From NCBI GenBank assembly GCA_025057955.1, contig JANXER010000007.1, positions 1 to 53,336 on the forward strand: a stretch of DNA of 53,336 bases, in the 5' to 3' direction. The notes under the pieces are model-generated. The model searched no databases. It saw only the letters and a list, made by a program, of their open reading frames with translations, and was not told where the DNA came from. How positions within the stretch are numbered: the first letter of the stretch is position 1; every line of letters begins with the position of its first letter. A program made the translations under genes and the position numbers. This DNA is from Candidatus Methanomethylicaceae archaeon (GTDB lineage Archaea > Thermoproteota > Methanomethylicia > Methanomethylicales > Methanomethylicaceae). This document shows, piece by piece, positions 1-53,336 of the stretch.

Positions 1-414
1 ACCCCTATGGATGTAGCTATATTGAAGGATGAAGAACGCATGGAACTTTCTATCAAAGAGCTTACTGATAATTTTCAAATCTTTGATATTGGAAGTGAGA
101 CCATCAATTTCTATTCTAGTATAATTGAGGGTGCTAAAATTATAGTAATGCGAGGACCTGCCGGTTACATAGAAGATAAAAGATTCACAAAAGGATCTGA
201 GGAATTATTAAAACAAATTGTAAGGAGTGGAGCAAAAATAATACTTGGAGGTGGACATCTAAGAAATATTGCAGAGAAAATTAATGTAATGGATAAGATT
301 GATTTCTTTAGCACTGGAGGAGGAGCATTTATTTCATATATCTCTGGCGAGAAATTGCCGGGAATTGAAGCCTTAATAAAATCTGCAAATATGTTTAAAT
401 CCAAAAAAGGATAA
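1..414 (+). CDS. pgk: Phosphoglycerate kinase, C-terminal part (5' end outside window)
   Basis: The reading frame is open from the first base (Thr-Pro before the first Met), so this is the 3' end of a gene that begins outside the window. The visible ~137 residues match the C-terminal nucleotide-binding half of phosphoglycerate kinase. They include the MRGPAGYIED stretch, the GGGHLRNIAEK loop and the closing STGGGAFISYISG segment that binds the ATP phosphates. The enzyme interconverts 1,3-bisphosphoglycerate and 3-phosphoglycerate in cytosolic glycolysis/gluconeogenesis. The next gene, 21 nt downstream on the same strand, is GAPDH, which makes its substrate, so pgk-gap is an operon. The identification is firm for the visible part; the N-terminal domain cannot be judged. 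Confidence 0.93.
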   Translation, partial: TPMDVAILKDEERMELSIKELTDNFQIFDIGSETINFYSSIIEGAKIIVMRGPAGYIEDKRFTKGSEELLKQIVRSGAKIILGGGHLRNIAEKINVMDKIDFFSTGGGAFISYISGEKLPGIEALIKSANMFKSKKG

Positions 415-435
415 TTATCTTTACAGTGATTTTTT

Positions 436-1458
436 ATGAAATTAAGAATTGGAATAAATGGTTACGGAACTATTGGAAAGAGAGTTGCAGATGCTGTACT
501 TAAACAAAAGGATATGGAATTAATCGGTGTAACTAAAACAAAGCCTAACTTCGAATGTAGAATAGCAATGGAAAATGGTATAGATATATACGCTTCTTCA
601 TCTGATCGCATTAAACTTTTTGAGGAAGCTGGCATAAAGGTTAAGGGATCGCTAGAGGATTTATTGAAACAAGTAGATGTTATTATAGATTGTACGCCAG
701 GGGGTGTAGGCGCCTCTTATAAGCCAATTTATGAAAAATATGGTATTAAAGCAATATTTCAAGGTGGAGAGAAGCATGATGTGGCTGGATTTTCATTTAA
801 CTCCTATAGCAACTATAGAGAGGCTCTTGGAAGAAATTTCATAAGAGTGGTCTCTTGTAACACCACAGGTCTATGTAGATTGCTCTATGTTATGGATAAT
901 GCCTTTGGTATTAAAAAGGCGAGAGTTGTTCTAATTAGGCGAGGCGCTGATCCACATGAGGATTCAAAGGGACCTATAAATAGCATTGTTACAGATCCTG
1001 TAACCATTCCCTCTCATCATGGCCCTGATGTAAATAAGGTTCTGAAACACATAAATATTACAACTATAGCTTTTGCTGTACCAGAAACTCTTATGCATGT
1101 TCATGTATTGAATCTTGAACTCAATAATACTGCATCTGAATCTGAAATTATAAAAGCTCTATCAAACTATTCAAGAATAAAGATTTTATCTGCTAAAGAT
1201 GGTATAGCTTCTACCTCCGCAATAATTGAGTATGCTAGGGATTTGGGAAGAAAAAGATATGATATACATGAATTGATAGTATGGAAGGAATCCATTAAAT
1301 CCTTTGGAAATGAAGTATATCTTTCACAAGCAGTACATCAAGAAGCCATAGTTGTTCCTGAGAACATAGATGCCATTAGAGCTATTACAAAAACTATTGA
1401 AGATCCTGAAATTTCCATAAAAACTACAGATGAATCATTAGGAATTGGGAGGTGGTAG
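436..1458 (+). CDS. gap: Archaeal type II glyceraldehyde-3-phosphate dehydrogenase (phosphorylating)
   Basis: The 340-residue length is normal for archaeal type II GAPDH. The N-terminal Rossmann motif is GINGYGTIGKRVADA (residues ~5-19). The catalytic cysteine lies in VSCNTTGLCR near residue 140. The RRGADPHEDSKGP and PSHHGPDV segments are typical of the archaeal enzyme and set it apart from bacterial/eukaryotic GAPDH. It converts glyceraldehyde-3-phosphate and phosphate to 1,3-bisphosphoglycerate, feeding Pgk encoded just upstream. The ATG is preceded by CAGTG about 7 nt away, which fits the translation signal seen elsewhere in the window. The TAG stop is followed in the same frame by the UspA gene (see findings). 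Confidence 0.96.
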   Translation: MKLRIGINGYGTIGKRVADAVLKQKDMELIGVTKTKPNFECRIAMENGIDIYASSSDRIKLFEEAGIKVKGSLEDLLKQVDVIIDCTPGGVGASYKPIYEKYGIKAIFQGGEKHDVAGFSFNSYSNYREALGRNFIRVVSCNTTGLCRLLYVMDNAFGIKKARVVLIRRGADPHEDSKGPINSIVTDPVTIPSHHGPDVNKVLKHINITTIAFAVPETLMHVHVLNLELNNTASESEIIKALSNYSRIKILSAKDGIASTSAIIEYARDLGRKRYDIHELIVWKESIKSFGNEVYLSQAVHQEAIVVPENIDAIRAITKTIEDPEISIKTTDESLGIGRW

Positions 1459-1461
1459 AGG

Positions 1462-1881
1462 ATTTTTAAGAACATCCTAGTGCCAATTGATGGATCTCCT
1501 GCCTCTCTAAGAGCTTTAGATTTGGCCATTGATATTGCAATGAGAGATGGAGCAAAAATAGCTTTAATATATGTAGTGGCAAATTCCCCTGGCCTTAGCA
1601 CTCAAGCTCTGGAGGATTTGAAAAGTACTGGAGAGAAGATATTGAATGAGGCTGAATCCAGATGTAAATGCTATGGAATATTGTCAAAGAAGATTATCAA
1701 AGTTGCAGAAATAAATCAATCTTCAGTAGCCATGGAAATATATGATGAAGTTATAAAAGGGAAATATGATCTCGTAGTGCTTGGCTCAAGAGGTTATATT
1801 GGTGAAAAAGCAATATTAATGGGAAGCGTTGCAATGTCATTAGCTATAACACTTCCTTGTACTATTATAATTGTTCGTTAG
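1462..1881 (+). CDS. Universal stress protein A (UspA) family, probable ATT start
   Basis: The protein carries the UspA fold signature: N-terminal ILVPIDGS (beta-1 and nucleotide-binding Asp) and a C-terminal LGSRGY...MGSVAMSLA...PCTIIIVR block, which is the ATP-binding G-x2-G-x9-G(S/T) region. The ORF track begins at an internal GTG that would cut off the first strand (FKNIL). In frame between the upstream stop and that GTG there is no ATG, GTG or TTG, but an ATT at 1462. It encodes the usual (M)FKNILVPIDGS beginning and lies 7 nt after the strong ribosome site GGGAGGTG. I therefore place the start at ATT. Role: small cytosolic nucleotide-binding stress protein; substrate unknown. It is co-transcribed between gap and the phosphohexomutase. 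Confidence 0.85.
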   Translation: MFKNILVPIDGSPASLRALDLAIDIAMRDGAKIALIYVVANSPGLSTQALEDLKSTGEKILNEAESRCKCYGILSKKIIKVAEINQSSVAMEIYDEVIKGKYDLVVLGSRGYIGEKAILMGSVAMSLAITLPCTIIIVR

Positions 1882-1892
1882 AGGATTCTGAA

Positions 1893-3248
1893 ATGAAAAT
1901 TACCTTTGGCACTGATGGCTGGCGCTCTCGCATGGATGAATATTTTAATAAGGAGAATGTAAAACTGATTGCCAAGGCTATTGCTAAATATGTTTATAGC
2001 ACTGGATTCAAAAGAGGAATTTTCATTGGATATGATGGTAGATATAACTCAAATGTCTTTGCTAGATTATGTGCAGAAGTATTGTCCTCATTTGATATTC
2101 CTTCCTTTCTTCCACCAAGACCAGTTCCTACACCAGTGGCTGCTTTTTCAGTTTTGAAGTATTCGCTTGATGGTGCTATAATGATAACAGCATCTCATAA
2201 TCCTCCTATATATAATGGGATAAAATTCATTCCACACTATGGTGGGCCTGCAACAGTTGAAATCACGAATTTAATTGAAAATTTAATATCTAAAGGAGGT
2301 GAGAATGGAAAGATTATAAATGAGCTAATTTTCATACTTAATCCGATTGATGATTATATTGATCATCTACTTAATTTACTCTCCTCAAGTAAGTTAAATA
2401 TTAAAGTAATAATTGATCCAATGCATGGCTCAATGGCAGGTATTGCTGAAGAAGTATTAAGTAGAATCGGTATGAAAGTTTATGTAATTAGAGGAAACAT
2501 TGATCCTGAATTTGGTGGATGTACTCCTGATCCAATTCCAAAAAATTTAGAGGAATTGCGTAAGTCGATATTATCTAAAGAGTATGATATTGGTATAGCC
2601 TTTGATGGTGATGGAGATAGACTAGCTGCTATAACTAATAGAGGATTATTTTTATTGGCAAATCAAATACTTCCTATAATATATATTCATATGCACGATA
2701 GAAGAAAAATAATTGGAAACGCTGCAAGAACAGTTGCAACCTCCCATTTAATAGACTTTGTTGTTAAGGAAAGAAATCATGAAGTTTTTGAAACTCCAGT
2801 TGGATTCAAGAATATTGCTCCTCTTCTTATTAATAGAAAAATAGTAATTGGAGGAGAGGAAAGTGGTGGAATAGGTTTCATTAACCATATACCGGAAAAA
2901 GATGGATTAGCTACAGCATTGTTATTGCTAGAAGCATTGGACTATGAAAATCCTCAATTAACATTGGAAAATCTTTATAATAAGTATGGAAGATTTGAAT
3001 TTAAAAGATTGGATTTACATCCTCATGAATTTAAGTTCAATATAGAAGGAATTAATGATATTTTTGGAAAGAAAATTATCAATATAATTAAAATTGATGG
3101 TTTGAAAATAGTTTTTAATGATGGATCATGGTTATTGATAAGGAAATCTGGTACAGAAAATTTGATAAGAATCTATTCAGAAGCAAGAACTGAATATGAA
3201 GTGGAATCATTAATTGATTTTGCTAAGAATTTTCTTTTAATAACTTAA
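1893..3248 (+). CDS. Phosphoglucomutase/phosphomannomutase (alpha-D-phosphohexomutase family)
   Basis: It contains all four family signatures in order: N-terminal FGTDGWRSRM, the phosphoserine loop TASHNPPIYNG (residues ~98-108), the metal-binding DGDGDR (~245) and the sugar-binding GGEESGGIG (~325). The C-terminal phosphate-binding loop is RKSGTENLIRIYSEA. At 451 residues it is the normal archaeal size. The ORF track starts at a TTG inside the upstream uspA gene; the ATG at 1893, preceded by GAGGATTCTGAA, gives the canonical MKITFGTDGWR start. The enzyme moves phosphate between C1 and C6 of hexoses (glucose, mannose or glucosamine). Which sugar is preferred cannot be read from sequence. It closes the pgk-gap-uspA gene run. 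Confidence 0.93.
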   Translation: MKITFGTDGWRSRMDEYFNKENVKLIAKAIAKYVYSTGFKRGIFIGYDGRYNSNVFARLCAEVLSSFDIPSFLPPRPVPTPVAAFSVLKYSLDGAIMITASHNPPIYNGIKFIPHYGGPATVEITNLIENLISKGGENGKIINELIFILNPIDDYIDHLLNLLSSSKLNIKVIIDPMHGSMAGIAEEVLSRIGMKVYVIRGNIDPEFGGCTPDPIPKNLEELRKSILSKEYDIGIAFDGDGDRLAAITNRGLFLLANQILPIIYIHMHDRRKIIGNAARTVATSHLIDFVVKERNHEVFETPVGFKNIAPLLINRKIVIGGEESGGIGFINHIPEKDGLATALLLLEALDYENPQLTLENLYNKYGRFEFKRLDLHPHEFKFNIEGINDIFGKKIINIIKIDGLKIVFNDGSWLLIRKSGTENLIRIYSEARTEYEVESLIDFAKNFLLIT

Positions 3249-3292
3249 ACTTTATTTAACATTTGTTAAATATTTTTTTAAAGGGATAGAGT

Positions 3293-3844
3293 ATGAGAAA
3301 ATTCCTTACCGCTAAGGCTGAGCTTGTTGAAAAAGTAAATGATGTGGCAAAAAAAGATGGAAGAACGATATTCAGTATAGTTAATGAGGCTTTGGAGGAA
3401 TTTTTAATGGCTAATGAGAAGAACAAGAGCTTATACGAAGTTATTGAGGAACTGAAAACTATTGAAATTGCGAAAAATGCTGGCATGGTATTTGTACCAG
3501 AGGAATTTCATGAGAACGTTATAAATAGAACCTCATTAGGTAAGAATGATTATAAATCTTGGAATGAAGCAGGTCGAATTTTTGGCAAGTATTTGGAAGT
3601 AAATAATATGAAGGAGCTAAAAAATATAGAGAGAGTAATCAAGTACTTAATTGGAGGTGTCTCAGAAATATTATTTTCAGAGAATAGAGTAGTGTGCATC
3701 TGTCCAAAGATGAGTGAACAAAGATCAGAGGAACTTGCAGAATTCTTGGAAGGCTTAATAGAGAGTCTTGGATTTATAATATCTTCAAAGGAAATATCAA
3801 GAGGAATTATAATTATTAAAATAAAGAAACAGAAAGCAGGGTGA
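3293..3844 (+). CDS. Ribbon-helix-helix-like archaeal protein, paralogue 1
   Basis: This 183-residue protein is of uncertain function. Residues ~1-45 (RKFLTAKAELVEKVNDVAKKDGRTIFSIVNEALEEFL) have the pattern of a ribbon-helix-helix DNA-binding/antitoxin-type N-terminus: a short strand, a helix, a turn with a small polar residue, and a second helix. The remaining ~135 residues contain a conserved W-N-E/D-A-G-x-x-x-G-K-Y-L motif and alternating strands and helices without Cys/His metal sites. The downstream neighbour, 6 nt away, is a diverged paralogue with the same layout (KSWNEAGRIFGKYL here, KEWNDAGEWYGKYL there). They probably act as a pair, perhaps a heterodimer. DNA binding is inferred from the N-terminus only. 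Confidence 0.7.
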   Translation: MRKFLTAKAELVEKVNDVAKKDGRTIFSIVNEALEEFLMANEKNKSLYEVIEELKTIEIAKNAGMVFVPEEFHENVINRTSLGKNDYKSWNEAGRIFGKYLEVNNMKELKNIERVIKYLIGGVSEILFSENRVVCICPKMSEQRSEELAEFLEGLIESLGFIISSKEISRGIIIIKIKKQKAG

Positions 3845-3850
3845 ACATAA

Positions 3851-4435
3851 GTGCCAGAGAAAATTGAGAAAAAACTCTTAGTTGTTAGATCGGATATTCT
3901 AGAAAAGCTTTCAGAGGTTGCAAGAAAAGAGAATAAAACATTATTTGCACTTACGAATGAGATTCTTCAAGATGCTTTAAAAGCTAGTGAAATGAAAACA
4001 ACAATAAGAGAAATAGTTGATTTCTATAGACTGATGAAGATACAAAAGGAATCAGGATCTATGGTAATTCCCATGAATTTATTGTTGAGTAGTTTAAAAA
4101 AATCGAATGATAAAATGAAAATTTTGAAAGAATGGAATGATGCTGGAGAATGGTATGGAAAATATCTTATTGCAAAATTTGATAATCCTTTAGAAATATT
4201 ACCATCCCTACTATCAACATCCTTTTGGCACGTTTCTGAGGTGAAAATTAATAGAAAAACAAATGATAGAATTGCCATAAGTATAATTGCACCAAATGTG
4301 GATCAACTACTTATTGAAGTTACTGTGGAATACTTGATTGGAATAATGCGTGCATTAGATTTCTATAATATTAAAAATGATATACTTCATGGAATTGCTA
4401 TTCTTGAATTTTCAAAGGAGTTAATTGAGAAATAA
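3851..4435 (+). CDS. Ribbon-helix-helix-like archaeal protein, paralogue 2
   Basis: This 194-residue protein is a tandem paralogue of the preceding gene. It has the same N-terminal RHH-like block (KKLLVVRSDILEKLSEVARKENKTLFALTNEILQDAL) and the same WNDAGEWYGKYL motif near residue 100. The start is GTG, 7 nt after GGTG, and that ribosome site overlaps the end and stop of the first paralogue, so the two are translationally coupled. The C-terminal half (ISIIAPNVDQLLIEVTVEYLIGIMRALDF) corresponds to the ICPKMSEQRSEELAEFLEGLIESLGF half of paralogue 1. Function unknown; a DNA-binding regulator is the best guess. No toxin gene is visible beside them. Confidence 0.7.
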   Translation: MPEKIEKKLLVVRSDILEKLSEVARKENKTLFALTNEILQDALKASEMKTTIREIVDFYRLMKIQKESGSMVIPMNLLLSSLKKSNDKMKILKEWNDAGEWYGKYLIAKFDNPLEILPSLLSTSFWHVSEVKINRKTNDRIAISIIAPNVDQLLIEVTVEYLIGIMRALDFYNIKNDILHGIAILEFSKELIEK

Positions 4436-4472
4436 TTGAGAAATATAAGAAAGAGAATTGCTATTCAATGTT

Positions 4473-5492
4473 ATGAAAATGAGAGCAATGGTTCTTAGGG
4501 AATATAAGAAAATTGAGAATAAACCATTGTCCCTAGAAGAGCTCTCCATCCCTGCGCCTAGGGATAAAGAAATTTTAATAGAAATCTCAGTTTGTGGAAT
4601 ATGTAGAACTGAACTAGATGAAGTAGAGGGTAGATTGCCAACGAAGCTACCAGTAATACCTGGCCATCAAATTATTGGAAGAATTAAGGAATTAGGATCC
4701 TCTGTTAAAAAATATAGAATCGGAAAGAGGGTAGGTGTGGCTTGGATATATAGTACATGCGGTCTTTGTAATTACTGTAAGAATGGACTGGAGAATCTCT
4801 GTAGCAATTTCATTGGAACTGGTTGTAATGCTGATGGAGGATATGCTGAATATATAGTGGTAAATGAGGATTTTGTTTATCCTATCCCAGAAAGATTTTC
4901 TGATTCTGAAGCTGCTCCTTTACTATGTGCTGGTGCAATTGGTTATAGAGCACTTAAATTGTGTAAAATGAAAGATGGAGATGTAATAGCTCTATATGGC
5001 TTTGGATCTTCAGCTCATATTGTTTTTCAATTAATAAGATTTCTCTTTCCTAATTCAAAGATATTTGTTTTCACCAAGAGGAGGGGAGATAGAGCAAGTG
5101 AGCTTGCTCTTAGCATGGGGGCAGATTGGGTTGGAGAGACAGGAGAATCGCCTCCAATTAAATTTAATTGCGCTATAGATACTACACCTGTAGGGGTCTC
5201 TATTTTGGAAGCCCTAAGGAATCTAGATAGAGGAGGTAGACTTATAATAAATCTCATAAGAAAGGAGACTTCCATTAATGGATTGGACTATGTTACACAT
5301 CTATGGGGTGAGAGGGAAATAAAAACTGTTGCAAATGTGACAAGAAATGATGTTAGTGAATTTCTTGAGATTGCCTCAAGAATACCCATAAAGCCAGAGA
5401 TTGTAAAATTTCGTTTAGAAGAGGCTAATGATGCACTTTTAATGTTAAAATATGGAAAATATACTGGCAGTGGCATACTAGTAATTAGATAA
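4473..5492 (+). CDS. Zinc-dependent alcohol dehydrogenase (MDR superfamily)
   Basis: A medium-chain dehydrogenase/reductase of normal length (~339 aa). The catalytic zinc ligands are Cys in VCGICRTELDEVEG and the His in IPGHQIIGRI. The structural zinc lobe is complete, with four Cys in CGLCNYCKNGLENLC. The Rossmann nucleotide site is degenerate: LYGFGSSAHIVFQ stands where GxGxxG is usual, so cofactor preference is unclear. It oxidises an alcohol or reduces an aldehyde with NAD(P); the natural substrate is unknown. The ORF track starts at TTG 4458; the ATG at 4473 (MKMRAMVLREY) matches the family N-terminus better, but no strong ribosome site decides the start. Its 3' end overlaps the convergent PfkB gene by 15 nt. 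Confidence 0.9.
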   Translation: MKMRAMVLREYKKIENKPLSLEELSIPAPRDKEILIEISVCGICRTELDEVEGRLPTKLPVIPGHQIIGRIKELGSSVKKYRIGKRVGVAWIYSTCGLCNYCKNGLENLCSNFIGTGCNADGGYAEYIVVNEDFVYPIPERFSDSEAAPLLCAGAIGYRALKLCKMKDGDVIALYGFGSSAHIVFQLIRFLFPNSKIFVFTKRRGDRASELALSMGADWVGETGESPPIKFNCAIDTTPVGVSILEALRNLDRGGRLIINLIRKETSINGLDYVTHLWGEREIKTVANVTRNDVSEFLEIASRIPIKPEIVKFRLEEANDALLMLKYGKYTGSGILVIR

Positions 5493-6347
5493 AAATTTAA
5501 GCAATTCCTCAAGTGTTGGTAATCCACTTCTTGCGCCCTTCTTTTGAATTTTAATAGAAGCAGTGGCAATGCCCCAACTTAGACATTCATTCAAGCTTCT
5601 TCCTTTTATCATAGCTGCTAAAAAACCAGCATCAAAAGCATCCCCTGCGCCAGTTGTATCCACAACATTAACTTTCATTGCTGGCATGCTTATGCTATTT
5701 TTACCATCGAATAAATATGCTCCTTTAGCTCCCCTCTTAATTATAACAAGATTTACATAATTAGAAATAAGCTCCGCTCCTTTTGAATAATCCATACCTG
5801 TTAGTTTTCTACATTCAATTTCATTCATAAAGACTATGTCTATTCCTTTCAAGTCATTTGGCTTTAATTCGACAATGCTTCCTCCTGGATCTAGAGATAT
5901 TTTTGAATTTGTCATATTCTTTACTTTAATTAGAACTTTTCTACTTACATTACATAATTGTAAATACTTTGAATCTGGAATTCTATCTATTGAGCTCTCA
6001 AGGGCCTCATTTGCACCTCTATATGCAATCATTCTTCTATTTCCACTTTTTTCCACTATTACACATACCATGCCAGTTCTTTTTCCTTCTACAATTTTTA
6101 TGAAATCAATTGAAACGCCATTCTTATTAAGCTCTTCTATCGCACTTATTCCAAATGCATCATTGCCTACACAACCAATCATTCCCACTTTAAGACCAAG
6201 TCTTGCTGCTCCTACTGCAAAATTTGCTGCTGCTCCTCCATGAAAAATTTCAAGATCCGATAAAACTTCACTATCTAAATCTGGCAAAGCATCAATAAAG
6301 AATGATAAATCAATATTAATATTTCCTATTGAGATTACATCAAACAA
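5478..6347 (-). CDS. PfkB-family carbohydrate/nucleoside kinase
   Basis: A ribokinase-like (PfkB) sugar or nucleoside kinase of 289 residues. PfkB signature 1 is HGGAAANFAVGAARLGLKVGMIGCVG (residues ~36-61). Signature 2, DTTGAGDAFDAGFLAAM (~233-249), holds the catalytic Asp and anion hole. An NEIEC segment corresponds to the NxxE motif that affects Mg/phosphate binding. TTG is used as the start, 5 nt after GGTG. The substrate cannot be fixed; ribose, fructose-6-phosphate and nucleosides are all possible. It lies just downstream of the acyl-CoA synthetase beta gene on the same strand, 4 nt apart, so it ends the gatCAB-acd-pfkB run. Confidence 0.9.
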   Translation of the reverse strand: MFDVISIGNINIDLSFFIDALPDLDSEVLSDLEIFHGGAAANFAVGAARLGLKVGMIGCVGNDAFGISAIEELNKNGVSIDFIKIVEGKRTGMVCVIVEKSGNRRMIAYRGANEALESSIDRIPDSKYLQLCNVSRKVLIKVKNMTNSKISLDPGGSIVELKPNDLKGIDIVFMNEIECRKLTGMDYSKGAELISNYVNLVIIKRGAKGAYLFDGKNSISMPAMKVNVVDTTGAGDAFDAGFLAAMIKGRSLNECLSWGIATASIKIQKKGARSGLPTLEELLKFLSNY

Positions 6348-6351
6348 AATA

Positions 6352-7035
6352 TCACCTTTTGGAGAAAATCATTCTCGCATCAACAACTCTATATCCTCTT
6401 TCATAAACGATTGTAGGATTTAAATCTATTTCTGAAATTCTAGGAAAATCCATGATAATATTTGAAACTTTTAATATTACTTCAGCTAGGCTTTCTATAT
6501 CTGAGGGCTTTCTACCTCTTACTCCCTTTAATATTCTATGTCCTCTTATTTCTGAAATCATTTTCAAAGCTTCTTCTTTATCTATTGGCGCAATCCTCAG
6601 GGATATATCATTAAAAATCTCTGTAAATATGCCCCCCAGTCCGAAAACTACAACTGGTCCAAATTGAGGATCCATCTTAGCACCTATTATTGTCTCCAAG
6701 CCCTTTGGCGCCATTTCCTCTATGAGCACGCCCTCTAGCCTAAATCCACCATCTATAGCAATTTTTTCTATTTTCTTAAAAGCCTCATATGCTTCATTCC
6801 TACTATTTATATCTAAAATCACACCACCTACATCTGATTTATGAATTACATCTGGAGATACTATTTTCATTACTAATGGAAAAACAAAATCTTTTATAGC
6901 ATCATCAATTTCTTCAAGGCCTCTTATAACTTTCCATTTTCCAACAAAAATTCCATATTTTTGACATATTTCTTTTGCCTCTGGCTCTAAGAGCCATCCT
7001 CTTTCCAATCCTTTAAGAATTATTTCTTCCATCAT
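6352..7035 (-). CDS. acdB: ADP-forming acetate/acyl-CoA synthetase, beta (ATP-grasp) subunit
   Basis: This is an ATP-grasp domain protein of 227 residues, the size of the separate beta subunit of archaeal ADP-forming acetyl-CoA synthetase. Recognised segments are VMKIVSPDVIHKSDVGGVILDI, EEMAPKGLETIIGAKMDPQFGPVVVFGLGGIFTEIFND, and ISEIDLNPTIV near the end. With an alpha (CoA-binding) subunit it converts acyl-CoA + ADP + Pi to acid + CoA + ATP, conserving energy by substrate-level phosphorylation. No alpha subunit is in this window. It overlaps gatB by 4 nt (ATGA), so it is translated as part of that operon. With porGDAB nearby it suggests a pyruvate-to-acetate route that yields ATP. Confidence 0.9.
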   Translation of the reverse strand: MMEEIILKGLERGWLLEPEAKEICQKYGIFVGKWKVIRGLEEIDDAIKDFVFPLVMKIVSPDVIHKSDVGGVILDINSRNEAYEAFKKIEKIAIDGGFRLEGVLIEEMAPKGLETIIGAKMDPQFGPVVVFGLGGIFTEIFNDISLRIAPIDKEEALKMISEIRGHRILKGVRGRKPSDIESLAEVILKVSNIIMDFPRISEIDLNPTIVYERGYRVVDARMIFSKR

Positions 7036-8480
7036 AATCCTCTCCTAATAATCTCCAGCTCCCTTCTTATTATATCATTTACAATTTTTGGATCACTTCT
7101 TCCTTTAGTCTTCTTCATTACTTGACCTACAAGAAAGTTTATTGCTTCCTCATTTTTTAAAGCATCAAGTACAGCTTTCCTATGCTCTTTGAATACTTCT
7201 TTAACTATTTGACCTACAACCTCTTCATCATAGATTCTTTCCATCCCCTTCTCTCTTACTATTTGAGATGGCATTTTTCCAGTTTCTACCATTTCAGGAA
7301 GTATTATTTTTCCTATTTTTCCACTAATTATCCCTTCCTTTATCATTTTCAACATTTCAATAAGTGCCTCAGGCGTTATTTTACTTTCATTAATTTCTAA
7401 ATCTCTATTATTCAAAATGCCCATTAAATCATTAATTATCCAATTACTAACAACTTTTGCCTCACCATATTGTTTGACACATTTTTCAAAGAAATCTGCT
7501 AATGCCTTATGAGTTGTTAGAATATAGGCATCATATTGTGGTATTCCATAGGTTATAATAAATCTCTCTGCACGTTCATCAGGAAGCTCTGGCATATTAG
7601 CCTTTATTTTATCAATAAGCTCATTGGTTATTATAATGGGCACAATATCCGGCTCTGGGAAGTATCTATAGTCATGTTCCTCTTCCTTCTCTCTCAGGGA
7701 TATTGTTACCTTTCTAATTTCATCCCAATGCCTTGTCTCTCTTAAGATCTTCTCTCCCTTGCTTACTAGCGAAATTTGTCTTGACAACTCATAATTTATT
7801 GCTCTTTCTACCTCTTTAAATGATGATATATTTTTAATTTCCACTCTCTCTCCATCTTTTATTGAAACATTAACATCACATCTCATAGCACCTTCTAAGC
7901 TACCATCGAATATACCTATATGTTCAAATACCGATCTCAGCTTTTGAAGAAATAGTCTAGCTTCCTTTGAAGTAGAAATATCTGGCTCAGTAACAACTTC
8001 TAGAAGAGCTACTCCCGCTCTATTATAGTCCACAAGAGTATAGGGGGATAAATCAATTGGTCCAATATGTACAAGCTTAGCAGGATCTTCTTCGAGCTGA
8101 ATCCTTTTTATCCTTATTCTTTTTACCTTCCCTTCGATATTTATATCAAGATATCCACCTGTACAAAGTGGAGGAGAACCCTTTGTTTCATACATGGAGA
8201 TTTGAAAATTCTTACTCATATCTACATAGAAGTAGTTCTTTCTATAAAATGAAATTCTAGAATTTATAGTGCTTTTTAATGCAATTCCTGCCATTATTGC
8301 AAATTCTATTGCCTTTCTATTTGGCTTTGGCAATGTTCCTGGATGGCCTAAGCAAATAATACATGTGTTTGAATTTGGCTCCTTTCCTCTATAGTCAGAT
8401 GAACATCCACAAAAGAGCTTTGTTTTTAAGCTTGTTAATTGACAATGAACTTCTAATCCTATTTTCACATTTGAAATCAT
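7032..8480 (-). CDS. gatB: Asp-tRNA(Asn)/Glu-tRNA(Gln) amidotransferase subunit B
   Basis: GatB provides the tRNA-binding kinase/transamidase part of the amidotransferase that turns misacylated Asp-tRNA(Asn) or Glu-tRNA(Gln) into the amide form. The N-terminus has GLEVHCQLTSLKTKLFCGCSSDYRG and the zinc-site cysteines of CGCSSDY...NTCIICLGHPGTLP. The middle carries RGDVNVS-like MRCDVNVSIKDGERVEIKNISSF and the DYRYFPEPD signature. The C-terminal YqeY-like tail ends VGQVMKKTKGRSDPKIVNDIIRREL. Length 482 is normal. It is the third gene of gatC-gatA-gatB. Archaea usually make Gln-tRNA with GatDE, so Asn-tRNA formation is the likelier role here. Confidence 0.96.
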   Translation of the reverse strand: MISNVKIGLEVHCQLTSLKTKLFCGCSSDYRGKEPNSNTCIICLGHPGTLPKPNRKAIEFAIMAGIALKSTINSRISFYRKNYFYVDMSKNFQISMYETKGSPPLCTGGYLDINIEGKVKRIRIKRIQLEEDPAKLVHIGPIDLSPYTLVDYNRAGVALLEVVTEPDISTSKEARLFLQKLRSVFEHIGIFDGSLEGAMRCDVNVSIKDGERVEIKNISSFKEVERAINYELSRQISLVSKGEKILRETRHWDEIRKVTISLREKEEEHDYRYFPEPDIVPIIITNELIDKIKANMPELPDERAERFIITYGIPQYDAYILTTHKALADFFEKCVKQYGEAKVVSNWIINDLMGILNNRDLEINESKITPEALIEMLKMIKEGIISGKIGKIILPEMVETGKMPSQIVREKGMERIYDEEVVGQIVKEVFKEHRKAVLDALKNEEAINFLVGQVMKKTKGRSDPKIVNDIIRRELEIIRRGL

Positions 8481-8492
8481 AGTATTTCCTCC

Positions 8493-9917
8493 CTATAATG
8501 GTGGATTCAAATTTAAATTGAGCTCCTCCTCAAGTTTTCTGGCCACAGCTATTAATCTCCCCTCCATGAGTGGTGGAGCAATTATTTGAAATCCAATTGG
8601 TAATCCGTTTGAAAATCCACAAGGAACCGAAATTGCTGGAATTCCAGCTAAATTCACTGGTACAGTATCTACATCCATCATGTACATTTCAAGTGGATCT
8701 TCTATTTTCTCTCCAATTTTGAATGCAACTGTTGGCATTGTAGGTCCAACTAATACATCAAATTCCTTAAATAATCTCTCAAAATCCCTTTTTATTAAAG
8801 TTCTAACCTTCAAGGCTTTAAGATAATAATCTTCATAATATCCCGCTGAAAGTGCAAATGTCCCCAATAGAATTCTTCTCTTAACTTCCTTACCAAATAG
8901 ACTCCTCGTCTTAGAATATGCCTTCGACCAATCTAATCCCTCATCATCAATCCTAACACCATATCTTATACCATCATATCTTGCAAGATTGGAGCTTGCT
9001 TCTGACATTGCTATTAAGTAGTAAGCGGGAAGGGCATATTTAATTGTGGGAAGACTAACTTCTTTATATTTCATTCCAAGATTTTCCAATACATGTATGG
9101 CATTCCAAACCTCTTTTTTAACTCCTTCTTCCGTACCTTCACCAAAGAATTCCTTCAAAACACCCATCCTCATATTTTTGACATCCATATTAAGGTATGT
9201 TAAGTAATTTTCACATTCCTTATTTATGGAGGTTCCATCCATCTCATCATATCCTGCTATTATATTCATTAGGAGAGCACAATCTCTCACATCCCTAGTC
9301 ATAGGGCCTATTTGCTCTAGACTATTGGCAAAAGCAATTAAGCCGAATCTACTTACCAATCCATATGTAGGCTTTAATCCTACTATTCCACAGAAGCTAG
9401 CAGGACATCTTATTGATCCTCCAGTATCTGAGCCTAAAGCAGCAATAGCCTCTCTTGCTGCAACAGCTACAGCACTTCCACCAGAAGAGCCACCTGGCAC
9501 TCTTGATTTATCCCAAGGATTTTTTGAAGGAAAAAATGCGCTATTTTCTGTTGAAGATCCCATTGCAAACTCATCCATATTTGTCTTTCCCAAAATTACA
9601 GCTCCCGCCTCTTTTAGTTTAGTTACAACTGTAGCATCATATGGAGGAATATAATTTTCTAAGATTCTTGAACCACATGTAGTCCTCAATCCCCTTGTAC
9701 ATATATTATCCTTTATTGCTAATGGAACCCCTGCTAGAGGAGTATTTAAATTAACTTTATCTATATTTTCATTTATTGTAATATATGCTTTCAAATCATC
9801 ATCAAGCCTATCTATTCTAATTTTATATTCATCCATTACATCTTCCCAACTTAAATCGCCATTTTTAATTGCGTTTATAAGCTCAAATAATGTGAAATCT
9901 AATACTCTCAAAGTCAT
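8493..9917 (-). CDS. gatA: Asp-tRNA(Asn)/Glu-tRNA(Gln) amidotransferase subunit A (amidase)
   Basis: GatA is the amidase-signature subunit that releases ammonia from glutamine for the GatB-catalysed transamidation. The Ser-cisSer-Lys triad is visible: Lys in LAIKDNICTRG (~residue 70), the cis-Ser in GSSGGSAVAVAA (~145), and the nucleophile Ser in GSDTGGSIRCPASFCGIVGLKPTYG (~167). The 474-residue length is normal. It lies 12 nt upstream of gatB and 4 nt downstream of gatC, so the three form one operon that reads away from cdc48. Confidence 0.97.
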   Translation of the reverse strand: MTLRVLDFTLFELINAIKNGDLSWEDVMDEYKIRIDRLDDDLKAYITINENIDKVNLNTPLAGVPLAIKDNICTRGLRTTCGSRILENYIPPYDATVVTKLKEAGAVILGKTNMDEFAMGSSTENSAFFPSKNPWDKSRVPGGSSGGSAVAVAAREAIAALGSDTGGSIRCPASFCGIVGLKPTYGLVSRFGLIAFANSLEQIGPMTRDVRDCALLMNIIAGYDEMDGTSINKECENYLTYLNMDVKNMRMGVLKEFFGEGTEEGVKKEVWNAIHVLENLGMKYKEVSLPTIKYALPAYYLIAMSEASSNLARYDGIRYGVRIDDEGLDWSKAYSKTRSLFGKEVKRRILLGTFALSAGYYEDYYLKALKVRTLIKRDFERLFKEFDVLVGPTMPTVAFKIGEKIEDPLEMYMMDVDTVPVNLAGIPAISVPCGFSNGLPIGFQIIAPPLMEGRLIAVARKLEEELNLNLNPPL

Positions 9918-9921
9918 CCCC

Positions 9922-10227
9922 TCATACTATCTTTGGAGCAATGAAAAATCCATCCTTTGTTCTCTTTGCTTTAGAGAGGGCCTCTTGTTGACTAAGAGAG
10001 GGTTTTATAGAATCATCTCTAAGCATATTAAATATATCTATTACATGGTAAGTTGGTTCAACATCCTCCAGTTGAAGCTCATCAATACTTTTAAATGCCT
10101 CTAATATTCTATTTAATTGCTCCAAATATTCTTTTTTTTCATTCTCATTTAATTCTATTTTTGCAAGCCAAGCTAATCTATCAAGCTTCTCTCTGGATAC
10201 AATCTTTAAGTGCTCCATAATGCTCAT
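9922..10227 (-). CDS. gatC: Asp-tRNA(Asn)/Glu-tRNA(Gln) amidotransferase subunit C
   Basis: This small (~100 aa) subunit clamps GatA to GatB. Recognised features are the N-terminal [45 protein letters not shown] block, typical of GatC, and the tail [16 protein letters not shown]. It is the first gene of gatCAB. Two starts are possible: ATG 10227 (MSIMEHL) or ATG 10218 (MEHLKIV). No Shine-Dalgarno precedes either. The AT-rich TATA-like stretch around 10240-10250 would put transcription start near the ATG, so the mRNA may be leaderless. It diverges from cdc48 over a ~50 bp shared promoter region. Confidence 0.92.
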
Positions 10228-10278
10228 AGAATAGTTTATTTAGGTATATATTTTTATACTATATTCTCGGTGATTATC
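10228..10278. promoter_or_regulatory. Divergent promoter region gatCAB / cdc48
   Basis: This 51 bp spacer lies between the divergent gatC and cdc48 starts. It contains a long A/T run (TTATTTAGGTATATATTTTTATAC) able to act as a TATA element in both directions. On the cdc48 side, GGTG stands 6 nt before ATG 10279, so that mRNA has a short leader with a ribosome site. On the gatC side no ribosome site is seen. Promoter positions are inferred from spacing, not measured. Confidence 0.5.
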
Positions 10279-12426
10279 ATGAATGAAAGCTTAATACTTA
10301 GAGTGGCTGAAGCAAGATCACAGGATGTAGGAAGAGGTCTTGCAAGAATAAGTCGCCAAGTCATGTCTAAGCTGGGTTTAAGGCCCGGCGACTTCATATC
10401 AATTACAGGACAGAAGACTACTGTTGCTCGCGTTTGGCCTCTTTATGAAGATGAAGATGCAGAAATTATAAGAATTGATGGAATAATACGTCATAATGCT
10501 GGAACTTCAACAGGTGATGCTGTAAAGGTTTCTGCTATTGAGCTTAAGCCTGCTACTAAGCTTATTCTTGCACCTGCTGAGAAGATAATTTTTGGTTCTG
10601 ATTTCAATGATTATGTAAGGCATATGCTCAAGGATATTCCTGTTACAAAGGGAGATACCATACCCATACCAGTGCTTGGGGAAGCTTTGAGACTCATTGT
10701 GGTCTCAGTTCAACCCTCTCCTTCTGCATATGTAACAGGGGATACTGAGATATCCATAAAGGAGGAGCCAGTGAAAGAGTTGGAAGCAGCTATTCCTAGA
10801 GTCACTTACGAAGACATAGGTGATTTAGAAGATGCAAAAATAAAGATTAGAGAGATGATAGAGCTACCAATGAAACATCCTGAGCTATTTAAACACCTAG
10901 GAATTGAACCTCCTAAGGGGATATTACTCTATGGCCCTCCCGGCTGTGGAAAGACGCTATTAGCTAAGGCTGTTGCTACTGAATCTGGCGCAAACTTCCT
11001 TTCCATAAATGGGCCTGAAATTATGAGCAAATTCTATGGAGAATCAGAAAGTAGACTCAGAGAGATATTTAGTGAAGCTGAAAGATCAGCACCTAGCATA
11101 ATATTCATTGATGAAATAGACTCCATAGCTCCAAAGAGGGAGGAAGTAACTGGAGAGGTAGAGCGTCGTGTAGTAGCTCAGCTATTAACATTAATGGATG
11201 GGCTTAAGTCTAGAGGACAGGTAGTAGTTATAGCTGCTACAAATAGGCCAGATGCTGTAGATCCAGCACTTCGTAGACCAGGAAGATTTGATAGAGAAAT
11301 TGCTATATCCATGCCAGATAAAAAGGCTAGGGCTGAGATTCTACAAGTTCACTTGAGAAATATGCCCTTGGATAATGATGTCAATATTAATGAACTTGCA
11401 GAATTAACTCACGGTTATAGTGGTGCAGATCTTGCAGCATTAGCTAGAGAGGCTGCAATGAGGGCCTTGAGGAGATTCCTTCCAAAGATAGATTTAGAGA
11501 AAAAAACCATTCCCGCTAACATACTTAAGAATTTGAAAGTTGGTAGATGCGACTTCTTTGAGGCAATGAAGGATATAACTCCATCAGCTCTAAGGGAAAT
11601 CTATGTAGAAGTTCCAGAGGTACATTGGGATGACATAGGAGGATTGGAGGATGTTAAAAAACAATTGAAAGAAATGGCAGAGTGGCCAGTCAAACACCCT
11701 GAACTATTTGAACAGATGGGAATAACTCCTCCTAAGGGAATATTACTCTACGGCCCTCCTGGAACTGGAAAGACGCTATTAGCTAAGGCTGTTGCTACTG
11801 AATCTGGCGCAAACTTCATAAGTGTAAGAGGACCAGAAGTGCTAAGCAAATGGGTTGGCGAATCTGAGAAAGCAATTAGAGAAATCTTCAAAAAAGCAAG
11901 GCAAGCAGCGCCTTGTGTTATTTTCTTTGATGAAATAGACTCCATAGCTCCAGTAAGAGGTGGAAGATTTGACTCAGGTGTTACTGAAAGAATGGTGAAC
12001 CAACTTCTCTCTGAGATGGATGGTTTAATACCACTAAGAGGCGTTGTTGTAATAGCTGCTACAAATAGACCGGATATGCTGGATCCTGCCCTTTTGAGAC
12101 CAGGAAGATTCGATAGATTGGTCTATGTGCCCTTACCTGATAAGAAGGCTAGAGAGGAAATCTTCAAGGTTCATACAAGGAAAATGCCACTTGCAGAAGA
12201 TGTCAACTTTTCAGTTCTTTCAGAAAAAACTGAAGGTTATACTGGTGCTGATATTGAAGCCATATGTAGAGAAGCTGCTTTAAATGCCTTGAGGGAAGAG
12301 ATGAAGCCAAAGAAAGTAGAGATGAGACACTTTGAAGCAGCTCTTAAGATTATTCCTAGGAGTGTATCCTCTGAAGATATTAGAAGATACGAAGCTTTGA
12401 AAGAAACTTTAAAATTCTATCACTGA
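10279..12426 (+). CDS. cdc48: Cdc48/VCP-type AAA+ ATPase with two ATPase domains
   Basis: This is a hexameric protein unfoldase (archaeal VAT/p97 homologue). Domains in order: N-terminal double-psi barrel ([34 protein letters not shown]), CDC48 domain 2, then AAA D1 and D2. D1 Walker A is GPPGCGKT, with Cys in place of the usual Thr; Walker B is [16 protein letters not shown]2 has GPPGTGKT and [15 protein letters not shown]. Both carry Arg-finger regions ([20 protein letters not shown]). The start is ATG 10279, 6 nt after GGTG, giving 715 aa; the track's 10210 start lies inside the promoter. Two 52-nt stretches around the D1 and D2 Walker A motifs are identical at DNA level (see findings). 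Its 3' end overlaps the convergent LeuA-like gene by 7 nt. Confidence 0.97.
10947..10998 (+). repeat. Intragenic direct repeat, copy 1 (cdc48 D1 Walker A)
   Basis: A 52-nt stretch beginning TGGAAAGACGCTATTAGC is identical, base for base, to 11766-11817 in the second ATPase domain. It codes [17 protein letters not shown] in both. Silent sites are identical too, which protein conservation alone does not explain. Confidence 0.9.
11766..11817 (+). repeat. Intragenic direct repeat, copy 2 (cdc48 D2 Walker A)
   Basis: Partner of 10947-10998; 52 of 52 bases are identical. A second short identity lies at the Walker B motifs of the two domains (GATGAAATAGACTCCATAGCTCCA in both). Flanking sequence diverges sharply. 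Confidence 0.9.
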
Positions 12427-13964
12427 CGTTTATACATTCTATAAATTTTATTCAATCCCTCGAGCAATGCATTAACAGAGGTCATTACAATATCGCCTCC
12501 AACTGCTAATCCTCTCGCAATTCTTCCATTTTTATCCTCAAGTACAACTTCAACTGAGCAAAGTGAATCTGTTCCTCCTGAAATGGCCTCAAGCTTATAA
12601 TTCAAAAGCTTAACCTCCTCTCCTATAGCGCTCTGTATAGCTTTTGCAGCAGCATCCACTGGTCCAATTCCAACTCCTGCTGCAATCCTTCTCCCTTCTC
12701 CTAACGCAATTTGAACAGAGGCTGTTGGTGTAATTTTGTTTCCAGTTATTATCAAAGCTTCATCAAGCCTTACTATTTTCTCTGCCTCTGGGAGAGCCCC
12801 CATGACCTCTTCTACTATTGCAATTACATCTTCCTCTATGATTTTCTTTTTTCTTGCTGCTAGTTTCTTAACTTTATCTACAACCTCTTTTATTTTTTCA
12901 TCTGAAAGATTAAATCTCTCCTTTACAAATGATGCTACAGCATGTCTTCCTGTGTGTTTCCCCATGACTATTCTTCTAGTTTGTCCCACCATCTCTGGTC
13001 TAAGAGGCTCATAACTTTCAGCTTTTGCAAGCACTCCATGAACATGTATTCCAGCCTCATGTGCAAAAGCATTATCTCCAACTATTGGAAAATTCGGCAT
13101 TAGCTTTATCATACTATATTTTTCAACAAGTTTAGACGTCTCTTTTAACATACTTAATTTTATTCCTGTATTTACTCTATACATTGCAAAAAGGGCTGTT
13201 ATTGTTTGTTCTACACTAGCATTTCCAGCTCTTTCTCCTAACCCATTTACTGTTGTATGTACCTGTTCAGCTCCTGCTTTAACACCAGCTAATGTATTTG
13301 CTACAGCTAAACCAAAATCATTATGGCAATGTACTGAGATTGGTTTTTTCAAAACTTTCTTCAATTCATAAATTAAATTAAACATTGCTTCAGGTTCCAT
13401 CACTCCAACTGTATCTGGAACATTGTGAATGTCTGCACCACATTCTTCTACGCTTTTATAGAATTTTATCAATCTCTCTAAAGGACTTCTTGTAGCATCT
13501 TCGCATGAAAATTCGCATTCAAGGCCATGCATTTTAACATATTCAGTACATTTAATAGCTTGAGAAAGTGCCTCCTCTTCATTCATTCTTAGCTTATACT
13601 TTAGATGTATATCTGATGTTGCTATAAATATATGAACTCTATCCACATTAGCCTTAATACAAGCATTTATATCTTCAATCACACATCTAGCTAATCCACA
13701 TACCTTTGCTCTTAATCCAAGATCCTTCATTCTTTTTACTGCTTGTAATTCATCTTCAGAATTTATTGGAAATCCACCCTCTATGACATCTACTCCAAGT
13801 TCATCAAGCTTCTTCGCAATTTCCAATTTCTCTTCCAATGTAAAACATACACCTGGTGTTTGTTCACCATCCCTCAAGGTAGTATCAAAGACGTAAACTC
13901 TCCTAGGTAGATGGGCTCTTTCTCTTACTGGTTGTATAAAATCACTTACGAAAATCCCTTCCAT
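12420..13964 (-). CDS. 2-isopropylmalate / (R)-citramalate synthase family (LeuA/CimA)
   Basis: A DRE-TIM metallolyase of 514 aa. The catalytic start is [18 protein letters not shown]. The metal-binding site is [18 protein letters not shown], followed by [13 protein letters not shown] and the [11 protein letters not shown] hinge. A C-terminal LeuA dimerisation/allosteric domain ends with [28 protein letters not shown]. This domain favours LeuA or CimA over the shorter homocitrate synthase AksA, which acts in coenzyme B synthesis. It condenses acetyl-CoA with a 2-oxoacid for leucine or isoleucine synthesis. The track start (14117) lies inside the divergent neighbour; ATG 13964 (MEGIFVSDF), preceded by GGGG, is preferred. 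The substrate cannot be fixed by eye. Confidence 0.9.
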
Positions 13965-13994
13965 AACATTTCCCCAAGATTTATAAATTACCAT

Positions 13995-14016
13995 CACCAA
14001 TATAATCATATTGGTG
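13995..14016. promoter_or_regulatory. Perfect 9+9 bp palindrome between divergent leuA-like and AhpD-like genes
   Basis: CACCAATAT-AATC-ATATTGGTG is a perfect inverted repeat with a 4-nt centre, in the 58 bp between two divergent starts. A TATA-like TTTATAAA (about 13979-13986) for the leuA-like gene lies beside it. The right arm supplies the GGTG ribosome site of the AhpD-like gene, so the palindrome could be a repressor operator, an RNA hairpin hiding that site, or both. Confidence 0.5.
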
Positions 14017-14022
14017 TAATTC

Positions 14023-14391
14023 ATGAAGAAAGAGTTAAGTGAAAAATTTAAAAAGAAAATGGGCTTTGTTCCAAGTATAATGGAATTAGCCACAGAATTA
14101 GATCCTAAATTAACCATGTTCTATGAATTCTGTGATTCAACTATTCAAGAAGATGGTGCTTTACCCTCAAAGATAAAAATGTTAATAATAATGGCCATGG
14201 GTGCACAACGTCATTGCAAGGAATGTGTAGTATCCGCTATGCGTGGAGCTTATAAAAAAGGAGCAACTATTGAGGAAATTCTAGAGACAATAAGATGTAT
14301 AGCAGTGGCTGGTGGTGCTCCTGCTCTCTCTGCTTGTAAGGATGCATTACAACTTCTAAAGGAAGGGAAACTCAAGGAAGAGGGTTGCTAG
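14023..14391 (+). CDS. AhpD-like / carboxymuconolactone decarboxylase family protein
   Basis: This 122-residue protein has the AhpD/CMD fold pattern: ALPSKIKMLIIMAMGAQRHCKECVVSAMRGAYKKGATIEEILETIRCIAVAGGAPAL. The CxxC in RHCKECV (~residues 65-70) is the redox pair of the AhpD-type peroxidase branch, which uses it to reduce a peroxiredoxin partner or peroxides. The start ATG follows GGTG by 6 nt. It ends 6 nt before the Nei-like DNA glycosylase gene, so the two form a possible oxidative-damage pair. A thiol-redox role is inferred; the true partner is unknown. Confidence 0.88.
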   Translation: MKKELSEKFKKKMGFVPSIMELATELDPKLTMFYEFCDSTIQEDGALPSKIKMLIIMAMGAQRHCKECVVSAMRGAYKKGATIEEILETIRCIAVAGGAPALSACKDALQLLKEGKLKEEGC

Positions 14392-14397
14392 TGAATA

Positions 14398-15171
14398 ATG
14401 GTTGAAGGGCCTACAGCTAGAGCATATTCTATTAAAATTAGTAATGAATTCAAGGATGAAGTAATTTCTGAAATATTCACTAGATCTAAGAAAGTTTTAA
14501 TAGATATAAGAGAAATCATTGGTAGAAAATTTTCAGGAGCAACTTCTTTAGGGAAAAACATATTGCTTTTTTTTGAAGATATTGCCATAAGAATTCACTT
14601 AATGCTCTATGGAACAATTCACATCTATAGAAAAAATGATGAACTCATTAAACCAAAAGAAAGAGCTAGATTAATAATTATTGGAAATAATAAAAAATTA
14701 GTGGTTTTCAATGCACCAATCATTGAAATTAATAAGAAGGATTTTTTAATTGATAATTTAAGAAATACTCTAGGTCCTGATCCTTTAAATGAACAATGGG
14801 ATGAAGAGAAGGCTTTGAAAAATTTACTAAATTTTCCTAATGAAAAGATTGGAGTAATTCTTCTTAATCAATCAATTATAGCAGGGATTGGAAATATAAT
14901 TAGAAATGAAATTCTATTCAGAGTGGGTATAAATCCAGAGAGAAAGGTAAGTGAAATTTCTAAGGAAAAATTAAATAATATTGTGAAAATTTATTATGAA
15001 CTTAGTCATGAGTTTTTAGATTTAAAACTTAATAGCCGCAGCATAAGAGAAATATTAATGGTTTACAATAAATTTAATCAATCTTGTAAAGTTTGTGGTA
15101 ATAAAATAATATTCTATATTCAGCAGCCAATTAAGAGAAAAACCTTTGTATGTAGTAATTGCCAAAGATAA
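14398..15171 (+). CDS. Fpg/Nei-family DNA glycosylase with N-terminal valine
   Basis: A base-excision DNA glycosylase/AP lyase of the Fpg/Nei family, 257 aa. It begins MVEGPTARAYS, matching the invariant M-P-E-G-P start except that the Schiff-base proline (position 2) is valine, as in vertebrate NEIL3. The Glu at position 3 is kept. The middle contains LLNQSIIAGIGNIIRNEILFRVGINPERKV, the helix-two-turn-helix. The C-terminus is a four-Cys zinc finger, CKVCGNKIIFYIQQPIKRKTFVCSNCQR. It removes oxidised bases such as thymine glycol or hydantoins. The start is fixed by the motif, so Val2 is not an artefact of start choice. It lies next to a peroxide-type AhpD-like gene. Confidence 0.92.
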   Translation: MVEGPTARAYSIKISNEFKDEVISEIFTRSKKVLIDIREIIGRKFSGATSLGKNILLFFEDIAIRIHLMLYGTIHIYRKNDELIKPKERARLIIIGNNKKLVVFNAPIIEINKKDFLIDNLRNTLGPDPLNEQWDEEKALKNLLNFPNEKIGVILLNQSIIAGIGNIIRNEILFRVGINPERKVSEISKEKLNNIVKIYYELSHEFLDLKLNSRSIREILMVYNKFNQSCKVCGNKIIFYIQQPIKRKTFVCSNCQR

Positions 15172-15173
15172 GA

Positions 15174-15740
15174 CTATTCGTAGAGTACTCCAAGATCTTT
15201 GAGCTTTTGATATATTTTGTTAACAGCAGTCTTCACTTCATCTTCATGTTTTGCTCCAGTACAGACCATTTTTCCAGAGGAGAAAATTAAAAGAACCACC
15301 TTTGGTTCACTCATTCTATATATTAAGCCCGGAAATTGCTCTGGCTCATACATCACATTATCAAGTAAATATGCTGCCTTCTCCAAGTTAACTTCAGCAT
15401 TTAGATTTGCAGAAGCTACTATATTCTGTATTTGTATTTCAGGCTCCCCTATAATTACTATATTCTTTTCCTTCAGATTCTTTATAATTTTGCTTATGGC
15501 ACTATGTACTTCTTTTTCAGATTTTGCTCCAGTACAGACCATTTTTCCAGAGGAGAAAATTAAAGTTGCAGTTCTAGGCTTTGATAGTCTATATATTAAG
15601 CCCGGAAATTGCTCTGGATTATACTCTACTCCAGGAACGTTTGCAGATATCACATTGAGATCTATCGTCTGGTTAATTGTTATAGATGCAACGACGTTTT
15701 CAATTTTAAATGAAGGTTTCAACACAGCAAATCTCTCCAA
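15174..15740 (-). CDS. tbp: TATA-box binding protein
   Basis: The archaeal general transcription factor TBP, 188 aa, with the two-fold repeat of the saddle. Half 1 is [18 protein letters not shown]...[39 protein letters not shown]. Half 2 is [18 protein letters not shown]...[39 protein letters not shown]. The start is TTG 15740; a TATA-like TTTAAATTTTTTAAAA lies about 25-30 nt upstream and no ribosome site is visible, so the mRNA may be leaderless. The two halves share 43-nt and 30-nt identical DNA stretches. It ends 2 nt from the convergent nei-like gene. Confidence 0.98.
15249..15291. repeat. Intragenic direct repeat in tbp, copy 1 (43 nt)
   Basis: TTTTGCTCCAGTACAGACCA... over 43 nt is identical to 15522-15564; both encode [14 protein letters not shown] on the minus strand. 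A second pair of 30 nt, 15315-15344 and 15588-15617 (TCTATATATTAAGCCCGGAA...), encodes FPGLIYR in both halves. Codon-level identity across the ancient TBP duplication points to recent homogenisation. Confidence 0.9.
15522..15564. repeat. Intragenic direct repeat in tbp, copy 2 (43 nt)
   Basis: Partner of 15249-15291, lying in the sequence for the first TBP half (minus strand). It is identical over 43 nt including silent positions. Confidence 0.9.
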
Positions 15741-15767
15741 GATTAATTTCTAATAATTTTAAAAAAT

Positions 15768-16349
15768 TTAAATCTTTGTATTTTTCTCTCTTGGGATAAG
15801 TATTATCACTATAATAAAGAATATCAGCCCTATCATAATCAATGGATTTCTAAGCCATAGAAATGGATATCCTAAATAGGGCAAATACCAGACAAGCTTT
15901 CCAATAATCATGTCTTCAGATATCCATGATTTTGGATTATTTGGATTAAAATCTGGATAGAGATTTGCATCGCCCTTTGTTAATATATAATATTTACCAC
16001 CAATTTCCACTTTTTGAATAGCTCTATGAAGTATTGGTGGAGGATCATATATTGTAACTATAAATAAATCATAAATTTTCGTATTTGGGGATTTATAAAC
16101 CACAATGTCTCCTATGGGCCTTTCTCCAGCCAATATTTCATAGCCTTGAACCTTCTTTATGAATACTATGGAGCCCGTGGGAACGGTTGGCTCCATACTT
16201 CCAGATGCAACCACAGTAATTGGCATATTGGTACCAGAGATTGTTCTAAGTATTCCAATGGTTAATATGAAAAAAAGTAATATTATTAAAAACTTCTTAT
16301 TATTCTTTAATAGGCCCCAATCCAAATTTTTCAGCATTTTTATCAGCAA
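15768..16349 (-). CDS. Signal peptidase I (archaeal Sec11 type)
   Basis: A membrane-bound peptidase that removes signal peptides from exported proteins. It has an N-terminal membrane helix (KKFLIILLFFILTIGILRTI), the catalytic Ser box VASGSMEPTVPTGSIVFIKK (~residues 45-65), and the box ILHRAIQKVEIGGKYYILTKGDAN. His stands where bacteria have Lys, as in archaeal/ER Sec11. A C-terminal membrane helix (PLIMIGLIFFIIVIILIP) is present. Its 5' end overlaps the porB coding region by ~50 nt on the same strand. The alternative start ATG 16337 still overlaps. Confidence 0.92.
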   Translation of the reverse strand: MLIKMLKNLDWGLLKNNKKFLIILLFFILTIGILRTISGTNMPITVVASGSMEPTVPTGSIVFIKKVQGYEILAGERPIGDIVVYKSPNTKIYDLFIVTIYDPPPILHRAIQKVEIGGKYYILTKGDANLYPDFNPNNPKSWISEDMIIGKLVWYLPYLGYPFLWLRNPLIMIGLIFFIIVIILIPREKNTKI

Positions 16350-17211
16350 TTTCCTGAATTTTATTTATTTCATTTTCACTTATATGCTTAAATCTTCCTT
16401 GTAATTCTAAGTATTTTCTTACAGGTTCCCTTTTTGGTACTTGAACTGTTAATCTTGTTACTCCTCTATCGACTTCATATAATGGCCATAGTCCAGTTAA
16501 GACTGCTAATCTTCCTATTTCAATCCCTAAACTTGGATCAAATCTCCATCCAGTAGTACAAGGAGTTAATACATGAAGTAGCGAAGGCCCTTCTACATCA
16601 AGCCCCTTTCTCACTTTATTCATTAGATCTATTGGATATGATGGACATGCAGTTGCAGCATATGGTATCCCATGAGCTATGGCAATTCCTACTAAATCTT
16701 TCTTATGAGTTCTTTGTCCAATCGATCTAGCTCCTGGTGGTGATGTTGTTGTGGCTGCAGCATAAGGTGTAGCTGAGCTCCTCTGAATTCCAGTATTCAT
16801 ATAAGCCTCATTATCATAGCATATATATAATAAATCATGACCTCTTTCGAGCGCTCCACTTAATGCTTGAATACCAATATCAAAAGTTCCTCCATCTCCA
16901 CTAATTACCATTACATGAAAATCTTCATTACTCTTTCCTTTCTTTCTTAAAGCTTTAAGAGCACTTTCTATCCCTGCGGCAACTGCTGCAGAATTTTCAA
17001 ATCCTAAATGTATCCAAGGCACTCTCCATGCAGTTTGTGGAAAGTAAGATGTAGATACTTCAAGACAGCTTGTTGCTGTGACTACTACAACATTACCTCC
17101 AGAGGCCTTCAAAATTTGCCTTACAGCAGTTCCCACTGTACAACCTGCGCATAATCTATGACCAGGAGCTAAGTATTCATCCCTTGGCAAATCCTTTATT
17201 GTTTTAAACAT
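16300..17211 (-). CDS. porB: Pyruvate:ferredoxin oxidoreductase, beta subunit
   Basis: The thiamine-diphosphate subunit of a 2-oxoacid:ferredoxin oxidoreductase, 303 aa. It has the LCAGCTVGTAVRQIL and TATSCLEVSTSYFPQTAW cysteines that bind the proximal 4Fe-4S cluster. TPP/Mg binding is seen in MVISGDGGTFDIGIQALSGALERGHDLLYICYDNEAYMNTGIQRSS. HVLTPCTTGWRFDP carries a further cluster Cys. The best match is the pyruvate enzyme (PorB) by length and the TGIQRS / TPYAAATTTSPPG pattern. It converts pyruvate + CoA to acetyl-CoA + CO2 with ferredoxin, reversibly. It is the last gene of porG-porD-porA-porB. Confidence 0.95.
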   Translation of the reverse strand: MFKTIKDLPRDEYLAPGHRLCAGCTVGTAVRQILKASGGNVVVVTATSCLEVSTSYFPQTAWRVPWIHLGFENSAAVAAGIESALKALRKKGKSNEDFHVMVISGDGGTFDIGIQALSGALERGHDLLYICYDNEAYMNTGIQRSSATPYAAATTTSPPGARSIGQRTHKKDLVGIAIAHGIPYAATACPSYPIDLMNKVRKGLDVEGPSLLHVLTPCTTGWRFDPSLGIEIGRLAVLTGLWPLYEVDRGVTRLTVQVPKREPVRKYLELQGRFKHISENEINKIQEIADKNAEKFGLGPIKE

Positions 17212-17214
17212 TTT

Positions 17215-18381
17215 TCACTCCCTCAATCCTATATAAATGCAAGGTTTTCTCCTTCCTGATAATCCTACATCTTTTATTATTTTATACATTTGTTTGAAAT
17301 CATCAATTGTTATATCTCTACCTCCTAGCCCTCCCACAAAGCTTTGTACAGGTATTATTTTAGAAGAATCATAAAGGGTTGTTACGATTTCAGTGAAAAG
17401 TGGATGTCCTATTCCTCCCGGCGTTAATGCTCTATCTAGAACTCCTATGCTTTTCACGTCCTCAAACACTTCTATAATATCATTCTTTGGAAATGGACGA
17501 AAACATCTTATGGAAATTAGACCTACTTTTTCCCCCTCTTTTCTTAGACTATCCACAACTATTTTAGCTGTGCTACTAACTGCTCCCATTGTAATCAATG
17601 CATAATCAGCATCCTCCATCATATATGTGGAAATATTTCCATAAGTTCTTCCAAATAATTCTCCAAACTCTCTATTCACTTCATTTATATTTTTTCTACT
17701 TCTTTCAATAGCATCTATTATTTGATATCTCATTTCATAATAATATTCTGGTGGCCCAACAACACCTATAGTATAAGCTAATTTTGGAGAGAGCCTATTG
17801 AATAATGGCTTTGAAGGTATGAATTCTCTAACCAACTCCTCATCAGGCAATATTAATACCTCATTAATATGACTTAATATGAAGCCATCTAGATTTATCA
17901 TTACTGGTAACAATACCTCCTCAGCAATTTTAAATGCTTGAATTGTGGCATCAAAGGCCTCTTGTACTGAATTCACCCAAAATTGTATCCATCCTACATC
18001 CCTTTCAGCCATAGCATCAGAATGATCATTCCAAATGTTCAATGGATGAGAGAGCGCTCTATTAACATTTGCCATTACTATTGAAGTTCTAAGCGATGAT
18101 GCCATGAAAAGAACTTCATGCATATATGCAAGACCTTGTGAAGATGTTGCAGTGAATGTTCTTGCACCAGTTAATGATGAACCAATGCAAGCGCTTAGAG
18201 CAGAATGCTCTGATTCCACATTTATATATTCTGCATCCAATAATCCATCTGCAACAAACTCCGATAGTTTTTCTACAATTGGTGTTTGAGGGGTTATTGG
18301 ATATGCTGCTATTACATCAACATCTGCCATTTTTACAGCATATGCAACTGCATAATTTCCACTTAGGGCAACCCTCTTCAT
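17215..18381 (-). CDS. porA: Pyruvate:ferredoxin oxidoreductase, alpha subunit
   Basis: A pyrimidine-binding/2-oxoacid-binding subunit of 388 aa. Typical features are LSGNYAVAYAVKMADVDVIAAYPITPQTPIVEKLSEFVADG at the N-terminus, ESEHSALSACIGSSLTGARTFTATSSQGLAYMHEVLFMASSLR (substrate loop), and the C-terminal domain II LRKEGEKVGLISIRCFRPFPKNDI. The start ATG overlaps the porD stop by 4 nt and porB follows 3 nt later, so expression is tightly coupled. It supplies the conserved YPITPQT loop that contacts pyruvate. Confidence 0.95.
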   Translation of the reverse strand: MKRVALSGNYAVAYAVKMADVDVIAAYPITPQTPIVEKLSEFVADGLLDAEYINVESEHSALSACIGSSLTGARTFTATSSQGLAYMHEVLFMASSLRTSIVMANVNRALSHPLNIWNDHSDAMAERDVGWIQFWVNSVQEAFDATIQAFKIAEEVLLPVMINLDGFILSHINEVLILPDEELVREFIPSKPLFNRLSPKLAYTIGVVGPPEYYYEMRYQIIDAIERSRKNINEVNREFGELFGRTYGNISTYMMEDADYALITMGAVSSTAKIVVDSLRKEGEKVGLISIRCFRPFPKNDIIEVFEDVKSIGVLDRALTPGGIGHPLFTEIVTTLYDSSKIIPVQSFVGGLGGRDITIDDFKQMYKIIKDVGLSGRRKPCIYIGLRE

Positions 18382-18656
18382 AATCCTTCCTCCTTAATCA
18401 TTGTTATAGCTTTCACATTACAACTTCTCTGACATATTCCACATCCTTTACAAAATGATAAATTGACTTCGTAAGATTCATCCTCATTTCTAACTATCGC
18501 TCCCTCGGGACAGAAAATCCAACATAATCCACATTTTGTACATTTATTTTTATCTAAGACAGGTCTGAAAACCCTCCATTGAGCAACATTGTATTCTATT
18601 GAATTACCTGGCTCAATTATCATTGCTCCTATGGGTAGCTCCTTCCAGCTCTTCAT
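18378..18656 (-). CDS. porD: Pyruvate:ferredoxin oxidoreductase, delta (ferredoxin-like) subunit
   Basis: A 92-residue 2x[4Fe-4S] protein with both motifs complete: CTKCGLCWIFCPEGAI and CKGCGICQRSCNVKAI. It passes electrons between the TPP-proximal cluster of PorB and external ferredoxin. A ribosome site GAGGAGGATT precedes the ATG. It overlaps porG and porA by 4 nt on each side. Confidence 0.96.
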   Translation of the reverse strand: MKSWKELPIGAMIIEPGNSIEYNVAQWRVFRPVLDKNKCTKCGLCWIFCPEGAIVRNEDESYEVNLSFCKGCGICQRSCNVKAITMIKEEGL

Positions 18657-19219
18657 AATAATCCTCCTCTATCAAAAATTAATGTGCGCTCATATGCCTC
18701 TTTTACTGCATTAAAGTTCTTCTCTGCAAGCACTCCTTTGAATTTTTCCTTTAAAACATTTTCTATGGTTTCAATCTTAACTATTCTTGTAGCTCTTATC
18801 AGAGCTCCTAATATTGCAGTATTAGTTACCGGAACTCCTAATTTTTCTATTGCAATTCTAGTAGCATCTACTGTAGCTATTTTACTTGCATTTGGAAATA
18901 TATTCAATAGAACTTCTGGACTTGAAGATGTATTAACTACTGCTATACCGTTCTTCTTTAATCCCCTTCCAACTCCATTATCATTACAAAGGCTCTTATC
19001 TAGAACTACAACAATATCTGGCTCATAGATTTGTGTTCTTAATAGAATTTCATTATCATTAATTCTTGTAAATGCGAGTACTGGGGCTCCTCTTCTCTCT
19101 GGACCAAAGGCTGCAAATGCTTGTGCATACTTTCCTTCATTTACTACAGCTGTGGCTAGAATTTCTGCTGCTGTAACTACTCCCTGTCCTCCTCTTCCAT
19201 GCCATCTTATCTCCAACAT
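18653..19219 (-). CDS. porG: Pyruvate:ferredoxin oxidoreductase, gamma subunit
   Basis: First gene of the porGDAB operon, 188 aa, the usual size. It shows the family opening EIRWHGRGGQGVVTAAEILATAVVNEGKYAQAFAAFGPERRGAPVLAFTRI, which builds the CoA-binding domain, and the ILGALIRATRIVKIETIENVLKEKF region. GGTG stands 8 nt before the ATG. The ~98 bp upstream, up to the divergent hypothetical gene, is AT-rich with TATA-like TTTAAAAATAG. Confidence 0.95.
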   Translation of the reverse strand: MLEIRWHGRGGQGVVTAAEILATAVVNEGKYAQAFAAFGPERRGAPVLAFTRINDNEILLRTQIYEPDIVVVLDKSLCNDNGVGRGLKKNGIAVVNTSSSPEVLLNIFPNASKIATVDATRIAIEKLGVPVTNTAILGALIRATRIVKIETIENVLKEKFKGVLAEKNFNAVKEAYERTLIFDRGGLL

Positions 19220-19317
19220 GACTGCTACACCATTAAAATAATTGTTATTTCTATAGTAATGTAATATTTAAAAATAGCTTTTTATTTAATGATAAATGCA
19301 AAATTTCAGGTGATGGT

Positions 19318-19731
19318 ATGGAAGAAATAATGAAATTAATAGGACAATACATAGATAATGGAAGAGGTTTTGAAGTAATCTTTGAAAAAGAAATCCCTAT
19401 CATCAATGAGCTTAAAGGAGTATCAAAGATAAAATTAAATGGAGAAGAAATTAAGGGTATAAGAAGAATAACAAAGAAGAAAATATTAGAAGATCATAAA
19501 GCCATCATTATTGAGAGTTCGAAAATTCTCATAGAAAATAAAATTCCATTTAAGGTTACAATTTTTCCAAAGGAGGTGATACTTAGATTTGATCTTGATC
19601 ACTATATACATCTATATCCTAATAAATGTATGATTATTGGCTTTAATGATATTAATGAACCTCCATTATACTTAATAAAAGATCAATTAAAGAAAATTAA
19701 GGAATTTAAAATATTAAAGCAGGTGAAGTAG
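19318..19731 (+). CDS. Hypothetical protein (137 aa)
   Basis: I do not recognise this protein. It is 137 residues, rich in Ile, Lys and Glu, with no Cys cluster and no membrane segment. It alternates strands and helices (VIFEKEIPIINELKGVSKIKLNGEEIKGIRRITKKKIL...). The gene looks real: it is divergent from porG, has GGTG 5 nt before ATG, and is followed 17 nt later by a small membrane-protein gene with its own ribosome site. The segment HKAIIIESSKILIENKIPFKVTIFPKEVILRFDLDHYI may form an alpha/beta domain. No function is assigned. Confidence 0.6.
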   Translation: MEEIMKLIGQYIDNGRGFEVIFEKEIPIINELKGVSKIKLNGEEIKGIRRITKKKILEDHKAIIIESSKILIENKIPFKVTIFPKEVILRFDLDHYIHLYPNKCMIIGFNDINEPPLYLIKDQLKKIKEFKILKQVK

Positions 19732-19748
19732 AAAGTGGGTGAAGTAGC

Positions 19749-19922
19749 ATGAATAAAATGATTATTATGTTTTGTCTCTCTTTAATTTTAATTTTCTCTC
19801 CCACCTTCATCTATTATGCTTTAAAAGATTCTTCAAGCAATATCATTCTAATATCTATAATACCTCTCATACTAGGTATTGTTATTTCCTTAATTCTAGA
19901 GAGATTAAAACTTCTCAAATAG
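19749..19922 (+). CDS. Small two-helix membrane protein (57 aa), absent from the ORF track
   Basis: Below the ORF-track size limit. ATG 19749 follows GGGTGAAGTAGC, a good ribosome site. The 57 codons encode MNKMIIMFCLSLILIFSPTFIYYALKD, then SSSNIILISIIPLILGIVISLILERLKLLK: two hydrophobic helices joined by a short polar turn, ending in Lys/Arg. This is a plausible hairpin membrane protein with its ends inside. It lies 17 nt after the 137-aa hypothetical gene and 3 nt from the convergent carbonic anhydrase-like gene. Function unknown. Confidence 0.6.
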   Translation: MNKMIIMFCLSLILIFSPTFIYYALKDSSSNIILISIIPLILGIVISLILERLKLLK

Positions 19923-19925
19923 CAT

Positions 19926-20426
19926 TTATCCATACAGCTTAGTTATCTTTTTATAATCCTCCAAAGTCTTCTTAATTCTTTTTACATCCTTTTCATTAAT
20001 CTCTCTTACAATCTTTGCTGGAATTCCCATTATCACACTATTGCTTGGTATCTTCTTTTCCTCTGGCACAAGCGCTCCTGCTGCTACTATACAATTCTCT
20101 CCTATTTCTGCACCACTTAGAATAATCGCTCCTATTCCAATTAATGAATTATTCCCTATTTTACAACCATGTATAACACATCTATGTGCTATTATACATT
20201 CATCCCCTATAACCACTGGAAAATCATAATCCGTATGTAAAATAGCACCATCCTGTATGCTGACATTTCTGCCAATTGTAATTCTTTCTATATCTCCCCT
20301 AAGAACAGCAAATGGCCATATGTTGGTTCCTCCTCCAATAATTACATCCCCTATTACTAATGCCATCTCATGGATATATGCTGATGGATCGATTATAGGC
20401 TTTTTTCCATTCAATTCCTTAATCAC
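19926..20426 (-). CDS. Gamma-carbonic anhydrase-like hexapeptide-repeat protein
   Basis: A left-handed beta-helix protein of 166 aa with repeated [LIV]-G-x4 turns (VIGDVIIGGGTNIWPFAVLRGDIERITIGRNVSIQDGAILH). The three zinc histidines of gamma-class carbonic anhydrases are present in ILHTD, IIAHRCVIHG (two His). It belongs to the short YrdA/CaiE/Cam-H branch that lacks the acidic proton-shuttle loop, so hydration of CO2 is possible but not certain. The start is GTG 20426; GGGTGA lies only 3-4 nt upstream of it, so an ATT one codon downstream is also conceivable. A CO2/bicarbonate role would suit the POR and MCR context. Confidence 0.88.
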   Translation of the reverse strand: MIKELNGKKPIIDPSAYIHEMALVIGDVIIGGGTNIWPFAVLRGDIERITIGRNVSIQDGAILHTDYDFPVVIGDECIIAHRCVIHGCKIGNNSLIGIGAIILSGAEIGENCIVAAGALVPEEKKIPSNSVIMGIPAKIVREINEKDVKRIKKTLEDYKKITKLYG

Positions 20427-20619
20427 TCTTCTTCACCCTGTTACTTGTGAAATACTTAAGTGTATTAATTCATTCTGGTACTTTATAATCATTGAAAAGG
20501 CTCTAAATCGATTCAATATCTAGAATAAATAGCACTAATGTGCTCTTAAATTCTTAGGAATTTCATATTAAACTAATCCTTTTATATTATTTTGCTATTA
20601 AATCTATTTAGGTGTACAA
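20427..20619. promoter_or_regulatory. Divergent intergenic region, gamma-CA / DUF4443 regulator
   Basis: 193 bp of AT-rich spacer. A TATA-like TTTTATATTATTTT (about 20579-20592) lies ~25-30 bp before the short leader of the DUF4443 gene, whose TTG start follows GGTG by 5 nt. Small inverted repeats (GCACTAATGTGC, near-palindromic AAATTCTTAGGAATTT) sit upstream and could be regulator sites. No RNA gene is seen. Confidence 0.4.
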
Positions 20620-21246
20620 TTGATAAATCTAAAATCTGTATTTAGCGACTTCATTCAACCTATGGTTCCAAGAGGACCATCTCCAGCCTTCTCTCTTGTT
20701 CATTTAATAAAAACACTTTTACTATTGGAAAATGAAAGCATGGGCCGCCAAACTCTATCAAGATATTTAAATTTGGGAGAGGGCTCAGTTAGAACTATTA
20801 TCAAAAGGCTTTCTGAAAAAGGATTAATATTTGTTGATCCCGTTGGTGGATGCTCTTTAACTGAACTTGGTCATGATTTAGTAAAAAAAATTAGAGAGGT
20901 GATAATATCAGAAAGAGAAATAAATTTGAAGGATTTTGAAATAAAATCTCAAGCTTGGGCAATACACATTAGACCTATGTTCAATATGACTATTAATATC
21001 ACAAAGCTTAGAGATATAGCTGTAAAGAATGGTGCAGATGGAATGCTAATATTTTCCTTTAGAGATTCTAAGATTTCTCTTCCGCTTGTTTATGAGGATA
21101 TTTCAAGGGATTTTCCAGAAGTAAGGGATTTACTAATTAAATCATTTGAATTAAGAGATGGAGATTTAATTTTTGTGGGTTTTGCTGAAAATAGAAAATT
21201 GGCTGAGCTAAGCACACTTGCAGCTGCTATTTCATTATTTCTATAG
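20620..21246 (+). CDS. Winged-helix transcriptional regulator with DUF4443-type C-terminus
   Basis: A 208-residue regulator. The N-terminal ~90 residues form a winged helix (LVHLIKTLLLLENESMGRQTLSRYLNLGEGSVRTIIKRLSEKGLIFVDPVGGCSLTELGHDLVKKI). The C-terminal ~100 residues look like the archaeal DUF4443 domain (WAIHIRPMFNMTINITKLRDIAVKNGADGMLIFSF...). TTG is the start, 5 nt after GGTG. It stands 58 nt upstream of the SsuACB-type transporter on the same strand and likely controls it, perhaps sensing the imported compound or metabolic state. The DUF4443 assignment is from pattern memory. Ligand unknown. Confidence 0.8.
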   Translation: MINLKSVFSDFIQPMVPRGPSPAFSLVHLIKTLLLLENESMGRQTLSRYLNLGEGSVRTIIKRLSEKGLIFVDPVGGCSLTELGHDLVKKIREVIISEREINLKDFEIKSQAWAIHIRPMFNMTINITKLRDIAVKNGADGMLIFSFRDSKISLPLVYEDISRDFPEVRDLLIKSFELRDGDLIFVGFAENRKLAELSTLAAAISLFL

Positions 21247-21304
21247 AATTTTAGAAAAATATAAATTTTAGTCCTTATTGTATTAATTTCTTGGTGTAAA
21301 AATT

Positions 21305-22276
21305 ATGAAAAAAAGTACAATTGTACTATCTATAATCCTTTTAGTACTAATAGTTTCCGCTGGTGCTTATGCTATACCCTCAATCTTCTATAAGAAAGAG
21401 AAGATAAGAGTTGGTTATCTTACTGGCGATTTACATCACTTAGCTCTTTTTGTAGCCTTAGCAAATAACTACTTCGCTGAAAGGGGATTAGAATTGGAAC
21501 TCTATGAATATGTTAATGGTCCAACGCTTATGCAACACTTCATTGCAGGTGAGCTAGATTTTGCTTATGTAGGCACACCCCCTGCATTAACAGCTAGAGC
21601 ACGTGGCATAGGTACGAACAATACAAATATTCCTGTGGTGATAGGATCAGCTAACCTCGAAGGCTCTGCACTTGTGGTTAATCCTAATATAATTAAGAAA
21701 ATCAGTGATTTGAATAATAAGAGAATTGGCACTCCTGGCACTGGAACCATACAAGATGTTATGATAACAATATATGCCAAAGCCAATAACATAACAATAA
21801 CTAAGTATCCAGGAAGAATAGCTGATTTAGTCCTTCAATATGGTAGAGGGGAAATAGATGGATTTATTGGATGGGAGCCTTTTCCATCAATGGCCATTCA
21901 TCAACATAATGCATCTATTTTACTAACTTCTCGCGATATAATGCCAAATCATCAATGTTGTGTTCTAGTCACTACTGAAAGAATGTACAATACTCGCCCT
22001 GATATCGTTGAAAGAGTAATATCAGCACACAATGTTGCAATAGATTTCATCCTTAGCAACCCATCAGCCGCTAAGAAAATTGCAGTTGAAAGAACCAAAC
22101 TCCCTGAGCCAGTAGTAGAAATGGCTTTATCAAGGATAAAATTCTCAAAAACCGTTAATGTGGAGACCATAAGGACTTTTCTCAGTGAAATGATCTCTCT
22201 AGGAATCATAAAAGAGGTTGATAGAAATCAAATAGATGAGTTTATAAGGGGATTTGTAAGAATACCAAGCAAATGA
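21305..22276 (+). CDS. ABC transporter substrate-binding protein, sulfonate/nitrate/taurine (SsuA/TauA/NitT) type
   Basis: An extracytoplasmic solute-binding protein of 323 aa. A signal peptide/anchor helix (STIVLSIILLVLIVSAGAYAIP) comes first, then the NMT1/SsuA fold: IRVGYLTGDLHHLALFVALANNYFAERGLELELYEYVNGPTLMQHFIAGELDFAYVGTPPALTARARG. IDGFIGWEPFPSMAI lines the binding cleft in this family. No lipobox Cys is present, so it may stay anchored by its N-terminal helix. Family members bind sulfonates, taurine, nitrate or thiamine precursors. Because it sits beside mcrBGA, coenzyme M (2-mercaptoethanesulfonate) is an attractive ligand (inference). The permease gene overlaps its stop by 4 nt. Confidence 0.9.
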   Translation: MKKSTIVLSIILLVLIVSAGAYAIPSIFYKKEKIRVGYLTGDLHHLALFVALANNYFAERGLELELYEYVNGPTLMQHFIAGELDFAYVGTPPALTARARGIGTNNTNIPVVIGSANLEGSALVVNPNIIKKISDLNNKRIGTPGTGTIQDVMITIYAKANNITITKYPGRIADLVLQYGRGEIDGFIGWEPFPSMAIHQHNASILLTSRDIMPNHQCCVLVTTERMYNTRPDIVERVISAHNVAIDFILSNPSAAKKIAVERTKLPEPVVEMALSRIKFSKTVNVETIRTFLSEMISLGIIKEVDRNQIDEFIRGFVRIPSK

Positions 22277-23061
22277 CACTAGTAAATAGAAGATTAATTT
22301 ACTCTCTTCTTTACTATATAATCTCCATAGCTACATTTCTTACTTTATGGGAAATTCTCGTTATTCTACTATCCAATCCATATTTTCCAAGCCCTCTATC
22401 CATCTTTAGAGCTATCACTAGAATTGCTATATTTGGCGATATAGATGGTTATACGCTGATACAGCATATCTATGCCAGCTTAGAAAGAGTAATGATTGGG
22501 TTCTTTATTGCAGTAATAACAGGAGTTCCGCTTGGACTCTTGATTGGAATATTTCCCATTGTTAGAGCTCTTTCCATTCCTGTAATAGAGCCAATACGTT
22601 TCATTCCTCCTATAGCATGGATTCCTCTTGCCATTATCCTTCTTGTAGGAATGTCAAGATATGCATTCATAATATGGGTTGGCGCATTCTTCCCCATTCT
22701 TCTTAATACCATTGCAGGTGTAAAGAGAACTTCCATAACTCTCGTTCAAATGGCAAAGACATTTGGTGCAGATAGAAATCAAATAATTATGAAAATAATT
22801 TTTCCAAGTTCTCTTCCTGAAGTTATGACTGGATTGAGGGTTGGATTAGGAGTTGGCTGGATGTGTATTGTTGCAGCAGAAATGATTGGAGGAGATCCAA
22901 TAGGCTTGGGTAGATTAATAATAAAATATGCTAATTTAATTCAAACTGATGTTGTAGTTGCTGGAATGATTTCTATAAGTCTCATAGGAATGTGTATTAA
23001 CTATATGATACTAGCTCTTGAGAAGAGAATGTTCAAATGGAGGGTTGAGGTGACCACATGA
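22273..23061 (+). CDS. ABC transporter permease, SsuC/TauC type
   Basis: An inner-membrane permease of 262 aa with about six hydrophobic helices. The binding-protein-dependent transport signature (EAA loop) is visible: AKTFGADRNQIIMKIIFPSSLPEVMTGLRVGLGVGWMCIVAAEMIGGDPIGLGRLI, typical of the SsuC/TauC subfamily. ATG overlaps the ssuA-like stop (ATGA), and its own stop abuts the TTG start of the ATPase gene. It forms the transmembrane channel of the importer. Confidence 0.93.
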   Translation: MTLVNRRLIYSLLYYIISIATFLTLWEILVILLSNPYFPSPLSIFRAITRIAIFGDIDGYTLIQHIYASLERVMIGFFIAVITGVPLGLLIGIFPIVRALSIPVIEPIRFIPPIAWIPLAIILLVGMSRYAFIIWVGAFFPILLNTIAGVKRTSITLVQMAKTFGADRNQIIMKIIFPSSLPEVMTGLRVGLGVGWMCIVAAEMIGGDPIGLGRLIIKYANLIQTDVVVAGMISISLIGMCINYMILALEKRMFKWRVEVTT

Positions 23062-23823
23062 TTGGCAGAGGATGAAATTATCATAGATTCCATATCCAAA
23101 TCATTTAAGCAAGGATCTCAAACTCTTGAAGTAATAAAAGAAGTTTCCTTCAATGTAAGTAGAGGGGAATTTATATGCATTGTAGGGCCATCTGGCTGTG
23201 GAAAAACAACTTTATTGAAAATGATTTGTGGATTAGAACCTCCAACACTAGGTAGAATTTTAATAAGAGGAAATCCTCCAAATCCAAAGGTACATAAATT
23301 TGGTGTAATATTTCAAGAGGATTCTCTAATGCCTTGGAGAAATGTAATGAATAATATAAAGTTTGGATTAGAAATAAGAGGAATGGATGAGATAAAAGCT
23401 AAGCAAATAGCTGAAAAGTATATTGAAATTGTTGGTCTAAAGGGTTTTGAGAATTACTATCCTCATCAATTATCTGGTGGTATGAAAAAGAGAGTTGCAA
23501 TTGCTAGGGCTTTAGCGATAGATCCGGATTTGATATTAATGGATGAACCCTTTGCTGATTTAGATGCTCAAACTAGATCCTTTATGCAAAAGGAGCTCTT
23601 TAGAATATGGTCTGGGCTTAATAAAACTATAATTTTCATAACGCATAATGTGGAGGAAGCCGTCTTCTTAGCTCAAAGAGTTATTATTATGACTAGGCGA
23701 CCAAGTAGAGTGAAAGCTATAATAAAAATAGATTTACCTCATCCTAGAAATAGACTGAGCCCTCCATTTATCTCCTATAGAGAGAAGATATTAAATATGT
23801 TTCATGAAGAGATATGGGGGTGA
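23062..23823 (+). CDS. ABC transporter ATP-binding protein, SsuB/TauB type
   Basis: The ATPase of the importer, 253 aa. Walker A is GPSGCGKTT (~residue 40), the Q-loop is GVIFQEDSLMPWRNV, the signature is LSGGMKKRVAIARAL, Walker B is LILMDEPFADLDAQTR, and the switch His is ITHNVEEAVFL. The MPWRNV form of the Q-loop region is typical of nitrate/sulfonate/taurine importers. The TTG start at 23062 follows GAGGTG; the nearby ATG 23058 is in another frame. Its last codons carry the ribosome site (GGGGGTGAT) of the downstream HTH gene, so the two are coupled. Confidence 0.95.
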   Translation: MAEDEIIIDSISKSFKQGSQTLEVIKEVSFNVSRGEFICIVGPSGCGKTTLLKMICGLEPPTLGRILIRGNPPNPKVHKFGVIFQEDSLMPWRNVMNNIKFGLEIRGMDEIKAKQIAEKYIEIVGLKGFENYYPHQLSGGMKKRVAIARALAIDPDLILMDEPFADLDAQTRSFMQKELFRIWSGLNKTIIFITHNVEEAVFLAQRVIIMTRRPSRVKAIIKIDLPHPRNRLSPPFISYREKILNMFHEEIWG

Positions 23824-23827
23824 TTCT

Positions 23828-24373
23828 ATAGAGGAGAAAAGTATAGTTGAGGAATTAATTGATTCATTACTAATTTCTAACGAAGAGTTCTCCTCTACTC
23901 TGCGTTCTATAATGAAGCGAAAGAATATTTCATTGAAAGAATTAAGTCAAGGGTGTAACATACCAATTAGTACATTGAATAAAATAATAAGCGAATCTAG
24001 AGATTTGAGAATCTCCACCCTTAGAGCCATTATTAATTATTTCAAATCATTGGAATCCCTTTCCTCTGATATAGTCATTGGTGTAATTGCCTCAAGAATT
24101 TGTTTAGATACATTATCGAAACATCAAATCTATGTGAAAGATAAAAAAGTTCTTATTAAGGAGTATCCAGTAGCAACAATAGAGGATGCTATAATAAGTG
24201 CAATAAGAGCTACACGAGATGGAGTTCATGGAATAGTTTGTGCACCAATAGTTGCAAGCATAATAGAGAAGTTCTTAAAGGTACCAATAGTTTGCATAAA
24301 GGTTGGTGAGATCAACGTTTTAGAATCAATTAATCTACTTGTGGATAAAATAATTTCACAGAAATCCTCTTAA
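23828..24373 (+). CDS. HTH (XRE-like) regulator with C-terminal sensor-like domain, probable ATA start
   Basis: The protein (~181 aa) has a Cro/C1-type helix-turn-helix (IMKRKNISLKELSQGCNIPISTLNKIISESRDLRISTLRAII, about residues 25-65). A C-terminal alpha/beta domain follows (VATIEDAIISAIRATRDGVHGIVCAPIVASIIEKFLKVPIVCIKVGE) that resembles small-ligand sensor domains such as the PrpR N-terminal fold. The track start ATG 23804 lies upstream of the only ribosome site (GGGGGTGAT, 23816-23824). By the spacing seen elsewhere, the start is ATA 23828, 5 nt after GGTG. It is the last gene before the mcr promoter and in an operon with the transporter, so it is a candidate regulator of both. Confidence 0.75.
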   Translation: MEEKSIVEELIDSLLISNEEFSSTLRSIMKRKNISLKELSQGCNIPISTLNKIISESRDLRISTLRAIINYFKSLESLSSDIVIGVIASRICLDTLSKHQIYVKDKKVLIKEYPVATIEDAIISAIRATRDGVHGIVCAPIVASIIEKFLKVPIVCIKVGEINVLESINLLVDKIISQKSS

Positions 24374-24431
24374 TTTTTTGTTTCAAATGAAATAATTGAT
24401 CAATAATTAGCAAAACCCCACTAGATGAATA

Positions 24432-24441
24432 CTTTTAAATA
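24432..24441 (+). promoter_or_regulatory. Probable mcrBGA promoter TATA box
   Basis: CTTTTAAATA in the 115 bp between the HTH regulator and mcrB matches an archaeal TATA box. Transcription would start about 24461-24466, leaving a leader of ~25 nt with GTGAGGATG before ATG 24489. Just upstream is a CAATAATTAG/ATTGATC-type AT-rich block where a regulator could bind. Position inferred by spacing. Confidence 0.5.
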
Positions 24442-24488
24442 CTCCCCATAATTCTACTTATCTCAAAAGCATAGTGAGGATGGAATTT

Positions 24489-25823
24489 ATGGCAAAGTAT
24501 ATGGACAAAATTGATCTCTATGACGATCGTGGAAGGCTTTTTGATACCAATGTTCCATTGGAGGCAATAAGTCCACTCAAGAATCCAGCAATTCAGAAAA
24601 TAATTAACAATATAAAGCAATTTGTGGCAGTAAATCTTGAAGGCATAGAAAAGGCCTTATCGATAGGAGAGGTTGGTGGAAAGTTCTGTATTATAAGAGG
24701 AAGAACACTAAAGCTAGATTTAGTAAAAAATGCAGAAGCCATCGCTGAGGATTTGAAGAAATGTCTTCAAGTTGATAAGGAAGATGATACTGATGTTAGA
24801 GCAATAAAGGGAGGAAAGTACTTACTAGTTAGAGTTCCAAAGAGAAGATTGGATGCTGGTGTTGAATATACAACAGGTGTAACAGCAGTTGCTGCTGCTC
24901 TTTGCTGTATAATAATACAAAGATTTAACGTCAGCATATGGGATGCTGATTTAATACATACGGCAGTTTGGGGAAGATATCCTCAAACCATGGATATGCT
25001 AGGAGGCAATGTTTCCTCGCTATTAGCAGTACCACAACAAAATGAAGGTATGGGATATGCGCTTAGAAATATTCCATGTGCTAGCATTGCTCTTATAACA
25101 AGGAAAAATGCAATGAATGCTGCAGCATTGGCAGCCATATTAGAACAGACTGCTATGTTTGAGATGGGTGATGCTATAGGAAACTTTGAACGATATCATC
25201 TATTGGGATTAGCTTATCAAGGATTAAATGCCAATAATTTAGTATATGATTTAGTTAAGGAAAATGGAAAAGATGGAACACTTGGAAGCGTAGTTATTTC
25301 CACTGTGAAAAGAGCTTTAGCAGATGGTGTAATAAGACCGCTTAGTAAAATGCCCTCTGGCTATACCCTATATACAACTGATGACTTGAATAAATGGAAT
25401 GCTTATGCTGCTGCAGGATTATTAGCTGCAACCATGGTAACATGTGGTGCAGCTAGAGCTATGCAACATATTCCCTCTGTGCTAATTTACTTCAATGACT
25501 TAATTGAAAGAGAAACTGGTTTGCCTGGTGTGGATTTTGGAAGAGTTGCAGGAACTGGAGTTGAAATGGCCTTCTTCAGCCACTCAATTTATGGAGGAGG
25601 AAATCCTGCAGTGTTTCATGGAAATCATATAGTAACAAGGCATAGTAAGGGTTTTGCTATACCATGTGTAGCTGCAGCTGTAGCATTAGACGCTGGAACT
25701 ACAATTTACAGCCCTGAAAAGATTAGTGGAATTGTTGGAGAAGTCTTAAGCGAAGTACCTGAACTTAGAGAACCATTGCGTTATGTTAATGAAGCCGCAG
25801 TTTCTATAAAAGGAGGTGTTTAA
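24489..25823 (+). CDS. mcrB: Methyl-coenzyme M reductase, beta subunit
   Basis: Beta subunit of MCR, the nickel-F430 enzyme that makes methane from methyl-CoM and coenzyme B (or the reverse). The N-terminus [35 protein letters not shown] is canonical and sets the start at ATG 24489 over GTG 24474 or ATG 24480. The [51 protein letters not shown] region contains the conserved Phe, Tyr and His that line the active site and bind coenzyme B. About 444 aa, normal. First gene of mcrBGA; mcrG follows one nucleotide after the stop. Confidence 0.98.
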
Positions 25824-25824
25824 G

Positions 25825-26601
25825 ATGATAGATTATAAGCCACAATATTATCCTGGATCATCCATTATAGCTGCTAATAGAAGAAAATACATCAATCCAA
25901 ATTATAAATTGGAAAAATTAAGATCCATAAGTGATGAGGATTTGGTCAGATTATTGGGACATAGAGCTCCAGGAGAGGCATATAAAAGTGTTCATCCACC
26001 ACTTGAGGAGATGGGAGAGCCAGAGTGTCCAATTAGACGATTAGTTGAACCTACGCCAGGTGCTAAAGCAGGAGATAGAATTAGATATGTACAGTTCACA
26101 GATTCAGTATACTTTGCTCCATTGGCTCCATATATGAGAGCATGGATGGGGCACTATAGATATCGAGGTGTGGATATAGGCGTACTATCTGGTAGAGTTC
26201 CATTGGAAGCAAGGGAACGCGATTTAGAGAAAGTAGCAAAGGAGCTTATAGAGACAGAAGTCTTCGATCCAGCAAGAGTAGGAATAAGAGGCGCCACTGT
26301 ACATGGCCATGCCTTAAGATTGGATGAAAATGGCATGATGTTCGATGCTCTGAGAAGATATCAGCTTGATAAGACCACTGGTGAAGTGGTATACGTTAAG
26401 GATCAAGTAGGCGTACCATTAGATAAGCCAATAACTCTTGGAAAACCAATGCCAGAGGATGAATTGAGAAAGAGAACCAGCGAATTTAGAGTGGATGGTG
26501 TAAGCTTTAGAACTGATGATGAACTCATAAGATTTATACAGAGGATTCATATATTAAGAACAGAAGCAGGTTTTGATCCAAATAAAGTTAAAGGAGTATA
26601 G
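25825..26601 (+). CDS. mcrG: Methyl-coenzyme M reductase, gamma subunit
   Basis: Gamma subunit of MCR, 258 aa. It begins [68 protein letters not shown], the family signature. It carries [37 protein letters not shown], which helps close the F430 pocket. The start is ATG 25825, 6 nt after AGGAGGTG; the track's GTG 25816 lies inside that ribosome site. It sits directly between mcrB and mcrA, with no mcrD or mcrC in between, unlike the mcrBDCGA order of classical methanogens. Confidence 0.98.
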
Positions 26602-26612
26602 GGGGTGGGTTT

Positions 26613-28280
26613 ATGAGTGAGGAGAAAAAGTTTATAGAAGCTCTAAGGAGAAAATTTAAAGAAGCTCCCGAGGAGAAATTTACTAAGTTCTACATATATG
26701 ATGGATGGAAGCAATCTAAGAGGAAAAGAGAATTTGTAGAAATTGCTCAAAAAATAGCAAAGGAAAGGAGAATTCCATTCTATAATCCAGATCTTCACCT
26801 AGGAGGCATTCCATTAGGCCAAAGAGTTTTAATGCCCTACAGACTATCAGGAACCGATATATACTGCGAGGGTGATGATCTTCACTTCATTAATAATGCT
26901 GCAATGCAGCAAATGTGGCATGATATTAGACGAACTGTCATAGTTGGCTTAGATGCTGCTCATATGGTCTTAACTAAGAGGCTTGGTAAAGAAGTAACCC
27001 CTGAAACTATAAATCACTACTTGGAAGTATTGAATCATGCCTTGCCTGGTGCTGCCGTAGTTCAAGAACATATGGTTGAAACACATCCTGGTCTTGTCGC
27101 AGATAGCTATGTGAAAGTGTTCACTGGTGATGATGAGCTAGCGGATGAAATTGATGATAGATTTCTAATAGACATCAATAAGGAGTTTCCATCAGATCAT
27201 GCTCAACAGCTAAAGGCAGCTATTGGAAAGAGACTCTATCAAGTTTGTAGAATGCCAACAATTGTTGCTATGACTTGTGATGGAGCTACCATGTCGAGAT
27301 GGGCTGCTATGCAAATTTCAATGTCTATGATTAATGCCTATAAGCTAATGGCAGGTGAAGCTGCTGTAGCAGAATTTGCATTTGCTGCAAAGCATGCTGA
27401 ATTAATTGAAATGGGTACTTTAATGCCTTGGAGAAGAGCCAGAGGTCCTAATGAGCCTGGGGGTATTCCACTAGGATATATTGCAGATATATGTCAAGCT
27501 TCCAGGGTTAAGCCAGAAGATCCCGTTTGGGTTGCTCTTGAGGCAATATCCATGGGTGCAGTATTATATGATCAATTCTGGTTCGGTAGCTATATGTCTG
27601 GTGGCGTAGGATTCACACAATATGCTACATGCACTTACACAGATAATATACTTGATGACTTCTGCTATTATGGTGCAGATTATGTGAAGAAGAAATATGG
27701 TGGATTTGCTAAAGTTAAACCAAATTGGGATATTATTAAGGATATAGCAACAGAAGTATCCATATATGGATTAGAGCAATACGAGAGATTTCCAGCATTA
27801 ATGGAAACTCACTTTGGAGGATCTCAGAGAGCTGCTGTAGTAGCTGCTGCAGCAGGAGTATCTGTGGCTTTAGCAACTGGTCATTCTACTGCTGGTGTAA
27901 ATGCATGGTATTTGAGCCAATTATTACATAAGGAAGAGATGGGTAGACTTGGATTCTATGGCTATGATTGTCAAGATCAATGCGGCTCTACAAATAGTTT
28001 CTCATGGAGAAGTGATGAAGGCTTAGTTTTCAATTTAAGAGGAGTTAACTATCCCAATTATGCAATGAATGTAGGCCATCAATCTGCATACACTGGAATA
28101 ATTTCAGCGGCTCATGGTGGAAGAGGAGACGCATGGACAACCAATCCATTAATTAAAGTAGCATTTGCTGACAAGGATTTGAAGTTTGACTTCACACATC
28201 CAAGGCTATGCTTTGGAAAGGGCGCTCTTAGAGAATTCATGCCTGCAGGAGAAAGAGATCTCATAATTCCAAGCCACTAA
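26613..28280 (+). CDS. mcrA: Methyl-coenzyme M reductase, alpha subunit (methanogenic type)
   Basis: Catalytic subunit of MCR, 555 aa. Active-site regions are canonical: [49 protein letters not shown], and [17 protein letters not shown]. Sites modified in known enzymes are kept: His in AKHAEL, the second Arg of PWRRARG, Gln in GGSQRA, Gly450 (thioglycine), Asp455 and Cys457. An extra Cys453 replaces the usual Leu, and Cys also occurs in YATCTYTD and DDFCYYG. The ribosome site GGGGGTGGGTTT precedes the ATG. This pattern fits true methyl-CoM reductase rather than long-alkane ACR. The direction in the cell (methane formation or oxidation) cannot be read from it. Confidence 0.99.
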
Positions 28281-28281
28281 T

Positions 28282-28310
28282 TTCTCTTTTTTATAAGAAA
28301 TGAATTTTTT
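28282..28310 (+). terminator. Possible T-rich terminator after mcrA
   Basis: Right after the mcrA stop comes TTTCTCTTTTTTATAAG. Archaeal transcription often ends on such oligo-T runs without a hairpin. The following gene starts only 30 nt later, so partial read-through is likely. Inferred only. Confidence 0.35.
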
Positions 28311-28943
28311 ATGAGTAATGGATTTTTAGCTTTAAAGAGAATTATTGAAACTATATTTGATATCTTTACATTATCACCAAAGGAAGCAAGAGAGAAGTAT
28401 GATGAATTTCCTAATTTTGCTGAACAAATTGCAAAATTATTTCAAGAGGATCGCCTTTTTGAAATACCAGAAAGATTAAACTTACAATTGGAAATTGTGA
28501 AATCCTTTAGTCCAAAAGTTCGCCCTGCCCTTGATCCATATACTTCATTACAAATTGGTGTATTCAATAAGAATTTCTCAGATTGGGAAATTGGAAGATT
28601 TTTAAACTATCCTGAATGTTGCATAAGATCCTTTATTGAAGAGATTAGATATGGCTTTGATGAAAGGCATTTGAATGAATTGAAGACATTGAGTAGAGAT
28701 TGCATTTTCATAACCACGGCTGGTTTTATTCCTCATAGCATATTTTGTGAAAAATCCATTGAAACAGGATTGGCATCTATAATCAAGTATAATGAGCTTC
28801 TACTGTTAGAAGAACTAGAAGAAGAATTAGCAAAAGCTTTACCTCATTCCCATCCAGAGTATTGGCATCATTATTATGATGTTTTGAAATTTGATACATC
28901 ACATATTATTTTTGGGAGATCTTCTAAGGATTCGATTATATAA
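28311..28943 (+). CDS. DUF483-like protein downstream of mcrA
   Basis: This 210-residue protein shows the DUF483 hallmark FLNYPECCIRSFIEEIRYGF near residue 100, with an invariant Cys-Cys pair. It has a further Cys in DRDCIF (actually SRDCIFI), another in HSIFCEKS, and a C-terminal HSHPEYWHHYYDV with several His. The Cys/His-rich profile suggests metal binding, but no function is known. It follows mcrA by 30 nt on the same strand, implying a link to MCR. No strong ribosome site is seen. Its last 70 nt overlap the convergent HAD gene, an unusually long overlap. Confidence 0.8.
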   Translation: MSNGFLALKRIIETIFDIFTLSPKEAREKYDEFPNFAEQIAKLFQEDRLFEIPERLNLQLEIVKSFSPKVRPALDPYTSLQIGVFNKNFSDWEIGRFLNYPECCIRSFIEEIRYGFDERHLNELKTLSRDCIFITTAGFIPHSIFCEKSIETGLASIIKYNELLLLEELEEELAKALPHSHPEYWHHYYDVLKFDTSHIIFGRSSKDSII

Positions 28944-29623
28944 TCAACATCATGAGGAGAATATTCTCCCTCTCTATTTACAAATACAGAAACATCAGCT
29001 ACTCTCATTGCCATTAAATCATTTATATCATTTCCCACCATAACTACACATGCATAGAATGCTTTTAGCTTTTTAACAAACTCCATTTTATCTTGTGGAG
29101 AAGCATTGTATAAAACAAATTGTTTATTTATTTTCAATATTTCTGCACATTTCAATGTAGCCCTTTTACAATTTCCTGTGGCTATAAACAAGTCGCTCAT
29201 TTTCTTTATTTCATTCAAGATTTTTTTCAAATCCTCGTATATTCTCCCGCCTAATCCCACGCAATATATAGGCTCCCCATGGTTATCTAATATAAGTGCT
29301 ATGCAAGTTCCTATCTCAGAGCCACAATGTTTATCTGCTAAACCTTCAACCTCCTTTAAAGCCTTCAAAATCTCTTCTTTTAATATAATGTTTTCATCAA
29401 TTTTCGGTGGGGCTTTTGAAAAAGCACAGCTTATCTTAAGAAGGGGTTTTTGTTTTTCTATTCTCCTTAAATCTCCTTCTATATTTAGTAAATAGCCATC
29501 AACTTCCCTTACAAGCTTCAGAGTATTTACATGATATAATAATCTTTCATTTTTTATATCAAAAGCTATTCTACAAGGTTTTAAAATAGTTCCAGATTTA
29601 TCTAATATCAAAGCTACCCTCAA
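28874..29623 (-). CDS. HAD-superfamily hydrolase/phosphatase-like protein in the MCR cluster
   Basis: A HAD-like domain of about 249 aa. Motif I is VALILDKSGTI; the nucleophile Asp is kept but the second Asp of DxD is Ser. Motif II/III regions are LFIATGNCKRATLKCAEIL and PQDKMEFVKKL, and motif IV is VVMVGNDINDLMAMRVADVSVFV, as in P-type-ATPase-like soluble HADs. A ~90-residue insert after motif I carries several Cys (KISCAFS, KHCGSEIGTC). I place the start at TTG 29623 (MRVALILDKSGT); the track uses ATG 29641, which overlaps DUF2098. The DKS motif may lower phosphatase activity. Function unknown; operon with DUF2098. Confidence 0.78.
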   Translation of the reverse strand: MRVALILDKSGTILKPCRIAFDIKNERLLYHVNTLKLVREVDGYLLNIEGDLRRIEKQKPLLKISCAFSKAPPKIDENIILKEEILKALKEVEGLADKHCGSEIGTCIALILDNHGEPIYCVGLGGRIYEDLKKILNEIKKMSDLFIATGNCKRATLKCAEILKINKQFVLYNASPQDKMEFVKKLKAFYACVVMVGNDINDLMAMRVADVSVFVNREGEYSPHDVDYIIESLEDLPKIICDVSNFKTS

Positions 29624-29625
29624 AT

Positions 29626-29898
29626 CTATCCTGCACCACATACTCCAGCGCTTGAATCAATGGTCTCTTCATCTCTTATTTGCTCTTCTCTCTCAGCTTT
29701 TCTCTCAATTTTATGCTCTACCTTCTGTTGATTATGAGCAGAGAGTTGCTTTGACTCAATTACCTCTAAGAAATCAGCATCATATAGAAGATCAGTAGTA
29801 TCTAGTCTTGCCCAAAGCTTTCCATCCATGTTTTTAAATTCTATGATTCTACCAATGGTACCTGTTCTCCTATATATTACCATGGATCCCTCTTTAAT
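29626..29898 (-). CDS. DUF2098-like small protein, possible ATT start
   Basis: A small protein (~90 aa) with an SH3/KOW-like N-terminal barrel (IKEGSMVIYRRTGTIGRIIEFKNMDGKLWARLDTTDLLYDADFLEVIE). This pattern is typical of the DUF2098 proteins of methanogens. A charged, coiled tail follows (QKVEHKIERKAEREEQIRDEE) and a small Cys/Gly end, SSAGVCGAG. The only ribosome site, GGGGGTG, lies 6 nt before an ATT codon at 29898, and upstream TTG 29913 precedes that site. ATT, or ATG 29883, is therefore the likelier start. It diverges from mmp2 by ~50 bp and precedes the HAD gene. Function unknown. Confidence 0.72.
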   Translation of the reverse strand: MKEGSMVIYRRTGTIGRIIEFKNMDGKLWARLDTTDLLYDADFLEVIESKQLSAHNQQKVEHKIERKAEREEQIRDEETIDSSAGVCGAG

Positions 29899-29964
29899 CT
29901 TCAACACCCCCAAAATCTTTAATATAAAATTCTACTTTTTTCCTTATTAATCTGAGGGACTATT

Positions 29965-30900
29965 ATGGAATCCTTGGATAAAATTATTCGCATAGCAAAA
30001 GAATTTAAGGGTTTTTCTAGGAAGATTGAAATTGGCAATATTGTAAAAATTTTTGGTAATATAGATTATGATGATGCTGGCATTATAGATATTGATGATT
30101 ATCATATTGTTGTCTCCACTGATGGAATAACTGAGGATTTGGTTGTGGTTGATCCTTGGTTTGCTGGATATTATTCTGTTCTTGTTAATGTGAATGATGT
30201 TATTGTAAAGGGAGCGAAGCCAATAGGATATGTAAATGTATTATCTGGACCAAGAGAAATTAGAGATAAAATTGCAAAGGGCATAAAGGAAGGTCTTGAA
30301 AAATATGGAATTCGTCTTCTCAAGGGACATACACATCCAGATACTTCATATTCTGCTATAGATGCTGCAGTAATTGGAATTGCAAGAAAAGTAGTAAGAG
30401 GAACTACAGCAAGCCCCCTTCAAAAAATTTTAATGGTTGTAGATCTCGATGGATCTTTTATTAAAAAGGGCTGGGTCAAATGCTTTGATAGCACAATAAA
30501 CAAATCTCCAAGAGAGGTTCAAGAGATGATATCTGCAATAATATCCTTTATTGAAAATGGAGATGTAAAATGTTCTAAGGATGTAAGTGCGCCAGGAATT
30601 TTGGGAAGTCTTGCTATGTTGTGTGAAGCAAGCAATGTAGGTGCAATTGTTCATTTGGATAAAATTCCCATTCCCAAAGATATATTAATTACAGAGTGGT
30701 TGACCTCTTATCCTGCAATGGGCTTCATATTTGGAATTATTGAAGATAGAGGGATTTCTATTCTAGAAGAGGCTGGCTTCTCTATTGGGTTTATTGGTGA
30801 ATTTACTGAAGATAATAGGCTTAGAGTTGAATACAAAGGATTAGAGTATACATTTATGGATTTTTCTAAAGAATCAGTTATTGGATTAAAATCTAGCTAG
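29965..30900 (+). CDS. Methanogenesis marker protein 2 (AIR synthase-like)
   Basis: An AIR synthase/ThiL/HypE/SelD-fold protein of 311 aa. It shows the N-terminal Asp-rich nucleotide site GNIDYDDAGIIDIDDYHIVVSTDGITEDLV and the Mg/ATP segment VNVNDVIVKGAKPIGYVNVLSGPREI. HTHPDTSYSAIDAAVIGIA and SAPGILGSLAMLCEASNVGAIVHLDKIPIPKDI complete the pattern. By sequence pattern it is methanogenesis marker 2, found only in MCR organisms. The family fold activates a substrate with ATP, but the reaction is unknown; a step in F430 or cofactor maturation is possible. It is divergent from DUF2098, and its last 8 nt overlap the convergent atwA. Confidence 0.85.
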   Translation: MESLDKIIRIAKEFKGFSRKIEIGNIVKIFGNIDYDDAGIIDIDDYHIVVSTDGITEDLVVVDPWFAGYYSVLVNVNDVIVKGAKPIGYVNVLSGPREIRDKIAKGIKEGLEKYGIRLLKGHTHPDTSYSAIDAAVIGIARKVVRGTTASPLQKILMVVDLDGSFIKKGWVKCFDSTINKSPREVQEMISAIISFIENGDVKCSKDVSAPGILGSLAMLCEASNVGAIVHLDKIPIPKDILITEWLTSYPAMGFIFGIIEDRGISILEEAGFSIGFIGEFTEDNRLRVEYKGLEYTFMDFSKESVIGLKSS

Positions 30901-32485
30901 CCTTTTCTTCCGGTAATAGGTGCTTTACTACTTCAATAGCAGGCCCCTTTGCTACAATACTTCCATTTCTGAGCAAAATTGCCTCATCACATGTCTTCAT
31001 TATGAAATCTATATCATGTGAAACTATTATGAATGTTTGTTTCAATTCCCTTCTTACACTTTTTATCGACTTTACTATGTACTTTTGAGTTATAGGATCA
31101 ATGGTTCCTGTTGGCTCATCCAATATAACTAAAATTGGCTCTTTTATCAATACTTGTGAGAGGGCAACTCTATGTCTTTCTCCCTCGCTCAATTCATCAG
31201 GATATTTATTAAATAAATTCTCTATATGACTTTCTTCAAAGCCCACTGCCTTTAATGTAATTAAGGCTTTAAATTTAGCAAATTCATCTGGAAGTTCCAA
31301 TCCTATGGCATTTGTTAAATTTTCTAAAATTGTTCTATATGGATATAGGGAATATTCTTGATGTAATATTCCAATGTAGCTTGTGGCTCTTCCTCTTCCA
31401 GTTATTCCCGGCTCACTCATGTTCACCCATTCGTCGCCTACTTTGATTAAAACTTTTCCAGAGGTGGGCACTGTTAAACCTGCTATTATTCTTGAAAGTG
31501 TAGTTTTTCCTGCTCCACTTACCCCTATTATTCCAAAAATTTCTCCTCTTCTTATCTCAAATGATACACCATCTATCGCTCTTACGATTCCTCTATCTAT
31601 GGAAAAAAAGTACTTTTTCACATTTTCTACTTTCAATATTATATCTTCCACTAATGGTCTTTCCTCTCTCAAGTCCTCTAATCCTTCTGATAGAAAAATT
31701 TTCACAATTTCTTTTGGCTCACCAATTGCTTCAATTCTTCCTTCATTCAATAATATAGCTTTATTGCTCAAGATTTCTATGCCCTCAGTTAGATGTGATG
31801 TAAGTAACATGGTAACATTTTCCTTCTTCAATTCATTTAGCATGTTATATATCATTCTTGCACTTAAGGGATCAAGCGTTCCTGTAGGCTCATCCGCAAG
31901 TAATAGAATTGGATCAATGGCTAATTGTCTAGCTAATACAACTCTTTGTTTTTCTCCACCACTTAAGTCTCTTGCCACATGAATTAATCTATGAGAAAGT
32001 CCCATTTTCTCCACAAGCTCAAGGGCTTTTTTTGTTATATCATTCTCATTGATCTTCCATCTTCTACTGAATGCCTCCATAATGTTTTCATAAACTGTCA
32101 AGTTACCATAAAGGGCAAAAGTTCTTTGAAACATTATGGCAACTCTTCTCTTGATATCTTGTACAATTTTATTTTCATTCCAAAAATCAACTTCAATCAA
32201 TTTTAAACAACATCCACATCTAAGACAATTGCCTCCAACTTTGCTTGGTCTATCAACAAAACCGCATTTTTCACAATAGGCAACTCGATAAATTATTTTA
32301 CCTGATGTTGGCTCATAATTGCTTAAACCTTTTATCATTGATATGAGTACACTTTTACCAGATCCACTTTTTCCTAAAATTCCAATACAATCTCCTTCAT
32401 TTATTATAAAAGAAACATTCTTAAGGACATATTTATCATCGAATTTCTTAGAGACATTATCTACTATAATGAAGGGCTCCACCAT
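30893..32485 (-). CDS. atwA: MCR activation component A2 (AtwA), two ABC ATPase domains with zinc ribbon
   Basis: AtwA hydrolyses ATP to drive reduction of inactive Ni(II) MCR to Ni(I). The first ABC domain has GILGKSGSGKS, an inserted four-Cys zinc ribbon (YCEKCGFVDRPSKVGGNCLRCGCC), IMFQRTFALYGNLTVYENI, LSGGEKQRV and LADEPTGTLDP. The second has GVSGAGKTT, LSEGERHRVALSQ and LDEPTGTIDP. The zinc ribbon and QRTFALYG motif are the mark of canonical AtwA. The start is ATG 32485, with GGGGAG upstream; the track's TTG 32512 lacks a site. A promoter-like TTTAAATATT lies just upstream, so it can be expressed apart from tfuA. Confidence 0.95.
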   Translation of the reverse strand: MVEPFIIVDNVSKKFDDKYVLKNVSFIINEGDCIGILGKSGSGKSVLISMIKGLSNYEPTSGKIIYRVAYCEKCGFVDRPSKVGGNCLRCGCCLKLIEVDFWNENKIVQDIKRRVAIMFQRTFALYGNLTVYENIMEAFSRRWKINENDITKKALELVEKMGLSHRLIHVARDLSGGEKQRVVLARQLAIDPILLLADEPTGTLDPLSARMIYNMLNELKKENVTMLLTSHLTEGIEILSNKAILLNEGRIEAIGEPKEIVKIFLSEGLEDLREERPLVEDIILKVENVKKYFFSIDRGIVRAIDGVSFEIRRGEIFGIIGVSGAGKTTLSRIIAGLTVPTSGKVLIKVGDEWVNMSEPGITGRGRATSYIGILHQEYSLYPYRTILENLTNAIGLELPDEFAKFKALITLKAVGFEESHIENLFNKYPDELSEGERHRVALSQVLIKEPILVILDEPTGTIDPITQKYIVKSIKSVRRELKQTFIIVSHDIDFIMKTCDEAILLRNGSIVAKGPAIEVVKHLLPEEKAS

Positions 32486-32519
32486 TACTTCTCCCCATGT
32501 ATTTGATATCAAGGAATAT

Positions 32520-33158
32520 TTAAATAATGCTCTTTATTTTTTTAAGGACATCCATGGAATCCAATCTCTTTTGATCTATTTTATTATATTTTATTAATTC
32601 CTCTAATTCTCTAACCCTTCTATTTCCAAGTTCAGGAATGGCCTTCTGTAAAATTCTATTATAATTTCTCAAATAGAATGGAATTTCTTTTGCAATTCTT
32701 ATGATTATTTCATATTCTTCTTCAGAAATCTTTTTCATTTTAATAAGAAAATTGAGAGTAGCCCTAATATTTACTAGAGCCTCAGAAATTGGTTGAAATG
32801 TTATTGGATGGAAGGCAACTGCAACTTCATCATCTCCAATAATTTTACCCTCTTTATACCATCTATAGATTTCACCAACACCTATCATTCCATAAACATC
32901 TAATTCACATGCCCTAATAGCTCCTATGCTTGCTCCTCCAACAACAATTACTCCATTCTTTATAGCGCTCAAAATTTCTCTATGGGAAACTGCAATTCTT
33001 TGATAGAAAACTCCATCAATTAATCCTATTATCTTTGCTCCATCATCCACAGCCTTAATAATATCTCCCCTTCCTGCAGGAGGCCTATAATCTGCTAATA
33101 ATATGCCTTTAGCATCGCTTAATGGTAAGCTTGGCCCAAGGAATATTGTGATTTTCAT
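32520..33158 (-). CDS. tfuA: TfuA-like protein, YcaO partner for McrA thioglycine
   Basis: A TfuA-core protein of 212 aa. It shows the conserved IFLGPSLP at the N-terminus, YRPPAGRGDIIKAVDDGAKIIGLIDGVFYQRIAVSHREILSAIKNGVIVVGGASIGAIRACELDVYGMIGVGEIY, and HPITFQPISEALVNIRATL. With YcaO it forms the thioamide (thioglycine) in McrA, probably by delivering sulfide; deletion of ycaO-tfuA in Methanosarcina removes that modification (established). ATG overlaps the ycaO stop by 4 nt, so the two are translated together. The substrate, McrA Gly450, is encoded 5 kb away. Confidence 0.93.
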   Translation of the reverse strand: MKITIFLGPSLPLSDAKGILLADYRPPAGRGDIIKAVDDGAKIIGLIDGVFYQRIAVSHREILSAIKNGVIVVGGASIGAIRACELDVYGMIGVGEIYRWYKEGKIIGDDEVAVAFHPITFQPISEALVNIRATLNFLIKMKKISEEEYEIIIRIAKEIPFYLRNYNRILQKAIPELGNRRVRELEELIKYNKIDQKRLDSMDVLKKIKSII

Positions 33159-34348
33159 GAAATCCTTCTCCTACAACGCCTCCCAACTCTATCTCTATCT
33201 AACGCATAGACCTCTAAACCTGGAACTATAACTCTCACAGCAGGCACATTCAGTTCTTTTCTAGTTAAATCTACTATAATCACCTCATTTAGTCCAACTT
33301 CCTTCAATTTCTTCAAAATATAGTTTATATCCTCTAAGAAATCTTGACTTTCAAAGAGCTTTATTTCACTAAGCTTTATACTTCTTTCAGCCCTCTCAAA
33401 CCATTTTCTATTTAATCTCTTCATTCTTTCATAACCTATTATTCTTGCAAATCCTGCTTTATAGGTGTCTTCTCTTGTTCCATGTATTGTTGTGAGTCTA
33501 CTTTGTGCAGCTTCTGTTAATGCTCTTATAAGTGCTATTTCAGGAATTAGATGACAACCCACCCCCAGCGAAAGTAATGCTGGATCCTTTGTTTTTTCAT
33601 CATCTAATGCTACTGCTATAGTAGGTATCTCTATATCTGAAGTTATTTCCTTTATGTAAACCTTTATATTTGCTCTTTCGAACTTTTTTAATAGCTCTTT
33701 TGCCAGTCCATTCGAATCCACCTCTAAATCCCTCGCCTCTATTGCTTCAACCTCATACAGAGACCATGCATCTCTTTCTATAACCTCTAATAATCCATGT
33801 AATATTGCTTCTTCAATAACATTTCCTGCTGCAAGTCCATTAGTATTAGTTCTAAATAATTGATTTTCCCTTTTATATGGATGGAATACTGCCTCAGCTG
33901 GTACTAAAATTTCTTTATTTTTTATTAAAGAAAATCCATATACCCATTCCAAAATTTCCTTATGAGAATATCTTCTTAAGAATGGCAAAATCAATTCATT
34001 AGGATTCAAAATTTCATAAGATTTGGATAGTTCTTCATAACTTCCTCTTACTATTTTTGAAGAATCTGGCTCAGCTGAATATCTTTCAATTCCCTCCATT
34101 ATTGCTGAAATTTTAGCAAGTTCTGGTGTATGCCCCTTCCCATTATAAACTGTTATTGCTCCTTCAGCTGCATTAGGCCTAATGGAAGTAAACACAGGTA
34201 TTCCTATAATATCCAATCCAGTTATATCAGCAACTCTAGTTATTCCAGCTTTTTGATATACATTCTCTAAGAGGCTTAATGTTTCATGAAGACTTTTAGC
34301 TCTATGAGTTCCTTCTTTTAAAACCTTCTTTACTTGCTTTAAAATCAA
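33155..34348 (-). CDS. ycaO: YcaO-domain protein (methanogenesis marker 1), McrA thioglycine synthase
   Basis: YcaO proteins use ATP to activate a backbone amide. This 397-aa member is the methanogenesis marker 1 type. Recognised segments are TSIRPNAAEGAITVYNGKGHTPELAKISAIMEGIERYSAE (ATP/Mg site), NGLAAGNVIEEAILHGLLEVIERDAW, and the C-terminal TRKELNVPAVRVIVPGLE. Catalytic Glu residues in EGIERYSAE and EVIERDAW are present. It makes the thioglycine of McrA together with TfuA. The TTG start follows GGTG by 5 nt. It lies downstream of mmp15 by 4 nt. Confidence 0.95.
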   Translation of the reverse strand: MILKQVKKVLKEGTHRAKSLHETLSLLENVYQKAGITRVADITGLDIIGIPVFTSIRPNAAEGAITVYNGKGHTPELAKISAIMEGIERYSAEPDSSKIVRGSYEELSKSYEILNPNELILPFLRRYSHKEILEWVYGFSLIKNKEILVPAEAVFHPYKRENQLFRTNTNGLAAGNVIEEAILHGLLEVIERDAWSLYEVEAIEARDLEVDSNGLAKELLKKFERANIKVYIKEITSDIEIPTIAVALDDEKTKDPALLSLGVGCHLIPEIALIRALTEAAQSRLTTIHGTREDTYKAGFARIIGYERMKRLNRKWFERAERSIKLSEIKLFESQDFLEDINYILKKLKEVGLNEVIIVDLTRKELNVPAVRVIVPGLEVYALDRDRVGRRCRRRIS

Positions 34349-34352
34349 AATT

Positions 34353-35594
34353 TCACCCTTCGAGTTCTTTCATTCCAGATGCCATTAATGCTACTCCTAC
34401 TGCTCCTATTAGATTTGGTCTTTGAGGAACGATAACTTCTACGCTTAGCACATCCGACATAGCTTTTACAAGGCCTTTGATTAATGCTGTGGAGCCAACT
34501 TGTATTATGGGATGTCTTATATCTATTTCTTGAAGTTGTTGCTCAAAAACTTGTTCAGCTACACTATAACATGCTGCAGCTGCAACATCCTCTATTCTAG
34601 CTCCACTTGCTAAAGCTGCAACCAAGTCTTGAAGGCCAAAAACTATACAATAGGCATTCATTGGCACATTTCTATAATCCCCTTTCAATGCTAATTCTCC
34701 AAGCTCATCAAGGCCAATCCCCAATCTTTTTGCGCTAGTTTCTAAAAATCTACCAGAAGCTCCAGCACAAACTCCTCCAACTGTGAAACTATCCGGTATA
34801 CTATCATAAAGTGTAATGGCTTTATTATCCATCCCGCCTATATCTATAACCGTGGCATCTCCTTTTTGTCTATCACATAGAAATAATGCTCCTTTCGAAC
34901 ATGTGGAAACTTCTTCCATAGAGAGTTGAGCTTTATAGTATTCCTTTAGTATTCTCCTGCCATATCCTGTGACACCTATGGCTTCTAATCTTTCAAAGTC
35001 TATGTTAGCCTCTTTAAGCGCAATTTCAAGCGCCTTCTTCCCACTCTCTAAAACGCTTGTTGTAGGGAGCCATCCAACACCAACTATTTCATTATCCTTC
35101 ATAATTACTGCTTTTGTTGTTGTTGATCCAGAATCTATTCCTGCTGTTATTCCTTCTTGCTTCGTTCTTGCAAATAGGGGTTTTTTACTGATTATATTCA
35201 CCAGCGCCTCCATTCTCAATAGTAGAGTTCCAGCCTTAGTTCTCTCCGTAAAGGAATAGGTTACAACTGGAATTTTGCTCTTACTCTGAATATATCTTCT
35301 AACTATGCTTCTCACAAGCGCCCCCTCAGCACATTTGAAGCAAGTTGTTAGAAATACACCATCTACTTCCACTTCTCTCTCCACAATTGCTTTTGCTCTT
35401 GCCATCATTAATTTTAATCCACTACTGATAGCATGAAATCCTAATTCCTCCTCTGCTACTTTTATATCATTCAAGTCTACCTCAGGTACTACTATTCTTC
35501 CTCCAACCATCTCTGCAGCTTTTTCTATCTCTTTCTGAATCCCACTATATTCTGTTCCACATGATATTTGTGCAATTCTTACTTTTCCTGTCAT
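34353..35594 (-). CDS. Methanogenesis marker protein 15 (BadF/BcrAD-like ATPase)
   Basis: A BadF/BadG/BcrA/BcrD-type (ASKHA) ATPase fused to an N-terminal Cys-bearing domain, ~413 aa. The opening [40 protein letters not shown] fits marker 15. [22 protein letters not shown] carries a CxxC. The ASKHA part has [47 protein letters not shown] and [23 protein letters not shown], as in activators that bridge a 4Fe-4S cluster. Such activators do ATP-driven electron injection. The start at ATG 35594 (MTGKVRIAQ), with GGATGG upstream, is preferred over 35624. Its exact role in methanogenesis is unknown. Confidence 0.9.
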
Positions 35595-35628
35595 TTTTGA
35601 CCATCCTATAATTTGGCTGACCATTTTT

Positions 35629-36777
35629 CTACTTTATCCTTATCTCTACAACATCTCCATCCATTAGTACATGATCCTCTCCTACTCTTTCTCCATCATA
35701 ATTTACTGATTTTCCCCATACTTTTGCATACTTAAAATTCTTATATAGATGAGAATGAACAATTTTAGCAATCTCTATAACTTTTGTGCCCATAGGAACT
35801 ATTATAGGCTTTTTAGCAATTTCTCCATTTGGTTCCTTAGTATATACTCTTACAATTCCAAGAATTTTAAACAATGATTCTCCTATTTTTGATAATCCCT
35901 CTCCTGTTGCTGTTGAAACTCCTATGGCCTCTTTTCCAATAGCTTTTTTAAATTCTTCAACAGCATTTGGATTCAAGTCTATTTTGTTTATTAAAATTAA
36001 TGCAGGTTTATATGTCTTGGTTTGCTCAAGGGCCTCTATGAAATCCTCTAAATCAACCTCCCCCAAAATCTTTATTATTGCGTTTCTTATTCCTCTTTCC
36101 TTGAGAAGTTCCCTCACATCTTCAATTTTACAAGATAATCTTCCCATACACTTTATTTGAATGCCGCCGCCACTTGTGAGCTCTATCTCAACTCTATTTA
36201 CTTTTCTCTCAAGTATTATTCCTGCATTTCTTAATTCATTAACTATTATATTATATTGCTCCACAGGATTCCTTCCATCCAATAATAATATTAAGCCATC
36301 AGAATTTCTTATCAAGCTTAATAGCTTCGATCCCCACTTTCCATTTTCCATTCCTTCATAAATGGCTGGAGTATCTATCAATTGGAATTGAATATCCTCA
36401 TATTGCATCATGCCAGGAACTGGATCTTTTGTTGTAAATGGATGATTTGAAACCTCTGATTTTGCATTTGTCAACTTTGTAATTAAAGAACTTTTTCCAC
36501 ACCCTGTTAATCCTATTATCGCTATTTGTGCAGCCCCCTCCTTCTTTATGGAAAAGCTTGTATCTCCTCCACCAGTTTTCCTTTTTTTCTGTTCCTCCAA
36601 TTCTTTCTTCAATTGAGCTAGTCTTCTACGAAGGTGCCCTCTCATTTTCTCTGTTCCCTTATGTTCAGGTATGAGGGATAGAAATTCTTGTAGATACTTT
36701 ATCTTCTCCTGTAGCGTCTTTGCCTCCATATACTTTTTTTCAGCAGCTCTCGCTTGTGGAGGAAGATTTGTTGGCAT
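35629..36777 (-). CDS. DRG/OBG-family GTPase with TGS domain
   Basis: A ribosome-associated GTPase of the archaeal DRG type, 382 aa. It has an N-terminal basic coiled region ([56 protein letters not shown]). G1 is [13 protein letters not shown]3 is [11 protein letters not shown] (Asp-Thr-Pro), and G4 is INKID. A C-terminal TGS domain follows ([69 protein letters not shown]). It is a housekeeping translation factor sitting upstream of mmp15 in the same direction, so the methanogenesis genes may share its transcript. Confidence 0.93.
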
Positions 36778-36799
36778 TTTCCTTTAAATAAATCTACTA

Positions 36800-37771
36800 T
36801 TACTTATTATTCTTTCTTTTCATTATATTTACCATTCTTGCAATTCTAACTGCTCTATCCGCTACTTCCACGGCAGTAGTTCCAAACAAATATGTATTTG
36901 GCTCTATGCCAAATCCTCCCTCATCAACTATGACATCTACCCAGCCTACATTCTTTTTCGCTAAATCCTCTATAAAATCTAAGAGCTCTTGCTCATCCTT
37001 TTTATCCATATCCCTTTTGAATATGTAAGTCTTAAGACCTAGTCTCTCTATTGCTAATCTTACATATTCATTATAGGTTATATTTATTGAAGCGCGAAGA
37101 TTTGGATTGATCTTCATAACCTTAAGAAGAACTTTTCCAAGATGACCCGATACTCCGAACTCAGGATCAAGTAAAGCCTTCGCTTTTCCTCTGAACCTCA
37201 CGATTCTTCCTGGTACTCCTGCTACATCTGATATATTTCTAGCCCCCTCTATAGCCATAACAACATTGGAGAAAACTTCAGGTAGTACTACGGAGAATTC
37301 CTGAGTCCCTTCTATTAATTCTAGAGCTGATTTCACCTCATTAATCACTCTACGCCTCATATCCATTACATCTATTGTCAAACCCATATGAAGCTGCATA
37401 CAAATACTACATCTCTCTTCCACTAGATTGGATATCTTCATTCTATGTGCATGGCATATTGTTCCACTTTTTCTAAGATTTAAGCAAATTCTACAAACTT
37501 CATATATAGTATCAACCTGTCCTCTTTTCTTCATATTCATTTCAGCTGCAATGCTTCTTGCGATTGCCTTCAATTCTTCTAAATCAAAGGGAGGACTTAT
37601 CAATTCACTCTCATTCTGACTTAAGTATCCACTTACTGCTGCTTGTGTTACTCCTAATCTATCCGCGATTTTCGTCTGAGGCCAGCCGTAAGTCTGACTT
37701 AACTCCTTTGCAACAAGAACTCTTAATGCTGGTAAAAATTTTCTTACCACTATTTCACATGGTGGATTCAA
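36800..37771 (-). CDS. thiR: ThiR-type regulator: HTH fused to ThiN ligand-binding domain
   Basis: 323 aa. The N-terminal helix-turn-helix (LSQTYGWPQTKIADRLGVTQAAVSGYLSQ) is followed by a Cys-rich middle (VCRICLNLRKSGTICHAH...EERCSICMQLH, a possible zinc site). A ThiN domain comes last (VLPEVFSNVVMAIEGARNISDVAGVPGRIVRFRGKAKALLDPEFGVSGHLGKVLLKVMKINPNLRASINITYNE). This layout is the archaeal ThiR repressor of thiamine genes, which senses thiamine phosphates through ThiN. It diverges from thiDN across 106 bp with a perfect palindrome. TTG start, with GGGGGGAGG close upstream. Confidence 0.92.
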   Translation of the reverse strand: MNPPCEIVVRKFLPALRVLVAKELSQTYGWPQTKIADRLGVTQAAVSGYLSQNESELISPPFDLEELKAIARSIAAEMNMKKRGQVDTIYEVCRICLNLRKSGTICHAHRMKISNLVEERCSICMQLHMGLTIDVMDMRRRVINEVKSALELIEGTQEFSVVLPEVFSNVVMAIEGARNISDVAGVPGRIVRFRGKAKALLDPEFGVSGHLGKVLLKVMKINPNLRASINITYNEYVRLAIERLGLKTYIFKRDMDKKDEQELLDFIEDLAKKNVGWVDVIVDEGGFGIEPNTYLFGTTAVEVADRAVRIARMVNIMKRKNNK

Positions 37772-37834
37772 AATCCTCCCCCCATAAGTGATTTATATAA
37801 TCATTATTTTTCATTAATAAATTATTTATATTAC

Positions 37835-37846
37835 CCTTTATAAAGG
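37835..37846. promoter_or_regulatory. Perfect palindrome CCTTTATAAAGG, candidate ThiR operator over the thiDN TATA box
   Basis: In the thiR/thiDN spacer the 12-bp perfect palindrome CCTTTATAAAGG contains a TATA element (TTTATAAA) located ~26 bp before the expected thiDN transcript start (~37867). A repressor dimer bound here would block TBP. The ThiN-ligand link makes ThiR the natural candidate. Not verified against known ThiR motifs. Confidence 0.5.
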
Positions 37847-37877
37847 TGATCTACAAATTTTATAAATTGGTGGTTTT

Positions 37878-39230
37878 TTGAGAATCCCTACTGTTTTAAC
37901 AATTGCTGGATCGGATTCGGGTGGAGGAGCAGGAATAGAAGCAGATTTAAAAACTTTTGCTGCAATAGGCGTTCATGGTACTGTTGCTATAACTGCCATC
38001 ACTGCACAGAATACTACAGGAGTTTTTGGAATACATGAAATACCACCTGAGATGATTAGACTTCAAATAGAGGCAGTCTATAATGATATTGGATTTGAAT
38101 TTGCAAAAACTGGCATGTTATTTTCAGAGGCTATAATAAACGAAGTTTCTGATGTTATAAAAAAACTTGGAATTAAAGTTGTTGTAGATCCAGTAATGAT
38201 TGCAAAATCTGGAGCGCCTTTGCTATTGCCAGAGGCAATGACTGCACTTAAGGAAAAATTAATTCCATTAGCTGAAGTTGTAACTCCAAATGTTAATGAA
38301 GCAGAGGCTTTAACTGGAATTAAAATTCATACCATAGAGGATTCAATAAGAGCAGGTAAAGCCATTCTTGATTTAGGGCCTAAAGCAGTAGTTGTAAAGG
38401 GCGGACATCTGAAGGGAGATGCTGTGGATGTTTTATATACTAAAGAAGGAGTAATTAAAATATTAGGAAGTCCAAGAGTAGAATCAATCACCACTCATGG
38501 TACTGGTTGTACTTTTTCTGCAGCTATAGCTGCTTATCTTGCGCTTGGTTTATCTATTGAGAATGCCTTTGCTGAAGCTAAGAAGTTTGTTACAAACGCT
38601 ATTAAGTATGGCTTAAGAATTGGAAAAGGTGTAGGGCCTGTTGAACCAATGAGCAATCTAAGAATAGATGCAGAGCGCTATAGAGTAATCTCAAAGATGT
38701 ATGATGCTCTGCGTCTATTGGAATCATCCCCTCAACTTTCTAAGCTAACACCAGAATGTCAGATAAATTTAGTGATGGCTCTTCCATATCCATTTGCAGA
38801 TAGCATAGAGGCTGTTTGTGGAATTCCTGGTAGAATTACTAATATTGGTGGAAGATTACGTCCATCATCTTGTCCTACTTTTGGAGCTTCAAAGCATTTA
38901 GCTCGTCTTATAATAACAGTTATGGAATATGATTCAAATGTGAGATCGGCTATGAATATAAAGTATTCTAAGGAAATAATTGAAACTTGTGAAAAGCTTG
39001 GTTGGATTGTAAGCTATTACGATAGATGCAAGGAGCCAGAGGAAATAAAAGCAAAGGAAGGAGCAACAATTCCATGGGGCACAAGAGAGGCAATTAAATC
39101 CATTGGAAGAATTCCAGATATAATTTATCATACTGGAGATTATGGAAAGGAGCCAATGATTGTAATACTAGGGAGGGATCCTTTAGAGACGGTATCGAAA
39201 GCAATTAAGCTAGCTGAATCCTTAGCTTAA
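37878..39230 (+). CDS. thiDN: Bifunctional HMP/HMP-P kinase and thiamine-phosphate synthase (ThiDN)
   Basis: A fused thiamine-synthesis enzyme of 450 aa. Residues ~1-255 are Thi[68 protein letters not shown]. They phosphorylate hydroxymethylpyrimidine twice. Residues ~275-450 are ThiN ([66 protein letters not shown]), the archaeal thiamine-phosphate synthase that replaces ThiE. The start is TTG, 5 nt after GGTG. It is divergent from thiR, whose C-terminal ThiN domain is a paralogue of this one. Confidence 0.95.
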
Positions 39231-39234
39231 TTTC

Positions 39235-39744
39235 TTAGCTTAATTTAAATGATTTATTTTTTAAAACATCAAACAGCCCACTCCTTAAACCCTCCAAAAA
39301 AGATGTTATTTTGAACAAAGGAACAATAAATACATTGTTTTTTTCCTTTATTCTCTCCTCATATAATGTTACTAATGTTGGTATTATAATAATCTCTTTC
39401 CAACTTTCAAAATCAATTAAGGATAATTCAGCTAATTTGTATGAAAAATATAAACATCTATTATAATGTAACAATGTTGCATTTTTTAAAGCAGAGAATT
39501 TACTATATTTGGCCTTCCAATGCTTACAATCTGCCACTATTATTCTTGGATTTTCCAAAGCTATAATATCTATTTCATATCTCCTCTTATTATAAGAAAA
39601 TCTTAAATTTTTAATGGTTAGAAAGCCACTCTCTGATAGTATGGATGAGGTTAAATCTTCAAAATCCCTCCAACCCTCCTTTTTTAAAATCTCTTCAAGC
39701 TGTTCTCCTGATTTCATTCTTTCCTCAAGCTCTTTTAGTAGCAT
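39235..39744 (-). CDS. PD-(D/E)XK nuclease-like protein
   Basis: A 169-residue protein with the restriction-endonuclease fold pattern: FEDLTSSILSESGF (helix with conserved Glu-Asp), KRRYEIDIIALENPRIIVADCKHWKAKYS, where D of EIDIIA and D-x-K of ADCKHW give the D...(D/E)xK metal site. The C-terminal half holds strands IIIIPTLVTLYEERIKEKNNVFIVPLFKI. This resembles archaeal Mrr/RecB-like nucleases of unknown role. No methylase or restriction partner lies near, so repair or recombination is as likely as defence. ATG follows GGTG by 5 nt and abuts the nadE stop. Confidence 0.78.
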   Translation of the reverse strand: MLLKELEERMKSGEQLEEILKKEGWRDFEDLTSSILSESGFLTIKNLRFSYNKRRYEIDIIALENPRIIVADCKHWKAKYSKFSALKNATLLHYNRCLYFSYKLAELSLIDFESWKEIIIIPTLVTLYEERIKEKNNVFIVPLFKITSFLEGLRSGLFDVLKNKSFKLS

Positions 39745-40542
39745 TCACTCACCGAAGAGAACTTCATTTGGTATTTTCGCTATTGGTGGATTAATCAATT
39801 TATGTCTATTTTCAATAATCCTTCTCAATATGAACTTTATTTTATCCCTTCTCTCCTCTCCTAATACTTTCACAATTTTTTCATAGTCATAGCCTAAGTC
39901 CAAATGGTAATATAATATTTCATCAATTTCATCATAACTCATTCCAAGCTCCTCTTTTGCTGTTTGACCTCTCCATAAGCCAGGACTACTTTCCTTTTCA
40001 ATTATTCTCTCTGGTATATTCAAAAATTTTGCCAATAATCTTACTTGTGTTTTATAAAGTCCTCCTATTGGAAGTATATCCACTCCACCATCCCCATATT
40101 TTGTGAAATATCCAATTGCCAATTCGCTTCTATCACCACATCCTACTACTATTCTTCTTTCCATATTTGCAAAATAGTATAATATTATCATTCTAACTCT
40201 TGCTTTTAGATTTCCCTCAGCTATCAAGTCTCCTTTTCTTTCAAGCTTATTTAGAAAACACTTCACAATTTCTTCAATTTCAATTATTCTATATTGTAGA
40301 TTGTATTTATTCACAATAAACATGGCATCTTGTATTTCCTCTAAATCACTTCTTTCAGGCATTATTAATGCTAAAATTTTCTCTCTTTCAAAGGTACGAG
40401 CAAGTAGAGCTGCTACAGTTGATGAATCTACTCCTCCACTTAATCCAAAAACCACTCCTCTATCTCCAATCTCTTTTCTTAGAAAATCTCTTATTATTTC
40501 CTCAGTTTTCTTCAAGTTTATATTTTTCAATGGATTACACAC
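39745..40542 (-). CDS. nadE: NH3-dependent NAD+ synthetase
   Basis: The enzyme amidates nicotinic acid adenine dinucleotide to NAD with ATP and ammonia. About 265 aa; the ammonia-dependent form has no glutaminase domain. The P-loop-like PPi motif is VFGLSGGVDSSTVAALLAR. Further signatures are VGCGDRSELAIGYFTKYGDGGVDILPIGGLYKTQVR and ESSPGLWRGQTAKEELGMSYDEIDEILYY. The start is likely GTG 40542, 6 nt after GGTG; the track's TTG 40554 lies before the ribosome site. It is divergent from tpiA. Confidence 0.95.
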   Translation of the reverse strand: MCNPLKNINLKKTEEIIRDFLRKEIGDRGVVFGLSGGVDSSTVAALLARTFEREKILALIMPERSDLEEIQDAMFIVNKYNLQYRIIEIEEIVKCFLNKLERKGDLIAEGNLKARVRMIILYYFANMERRIVVGCGDRSELAIGYFTKYGDGGVDILPIGGLYKTQVRLLAKFLNIPERIIEKESSPGLWRGQTAKEELGMSYDEIDEILYYHLDLGYDYEKIVKVLGEERRDKIKFILRRIIENRHKLINPPIAKIPNEVLFGE

Positions 40543-40599
40543 TTGAAGCACCAAAAAATAATAATAGAAATTACTTTTTTATAATTCATGGTGATAAAT

Positions 40600-41283
40600 A
40601 TGAGAGTTTTCTATCCTTTATTACTTATAAATTTCAAAACTTATATTGAGGCTCTTGGAGATAGAGGTCTAAATCTTGCGAAGATTGCTGAAAAAATTTC
40701 TTTGGAATATGGAGTTTGTATAGCAGTAGCTCCTCAATTTGTTGATATAAAAATGATTGCTGAAGAAGTTTCCATACCAATTTTTGCTCAACACATTGAT
40801 CCATATATGCCAGGTGCATATACAGGTCATATAACGCCAGAATCAATTAAGGAAGCTGGTGCTCATGGAACTCTATTAAATCATTCAGAGAGGCGCTTGA
40901 GAGTGGATGAAATAGAACTTTCATTAAATAGATGTAAGGAGCTAAATCTAATTTGTTGTATATGTGCAGGAAATACTCCTATAGCTATATCATTATCTAT
41001 GCTAAATCCAGAAATGGTTGCAGTAGAGCCTCCAGAGTTAATAGGATCTGGAATATCAGTTTCAAAAGCAAAGCCAGAGATAGTTAAATCCTCAGTAGAG
41101 GCCATTAAAAGAATTAATCCAAGTGTACATGTTTTATGTGGTGCAGGAATAAGTGATGATGTAGATGTACGCAAGGCTATTGAGCTAGGATCCGAGGGCA
41201 TATTAGTTGCATCTAGTATTGTAAAATCAAAAGATCCGGAAAAATTATTACAAAAATTTGCTAAAGCGATGTTATCCTCATAG
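40600..41283 (+). CDS. tpiA: Triosephosphate isomerase (archaeal)
   Basis: TPI of the short archaeal form, ~227 aa. It carries the catalytic Lys in INFKTYIEA, the electrophilic His in LLNHSERRLRVDE and the base Glu in VAVEPPELIGSG. The phosphate loop is HVLCGAGISDDVDVRKAIELGSEGILVAS. It interconverts DHAP and glyceraldehyde-3-phosphate, connecting to gap at the window start. ATG 40600 follows GGTG by 6 nt; the track's ATG 40588 overlaps that site. Confidence 0.96.
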   Translation: MRVFYPLLLINFKTYIEALGDRGLNLAKIAEKISLEYGVCIAVAPQFVDIKMIAEEVSIPIFAQHIDPYMPGAYTGHITPESIKEAGAHGTLLNHSERRLRVDEIELSLNRCKELNLICCICAGNTPIAISLSMLNPEMVAVEPPELIGSGISVSKAKPEIVKSSVEAIKRINPSVHVLCGAGISDDVDVRKAIELGSEGILVASSIVKSKDPEKLLQKFAKAMLSS

Positions 41284-41496
41284 AATTTAATATTTTTCAC
41301 AATCAATGTATGGAAATATAATAAAATGTAATTAAATGTAATTATAGAAGTTATAGATATATAATTTATCTTAAATTGTTTTAAGTTTTGAAATGTAAAT
41401 TAATGATAAACTAATAGTAATTATTTAAGAGGGTAGAAAATTTTTCAATTTAAAGAAGAATTGACTATCAAATGAATGGGAATTATGGAGAAATTT
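41284..41496. other. AT-rich intergenic region, no gene found (213 bp)
   Basis: The largest spacer in the window, lying between the 3' ends of convergent tpiA and the ACT-domain gene. It holds a tandem AAATGTAATT/AAATGTAATT repeat and T-rich runs that may end transcription from both sides. No ORF, tRNA-like or convincing hairpin was seen. Confidence 0.6.
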
Positions 41497-42000
41497 CTAA
41501 CTTATACTTACCTTTGTTACCGTAGGAATGGTTAAAAGCTTGGAAATAACTTCTCCTGGTACTTTTTTATCAGTTATAATAAGTAATTTTGGATCGGGAT
41601 TGAGATCTGGATCTTCAGCAAGTATTTGTCTAATGCTAAGGCCAGCCTCTGCTATATATGATGTTGCTTTAGCTATTACTCCAATAGCAGTTGGTTGTGC
41701 CCTTATTTCTAAAACCCCATAACCTAGTTCCGGTGCAACCTCCTTTAGAAAACTTCCCGCAGGCTTTATCTTTATGAAAATATTTCTCATTCTCTCATTA
41801 TTTATAATCTCTTTTACAGTTTGTCTTACAACCCTCCTATCTACGGATATAGCACGAGCTATACTAGTGTCAGGTATTTCAACATTGCCACACACTATTC
41901 TTCCTTCATCATTGATGCTTAAACCAAGCTCTACCATGACTCTTGCTACTTTAAGCTTAGCAGGAGAATTTGAAAAGAACTTTTCAACCTCTTTCCACAC
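41497..42000 (-). CDS. HTH/ACT-domain regulator of amino-acid metabolism (COG2150-like)
   Basis: 167 aa, a typical archaeal small regulator. The N-terminal helix-turn-helix (KLKVARVMVELGLSINDEGRIVCGNVEIPDTSIARAISVDRRVVRQTVKEII) precedes a C-terminal ACT ligand-binding domain (VLEIRAQPTAIGVIAKATSYIAEAGLSIRQILAEDPDLNPDPKLLIITDKKVPGEVISKLLTIPTVTKVSI). ACT domains bind amino acids, so it likely controls an amino-acid pathway. The GTG start has no ribosome site and may be leaderless. It lies 32 nt downstream of the methanogenesis operon on the same strand and may be co-transcribed with it. Confidence 0.88.
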   Translation of the reverse strand: MWKEVEKFFSNSPAKLKVARVMVELGLSINDEGRIVCGNVEIPDTSIARAISVDRRVVRQTVKEIINNERMRNIFIKIKPAGSFLKEVAPELGYGVLEIRAQPTAIGVIAKATSYIAEAGLSIRQILAEDPDLNPDPKLLIITDKKVPGEVISKLLTIPTVTKVSIS

Positions 42001-42032
42001 ACATATTATTATGATAATAATGATTTAAAAAC

Positions 42033-42575
42033 TTAGTCTATGCCAATTATTATGGTACCAAGCTCCGGTCTCTCCTCTTTCACACCAAGTCTTACTTTCA
42101 AATATTTATCTGCTGGTGGTGATGGACTCCCTACAATTGCATTCAATTTCTCTAACTCAGGTATGCATAATGGCAACATTATTGTCAATAGTTTATCCCT
42201 TTTTTCCTTTATTATACTTACTTTATCTTTATATATTACTAAATTTCCTATAACAATATTCCCTTCCTCTTTTAATTTTCTTAATAACTCCTCATCATAT
42301 ATATCTTCAGCTATCACTTCATTATCACACACCATTCTTACTAGAGAAGTCTTAGGCCATTTAAATTCCATATTAGTTAAACATGCATATATTGACTTTT
42401 TACTAAGGGCTTTTCTTACACCTAAGTTTAATCCCCTACATAATCCCATCAATATATTGCTCTCAGCCTCTTTTTCCAACCTCTCAATTTCCTTCTTATC
42501 TTCATCATTTAATTTCACAACTTTTACTATTCCCTCTATTCTATTTAAAACATTAAAAATCTCATCGTTTAACAT
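42033..42575 (-). CDS. Unknown protein (180 aa) coupled to the RACo-like gene
   Basis: I do not recognise this protein. It is 180 aa, highly charged at the N-terminus (KLNDEDKKEIERLEKEAESNILMGLCRGLNLGVRKALSK). It has single Cys residues in GLCRGL, YACLTN, MVCDNE and LCIPEL. The C-terminal motif is IVGSPSPPADKYLKVRLGVKEERPELGTIIIGID, which looks conserved (GSPSPPADKY). The start overlaps the end of the RACo-like gene by 14 nt. As last gene of the mmp3-to-RACo operon it is a candidate new MCR or corrinoid-activation factor; that role rests on context only. Confidence 0.75.
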   Translation of the reverse strand: MLNDEIFNVLNRIEGIVKVVKLNDEDKKEIERLEKEAESNILMGLCRGLNLGVRKALSKKSIYACLTNMEFKWPKTSLVRMVCDNEVIAEDIYDEELLRKLKEEGNIVIGNLVIYKDKVSIIKEKRDKLLTIMLPLCIPELEKLNAIVGSPSPPADKYLKVRLGVKEERPELGTIIIGID

Positions 42576-44463
42576 ATCTTCTCACATTTATTGGTGATTT
42601 TATTATACTCATTACTTCTGGAAAATCCTCTAGCCTACTATTTGGCATGAACATTGCATTTATATACTCTTCTTCAAATATTCGCTCTACAGCCAATTCT
42701 ACATATTTCATTTTCTTCACAATTTCCTCAGCCTCTTTTCTATAATCTATAGACTTCAAGCACAATCTAGCGCCTGATCCTGCTGTATTACCTAAGAAGG
42801 AGATTCTTGAAGTTGGCAAATCAGGTATAATTCCTATGATTTTTGCGCTTAAAGGATCTATATAACTTCCAAAGGCTCCTGCAATTATAATTTCAGATAT
42901 TTCTTCTTTTTTTAATCCTCCTTTTTTCATAAGTGTCATATATCCGGCATATATTGCTGCTTTTGCTTTCTGTATTTCTCTTATATCCTCTTGTGTTATT
43001 ACGATATCTTCTTCACCCGTTGCTGTTTCCTCTTTGAATACTAGAATGAACTCTTTACCAAATCCTCCCTCGCGCACTCTTCTATGGTTCTTTAAAATTA
43101 TTCTTCCTGATGTATCTATTATGCCTGTTCTCAACATTTCAGCAATAGCATCTATAATACCTGAACCACATATCCCTCTTGGTTTTTCATCATTTATTGT
43201 AATATACTCAACTTCAAAATCCTCTCTTATCTTTACTTTTTCTATGGCTCCACTAGCAGCTCTCATACCATATCTTACATGTGCTCCTTCAAATGCTGGA
43301 CCAGAGGCTGTGGAGCAACACCATAATCCTCTCTTATTGCCTAGTATTACTTCAGTATTAGTTCCAACGTCCATAAGTAGAGTAATTTTTTCTTTCTCGT
43401 GTATTCTTGATGCTAAGACATCTGCTATGGCATCTGCACCAACAAATCCTGCTATATTTGGCAATGTATAAACATTGCCAGATGGATTTATATTAATTCC
43501 AAGTTCTTTTGCCTTAATATTATAGCTCATTCCTATTACAGGAGAATAAGGAGCTAATCCAAGCCATTTTACATTTAATCCTAGAAAAAGATGATGCATA
43601 GCAGTATTTCCTACGACAACCACCTCATATAAATCCTCTCTCCTTACATCTGTTTCCATCAATCCTCTCTCTATTAATTCATTTATTCCAGCTATTATTG
43701 ATCTTTGCAATTCCTTCAGATTTTCCTCACTCTGAGATGCATATTGTATTCGTGAAATTACATCCTCGCCGTACTTTATCTGTGGATTCATAATTCCATC
43801 AGCAAATAGTATTTTTCCACTTATGAGATCTACTATGAATACCGCAAGCTTTGTAGTTCCAATATCCACAGCTACTCCATAACAATCCTTTGTTTTATCA
43901 CCAGGTTGAATATTTATAATTTCTCTATTATTTATTATTGTAAAGGTAACCTTCCAACCACTCTCTCTTAAAATCTTCGGCATCTCTTTTATAATAGTAT
44001 AATCTAATGAAAAATTACTCATTCCTAAATGGGATAGAACTTCATTAATTCTAACGTCATCCCCCCTAGGATCTTCTAATGATGGAGGATTAATTTCGAA
44101 ATAGAGCTTTTTGATATTGGGACTTACTTTAGCAGTTGGCTCTACGCCCATTATTACCAATTTTTGCCTTCCTATTCTACTCTTATCTGGAACATTTATT
44201 ATCAAATGATCTAAAACTTTCAATTGACATGCTAATCTAATTCCCTTCGCAATTCTCTCTCTACCAATTTTACGTACCTCTTGTTCTGTGGGTGGAGGAG
44301 TGCTTCCCTTTACTACTTCCACTAAGCATTTTCCACAAGTTCCTCTGCCACCGCATAATGCTACAAGATCAACATCAGCTTTCAATGCTGCTGTTAATAC
44401 TGTGGAAGAATCTTGAACTGAGATCTTCTTACCCTCTGGTAAAAATTTTACTTCAAATTCCAT
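42562..44463 (-). CDS. RACo-type reductive activator: 2Fe-2S ferredoxin plus ASKHA (DUF4445) ATPase
   Basis: 633 aa. The N-terminal plant-type 2Fe-2S domain has ALCGGRGTCGKCLVEVVKG and a fourth Cys in RLACQLKV. A middle linker follows. A large ASKHA/DUF4445 domain has YGVAVDIGTTKLAVFIVDL, VVVGNTAMHHLFLGL, LLMDVGTNTEVILGNKRG and IIIAGAFGSYIDPLSAKIIGIIPDLP. This is the layout of RACo, which uses ATP and low-potential electrons to reduce Co(II) corrinoids to Co(I). The usual role would be reactivating methyltransferase corrinoid proteins. Here it overlaps the AtwA-paralogue gene by 11 nt inside the MCR-activation operon, so a role in MCR activation is a serious alternative. Confidence 0.92.
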   Translation of the reverse strand: MEFEVKFLPEGKKISVQDSSTVLTAALKADVDLVALCGGRGTCGKCLVEVVKGSTPPPTEQEVRKIGRERIAKGIRLACQLKVLDHLIINVPDKSRIGRQKLVIMGVEPTAKVSPNIKKLYFEINPPSLEDPRGDDVRINEVLSHLGMSNFSLDYTIIKEMPKILRESGWKVTFTIINNREIINIQPGDKTKDCYGVAVDIGTTKLAVFIVDLISGKILFADGIMNPQIKYGEDVISRIQYASQSEENLKELQRSIIAGINELIERGLMETDVRREDLYEVVVVGNTAMHHLFLGLNVKWLGLAPYSPVIGMSYNIKAKELGININPSGNVYTLPNIAGFVGADAIADVLASRIHEKEKITLLMDVGTNTEVILGNKRGLWCCSTASGPAFEGAHVRYGMRAASGAIEKVKIREDFEVEYITINDEKPRGICGSGIIDAIAEMLRTGIIDTSGRIILKNHRRVREGGFGKEFILVFKEETATGEEDIVITQEDIREIQKAKAAIYAGYMTLMKKGGLKKEEISEIIIAGAFGSYIDPLSAKIIGIIPDLPTSRISFLGNTAGSGARLCLKSIDYRKEAEEIVKKMKYVELAVERIFEEEYINAMFMPNSRLEDFPEVMSIIKSPINVRRYVKR

Positions 44464-46126
44464 TCTCTTTCAACCTCATATAATCTTCAATTACCTTTGA
44501 AGGATCACCATCGCTTATAATTTTACCATTAATTATTAATATACATCTATCTGCTACTTCCTCTATGAAGTCTAATTGATGGCTTACAAGTATTATTGCT
44601 GGTTTTAGGATTAATTTAATTTTTTTCAAAATATTGGCAACTCTCCTTAAGTTTAAAGGATCTAAATCTCCAAAAGGCTCATCAAGTAGAAGTACCTTTG
44701 GATTAGATACTAGAGAAAGAGCAAGTGCTATTCTTATTTTCTCTCCACCTGAGAGCTCATAAGATTTTCTATTGAGTATTTCTGAACTAAGATTGAACCA
44801 ATTTAAAATTTCCTCTGCAATCTTTCTACTTTTCTCAAGATTTTTTTCTAAAAAAATCTCTTTTAAAGCAATTCTATCAATTCCTAATTCACTTAGCTTA
44901 ATTTCCATTTCATTTTCAGGAAGTTCCATTATTCTACCTAGGAAATCCACTTGAGTTTCACTTAATCCTATTTTTTTTGCTCTTCGAAAAGCTCCTTCTA
45001 ATAGCTTATAATCCTTAATTCCTAGCCTTGAGGAGAATAAATTCAATACTTCAGACCAATAAGGTAAATCGAACTCTTGATGCATTATGCTTATTTTTCT
45101 CCTGGCTTTAAGGCTCCTCCTTCCAAGTTTATTAATTGTAACCCATTCTCCTTTATGATATAGCAATATATTTCCAGAGTTGGGCAATTCCAATCCTGCT
45201 AATATTCTTAATAGTACAGTTTTTCCGGCGGCAGAAGGACCAATGATTGCTGTTATTTCACCAGTTCTAAAGCTCATAGTTGTATTTTTCAATTCAAATA
45301 TTTTTCCATAGGGGATCAATTTGTATACTTTTTCAACATTTTCCATCCTTAAAATCTCTCTTCCTTTTATTCTAGTTTTCTCCAGAGGTCTCTCCAATTT
45401 AGAGAGAAACTCATCAACAATTTCCTTTGGCCTTCCTTCCATTAGTTTTCTTCCCTTTTCAATAAGCACGACTCTATCTGCGAGTTTCAAATGTGTTTGA
45501 GGATTATGAGATACAAAGAGTATACTTGTTCCATAAGCATCTCTTACTCTTTTTAATGCATCAATTAAAGCCTCTCTACTTTTTATATCCGTCATAGTAC
45601 CAGGCTCATCAAGTAGTAATAGCTTTGGCTTTCTTGCAATTTGTCTTGCCACAATAAGCCTTTGCTTCTCTCCACCGCTTAATATTACAGACCAGAGATC
45701 TACTTTTCCATCCAATCCTACGACCTTCAAAATTTCCAAGGCTCTAGCTTTATATTCTTCATATTCGCTTTCACTTTGAGGTAAACTCTCCTCTTTTATA
45801 TCTTGATACCTTAAGGCTCTAATAACATTATCTATGACTGAATCTGGCCAAAGAGCAAAGGTCCTTTGAAGTTGTATTGCAGTCCTCTTCTGAAGCTCAT
45901 AAAATGCTTCCTTTGGTGAATTTGGAGTTACTTCAAGATCTTCAAATATAATTCTCCCACTATTGAAGCTCTCTACACCCCTCAATATTCTCAATAGTGT
46001 GGTTTTTCCTGCTCCACTCTCTCCTAGTATGCCTAAAATTTCTCCTCTATTCAAATTCAATGAAATTGAATTTAAAGCTGTAATTCCATTTGGAAATATC
46101 TTCACAATATCTTCACATGAAAGCAT
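44453..46126 (-). CDS. AtwA paralogue (component A2-like tandem ABC ATPase) without zinc ribbon
   Basis: 557 aa, two ABC domains. The first has GILGESGAGKTT, IQLQRTFALWPDSVIDNVI, LSGGEKQRLIVARQ and the unusual Walker B tail LLLDEPGTMTD. The second has GPSAAGKTV, MHQEFDLPYWSEVLN, LSGGEKIRIALA and LLLDEPFGDLDP. The QRTFALW motif ties it to AtwA, but the Cys4 zinc ribbon that interrupts domain 1 of AtwA is missing. GGTG stands 6 nt before ATG. It sits between mmp7 and the RACo-like gene. It may energise MCR activation or a related low-potential reduction; its exact partner is unknown. Confidence 0.9.
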   Translation of the reverse strand: MLSCEDIVKIFPNGITALNSISLNLNRGEILGILGESGAGKTTLLRILRGVESFNSGRIIFEDLEVTPNSPKEAFYELQKRTAIQLQRTFALWPDSVIDNVIRALRYQDIKEESLPQSESEYEEYKARALEILKVVGLDGKVDLWSVILSGGEKQRLIVARQIARKPKLLLLDEPGTMTDIKSREALIDALKRVRDAYGTSILFVSHNPQTHLKLADRVVLIEKGRKLMEGRPKEIVDEFLSKLERPLEKTRIKGREILRMENVEKVYKLIPYGKIFELKNTTMSFRTGEITAIIGPSAAGKTVLLRILAGLELPNSGNILLYHKGEWVTINKLGRRSLKARRKISIMHQEFDLPYWSEVLNLFSSRLGIKDYKLLEGAFRRAKKIGLSETQVDFLGRIMELPENEMEIKLSELGIDRIALKEIFLEKNLEKSRKIAEEILNWFNLSSEILNRKSYELSGGEKIRIALALSLVSNPKVLLLDEPFGDLDPLNLRRVANILKKIKLILKPAIILVSHQLDFIEEVADRCILIINGKIISDGDPSKVIEDYMRLKENGI

Positions 46127-46129
46127 ATC

Positions 46130-47044
46130 TTACACCTTGATTAGATAGGACTGAGGGAGAATTTTAACTAATATGTAGCTTCTCATTAGAGATTTTTTAA
46201 TATTAGCTATATCACCAAGCCTCCTTCCCTCAATATCTATGGAGGCCACTTTATATCTATAATCATCATAAGGTAATTTTATTCTTAAACCATCTATTTT
46301 CAATGTGATTGGGCTAGGTGAAAGTGCCTCTAGAGCTTCTGGCATTTGTCTTTCAATTTCCTTTTTCACAAGTGCTGGCTCTACAATTAAAGGATCAAGA
46401 TCCATTTCCCTTCTTCTCTTCTCAGCCACTCTTTCTGCCAAATCAGATACTAATTCCAATTTTTCAATCATTTCATTAATTCTAAATCTCTCTGGATATC
46501 TACCAATACCTCCTACATAACCTTCAATTCCTGGCAGTTCAATTTCATCAGGACCACCTGTTACAATAATGGGTATGGATATATCTTTGAATAATTTTGT
46601 TTTGAAGTTTTTTAGACAATATTCAAAATTTCCAAGCACAAATATAGCAATATCATGTTCTTCTATAAGTTCACGATCTTCTTTACTTATATGCGCTATT
46701 TTCTGACCAACACCTCTTGAAAGCCCTAATAGATTTGTCTTAGCTCCATGTCTTCTTAGATTCTCTGCAATATCACAAGCTGGATGAGGTAAATGATGTC
46801 TCGAGAGGCTTGGAGCTACTACTACAATCTCCACTCCTATGAGTGGAGCTTCCTTTAAGCTTCCCTTCAGTTCCTCTGCAATTTCCATCACTTTTTTTAA
46901 ATCATTTTCTGGAACAGCTATATGCATTATTAAATCAAGTCCAATGACATTCTTTTGTATGATAAAACCTCCTAAATCTTCCACAAACTCCACTAAAATT
47001 TCATGTTTATGGACTCCTCCTTCAAATATAAGATACTTTAGCAT
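46130..47044 (-). CDS. Methanogenesis marker protein 7
   Basis: ~304 aa. The family pattern is clear: KYLIFEGGVHKHEILVEFVEDLGGFIIQKNVIGLDLIMHIAVP, then VVAPSLSRHHLPHPACDIAENLRRHGAKTNLLGLSRGVGQKIAHISKEDRELIEEHDIAIFVLGNFEYCL. Mmp7 is a subunit of the A3a complex that activates MCR, together with McrC, Mmp3, Mmp17 and AtwA (established in Methanothermobacter and Methanococcus). Conserved His and Cys (HHLPHPACD, FEYCL) may take part in iron-sulfur cofactor binding (inference). ATG 47044 fits the ribosome spacing; TTG 47050 is the track start. It overlaps mmp17 by ~23 nt. Confidence 0.92.
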   Translation of the reverse strand: MLKYLIFEGGVHKHEILVEFVEDLGGFIIQKNVIGLDLIMHIAVPENDLKKVMEIAEELKGSLKEAPLIGVEIVVVAPSLSRHHLPHPACDIAENLRRHGAKTNLLGLSRGVGQKIAHISKEDRELIEEHDIAIFVLGNFEYCLKNFKTKLFKDISIPIIVTGGPDEIELPGIEGYVGGIGRYPERFRINEMIEKLELVSDLAERVAEKRRREMDLDPLIVEPALVKKEIERQMPEALEALSPSPITLKIDGLRIKLPYDDYRYKVASIDIEGRRLGDIANIKKSLMRSYILVKILPQSYLIKV

Positions 47045-47576
47045 TATCAATCATCTCCATTGCCTTCTTAATCCATTCCTCTTTAATGGGATCCTCTGAA
47101 GCAATTATAATTATAATTTCATCTCTCTTCATAGAACGTCTAATTTTGAAGCCTTCGGGTAAAATTCTTGATATCAACTCCGTAATTTTCTCAGTAACAC
47201 TTATTGCCTTCTCTCTTATCTTAATTTCTTTCAAGTATTCTAAATCAACTCCTTTTACAAGAATATCATTTCTTCCTATTTGCTCAATCTTGTCTCTTCC
47301 CAACTCACTCCAAAGCGCCCTCAGAGCATCAGCTAGATCCAATTCATTATCAAGCGATATCTTAATACTATCAGATCTCACCTCAAATTTTGCTAAATCT
47401 TTAAGTACGTTCTTCCTTTCAAATTCTCTATAGCTTATACTGATTATAAAGAGGGGGATTTCCGGTCTTATATATGCATATAGCCATTTTATGCTTCCAC
47501 CTAATGCCAAATCTTCTACAGCTCTTTCAATGAGATGTCTATAACGCTCTCCTCCCTTCTTATCAGAGGAGTCCAC
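47022..47576 (-). CDS. Methanogenesis marker protein 17
   Basis: 184 aa, the expected size. N-terminal VDSSDKKGGERYRHLIERAVEDLALGGSIKWLYAYIRPEIPLFIISI is characteristic of the family, as is the C-terminal ILPEGFKIRRSMKRDEIIIIIASEDPIKEEWIKKA. No Cys is present. Mmp17 is part of the MCR activation complex A3a (established for its homologue). GTG start. It lies between mmp6 and mmp7, its 3' end overlapping mmp7. Confidence 0.9.
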   Translation of the reverse strand: MDSSDKKGGERYRHLIERAVEDLALGGSIKWLYAYIRPEIPLFIISISYREFERKNVLKDLAKFEVRSDSIKISLDNELDLADALRALWSELGRDKIEQIGRNDILVKGVDLEYLKEIKIREKAISVTEKITELISRILPEGFKIRRSMKRDEIIIIIASEDPIKEEWIKKAMEMIDNAKVSYI

Positions 47577-47589
47577 AATGAGCCTAATT

Positions 47590-47988
47590 TTAAGCCTCCT
47601 CCACTATTTTTTTAAGGATTTCATAATTCAATTTATCTCTCTTTCTTCTAGGAGCCTCCTCAGCACTTTCTAGCGCTTTAGCAACGTTCTTTAGTACACT
47701 TCTCTCCAATCCTAGCATGAAAAAACCTGGCCTTGGTCCTCCGCCTCTTTTTGCTCTACAAATTCTTTCATCTCCTATTCTAAATCCCCTCGCTTTTACA
47801 AATATTCTATTTGGATCCATCTCCTTCAATTCCTTTATGGCCTTCTCAACGACTTCATCCTCTCCCTCTATTAAGAGGCCATAGCAAGTCTCCTTATAAT
47901 TTATATCACTGATCTTAGAGATTTTCTCCGCCAACATTGATGGTGTTAAATTTGAATCTGGTGATAGCATAACCACATAAGTTTTCAT
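47590..47988 (-). CDS. Methanogenesis marker protein 6
   Basis: 132 aa. The conserved core RIFVKARGFRIGDERICRAKRGGGPRPGFFMLGLE is diagnostic for marker 6. The N-terminus (YVVMLSPDSNLTPSMLAEKISKISD) forms an alpha/beta unit. The function is not known, but it always accompanies MCR genes. The ATG coincides with the last base of mmp3 (1-nt overlap), and mmp17 follows 13 nt later. Confidence 0.92.
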   Translation of the reverse strand: MKTYVVMLSPDSNLTPSMLAEKISKISDINYKETCYGLLIEGEDEVVEKAIKELKEMDPNRIFVKARGFRIGDERICRAKRGGGPRPGFFMLGLERSVLKNVAKALESAEEAPRRKRDKLNYEILKKIVEEA

Positions 47989-49478
47989 TAATTAGCCTCC
48001 ATAATGTAAATTTCATCATTTTCTCTAATATTTTTCAAATTCTCCAAACCTGCTATAACTTCCCCTATTATATTGCTTCCATCGAACCCCTCAGCTGTTG
48101 GACCAAATTTTTCACTTCTTGATAATCTTATTCCAATTATACCTACATTCTTCTTTACAGAATTGGTCACTCCTATTACTCCAGCATTAACACCCTCCTT
48201 TGGAGTATTCTCTGGTATGAGCATTTTTTCTATATTACCTTTGAATAAAACTACATCCTTTGTTGCAAAGAAAACTTTCAAACACCCTATTTTTTTCAAG
48301 TCCATTCCAGTAACTCTTTCAAAATATTTCACAGTAACTGGTGCAAGCTCCCTATATAGTTTTATTTTCAAGATTTTATTCTTTGATATCCCTTTACAAA
48401 TCACCTTTCCTTCTTTATAAATTTCTAAAGTGGTTGATGGCATATGATCAACAATTATAGCATCATCACTGACATCTTCTTCTCTTATACATCTTATGCC
48501 TAAATTCTTCAAAATGATGGAAGCTTCATATTGAGTCTTTCCCAATAATTCTATTTTAGCTGGATTGACTATAACTTTAATTCTATCTCCTTCTAAAGCT
48601 ACATCAGCGAGCTCCAATCCCTTTGTGATCTTGCCCACTATTGTATGATCAATGGATATTGGCGCTCTATCCGTATATACATAGATGGATCCTGTCATAA
48701 TTCCTCCATTTCTAATAGAGATTACACCTCTTTCCCTAATTCCAATTTTTTCTCTTTCCAATGAAGTTACGTATTTATCATGTGAAATGAATCTACTAGT
48801 CTTTCTTGAGACTAGAAAGCCATTAGCTAATGCATTATATAAATATTCTCCATTCTTGGGAGATTCAAAATCCAAGGAAATTTCCATATGAGTTATTATT
48901 TCATCTCCATAATTTGGTACGTAATCTAAATTTACTCGCATTAATTGTATTCCTCCTCTTTCCTTTACTATGGGGGAGATTTTTTCTATATAATCTCCCA
49001 CTTTCAATAATTCAAGAATATGTCTTCCATAGACCACTTTTCCCATAATATCTCCATCATCTGGAGGAAAATATAATCCAACATGAGTTTTCTTGCTAAA
49101 TATTAAATGCGACTCATCTAAACTCATTCCAGATAGACTGATTGTAATCTCATATTGTTTTAACTCAATTTCCTTTATTAATGGTTTAAAGTTTGAGATT
49201 GTAGGGCCAAAGGCTATGGCCTCATTGGTTGCCCATCTTACTTTACAACCTTCAAAATTTTTGTAAACTTTTCTCCATTTATCTAGAGCTTTTTCACATT
49301 CCCATCTTATTATAATTTTACCTCTATTAGTTATTACCTCATAGAGATTTGTAATAATTTTTTCTATATCTATTGGCCTTTTCACTGCTATAATGAAATC
49401 ATTAAAATTAGGTAATATTTTCCTTAGATTCTCCCCCTCTTGAATTTCAAATTCAATTCCATCCACTATAATCTTCAT
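47988..49478 (-). CDS. Methanogenesis marker protein 3 (UPF0288)
   Basis: ~496 aa, the size of marker 3. It starts MKIIVDGIEFEIQEGENLRKILP (ubiquitin-like first strand pair). The middle has GGIMTGSIYVYTDRAPISIDHTIVGKITKGLELADVALEGDRIKVIVNPAKIELLGKTQYEA. The C-terminal cyclophilin-like part is VKYFERVTGMDLKKIGCLKVFFATKDVVLFKG...GVIGVTNSVKKNVGIIGIRLS. It is a subunit of the A3a MCR activation complex in methanogens. The track start 49565 runs into the divergent mcrD; ATG 49478, 6 nt after GGTG, is right. First gene of a 7-gene operon reaching to 42033. Confidence 0.93.
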   Translation of the reverse strand: MKIIVDGIEFEIQEGENLRKILPNFNDFIIAVKRPIDIEKIITNLYEVITNRGKIIIRWECEKALDKWRKVYKNFEGCKVRWATNEAIAFGPTISNFKPLIKEIELKQYEITISLSGMSLDESHLIFSKKTHVGLYFPPDDGDIMGKVVYGRHILELLKVGDYIEKISPIVKERGGIQLMRVNLDYVPNYGDEIITHMEISLDFESPKNGEYLYNALANGFLVSRKTSRFISHDKYVTSLEREKIGIRERGVISIRNGGIMTGSIYVYTDRAPISIDHTIVGKITKGLELADVALEGDRIKVIVNPAKIELLGKTQYEASIILKNLGIRCIREEDVSDDAIIVDHMPSTTLEIYKEGKVICKGISKNKILKIKLYRELAPVTVKYFERVTGMDLKKIGCLKVFFATKDVVLFKGNIEKMLIPENTPKEGVNAGVIGVTNSVKKNVGIIGIRLSRSEKFGPTAEGFDGSNIIGEVIAGLENLKNIRENDEIYIMEAN

Positions 49479-49534
49479 ATAGTACACCAAACAATTATTT
49501 ATCACCTCTCTCAAATTTATAAAAGGTGCCTTTA
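49479..49534. promoter_or_regulatory. Divergent promoter region, mmp3 operon / mcrD-mcrC-mmp5
   Basis: A 56-bp spacer with GGTG sites for both genes (mmp3 side and AAAAGGTGCC on the mcrD side). For mmp3 a TATA-like TTTTATAAATTT reads on the minus strand about 35 nt before the ATG. AATTATTTAT can serve mcrD. Control of the two operons from one short region ensures joint expression of MCR activation factors. Confidence 0.5.
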
Positions 49535-49873
49535 TTGAGCGAGCAAGAGATAGAATTAATGCCAAGAAGATTAATGTCCATGGATAGGGCAGATGAGCTT
49601 GTTAATATGCTTAAGGCTACTGGCTTAATTAGTGAAGTACTATTGCAAAAACACAAATATTATGATGGAAAATACTTGGTTGGACGCTTTATATTATTGA
49701 TTAATAATCCTCCGAATGAAGTTATAAGCAAAATTGCTCCAATTTGTGAAAAAATGATGCCATATGGCTATGATATTAGAGTAGGTAAATTTACAAAACC
49801 AAGGCCCACAGTCTCAGACTATATTAGGGAGGCAATATATTGGAGCGAACTATTGGAAGGGGAACGCAAATAG
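49535..49873 (+). CDS. mcrD: McrD protein (MCR assembly chaperone-like)
   Basis: ~112 aa. McrD signatures are present: IELMPRRLMSMDRADELVNMLKATGLISEVLLQ at the N-terminus (ELxPxRLL pattern) and ICEKMMPYGYDIRVGKFTKPRPTVSDYIREA at the end. McrD binds MCR and is thought to help assembly or cofactor insertion; it is not in the active enzyme. The track start GTG 49526 is inside the GGTG site; TTG 49535, 6 nt after it, is the likely start. It is separated from mcrBGA by 21 kb and paired with mcrC, overlapping it by 34 nt. Confidence 0.9.
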   Translation: MSEQEIELMPRRLMSMDRADELVNMLKATGLISEVLLQKHKYYDGKYLVGRFILLINNPPNEVISKIAPICEKMMPYGYDIRVGKFTKPRPTVSDYIREAIYWSELLEGERK

Positions 49874-50511
49874 TTGATTGTAGAGAAGCGCAAGGAGTGG
49901 GAATAGGTGGAGGTTTAGCTCAAAGAGGGACGATTTCAGAATCCGAACGCCTTGATGTTGTTGCAATAGCAATGTCTCCTTCAAAGAGGCATATTACAAA
50001 ACCCATTTGCGAAATAACCTATGGACTTAGGGAGCAAGGAATAAGGACTAGCGTATTAGTTCTTGAATCTGGATCAGGAGTTCCACCTGATTCACCATAT
50101 GGTGGTGCACCAGGTGGAACAATGGCTGGAATTACTGAGAAGGAAATTCTTCAAATAAAGAGATTTAAGTTAGCAATTCTTCATCTTGGTGGTATTGCAG
50201 GTCATGTAGTATATAAGGCAAGAGCTTTTTTACGTTACGTGGATATTCCAGCCATAATTGTTTGTGAGGCACCTGTGGACTATGAGGATTTCGCAAAAGT
50301 TGGTATAATAACAAGATTGGTTCGCCCTCCTCCAGATAGAGTGGAATGTCTTGGCATAATTGTGGATATAGTGACTGGAGTTGTTAGAGGTGTGAGCGTT
50401 CAAAGAGATAAATTGAATGAAATAATATTAAAGGTTAAATTTTGGTTAAATAAAATAGAGGAAGGATCGGTGAAATTAATTGGCCAAAGTATATATCCAT
50501 CCTCCAAATAG
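49840..50511 (+). CDS. mcrC: McrC protein (MCR activation complex subunit)
   Basis: 223 aa, canonical: IGRGTQIVDCREAQGVGIGGGLAQRGTISES, RHITKPICEITYGLREQGIRTSVLVLESGSGVPPDSPYGGAPGGTMAGITEKE, AILHLGGIAGHVVYKARAFLRYVDIPAIIVCEAPVDYEDFAKVGI. It is a core part of the A3a activation complex in methanogens. Conserved cysteines in VDCRE, KPICEI, VCEAP may hold metal clusters (inference). The start is TTG 49840, 7 nt after GGGAGG, inside the mcrD end. The stop region overlaps mmp5 by 32 nt. Confidence 0.96.
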   Translation: MERTIGRGTQIVDCREAQGVGIGGGLAQRGTISESERLDVVAIAMSPSKRHITKPICEITYGLREQGIRTSVLVLESGSGVPPDSPYGGAPGGTMAGITEKEILQIKRFKLAILHLGGIAGHVVYKARAFLRYVDIPAIIVCEAPVDYEDFAKVGIITRLVRPPPDRVECLGIIVDIVTGVVRGVSVQRDKLNEIILKVKFWLNKIEEGSVKLIGQSIYPSSK

Positions 50512-50917
50512 CCTAATTTTATTCGATTTAGTTAGGCGATTTGGGCATACTCCTCTTGGATTGGGTGAGGAGGTTTCTAAGAATGTCAATAAGCCAGAGA
50601 TTGATTCTCCTCCAATGAATATAACTCCCGATTTTCCTAGAAAGGGCTTAAAATATGTTGCAATAGAGGTTCCTTCTGGGGTTAGAGGAAGATTGGCTCT
50701 AATAGGTCCATTAATTGAAGAGGCAGATGCTGCAATAATAGTAGATGATCCAGAGGTTGGCTTTGGATGTACAAGCTGTGGAAGAGCTAATGAATTCCTC
50801 ATATATCTTGTGAAGCAGAGAGGAATTCCTTACATTGTGGTTCCCTATCCTTATACCGAAGAAGAAGCGAAAATCATGGTTAGTGAGATTAAAAAGTTCC
50901 TAGCCTCTTTACATTGA
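50480..50917 (+). CDS. Methanogenesis marker protein 5
   Basis: 145 aa. The beginning AKVYIHPPNSLILFDLVRRFGHTPLGLGEEV is the marker 5 signature. DDPEVGFGCTSCGRANEFLIYLVKQRGIPYIVVPYPYTEEEAK carries a CxxC pair. The function is unknown, but the gene is confined to MCR organisms. The TTG start follows GGTG by 7 nt within mcrC. Third gene of mcrD-mcrC-mmp5. It converges with a 77-aa unknown gene 2 nt away. Confidence 0.88.
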   Translation: MAKVYIHPPNSLILFDLVRRFGHTPLGLGEEVSKNVNKPEIDSPPMNITPDFPRKGLKYVAIEVPSGVRGRLALIGPLIEEADAAIIVDDPEVGFGCTSCGRANEFLIYLVKQRGIPYIVVPYPYTEEEAKIMVSEIKKFLASLH

Positions 50918-50919
50918 AA

Positions 50920-51153
50920 TCATTCAAATTTTTTGAGAACCTCCTCCAATCTCTTGCGTATGAATTCCTTGGCCTTAATTAAATTCTCATAATTCCCTTT
51001 CAATGCCCACATCATAGGAGGATTTTCATTATTAAGCATTGCCTCTTTTATTGGTACCTCTACTATTTCAATGCCAAACTTATTGACTGCTTCTGCTATT
51101 ATTGAATAGGGCGTTCCAGCAGGAATAGGCATAAGATACTTTCTCTCTTCCAT
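50920..51153 (-). CDS. Small unknown protein (77 aa) next to mmp5
   Basis: Not recognised. 77 aa, beginning MEERKYLMPIPAGTPYSIIAEAVNKFGIEIVEVPIKEAMLNNENPPMMWALKGNYENLIKAKEFIRKRLEEVLKKFE. The compact alpha/beta pattern with a PIPAGTPYSII motif suggests a folded domain. Its ATG has a TATA-like TTTATATTTC ~25 bp upstream and no ribosome site, so it may be leaderless. It faces the mcrD-mcrC-mmp5 operon tail to tail. It is likely a real gene because a strong AT-rich promoter region lies upstream. Confidence 0.65.
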   Translation of the reverse strand: MEERKYLMPIPAGTPYSIIAEAVNKFGIEIVEVPIKEAMLNNENPPMMWALKGNYENLIKAKEFIRKRLEEVLKKFE

Positions 51154-51340
51154 AGTACATTAATTGATTAATTGAAATATAAAAATCTATATAATTCCCT
51201 ATATATAATCTATATTTAAATTATCATATTATGATAATATAAAAAATAATCTATATATTATCGCTTATAGATCGCCTCATTTTTCAAGAATTTCTGCAGT
51301 TATATTTCCAAATGGTACCACATTTATTGAATAATTTTTT
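51154..51340. promoter_or_regulatory. Very AT-rich intergenic region with 19-bp palindrome
   Basis: 187 bp between the 77-aa gene and the 3' end of the HMG-CoA reductase gene. It includes ATTATCATA-T-TATGATAAT (51220-51238), a perfect palindrome, flanked by two ATAATCTATAT(AT) direct repeats. TATA-like blocks serve the 77-aa gene. A regulator site is possible. No ORF or RNA structure is seen. Confidence 0.5.
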
Positions 51341-52597
51341 CTAGGAGCTAGATTTTATTAAATCCAGAATCTCCTTTGCCCTTTTAGGTGTTATATCTCT
51401 TTCTCTTACCATAATCTCAGCAATTTTATCCACTAAATCTCCCTTTGCACCTACCATTATTGCTATATTTCTTGCATGAAGCTCCATATGCCCTCTTTGT
51501 ATGCCCTCAGTAACTAATGCTCTAAGTGCTGCAAAGTTTTGTGCTAAGCCTACAGCACACATTATTTCAGCCAATTCCTTAGCTGTTTTAATGCCTAAGA
51601 TTTTTAAGGATAGTCTAGCCAATGGATGAGCTCCTATAGCTCCACCTACTGTACCTACCGCTAAAGGCATTTCCAATTCTCCTACTAAGTCATCCTTCTC
51701 ATTTTTATACCATCTTGATAGTGGAAGATACCTACCTGAGAGAGATGCATAAGCATGTGCTCCTGCCTCAATTGCTCTCGTATCGTTTGCAGTTGCTAAA
51801 GCTATGGCTATAATTCCATTCATAATTCCTTTATTATGTGTAGTAGCTCTATATACATCATAGCATGCAAATTTATATGCCTTTATAATATCATCAATTA
51901 TCTTTTCACCTATCACTTCCTTCTTATATACTACTTTAGCTCTTACTATTCTTTCTGTGGCAAGATTCGATATAATTCTTAAAAGCACACTACCTCCAGT
52001 TATTGCCTCAATATCTGGCGCCATTCCTTCAACAATTGTATTCACTGTATTTGCTCCCATGGCGTCTTTACAATCAACAAAGAATTCTACTATCAACATT
52101 TCATCATTTGAAGGGCCAATGATTCTAGCATTTACGTCCCTTACACCTCCTCCTACCTCAACCAAGCTCTTTGCAAAGGAGTTGGCTCTTTCTATTAATT
52201 CAGATTTAAATTTCAAAATATCATTAATTGCTTTATTTGGATTTGGAACATTCAATACTTGAATTTGTCCGCGCATTATTGATCTTGTGCACTCTGCTAT
52301 AAAACCCTCGGGAAGTGCTAGCTTTGCAGCATGACTTGCAGCAGCAATAACAGAGGGCTCCTCAATTACCATGGGTATTAAATAATCCTTACCATTAATT
52401 CTGAAATTAACCGCAATTCCTAAAGGTATTGGAAAAATACCCACAACATTTTCCACCATTTTATCAGCTAATGAGATCTCAAGCCCACCATCTAATAATT
52501 TCAAATCTTCATCTGTTAAGTTTGCAAAATTTTTCAATTCCCTTCTTCTCTCATTTATACTCATTTTATAGAAGCCAGGAAGCCTAGAAGTTCTCAT
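51341..52597 (-). CDS. hmgA: HMG-CoA reductase, class II (bacterial/Archaeoglobus type)
   Basis: The enzyme reduces HMG-CoA to mevalonate, the entry to archaeal isoprenoid lipids. About 418 aa. Class II features: N-terminal MRTSRLPGFYKMSINERRRELKNFANLTDEDLKLL and ENVVGIFPIPLGIAVNFRINGKDYLIPMVIEEPSVIAAASHAAKLA (catalytic Glu). DAMGANTVNT is the cofactor loop, and the C-terminal GHMELHARNIAIMVGAKGDLV holds the catalytic His. Most archaea have class I, so this looks like transfer from a bacterium or another archaeon. ATG 52597, 6 nt after GGTG, is preferred over GTG 52606. It follows the HAD gene directly. Confidence 0.94.
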   Translation of the reverse strand: MRTSRLPGFYKMSINERRRELKNFANLTDEDLKLLDGGLEISLADKMVENVVGIFPIPLGIAVNFRINGKDYLIPMVIEEPSVIAAASHAAKLALPEGFIAECTRSIMRGQIQVLNVPNPNKAINDILKFKSELIERANSFAKSLVEVGGGVRDVNARIIGPSNDEMLIVEFFVDCKDAMGANTVNTIVEGMAPDIEAITGGSVLLRIISNLATERIVRAKVVYKKEVIGEKIIDDIIKAYKFACYDVYRATTHNKGIMNGIIAIALATANDTRAIEAGAHAYASLSGRYLPLSRWYKNEKDDLVGELEMPLAVGTVGGAIGAHPLARLSLKILGIKTAKELAEIMCAVGLAQNFAALRALVTEGIQRGHMELHARNIAIMVGAKGDLVDKIAEIMVRERDITPKRAKEILDLIKSSS

Positions 52598-52602
52598 TTT
52601 TC

Positions 52603-53259
52603 TCACCTCAATTTTTTCAATATTTGTAATACCCCTCTACCATTTTTCTCCTCACATATTATATCTGCTCTCCTCTTAAGTTCAGTTATTGCGTTACCAA
52701 CGGCCACTTTAATATCAGCAATTTCAAAGAGTGGAATATCGTTTATATCATCTCCTATTGCCATTATTCTTCCATTTCCAAGTCTTTCAATAGCTATTTT
52801 TACCCCTCTTCCTTTATTCCAATCTTTAGGCAAAATTATGAATATATTCCTATTGAAATCAAAATGAATTTCTTTCAACATTCCATTCTTCTTCAATAAT
52901 TCTACTACAGCCTCATAATATTTCATACTACCAAAGATAATAATTTCTCCATACATTAAATCTATGTTTTCCTTTTTCGCCCTTTCTATGATTAAATCCT
53001 TAATGTTATACCATTTTTTATCTGGCAAAACCTCCTTGTTTCCATTCATCATGATTATGGTTCCATTCTCTAAAACTAAGGCATCAAATATTTCAAAAAC
53101 TATTTTATCTGGTATATTTTCTAGAGCTCTTCCTGTTGCTAAAATTTTTTTCTGAGGAAGATTTTCTAAGAGAATTTTAAGTTCGCTATTTATCATGAAG
53201 TTATTTTCCTCATCTGCAATGGTTCTATCATAGTCCATAACAATGATTTCTACTTTCAT
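52603..53259 (-). CDS. HAD-superfamily phosphatase (Cof/SPP/phosphoglycolate-phosphatase-like)
   Basis: ~218 aa. HAD motif I is VMDYDRTIAD (DxDxT), motif II is ILATGRAL, Lys in KGRGVKIAIERL is motif III, and motif IV is MAIGDDINDIPLFEIADIKVAVGNA. The cap is of the C2 type as in SPP/Cof enzymes (DALVLENGTIIMMNG). Substrates could be sugar phosphates such as phosphoglycolate or sucrose phosphate. The start ATG 53259 is preferred (GGAGGATTG upstream). Its 3' end is adjacent to the HMG-CoA reductase start, so the two form an operon. The last ~70 bp of the window hold only an AT-rich upstream region. Confidence 0.88.
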   Translation of the reverse strand: MKVEIIVMDYDRTIADEENNFMINSELKILLENLPQKKILATGRALENIPDKIVFEIFDALVLENGTIIMMNGNKEVLPDKKWYNIKDLIIERAKKENIDLMYGEIIIFGSMKYYEAVVELLKKNGMLKEIHFDFNRNIFIILPKDWNKGRGVKIAIERLGNGRIMAIGDDINDIPLFEIADIKVAVGNAITELKRRADIICEEKNGRGVLQILKKLR

Positions 53260-53336
53260 AATCTTCAATCCTCCATCTTTTATTAGAATATTATTCTTTG
53301 TACCTTTTTATGAAGAAAATACTTTATTAAAAATTC

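What the first reader, a model, noticed from the sequence alone, without database searches (positions are those of the whole stretch)
14398..15171. Nei/Fpg glycosylase with Val2 (NEIL3-like) in an archaeon
The start MVEGP places valine at the position of the catalytic proline. Vertebrate NEIL3 also has Val2 and prefers single-stranded or crosslinked DNA. An archaeal enzyme with the same change, plus an adjacent AhpD-like thiol peroxidase gene, is unusual.
Basis: partly seen in the sequence, partly recalled or inferred. Interest (0 to 1): 0.5.

Follow-up and report, generated by a model that had tools for sequence, protein, structure and literature searches.

The report
Archaeal Nei-like glycosylase without catalytic proline
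This archaeal DNA-repair gene really does start with valine where related enzymes have the catalytic proline, but it belongs to a widespread, unstudied archaeal family in which that residue is valine or threonine, so its match to animal NEIL3 at this one residue is most likely coincidence and not proof of a NEIL3-type enzyme.

Summary
ORF 14398-15171 (+) encodes a complete 257-aa Fpg/Nei glycosylase starting M-V-E-G-P. In-frame TAG and TGA lie directly upstream, so no alternative start can restore Pro2. The structure model is an intact Fpg/Nei fold (pLDDT 95), and Glu3, Lys53, the H2TH helices and the four zinc Cys are kept. Val2 is a family trait: orthologs in Methanomethylicia, Bathyarchaeia, Wolframiiraptor and Culexarchaeum have Val2; deeper members (Njord/Asgard, Thermoplasmata, Acidilobaceae) have Thr2. 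In the best trees this V/T family is sister to NEIL2 + NEIL3 + a second archaeal family, apart from Nei/Nei2 and Fpg, which partly supports the NEIL3 idea. However, Val is nested inside Thr, NEIL2 keeps proline, the base-gap loop is Nei-like (HLM[LM]YG, not NEIL3's HFGMKG), and NEIL3's extra zinc fingers are absent. Inheritance of Val2 from a NEIL3-type ancestor is unsupported, though AU tests do not exclude rival placements. The AhpD-like neighbour is conserved only within the genus. Best reading: an uncharacterised archaeal Nei-type glycosylase/AP lyase using the Val/Thr amine exposed by methionine aminopeptidase. The closer archaeal counterpart of NEIL2/3 is a separate M-E-G-P family, found in passing.

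The parts
14398..15171 (+). Fpg/Nei-type DNA glycosylase/AP lyase, 257 aa, V/T archaeal family
   Evidence: H2TH over Pfam cut-off; AF2 model pLDDT 95.1, best PDB matches Fpg, NEIL3, Nei
14389..14394 (+). in-frame TAG (stop of the upstream CMD gene) and TGA that fix the start codon
   Evidence: sequence
14401..14406 (+). codons of Val2 (position of the catalytic proline) and Glu3
14554..14556 (+). codon of Lys53, equivalent of E. coli Nei Lys52 / Nei2 Lys51; invariant in the family
   Evidence: role of Nei2 Lys51 from PMC11323726
14599..14613 (+). base-gap loop L68-M69-L70-Y71-G72, like Nei N68-Q69-L70-Y71-G72, unlike NEIL3 F-G-M-K-G
   Evidence: alignment
14770..14991 (+). H2TH domain, with GIGNIIRNE
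   Evidence: Pfam PF06831, residues 125-198
15085..15162 (+). C-terminal zinc finger (Cys230, 233, 252, 255) with Arg247
   Evidence: invariant or nearly invariant in alignments
14023..14391 (+). CMD/AhpD-family protein, 122 aa, 6 bp upstream; probable co-transcription, linkage seen only in the genus
15174..15740 (-). TATA-binding protein, convergent neighbour, not part of the system
   Evidence: Pfam TBP, 229 bits

Best explanation
The gene encodes a bifunctional Fpg/Nei-type DNA glycosylase/AP lyase of an archaeal subfamily (V/T family) that has no proline at position 2. The initiator Met is removed by methionine aminopeptidase because residue 2 is small (Val, or Thr in relatives). The freed alpha-amine of Val2 then attacks C1' of a damaged (probably oxidised pyrimidine) nucleotide or of an AP site, forms a Schiff base, and cleaves the strand by beta-elimination, with Glu3 and Lys53 assisting. 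Shown here: start codon, conservation of V/T2 and of the catalytic residues, fold, family, presence of MetAP-II. Inferred: Met removal, chemistry, substrate. Val2 arose from Thr2 inside the family, so its identity with NEIL3's Val2 is most likely convergent, even though the family as a whole lies beside the NEIL2/NEIL3 branch. The conserved Nei-like loop HLM[LM][YF]G suggests it can fill the gap left by a flipped base in duplex DNA, as Nei does, and so need not prefer single strands as NEIL3 does.
For: Fixed start and Val2. M1, E3, G4, P5, K53, N166, R169, E171, R247, C230, C233 invariant and C252, C255 nearly so across 20 members. In the 63-row tree one monophyletic family (97/98) holds 17 Val2 rows and 8 Thr2 rows, with the Val rows nested (100/96). 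Sister to NEIL2+NEIL3+M-E-G-P family at 99/97, repeated under a simpler model at 98/97. AF2 pLDDT 95.1, pTM 0.90; TM-scores 0.81-0.88 to Fpg, NEIL3 and Nei. MetAP-II in the genome (306 bits). Nei2 shows that the N-terminal residue, Glu3 and Lys51 carry the activity, and NEIL3 that Val works once Met1 is removed (PMC11323726; PMC9737245).
Against: No biochemical data. AU tests do not reject grouping with Nei (p = 0.278) or directly with NEIL3 (p = 0.099). NEIL1, plant and many bacterial lineages are not in the tree, and NEIL2/NEIL3 rows are stitched from PDB alignments. On a proline/non-proline basis, one ancestral loss with regain in NEIL2 is as short as two losses. No conserved gene neighbourhood points to a pathway.
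Confidence: 0.68

Rival explanations
1. It is a true archaeal NEIL3 counterpart: loss of proline happened once in the ancestor of the V/T family, NEIL3 and the M-E-G-P family, and the enzyme unhooks crosslinks or acts on single-stranded DNA.
For: V/T family is beside NEIL2/NEIL3/M-E-G-P in the best trees; GNII[K/R]NE motif shared with NEIL3; grouping V/T with NEIL3 is not rejected (p = 0.099).
Against: Val nested within Thr in the family; NEIL2 (proline) nearer to NEIL3; NEIL3 matches the M-E-G-P family far better (178 bits) than the V/T family (86 bits); Nei-like loop; no NZF/GRF domains.
Confidence: 0.15
2. It is a plain Nei-type enzyme whose proline was replaced neutrally; any small residue that lets Met be removed will do, and substrate range is that of E. 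coli Nei.
For: AU test does not reject V/T + Nei (p = 0.278); loop and total length like Nei; full-length match to the NCBIfam endonuclease VIII model (95.7 bits, below its cut-off of 252); Nei2 keeps glycosylase activity without Pro2 (PMC11323726).
Against: Bootstrap favours the NEIL2/3 side (V/T+Nei in 1 of 200 replicates); residue 2 is only ever Val or Thr in the sampled family, which argues against free neutral change.
Confidence: 0.14
3. Catalytically degenerate H2TH protein that binds damage without lyase activity.
For: The classical nucleophile is changed; catalysis was not tested.
Against: Glu3, Lys53, Asn166, Arg247 and the zinc Cys are conserved; NEIL3 is active with Val2.
Confidence: 0.03

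Closest known systems
NEIL3 (vertebrate; PDB 3w0f, 8b9n, 7z5a)
   Same: Val as N-terminal residue followed by EGP, GNII[K/R]NE H2TH motif, fold (TM 0.81-0.83, 23-24% identity); neighbouring branch in the best tree
   Different: Nei-like HLM[LM]YG loop instead of HFGMKG; no NEIL3-specific insertion before the catalytic Lys; no C-terminal NZF/GRF zinc fingers; Val derived from Thr within the family
E. coli Nei (endonuclease VIII; PDB 1k3w)
   Same: full-length alignment (residues 3-256), loop position Q69-L70-Y71 matched by M69-L70-Y71, Arg/Phe-bearing Fpg loop absent in both
   Different: Pro replaced by Val/Thr; GNYLRVE in Nei versus GNIIRNE; below the NCBIfam cut-off
Mycobacterial/actinobacterial Nei2
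   Same: single-domain Nei-type with tetracysteine zinc finger and equivalent Glu3/Lys51
   Different: Nei2 has MPEGD; V/T family has no conserved helicase neighbour, whereas Georgenia Nei2 lies beside an ATP-dependent helicase
Fpg/MutM (e.g. L. lactis)
   Same: overall fold (TM 0.88)
   Different: V/T family lacks the four-residue Arg/Phe-bearing loop and Pro2; the Fpg clade is separate at 100/99

Membership tests
Fpg/Nei (H2TH) superfamily | H2TH domain and zinc finger with conserved Arg | tested here: met
   PF06831 62.7 bits over cut-off; Cys4 and Arg247 conserved. Pfam N-terminal and zinc-finger models are below cut-off.
Fpg/Nei (H2TH) superfamily | Glu3 and catalytic Lys | tested here: met
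   E3 and K53 invariant
Fpg/Nei (H2TH) superfamily | N-terminal proline nucleophile (usual, but absent in the accepted member NEIL3) | tested here: not met
   Val2; start fixed by in-frame stops
NEIL3 | Val as N-terminal residue | tested here: met
NEIL3 | falls inside the NEIL3 branch in a tree | tested here: inconclusive
   best tree places it outside NEIL2+NEIL3+M-E-G-P; V/T+NEIL3 not rejected, p-AU 0.099
NEIL3 | HFGMKG loop lacking gap-filling residues | tested here: not met
   HLM[LM]YG in the window family
NEIL3 | C-terminal NZF and GRF zinc fingers | tested here: not met
   protein ends at the Fpg/Nei-type zinc finger, 257 aa; no further domains; domains described in PMC9737245
NEIL3 | preference for single-stranded DNA or interstrand crosslinks | not testable with these tools
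   needs enzyme assays
E. coli Nei / NCBIfam endonuclease VIII | curated family score | tested here: not met
   95.7 bits against 252
Nei2 | curated family score, MPEGD start, helicase (lhr) neighbour | tested here: not met
   87.1 bits against 400; MVEGP; no recurrent neighbour

The most novel reading that the evidence does not exclude
The archaeal V/T family, the archaeal M-E-G-P family and animal NEIL3 share one ancient loss of the catalytic proline, and the archaeal enzymes are crosslink- or single-strand-directed glycosylases whose nucleophile is the amine of Val, Thr or even an unprocessed Met1. Eukaryotic NEIL2/NEIL3 would then trace to archaea.
Probability: 0.12. Interest if true: 0.72.

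Novelty: new variant of a known kind. Interest (0 to 1): 0.4.

Why it matters
Textbook accounts tie Fpg/Nei chemistry to an N-terminal proline, with NEIL3 as the known exception (PMC11323726). A conserved archaeal family with Val or Thr at that site, reaching into Asgard archaea and lying beside the NEIL2/NEIL3 branch, gives simple single-domain enzymes, some from thermophiles, in which to test what the proline is for. The papers I could read do not describe archaeal Fpg/Nei proteins; a review of glycosylase origins assigns 8-oxoG repair to Fpg in bacteria and OGG-type enzymes in archaea (PMC8307549).

Tried and rejected
Upstream start restoring Pro2: excluded by stops. Chance or frameshift: rejected, intact orthologs at 54-72%. 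AhpD as a functional partner: it is adjacent only in G000 and G001; other holders of the AhpD ortholog (G002, G004, G005, G008, G012) lack the glycosylase, and G024 has the glycosylase but no AhpD match. Conserved neighbourhood or lhr-like helicase partner: none among 28 loci. Viral carriage: one distant Pro2 Nei-like hit in viral contigs for the V/T family, none for M-E-G-P. Plasmids: only ordinary Nei, Nei2 and Fpg for the window protein; plasmids and phages likewise for M-E-G-P. Assigning it to NEIL3 from a single residue: rejected. Papers on N-terminal valine in archaea: none found.

Full report
Observation. The ORF at 14398-15171 (+) starts ATG GTT GAA GGG CCT (M-V-E-G-P). The three codons before it are TAG, TGA and ATA, so there is no upstream start that could bring back a proline. 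The TAG is the stop of a CMD/AhpD-family gene 6 bases upstream. The protein has an H2TH domain over the Pfam cut-off, matches Fpg, NEIL3 and Nei structures by sequence, and is the only member of its kind found in its 1.2 Mb genome. The AlphaFold model is confident (pLDDT 95.1, pTM 0.90) and matches Fpg, NEIL3 and Nei almost equally (TM 0.88, 0.83, 0.86).

Family. Orthologs occur in scattered genomes of the phylum: 15 of the 300 sampled carry one. Named relatives come from Methanomethylicia, Bathyarchaeia, Wolframiiraptor/Geocrenenecus, Culexarchaeum, Njordarchaeota and other Asgard, Thermoplasmata and Acidilobaceae. Because proteins of same-family genomes equal those of named Methanomethylicota MAGs (L003/L061, L006/L067), the window most likely comes from a Methanomethylicia archaeon (inference). 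Position 2 is Val in all sampled members of the subclade that includes the window, and Thr in all deeper members. Val and Thr both allow Met removal by methionine aminopeptidase (general knowledge), and MetAP-II is present.

Relation to NEIL3. Profile scores of the V/T family (A1) against PDB sequences do not single out NEIL3: Neisseria Fpg 88.7, NEIL3 86.4, E. coli Nei 83.6, Nei2 66.6 bits. A tree of 63 proteins puts the V/T family (97/98) beside a clade of NEIL2, NEIL3 and an archaeal M-E-G-P family (99/97), apart from Nei, Nei2 and Fpg. A tree with a different model and without the longest branch agrees (98/97). AU tests are weaker: grouping V/T with Nei gives p = 0.278, with NEIL3 alone p = 0.099, with NEIL3 + M-E-G-P without NEIL2 p = 0.061, and with Nei + Nei2 p = 0.062. 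The placement is therefore favoured, not proven.

Why Val2 is probably convergent. Within the V/T family the Val rows are nested (100/96) among Thr rows. NEIL2, which by general knowledge keeps proline, is closer to NEIL3 than the V/T family is. The fewest changes of residue 2 on the tree are five, with Val arising at least twice. On a simple proline/non-proline count, however, one early loss with regain in NEIL2 is equally short, so an old shared loss is not excluded.

Active site. Glu3, Lys53, the H2TH Asn166 and Arg247 with the four zinc Cys are kept. The four-residue Arg/Phe-bearing Fpg loop is absent, as in Nei and NEIL3. At the other gap-filling site the family has HLM[LM][YF]G, close to Nei's HNQLYG (Gln69-Leu70-Tyr71, which fill the gap in Nei by general knowledge), where NEIL3 has HFGMKG. 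This favours a Nei-like use of duplex DNA and is the main structural argument against NEIL3-like behaviour (inference). NEIL3's C-terminal NZF/GRF fingers are absent.

Mechanism. Work on mycobacterial Nei2 shows that Pro2 and Lys51 are needed for AP lyase, while 5-OHU glycosylase needs Glu3 and Lys51 but not Pro2; the authors note that NEIL3 uses Val after Met1 removal (PMC11323726; PMC9737245). The same chemistry with the Val2 amine is the simplest reading here. Substrate and pathway are unknown; the genome also has one clear HhH-GPD glycosylase, so other base excision is available.

Neighbour. The CMD/AhpD-like gene is adjacent only in the two genomes of this genus. Five other genomes of the family carry its ortholog without the glycosylase. 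It lacks the usual AhpD His. No gene recurs beside the glycosylase across 28 loci except in near relatives.

A closer NEIL2/NEIL3 relative in archaea. L030/L085 (Thermoproteota) and L140-L142 (Asgard) form a family whose profile scores NEIL3 178 bits, NEIL2 112 and Fpg 87. All four read ATG-GAA at the start, so Glu directly follows Met1; in L030 and L141 no other standard start is possible. If translated as read, the initiator Met takes the place of the catalytic proline and may not be removed before Glu. This is a separate observation and deserves its own test.

Limits. One genome-collection scan used a pattern containing MVEGP, which favours Val members, but the Thr members came from the second pattern and from family searches that do not have this bias.

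Noticed in passing
L085 (=L030), L140, L141, L142: Archaeal (one Thermoproteota, three Asgard) NEIL2/NEIL3-like proteins starting M-E-G-P with no residue between Met1 and the catalytic Glu; profile scores NEIL3 at 178 bits. Initiator Met may serve as N-terminal amine.
   Followed up: partly
L012 (G131): Fpg-type protein starting ATG-GAG-TTC-CCT (M-E-F-P-E), again without the proline codon, inside a Pro2 clade.
   Followed up: no
L129 (G489, Asgard): Divergent Fpg-like protein starting M-V-E-L-P-E, apparently an independent Val2 outside the V/T family.
   Followed up: no
L020/L099 (G126): V/T-family gene whose C-terminal zinc finger is lost after its first Cys, probably a frameshift or decaying copy.
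   Followed up: no
L069:1360-2016: ERCC4/XPF-like nuclease gene directly downstream and co-oriented with the glycosylase in one Thermoprotei MAG (judged from sequence by eye).
   Followed up: no
window 14023-14391: CMD/AhpD-family protein with CxxC but Ala in place of the usual AhpD His; 93% identical in the sister species.
   Followed up: partly

Follow-up and report, generated by a model that had tools for sequence, protein, structure and literature searches.

Clustered genes for MCR biogenesis and activation in a Methanomethylicales archaeon, with two candidate MCR-activation factors

Introduction

Nearly all biological methane is made by methyl-coenzyme M reductase (MCR), yet the in vivo reduction of the nickel cofactor of this enzyme is an unsolved problem. 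The MCR activation complex of M. maripaludis (PDB 8s7v, 8s7x and 9h1l; PMC12176620) comprises McrABG, McrC, Mmp7, Mmp17, Mmp3, AtwA and a DUF2098 protein. In purified form it falls far short of the activity of mature MCR, and according to the authors of that work extra factors may be needed (PMC12176620). That such genes can lie close together was already described in 2014 for the Methanomassiliicoccales, where mcr and methanogenesis-marker (mmp) genes form a tight 13-gene, ~16 kb cluster (PMC4153887), and a mmp cluster occurs in Methanothermobacter marburgensis and Methanosarcina (PMC12176620). The same type of cluster is found in Methanothrix and Methanoregula in the order atwA-mmp3-mmp6-mmp5-mmp15-mmp17-mmp7.

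Here we describe a MCR gene region at positions 24474-51153 of the window, the whole 53,336-nucleotide stretch of DNA that was analysed (contig JANXER010000007.1). The host belongs to the Methanomethylicales, is a methane-producing archaeon, and encodes a second, divergent MCR. All components of the M. maripaludis complex recur in this region; in that species further mmp genes are dispersed, whereas here they are clustered, in the company of a second twin-ABC ATPase (AtwA2), an unnamed 77-aa protein (u77), a HAD protein and a DUF483 protein. As in the Methanomassiliicoccales, the mcr operon, atwA, mcrC and marker genes share one short stretch, but they are set in two blocks around housekeeping genes, in another order, and with thioamidation genes, a RACo-type protein, an unnamed 180-aa protein (u180) and AtwA2 in addition. 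A core order mmp3-mmp6-...-mmp17-mmp7 is common to the region and the Methanothermobacter/Methanosarcina-type cluster; however, mmp5 and mmp15 lie outside the run, and mmp7 is followed by atwA2 and not by atwA. By sequence comparison, the locus is a member of an already known kind, and what it adds is two candidate factors for MCR activation, u77 and AtwA2.

Results

The NCBIfam and Pfam models placed the named genes where the initial annotation had put them, and its claim that the genes for making, modifying and activating MCR are nearly all present was borne out, with McrB, McrG, McrA, McrC, AtwA, YcaO, TfuA and Mmp3, 5, 6, 7, 15 and 17 all passing their curated cut-offs. The first block opens with mcrB, mcrG and mcrA (24474-28280, plus strand; TIGR03257, TIGR03259 and TIGR03256, all far over cut-off), which encode the MCR subunits. 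Further on come a gene for an AIR-synthase-type protein (29965-30900, plus strand), canonical atwA (30893-32512, minus strand; TIGR03269, 758 bits), which encodes component A2, a twin ABC ATPase, the tfuA-ycaO pair for thioamidation of a McrA glycine (32520-34348, minus strand; NF033432 and TIGR03266 over cut-off) and mmp15, of the acyl-CoA dehydratase activase type (34353-35624, minus strand; TIGR03286, 652 bits). The AIR-synthase-type protein had been listed as Mmp2, but it scores 249 bits against the methanogenesis marker 2 model (TIGR03267, cut-off 365 bits) and is named Mmp2-like here; its position next to atwA is conserved across the order.

The second block holds the mmp operon and, facing it, mcrD-mcrC-mmp5. 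On the minus strand lie mmp3 (47988-49469; TIGR03268, 447 bits), whose start is likely near 49469, as residue 32 is the first of the longest frame that the profile covers, mmp6 (47590-47988; TIGR03272, 131 bits), mmp17 (47022-47576; TIGR03291, 127 bits) and mmp7 (46130-47050; TIGR03274, 407 bits). On the plus strand lie mcrD in a short form (49526-49873; PF02505, 54 bits), with the match confined to the C-terminal half, mcrC (49840-50511; TIGR03264, 282 bits) and mmp5 (50480-50917; TIGR03271, 208 bits). Mmp3 and Mmp17 are subunits of the activation complex; Mmp7 and McrC are its FeS-cluster subunits, the latter beside F430. All seven FeS-cluster ligands of the two M. maripaludis proteins are conserved in the window: C14, H51, C57 and H122 of McrC correspond to C12, H49, C55 and H118, and H86, C92 and C145 of Mmp7, invariant in 12 sequences, correspond to H84, C90 and C143, the Mmp7 ligand set being taken as H84, C143 and possibly C90 in M. 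maripaludis numbering. The small DUF2098 protein (29626-29913, minus strand; PF09871, 76 bits) matches chain L of PDB 8s7v, 8s7x and 9h1l, a subunit that binds McrC, and is thus an already solved part of the complex (PMC12176620). The initial annotation had listed McrC, Mmp3, Mmp7, Mmp17 and AtwA as present, and with DUF2098 all structurally known activation subunits are encoded.

Its description of a single 26 kb block held for the clustering; the set is divided in two, however, by ~6.4 kb of housekeeping genes (35629-42000, strand given as "."; a GTPase, a ThiN regulator, thiDN, a NERD nuclease, nadE, tpi and a TrpY-family regulator), which are outside the MCR set. The order of this interval is retained in most family members. 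When gene order was compared, as had been proposed, MCR gene clustering was seen throughout the Methanomethylicales and recurred in f6, a different family of the same class, where the genes are re-ordered and the housekeeping interval is missing, so that two gene orders of the clustered set exist within the class. Since it recurs across the order and in re-ordered form, the clustering is not due to chance. An operon running from mmp3 down to 42033 had also been proposed to hold most activation genes. Canonical atwA lies outside it, ~13 kb away; the twin ABC ATPase of the operon is AtwA2.

The gene for AtwA2 (44453-46126, minus strand) had been called an atwA paralogue; the protein is of an ancient family, in a deep clade separate from AtwA (support 100/100), and scores 309 bits against TIGR03269, under the AtwA cut-off of 517. 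Its two ABC ATPase cores have between them two Walker A motifs, two Walker B motifs and two LSGGE signatures. Two CxxC pairs, which we took as the Zn motif of component A2, are present in the AtwA of the window and in nearly all AtwA checked, and are absent in all AtwA2. In Thermoproteota, AtwA2 occurs in 7/7 mcrA-bearing genomes and in 0/34 without mcrA. It is also found in BA2, where its gene is within the mcr locus (L153), and in 23 of the 38 mcrA-bearing Halobacteriota genomes, the only ones of that phylum in the count; as the other 15 do without it, AtwA2 is not essential everywhere. In the window its gene adjoins mmp7, as it does in one Halobacteriota genome (L151), which carries four McrA genes. 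The idea that AtwA2 works only for the host's second, divergent MCR was rejected, given that f6 genomes with a single McrA carry AtwA2.

For u77 (50920-51153, minus strand) no Pfam or NCBIfam family was matched, nor was there a significant match among PDB sequences. It occurs in 24/27 mcrA-bearing and 0/54 mcrA-less Thermoproteota and in 78/88 mcrA-bearing and 4/60 mcrA-less Halobacteriota, counts that are not independent given the relatedness of the genomes and the incompleteness of many of them; 10 mcrA-bearing Halobacteriota thus lack it and four without mcrA have it. Several gene orders, unrelated to one another, place it next to mcr or mmp genes: its position is between mcrC and mcrBGA (L146, L149; in L145 the gap to mcrB is ~7 kb), upstream of mcrB (L144), next to DUF2098 near mcrBDCGA (L147, L148), or directly 3' of mmp14 in Methanomicrobiales (L105, L114). 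A predicted model (pLDDT 91) has the topology beta-alpha-beta-beta-alpha and KH folds as its best matches (best E 6e-3). The alignment has no conserved GxxG loop and the model departs from the beta-alpha-alpha-beta KH core, so the predicted fold may be called KH-like but does not qualify as a KH domain.

The DUF483 gene (28311-28943, plus strand; PF04467, 106 bits) begins 30 bp after mcrA. Every mcrA-bearing genome of the Thermoproteota sample has a match of 86-121 bits, against weak partial matches only in those without mcrA, and the gene is also inside the differently ordered f6 cluster. A literature search on DUF483 returned nothing relevant. The HAD protein (28874-29641, minus strand; TIGR01525, 58 bits; PF00702) resembles a stand-alone P-type ATPase phosphorylation domain; its gene is confined to the taxonomic order of the host, being absent from f6 and from mcrA-less relatives, and a homologue adjoins atwA in Methanomicrobiales. 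Both proteins probably serve MCR, DUF483 as an accessory, and are weaker candidates than u77 and AtwA2.

Also inside the operon, and left unnamed in the initial annotation, is a 633-aa RACo-type protein, a putative ATP-dependent reductive activator of corrinoid proteins of the 2Fe-2S type (42562-44463, minus strand; PF14574, PF17651, PF17650 and PF00111). It has the linker, middle and ASKHA C-terminal domains and the N-terminal 2Fe-2S domain of the RamA/RACo corrinoid activases, but is encoded in a MCR-activation operon and not in a methyltransferase locus. From its family and gene context it would reduce a corrinoid protein in an ATP-dependent manner. Next to it is u180 (42033-42575, minus strand), which belongs to no Pfam or NCBIfam family and whose AlphaFold model (pLDDT 91) gave nothing significant among PDB folds, the weak matches being to epoxyqueuosine reductase and nitroreductases (best E 0.11, low TM). 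Paralogues of u180 adjoin RamA and mtaB/mtaC/mtaA, or a B12-binding corrinoid protein, away from MCR genes; on this context u180 was rejected as a MCR factor and is regarded as a putative corrinoid-system accessory.

Discussion

We consider it fairly probable that the region is a locus for MCR biogenesis and activation acquired by vertical descent, that u77 and AtwA2 take part in this process, and that RACo and u180 are directed at corrinoids. Working by analogy with the M. maripaludis structure from the genes, cluster ligands and linkage observed here, McrBGA would be made first, a McrA glycine thioamidated by YcaO and TfuA, and F430 loaded with the aid of McrD. McrC-Mmp7-Mmp17-Mmp3, DUF2098 and ATP-driven AtwA would then dock on MCR, and electrons would cross three nitrogenase-type FeS clusters to reduce F430 from Ni(II) to Ni(I). 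We infer that AtwA2 may work as a further nucleotide-driven clamp, placed on either MCR or the Mmp7 module, and u77 as a small docking subunit near McrC/DUF2098. As for RACo and u180, coenzyme M receives its methyl groups from corrinoid proteins, and it is these that the two would most likely re-reduce.

That all genes of the operon serve MCR, with RACo as an ATP-dependent donor of low-potential electrons to F430 via Mmp7 and McrC, appears improbable. It is true that RACo sits between atwA2 and u180 across the order, in a tightly spaced operon with mmp7, that it joins a 2Fe-2S domain to an ASKHA ATPase, and that the physiological electron donor of MCR activation is unknown (PMC12176620). However, many mcrA-less archaea possess RACo, the f6 cluster does not include it, and the one in the window is the sole RACo of its host, in a lineage described as methyl-reducing where a corrinoid activator is needed. 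Together with the company that the u180 paralogues keep, this points to corrinoid activation for methyl transfer as the most likely task of the pair. Less credible still is a horizontally transferable MCR island. Most MCR-dedicated genes do fall within 27 kb, which had led to the suggestion of transfer as a unit, but within the family this is rejected, as trees built from the MCR set and from housekeeping genes on the same contigs share one topology for 11 genomes, with 100% support. Moreover, the interleaved housekeeping genes move together with the MCR block, and vertical Mcr descent has been inferred in Thermoproteota (PMC6783470, PMC9635834).

Linkage and co-occurrence of u77 and AtwA2 do not amount to function, and both could serve a neighbouring methanogen process such as Mtr methyl transfer or coenzyme recycling, accompanying mcr as marks of methane metabolism. 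Such a role is consistent with the position of u77 after mmp14, itself tied to Mtr by position (PMC4153887), and with several Halobacteriota genomes where no MCR gene lies within the 20 kb examined around AtwA2. We nevertheless think it unlikely, since several independent gene orders place u77 next to mcrC-mcrBGA or DUF2098, and AtwA2 next to mmp7 or inside mcr loci. Both are also found in Methanomethylicales, an order in which a complete Mtr is reportedly missing from many members (PMC10033731, PMC9635834). A role in MCR assembly or reductive activation, with u77 as an unrecognised, widely shared small subunit of that machinery and AtwA2 as its ancient second ATPase, is a proposal to which we give an even chance. 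The list of co-purified subunits published for M. maripaludis includes neither protein (PMC12176620).

The initial annotation had predicted that the unnamed genes of the block serve MCR. For u77 and the AtwA paralogue the case is stronger than was put forward, both being mcr-linked across phyla; DUF2098 was already known, HAD and DUF483 are plausible, and u180 is not supported. With two genes of the block most likely engaged in methyl transfer, operon membership alone over-predicts function. The candidates for MCR are ranked with u77 and AtwA2 ahead of HAD and DUF483, and RACo and u180 last, and u77 and AtwA2 could belong to the missing factors through which physiological reductants are able to activate F430.

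Gene content and layout of the MCR locus

The window, one entire contig of 53,336 bases from an archaeal genome of 1.21 Mb (94% complete), carries ordinary housekeeping genes over its leftmost 21 kb. The near-complete gene set for MCR synthesis, modification and activation proposed in the initial annotation was recovered with family models, which place the genes in two blocks. The first (24474-35624) holds mcrB, mcrG and mcrA (24474-28280, + strand), DUF483, HAD, DUF2098, an Mmp2-like gene, atwA, tfuA, ycaO and mmp15, and is separated from the second (42033-51153) by a GTPase, thiamine genes, a NERD protein, nadE, tpi and a TrpY-family regulator. In the second block u180 (an unnamed 180-aa protein), RACo (a reductive activator of the type acting on corrinoid proteins), atwA2 (a second twin ABC ATPase, 44453-46126), mmp7, mmp17, mmp6 and mmp3, all on the - strand, oppose mcrD, mcrC and mmp5 on the + strand, and u77 (an unnamed 77-aa protein) lies beyond mmp5 on the - strand. 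Since intergenic gaps in the seven-gene mmp3-to-u180 run are at most 13 bp, with several overlaps, the run is probably one operon. McrD (49526-49873) is unusually short, and its Pfam match is confined to the model's second half.

Immediately 5′ of mcrB are a sulfonate/taurine-type ABC transporter (21305-23823, +) and an HTH regulator (23804-24373, +); throughout the order an ABC ATPase gene lies ahead of mcrB. The transporter could be an importer of coenzyme M, a sulfonate, and the HTH protein could regulate mcr.

Gene order and inheritance

The close relatives are Methanomethylicales (Ca. Methanomethylicus, Ca. Methanosuratincola and further Methanomethylicota), and family f6 of the same class is Nezhaarchaeota; published accounts place these lineages among the methyl-reducing or hydrogenotrophic methanogens (PMC10033731, PMC6783470, PMC9635834). 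Mmp7 was present in every one of the 22 further genomes sampled from the window's order and in 5/6 of f6, and absent from every other sampled relative. The host genome also has a second, divergent McrA-McrB-McrG set (contig C3, L003 8933-12700, -), neighboured by genes for an MtaA-type methyltransferase, a CstA-like protein and what appears to be a corrinoid protein. Three other order members have a similar divergent McrA, among them LCB019-004, for which a second McrA of the alkyl/ethyl-CoM reductase type has been described (PMC10033731).

The arrangement of the locus is largely kept within the order, at protein identities of ~40% to 97%, and in some genera the two blocks are on separate contigs (L118, L120 vs L020, L042). 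Because the housekeeping genes keep the same arrangement too, this conservation is weak evidence for function, and f6 is the informative comparison. In that family the genes are likewise clustered but arranged differently (mcrC, mmp3-mmp6-mmp17, mcrBGA, atwA2, mcrD, u77, DUF2098, DUF483, mmp5, mmp15, mmp7, atwA and, further on, ycaO-tfuA), and the fetched stretch is without the window's housekeeping genes as well as RACo, u180, HAD and the Mmp2-like gene. The suggestion that such a set could be transferred as a unit found no support, as the tree from an alignment of 11 MCR genes and that from an alignment of 7 housekeeping genes, for 11 genomes of the family, had identical topology with full support, and published analyses favour vertical inheritance for this phylum (PMC6783470, PMC9635834).

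Genes with a known or probable link to MCR

The u77 protein matches no family in Pfam or NCBIfam. By profile search it is a single-copy gene in 24/27 mcrA-bearing Thermoproteota and in none of 54 lacking mcrA, and in Halobacteriota the counts are 78/88 and 4/60; the Fisher tests are extreme but indicative only, the genomes being related. Different lineages have different genes beside it: u77 lies between mcrC and mcrBGA (L145, L146, L149), 5′ of mcrB (L144), beside DUF2098 with mcrBDCGA a few kb away (L147, L148) or, in Methanomicrobiales, immediately 3′ of methanogenesis marker 14 (L105, L114). Co-occurrence in two phyla and these neighbours support the proposed link to MCR and make u77 a candidate MCR factor. 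AlphaFold models it with confidence (pLDDT 91), and the predicted structure is similar to KH domains (best E 6e-3) but for their GxxG loop, which is absent. In L145, L146 and L149, all Halobacteriota, two tandem canonical atwA genes precede mcrC, u77 and mcrBGA.

The ABC protein encoded in the operon is distinct from AtwA proper: AtwA2 forms a separate, fully supported clade on long branches and lacks the two CxxC pairs that nearly all AtwA carry. It retains two Walker A and two Walker B motifs, and has two LSGGE signatures in the window and its class, whereas canonical AtwA has one. AtwA2 was found in 7/7 mcrA-bearing and 0/34 mcrA-lacking Thermoproteota, in 23/38 mcrA-bearing Halobacteriota and in Bathyarchaeota BA2. 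Given a separate deep clade present in both phyla, the split from AtwA probably predates Thermoproteota and Halobacteriota. In the window its gene is next to mmp7. The same holds for a genome of Halobacteriota that has four McrA genes (L151; mmp3-mmp17-atwA-mcrC-mmp7-atwA2), and in BA2 atwA2 lies inside the mcr locus (L153); AtwA2 is likewise a candidate MCR factor. A tie to the host's second MCR was rejected, since AtwA2 is also found in f6 genomes that have one McrA only. AtwA paralogues as such have long been noted in Methanothermobacter (PMC3087415).

DUF2098, predicted to be an MCR-serving unknown, is indeed linked to MCR but is no longer unknown, since the window protein matches a solved chain of the M. 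maripaludis activation complex (McrC, Mmp7, Mmp17, Mmp3, A2 and DUF2098; PMC12176620). That complex holds nitrogenase-like FeS clusters, with ligands C12, H49, C55 and H118 in McrC and H84, C143 and perhaps C90 in Mmp7 (PMC12176620); all seven residues are conserved in the window proteins. DUF483 goes with mcrA in the Thermoproteota sample and occurs in one of two methanogen controls (M. jannaschii, not M. acetivorans). HAD is limited to the window's order in that sample, and a homologue adjoins atwA in Methanomicrobiales. We infer that HAD is of the same family as the "soluble P-type ATPase" arCOG01579, which is reported from >90% of methanogens other than Methanomassiliicoccales and from no other archaea (PMC4153887).

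Probable genes of the corrinoid system

RACo occurs in many mcrA-lacking archaea and, among the controls, in M. acetivorans and not M. jannaschii; the window copy is the host's only one. The u180 gene is in all members of the order, and its divergent paralogues adjoin RamA at loci that also carry mtaB, mtaC, mtaA and a CobW protein (L123; L125 has a similar layout). In genome G011 the MCR block is without u180, and a homologue adjoins a B12-binding protein instead (L121). The expectation that u180 serves MCR is not supported, and on the simplest reading RACo and u180 act in activating corrinoids for the transfer of methyl groups to coenzyme M. A ~340-aa protein without a Pfam family, adjoining the u180 paralogue in the RamA loci (L123 7005-8027, L125 6496-7515), is probably a further accessory of the corrinoid system.

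Known and new

That mcr and marker genes group together is already known: Methanomassiliicoccales have a 13-gene cluster of both in ~16 kb, proposed to serve Mcr (PMC4153887), clusters of such genes occur in M. marburgensis and Methanosarcina (PMC12176620), and TACK mcr scaffolds carry marker genes (PMC6783470). What is new here is the sorting of the locus's unknown genes, foremost u77 and AtwA2.
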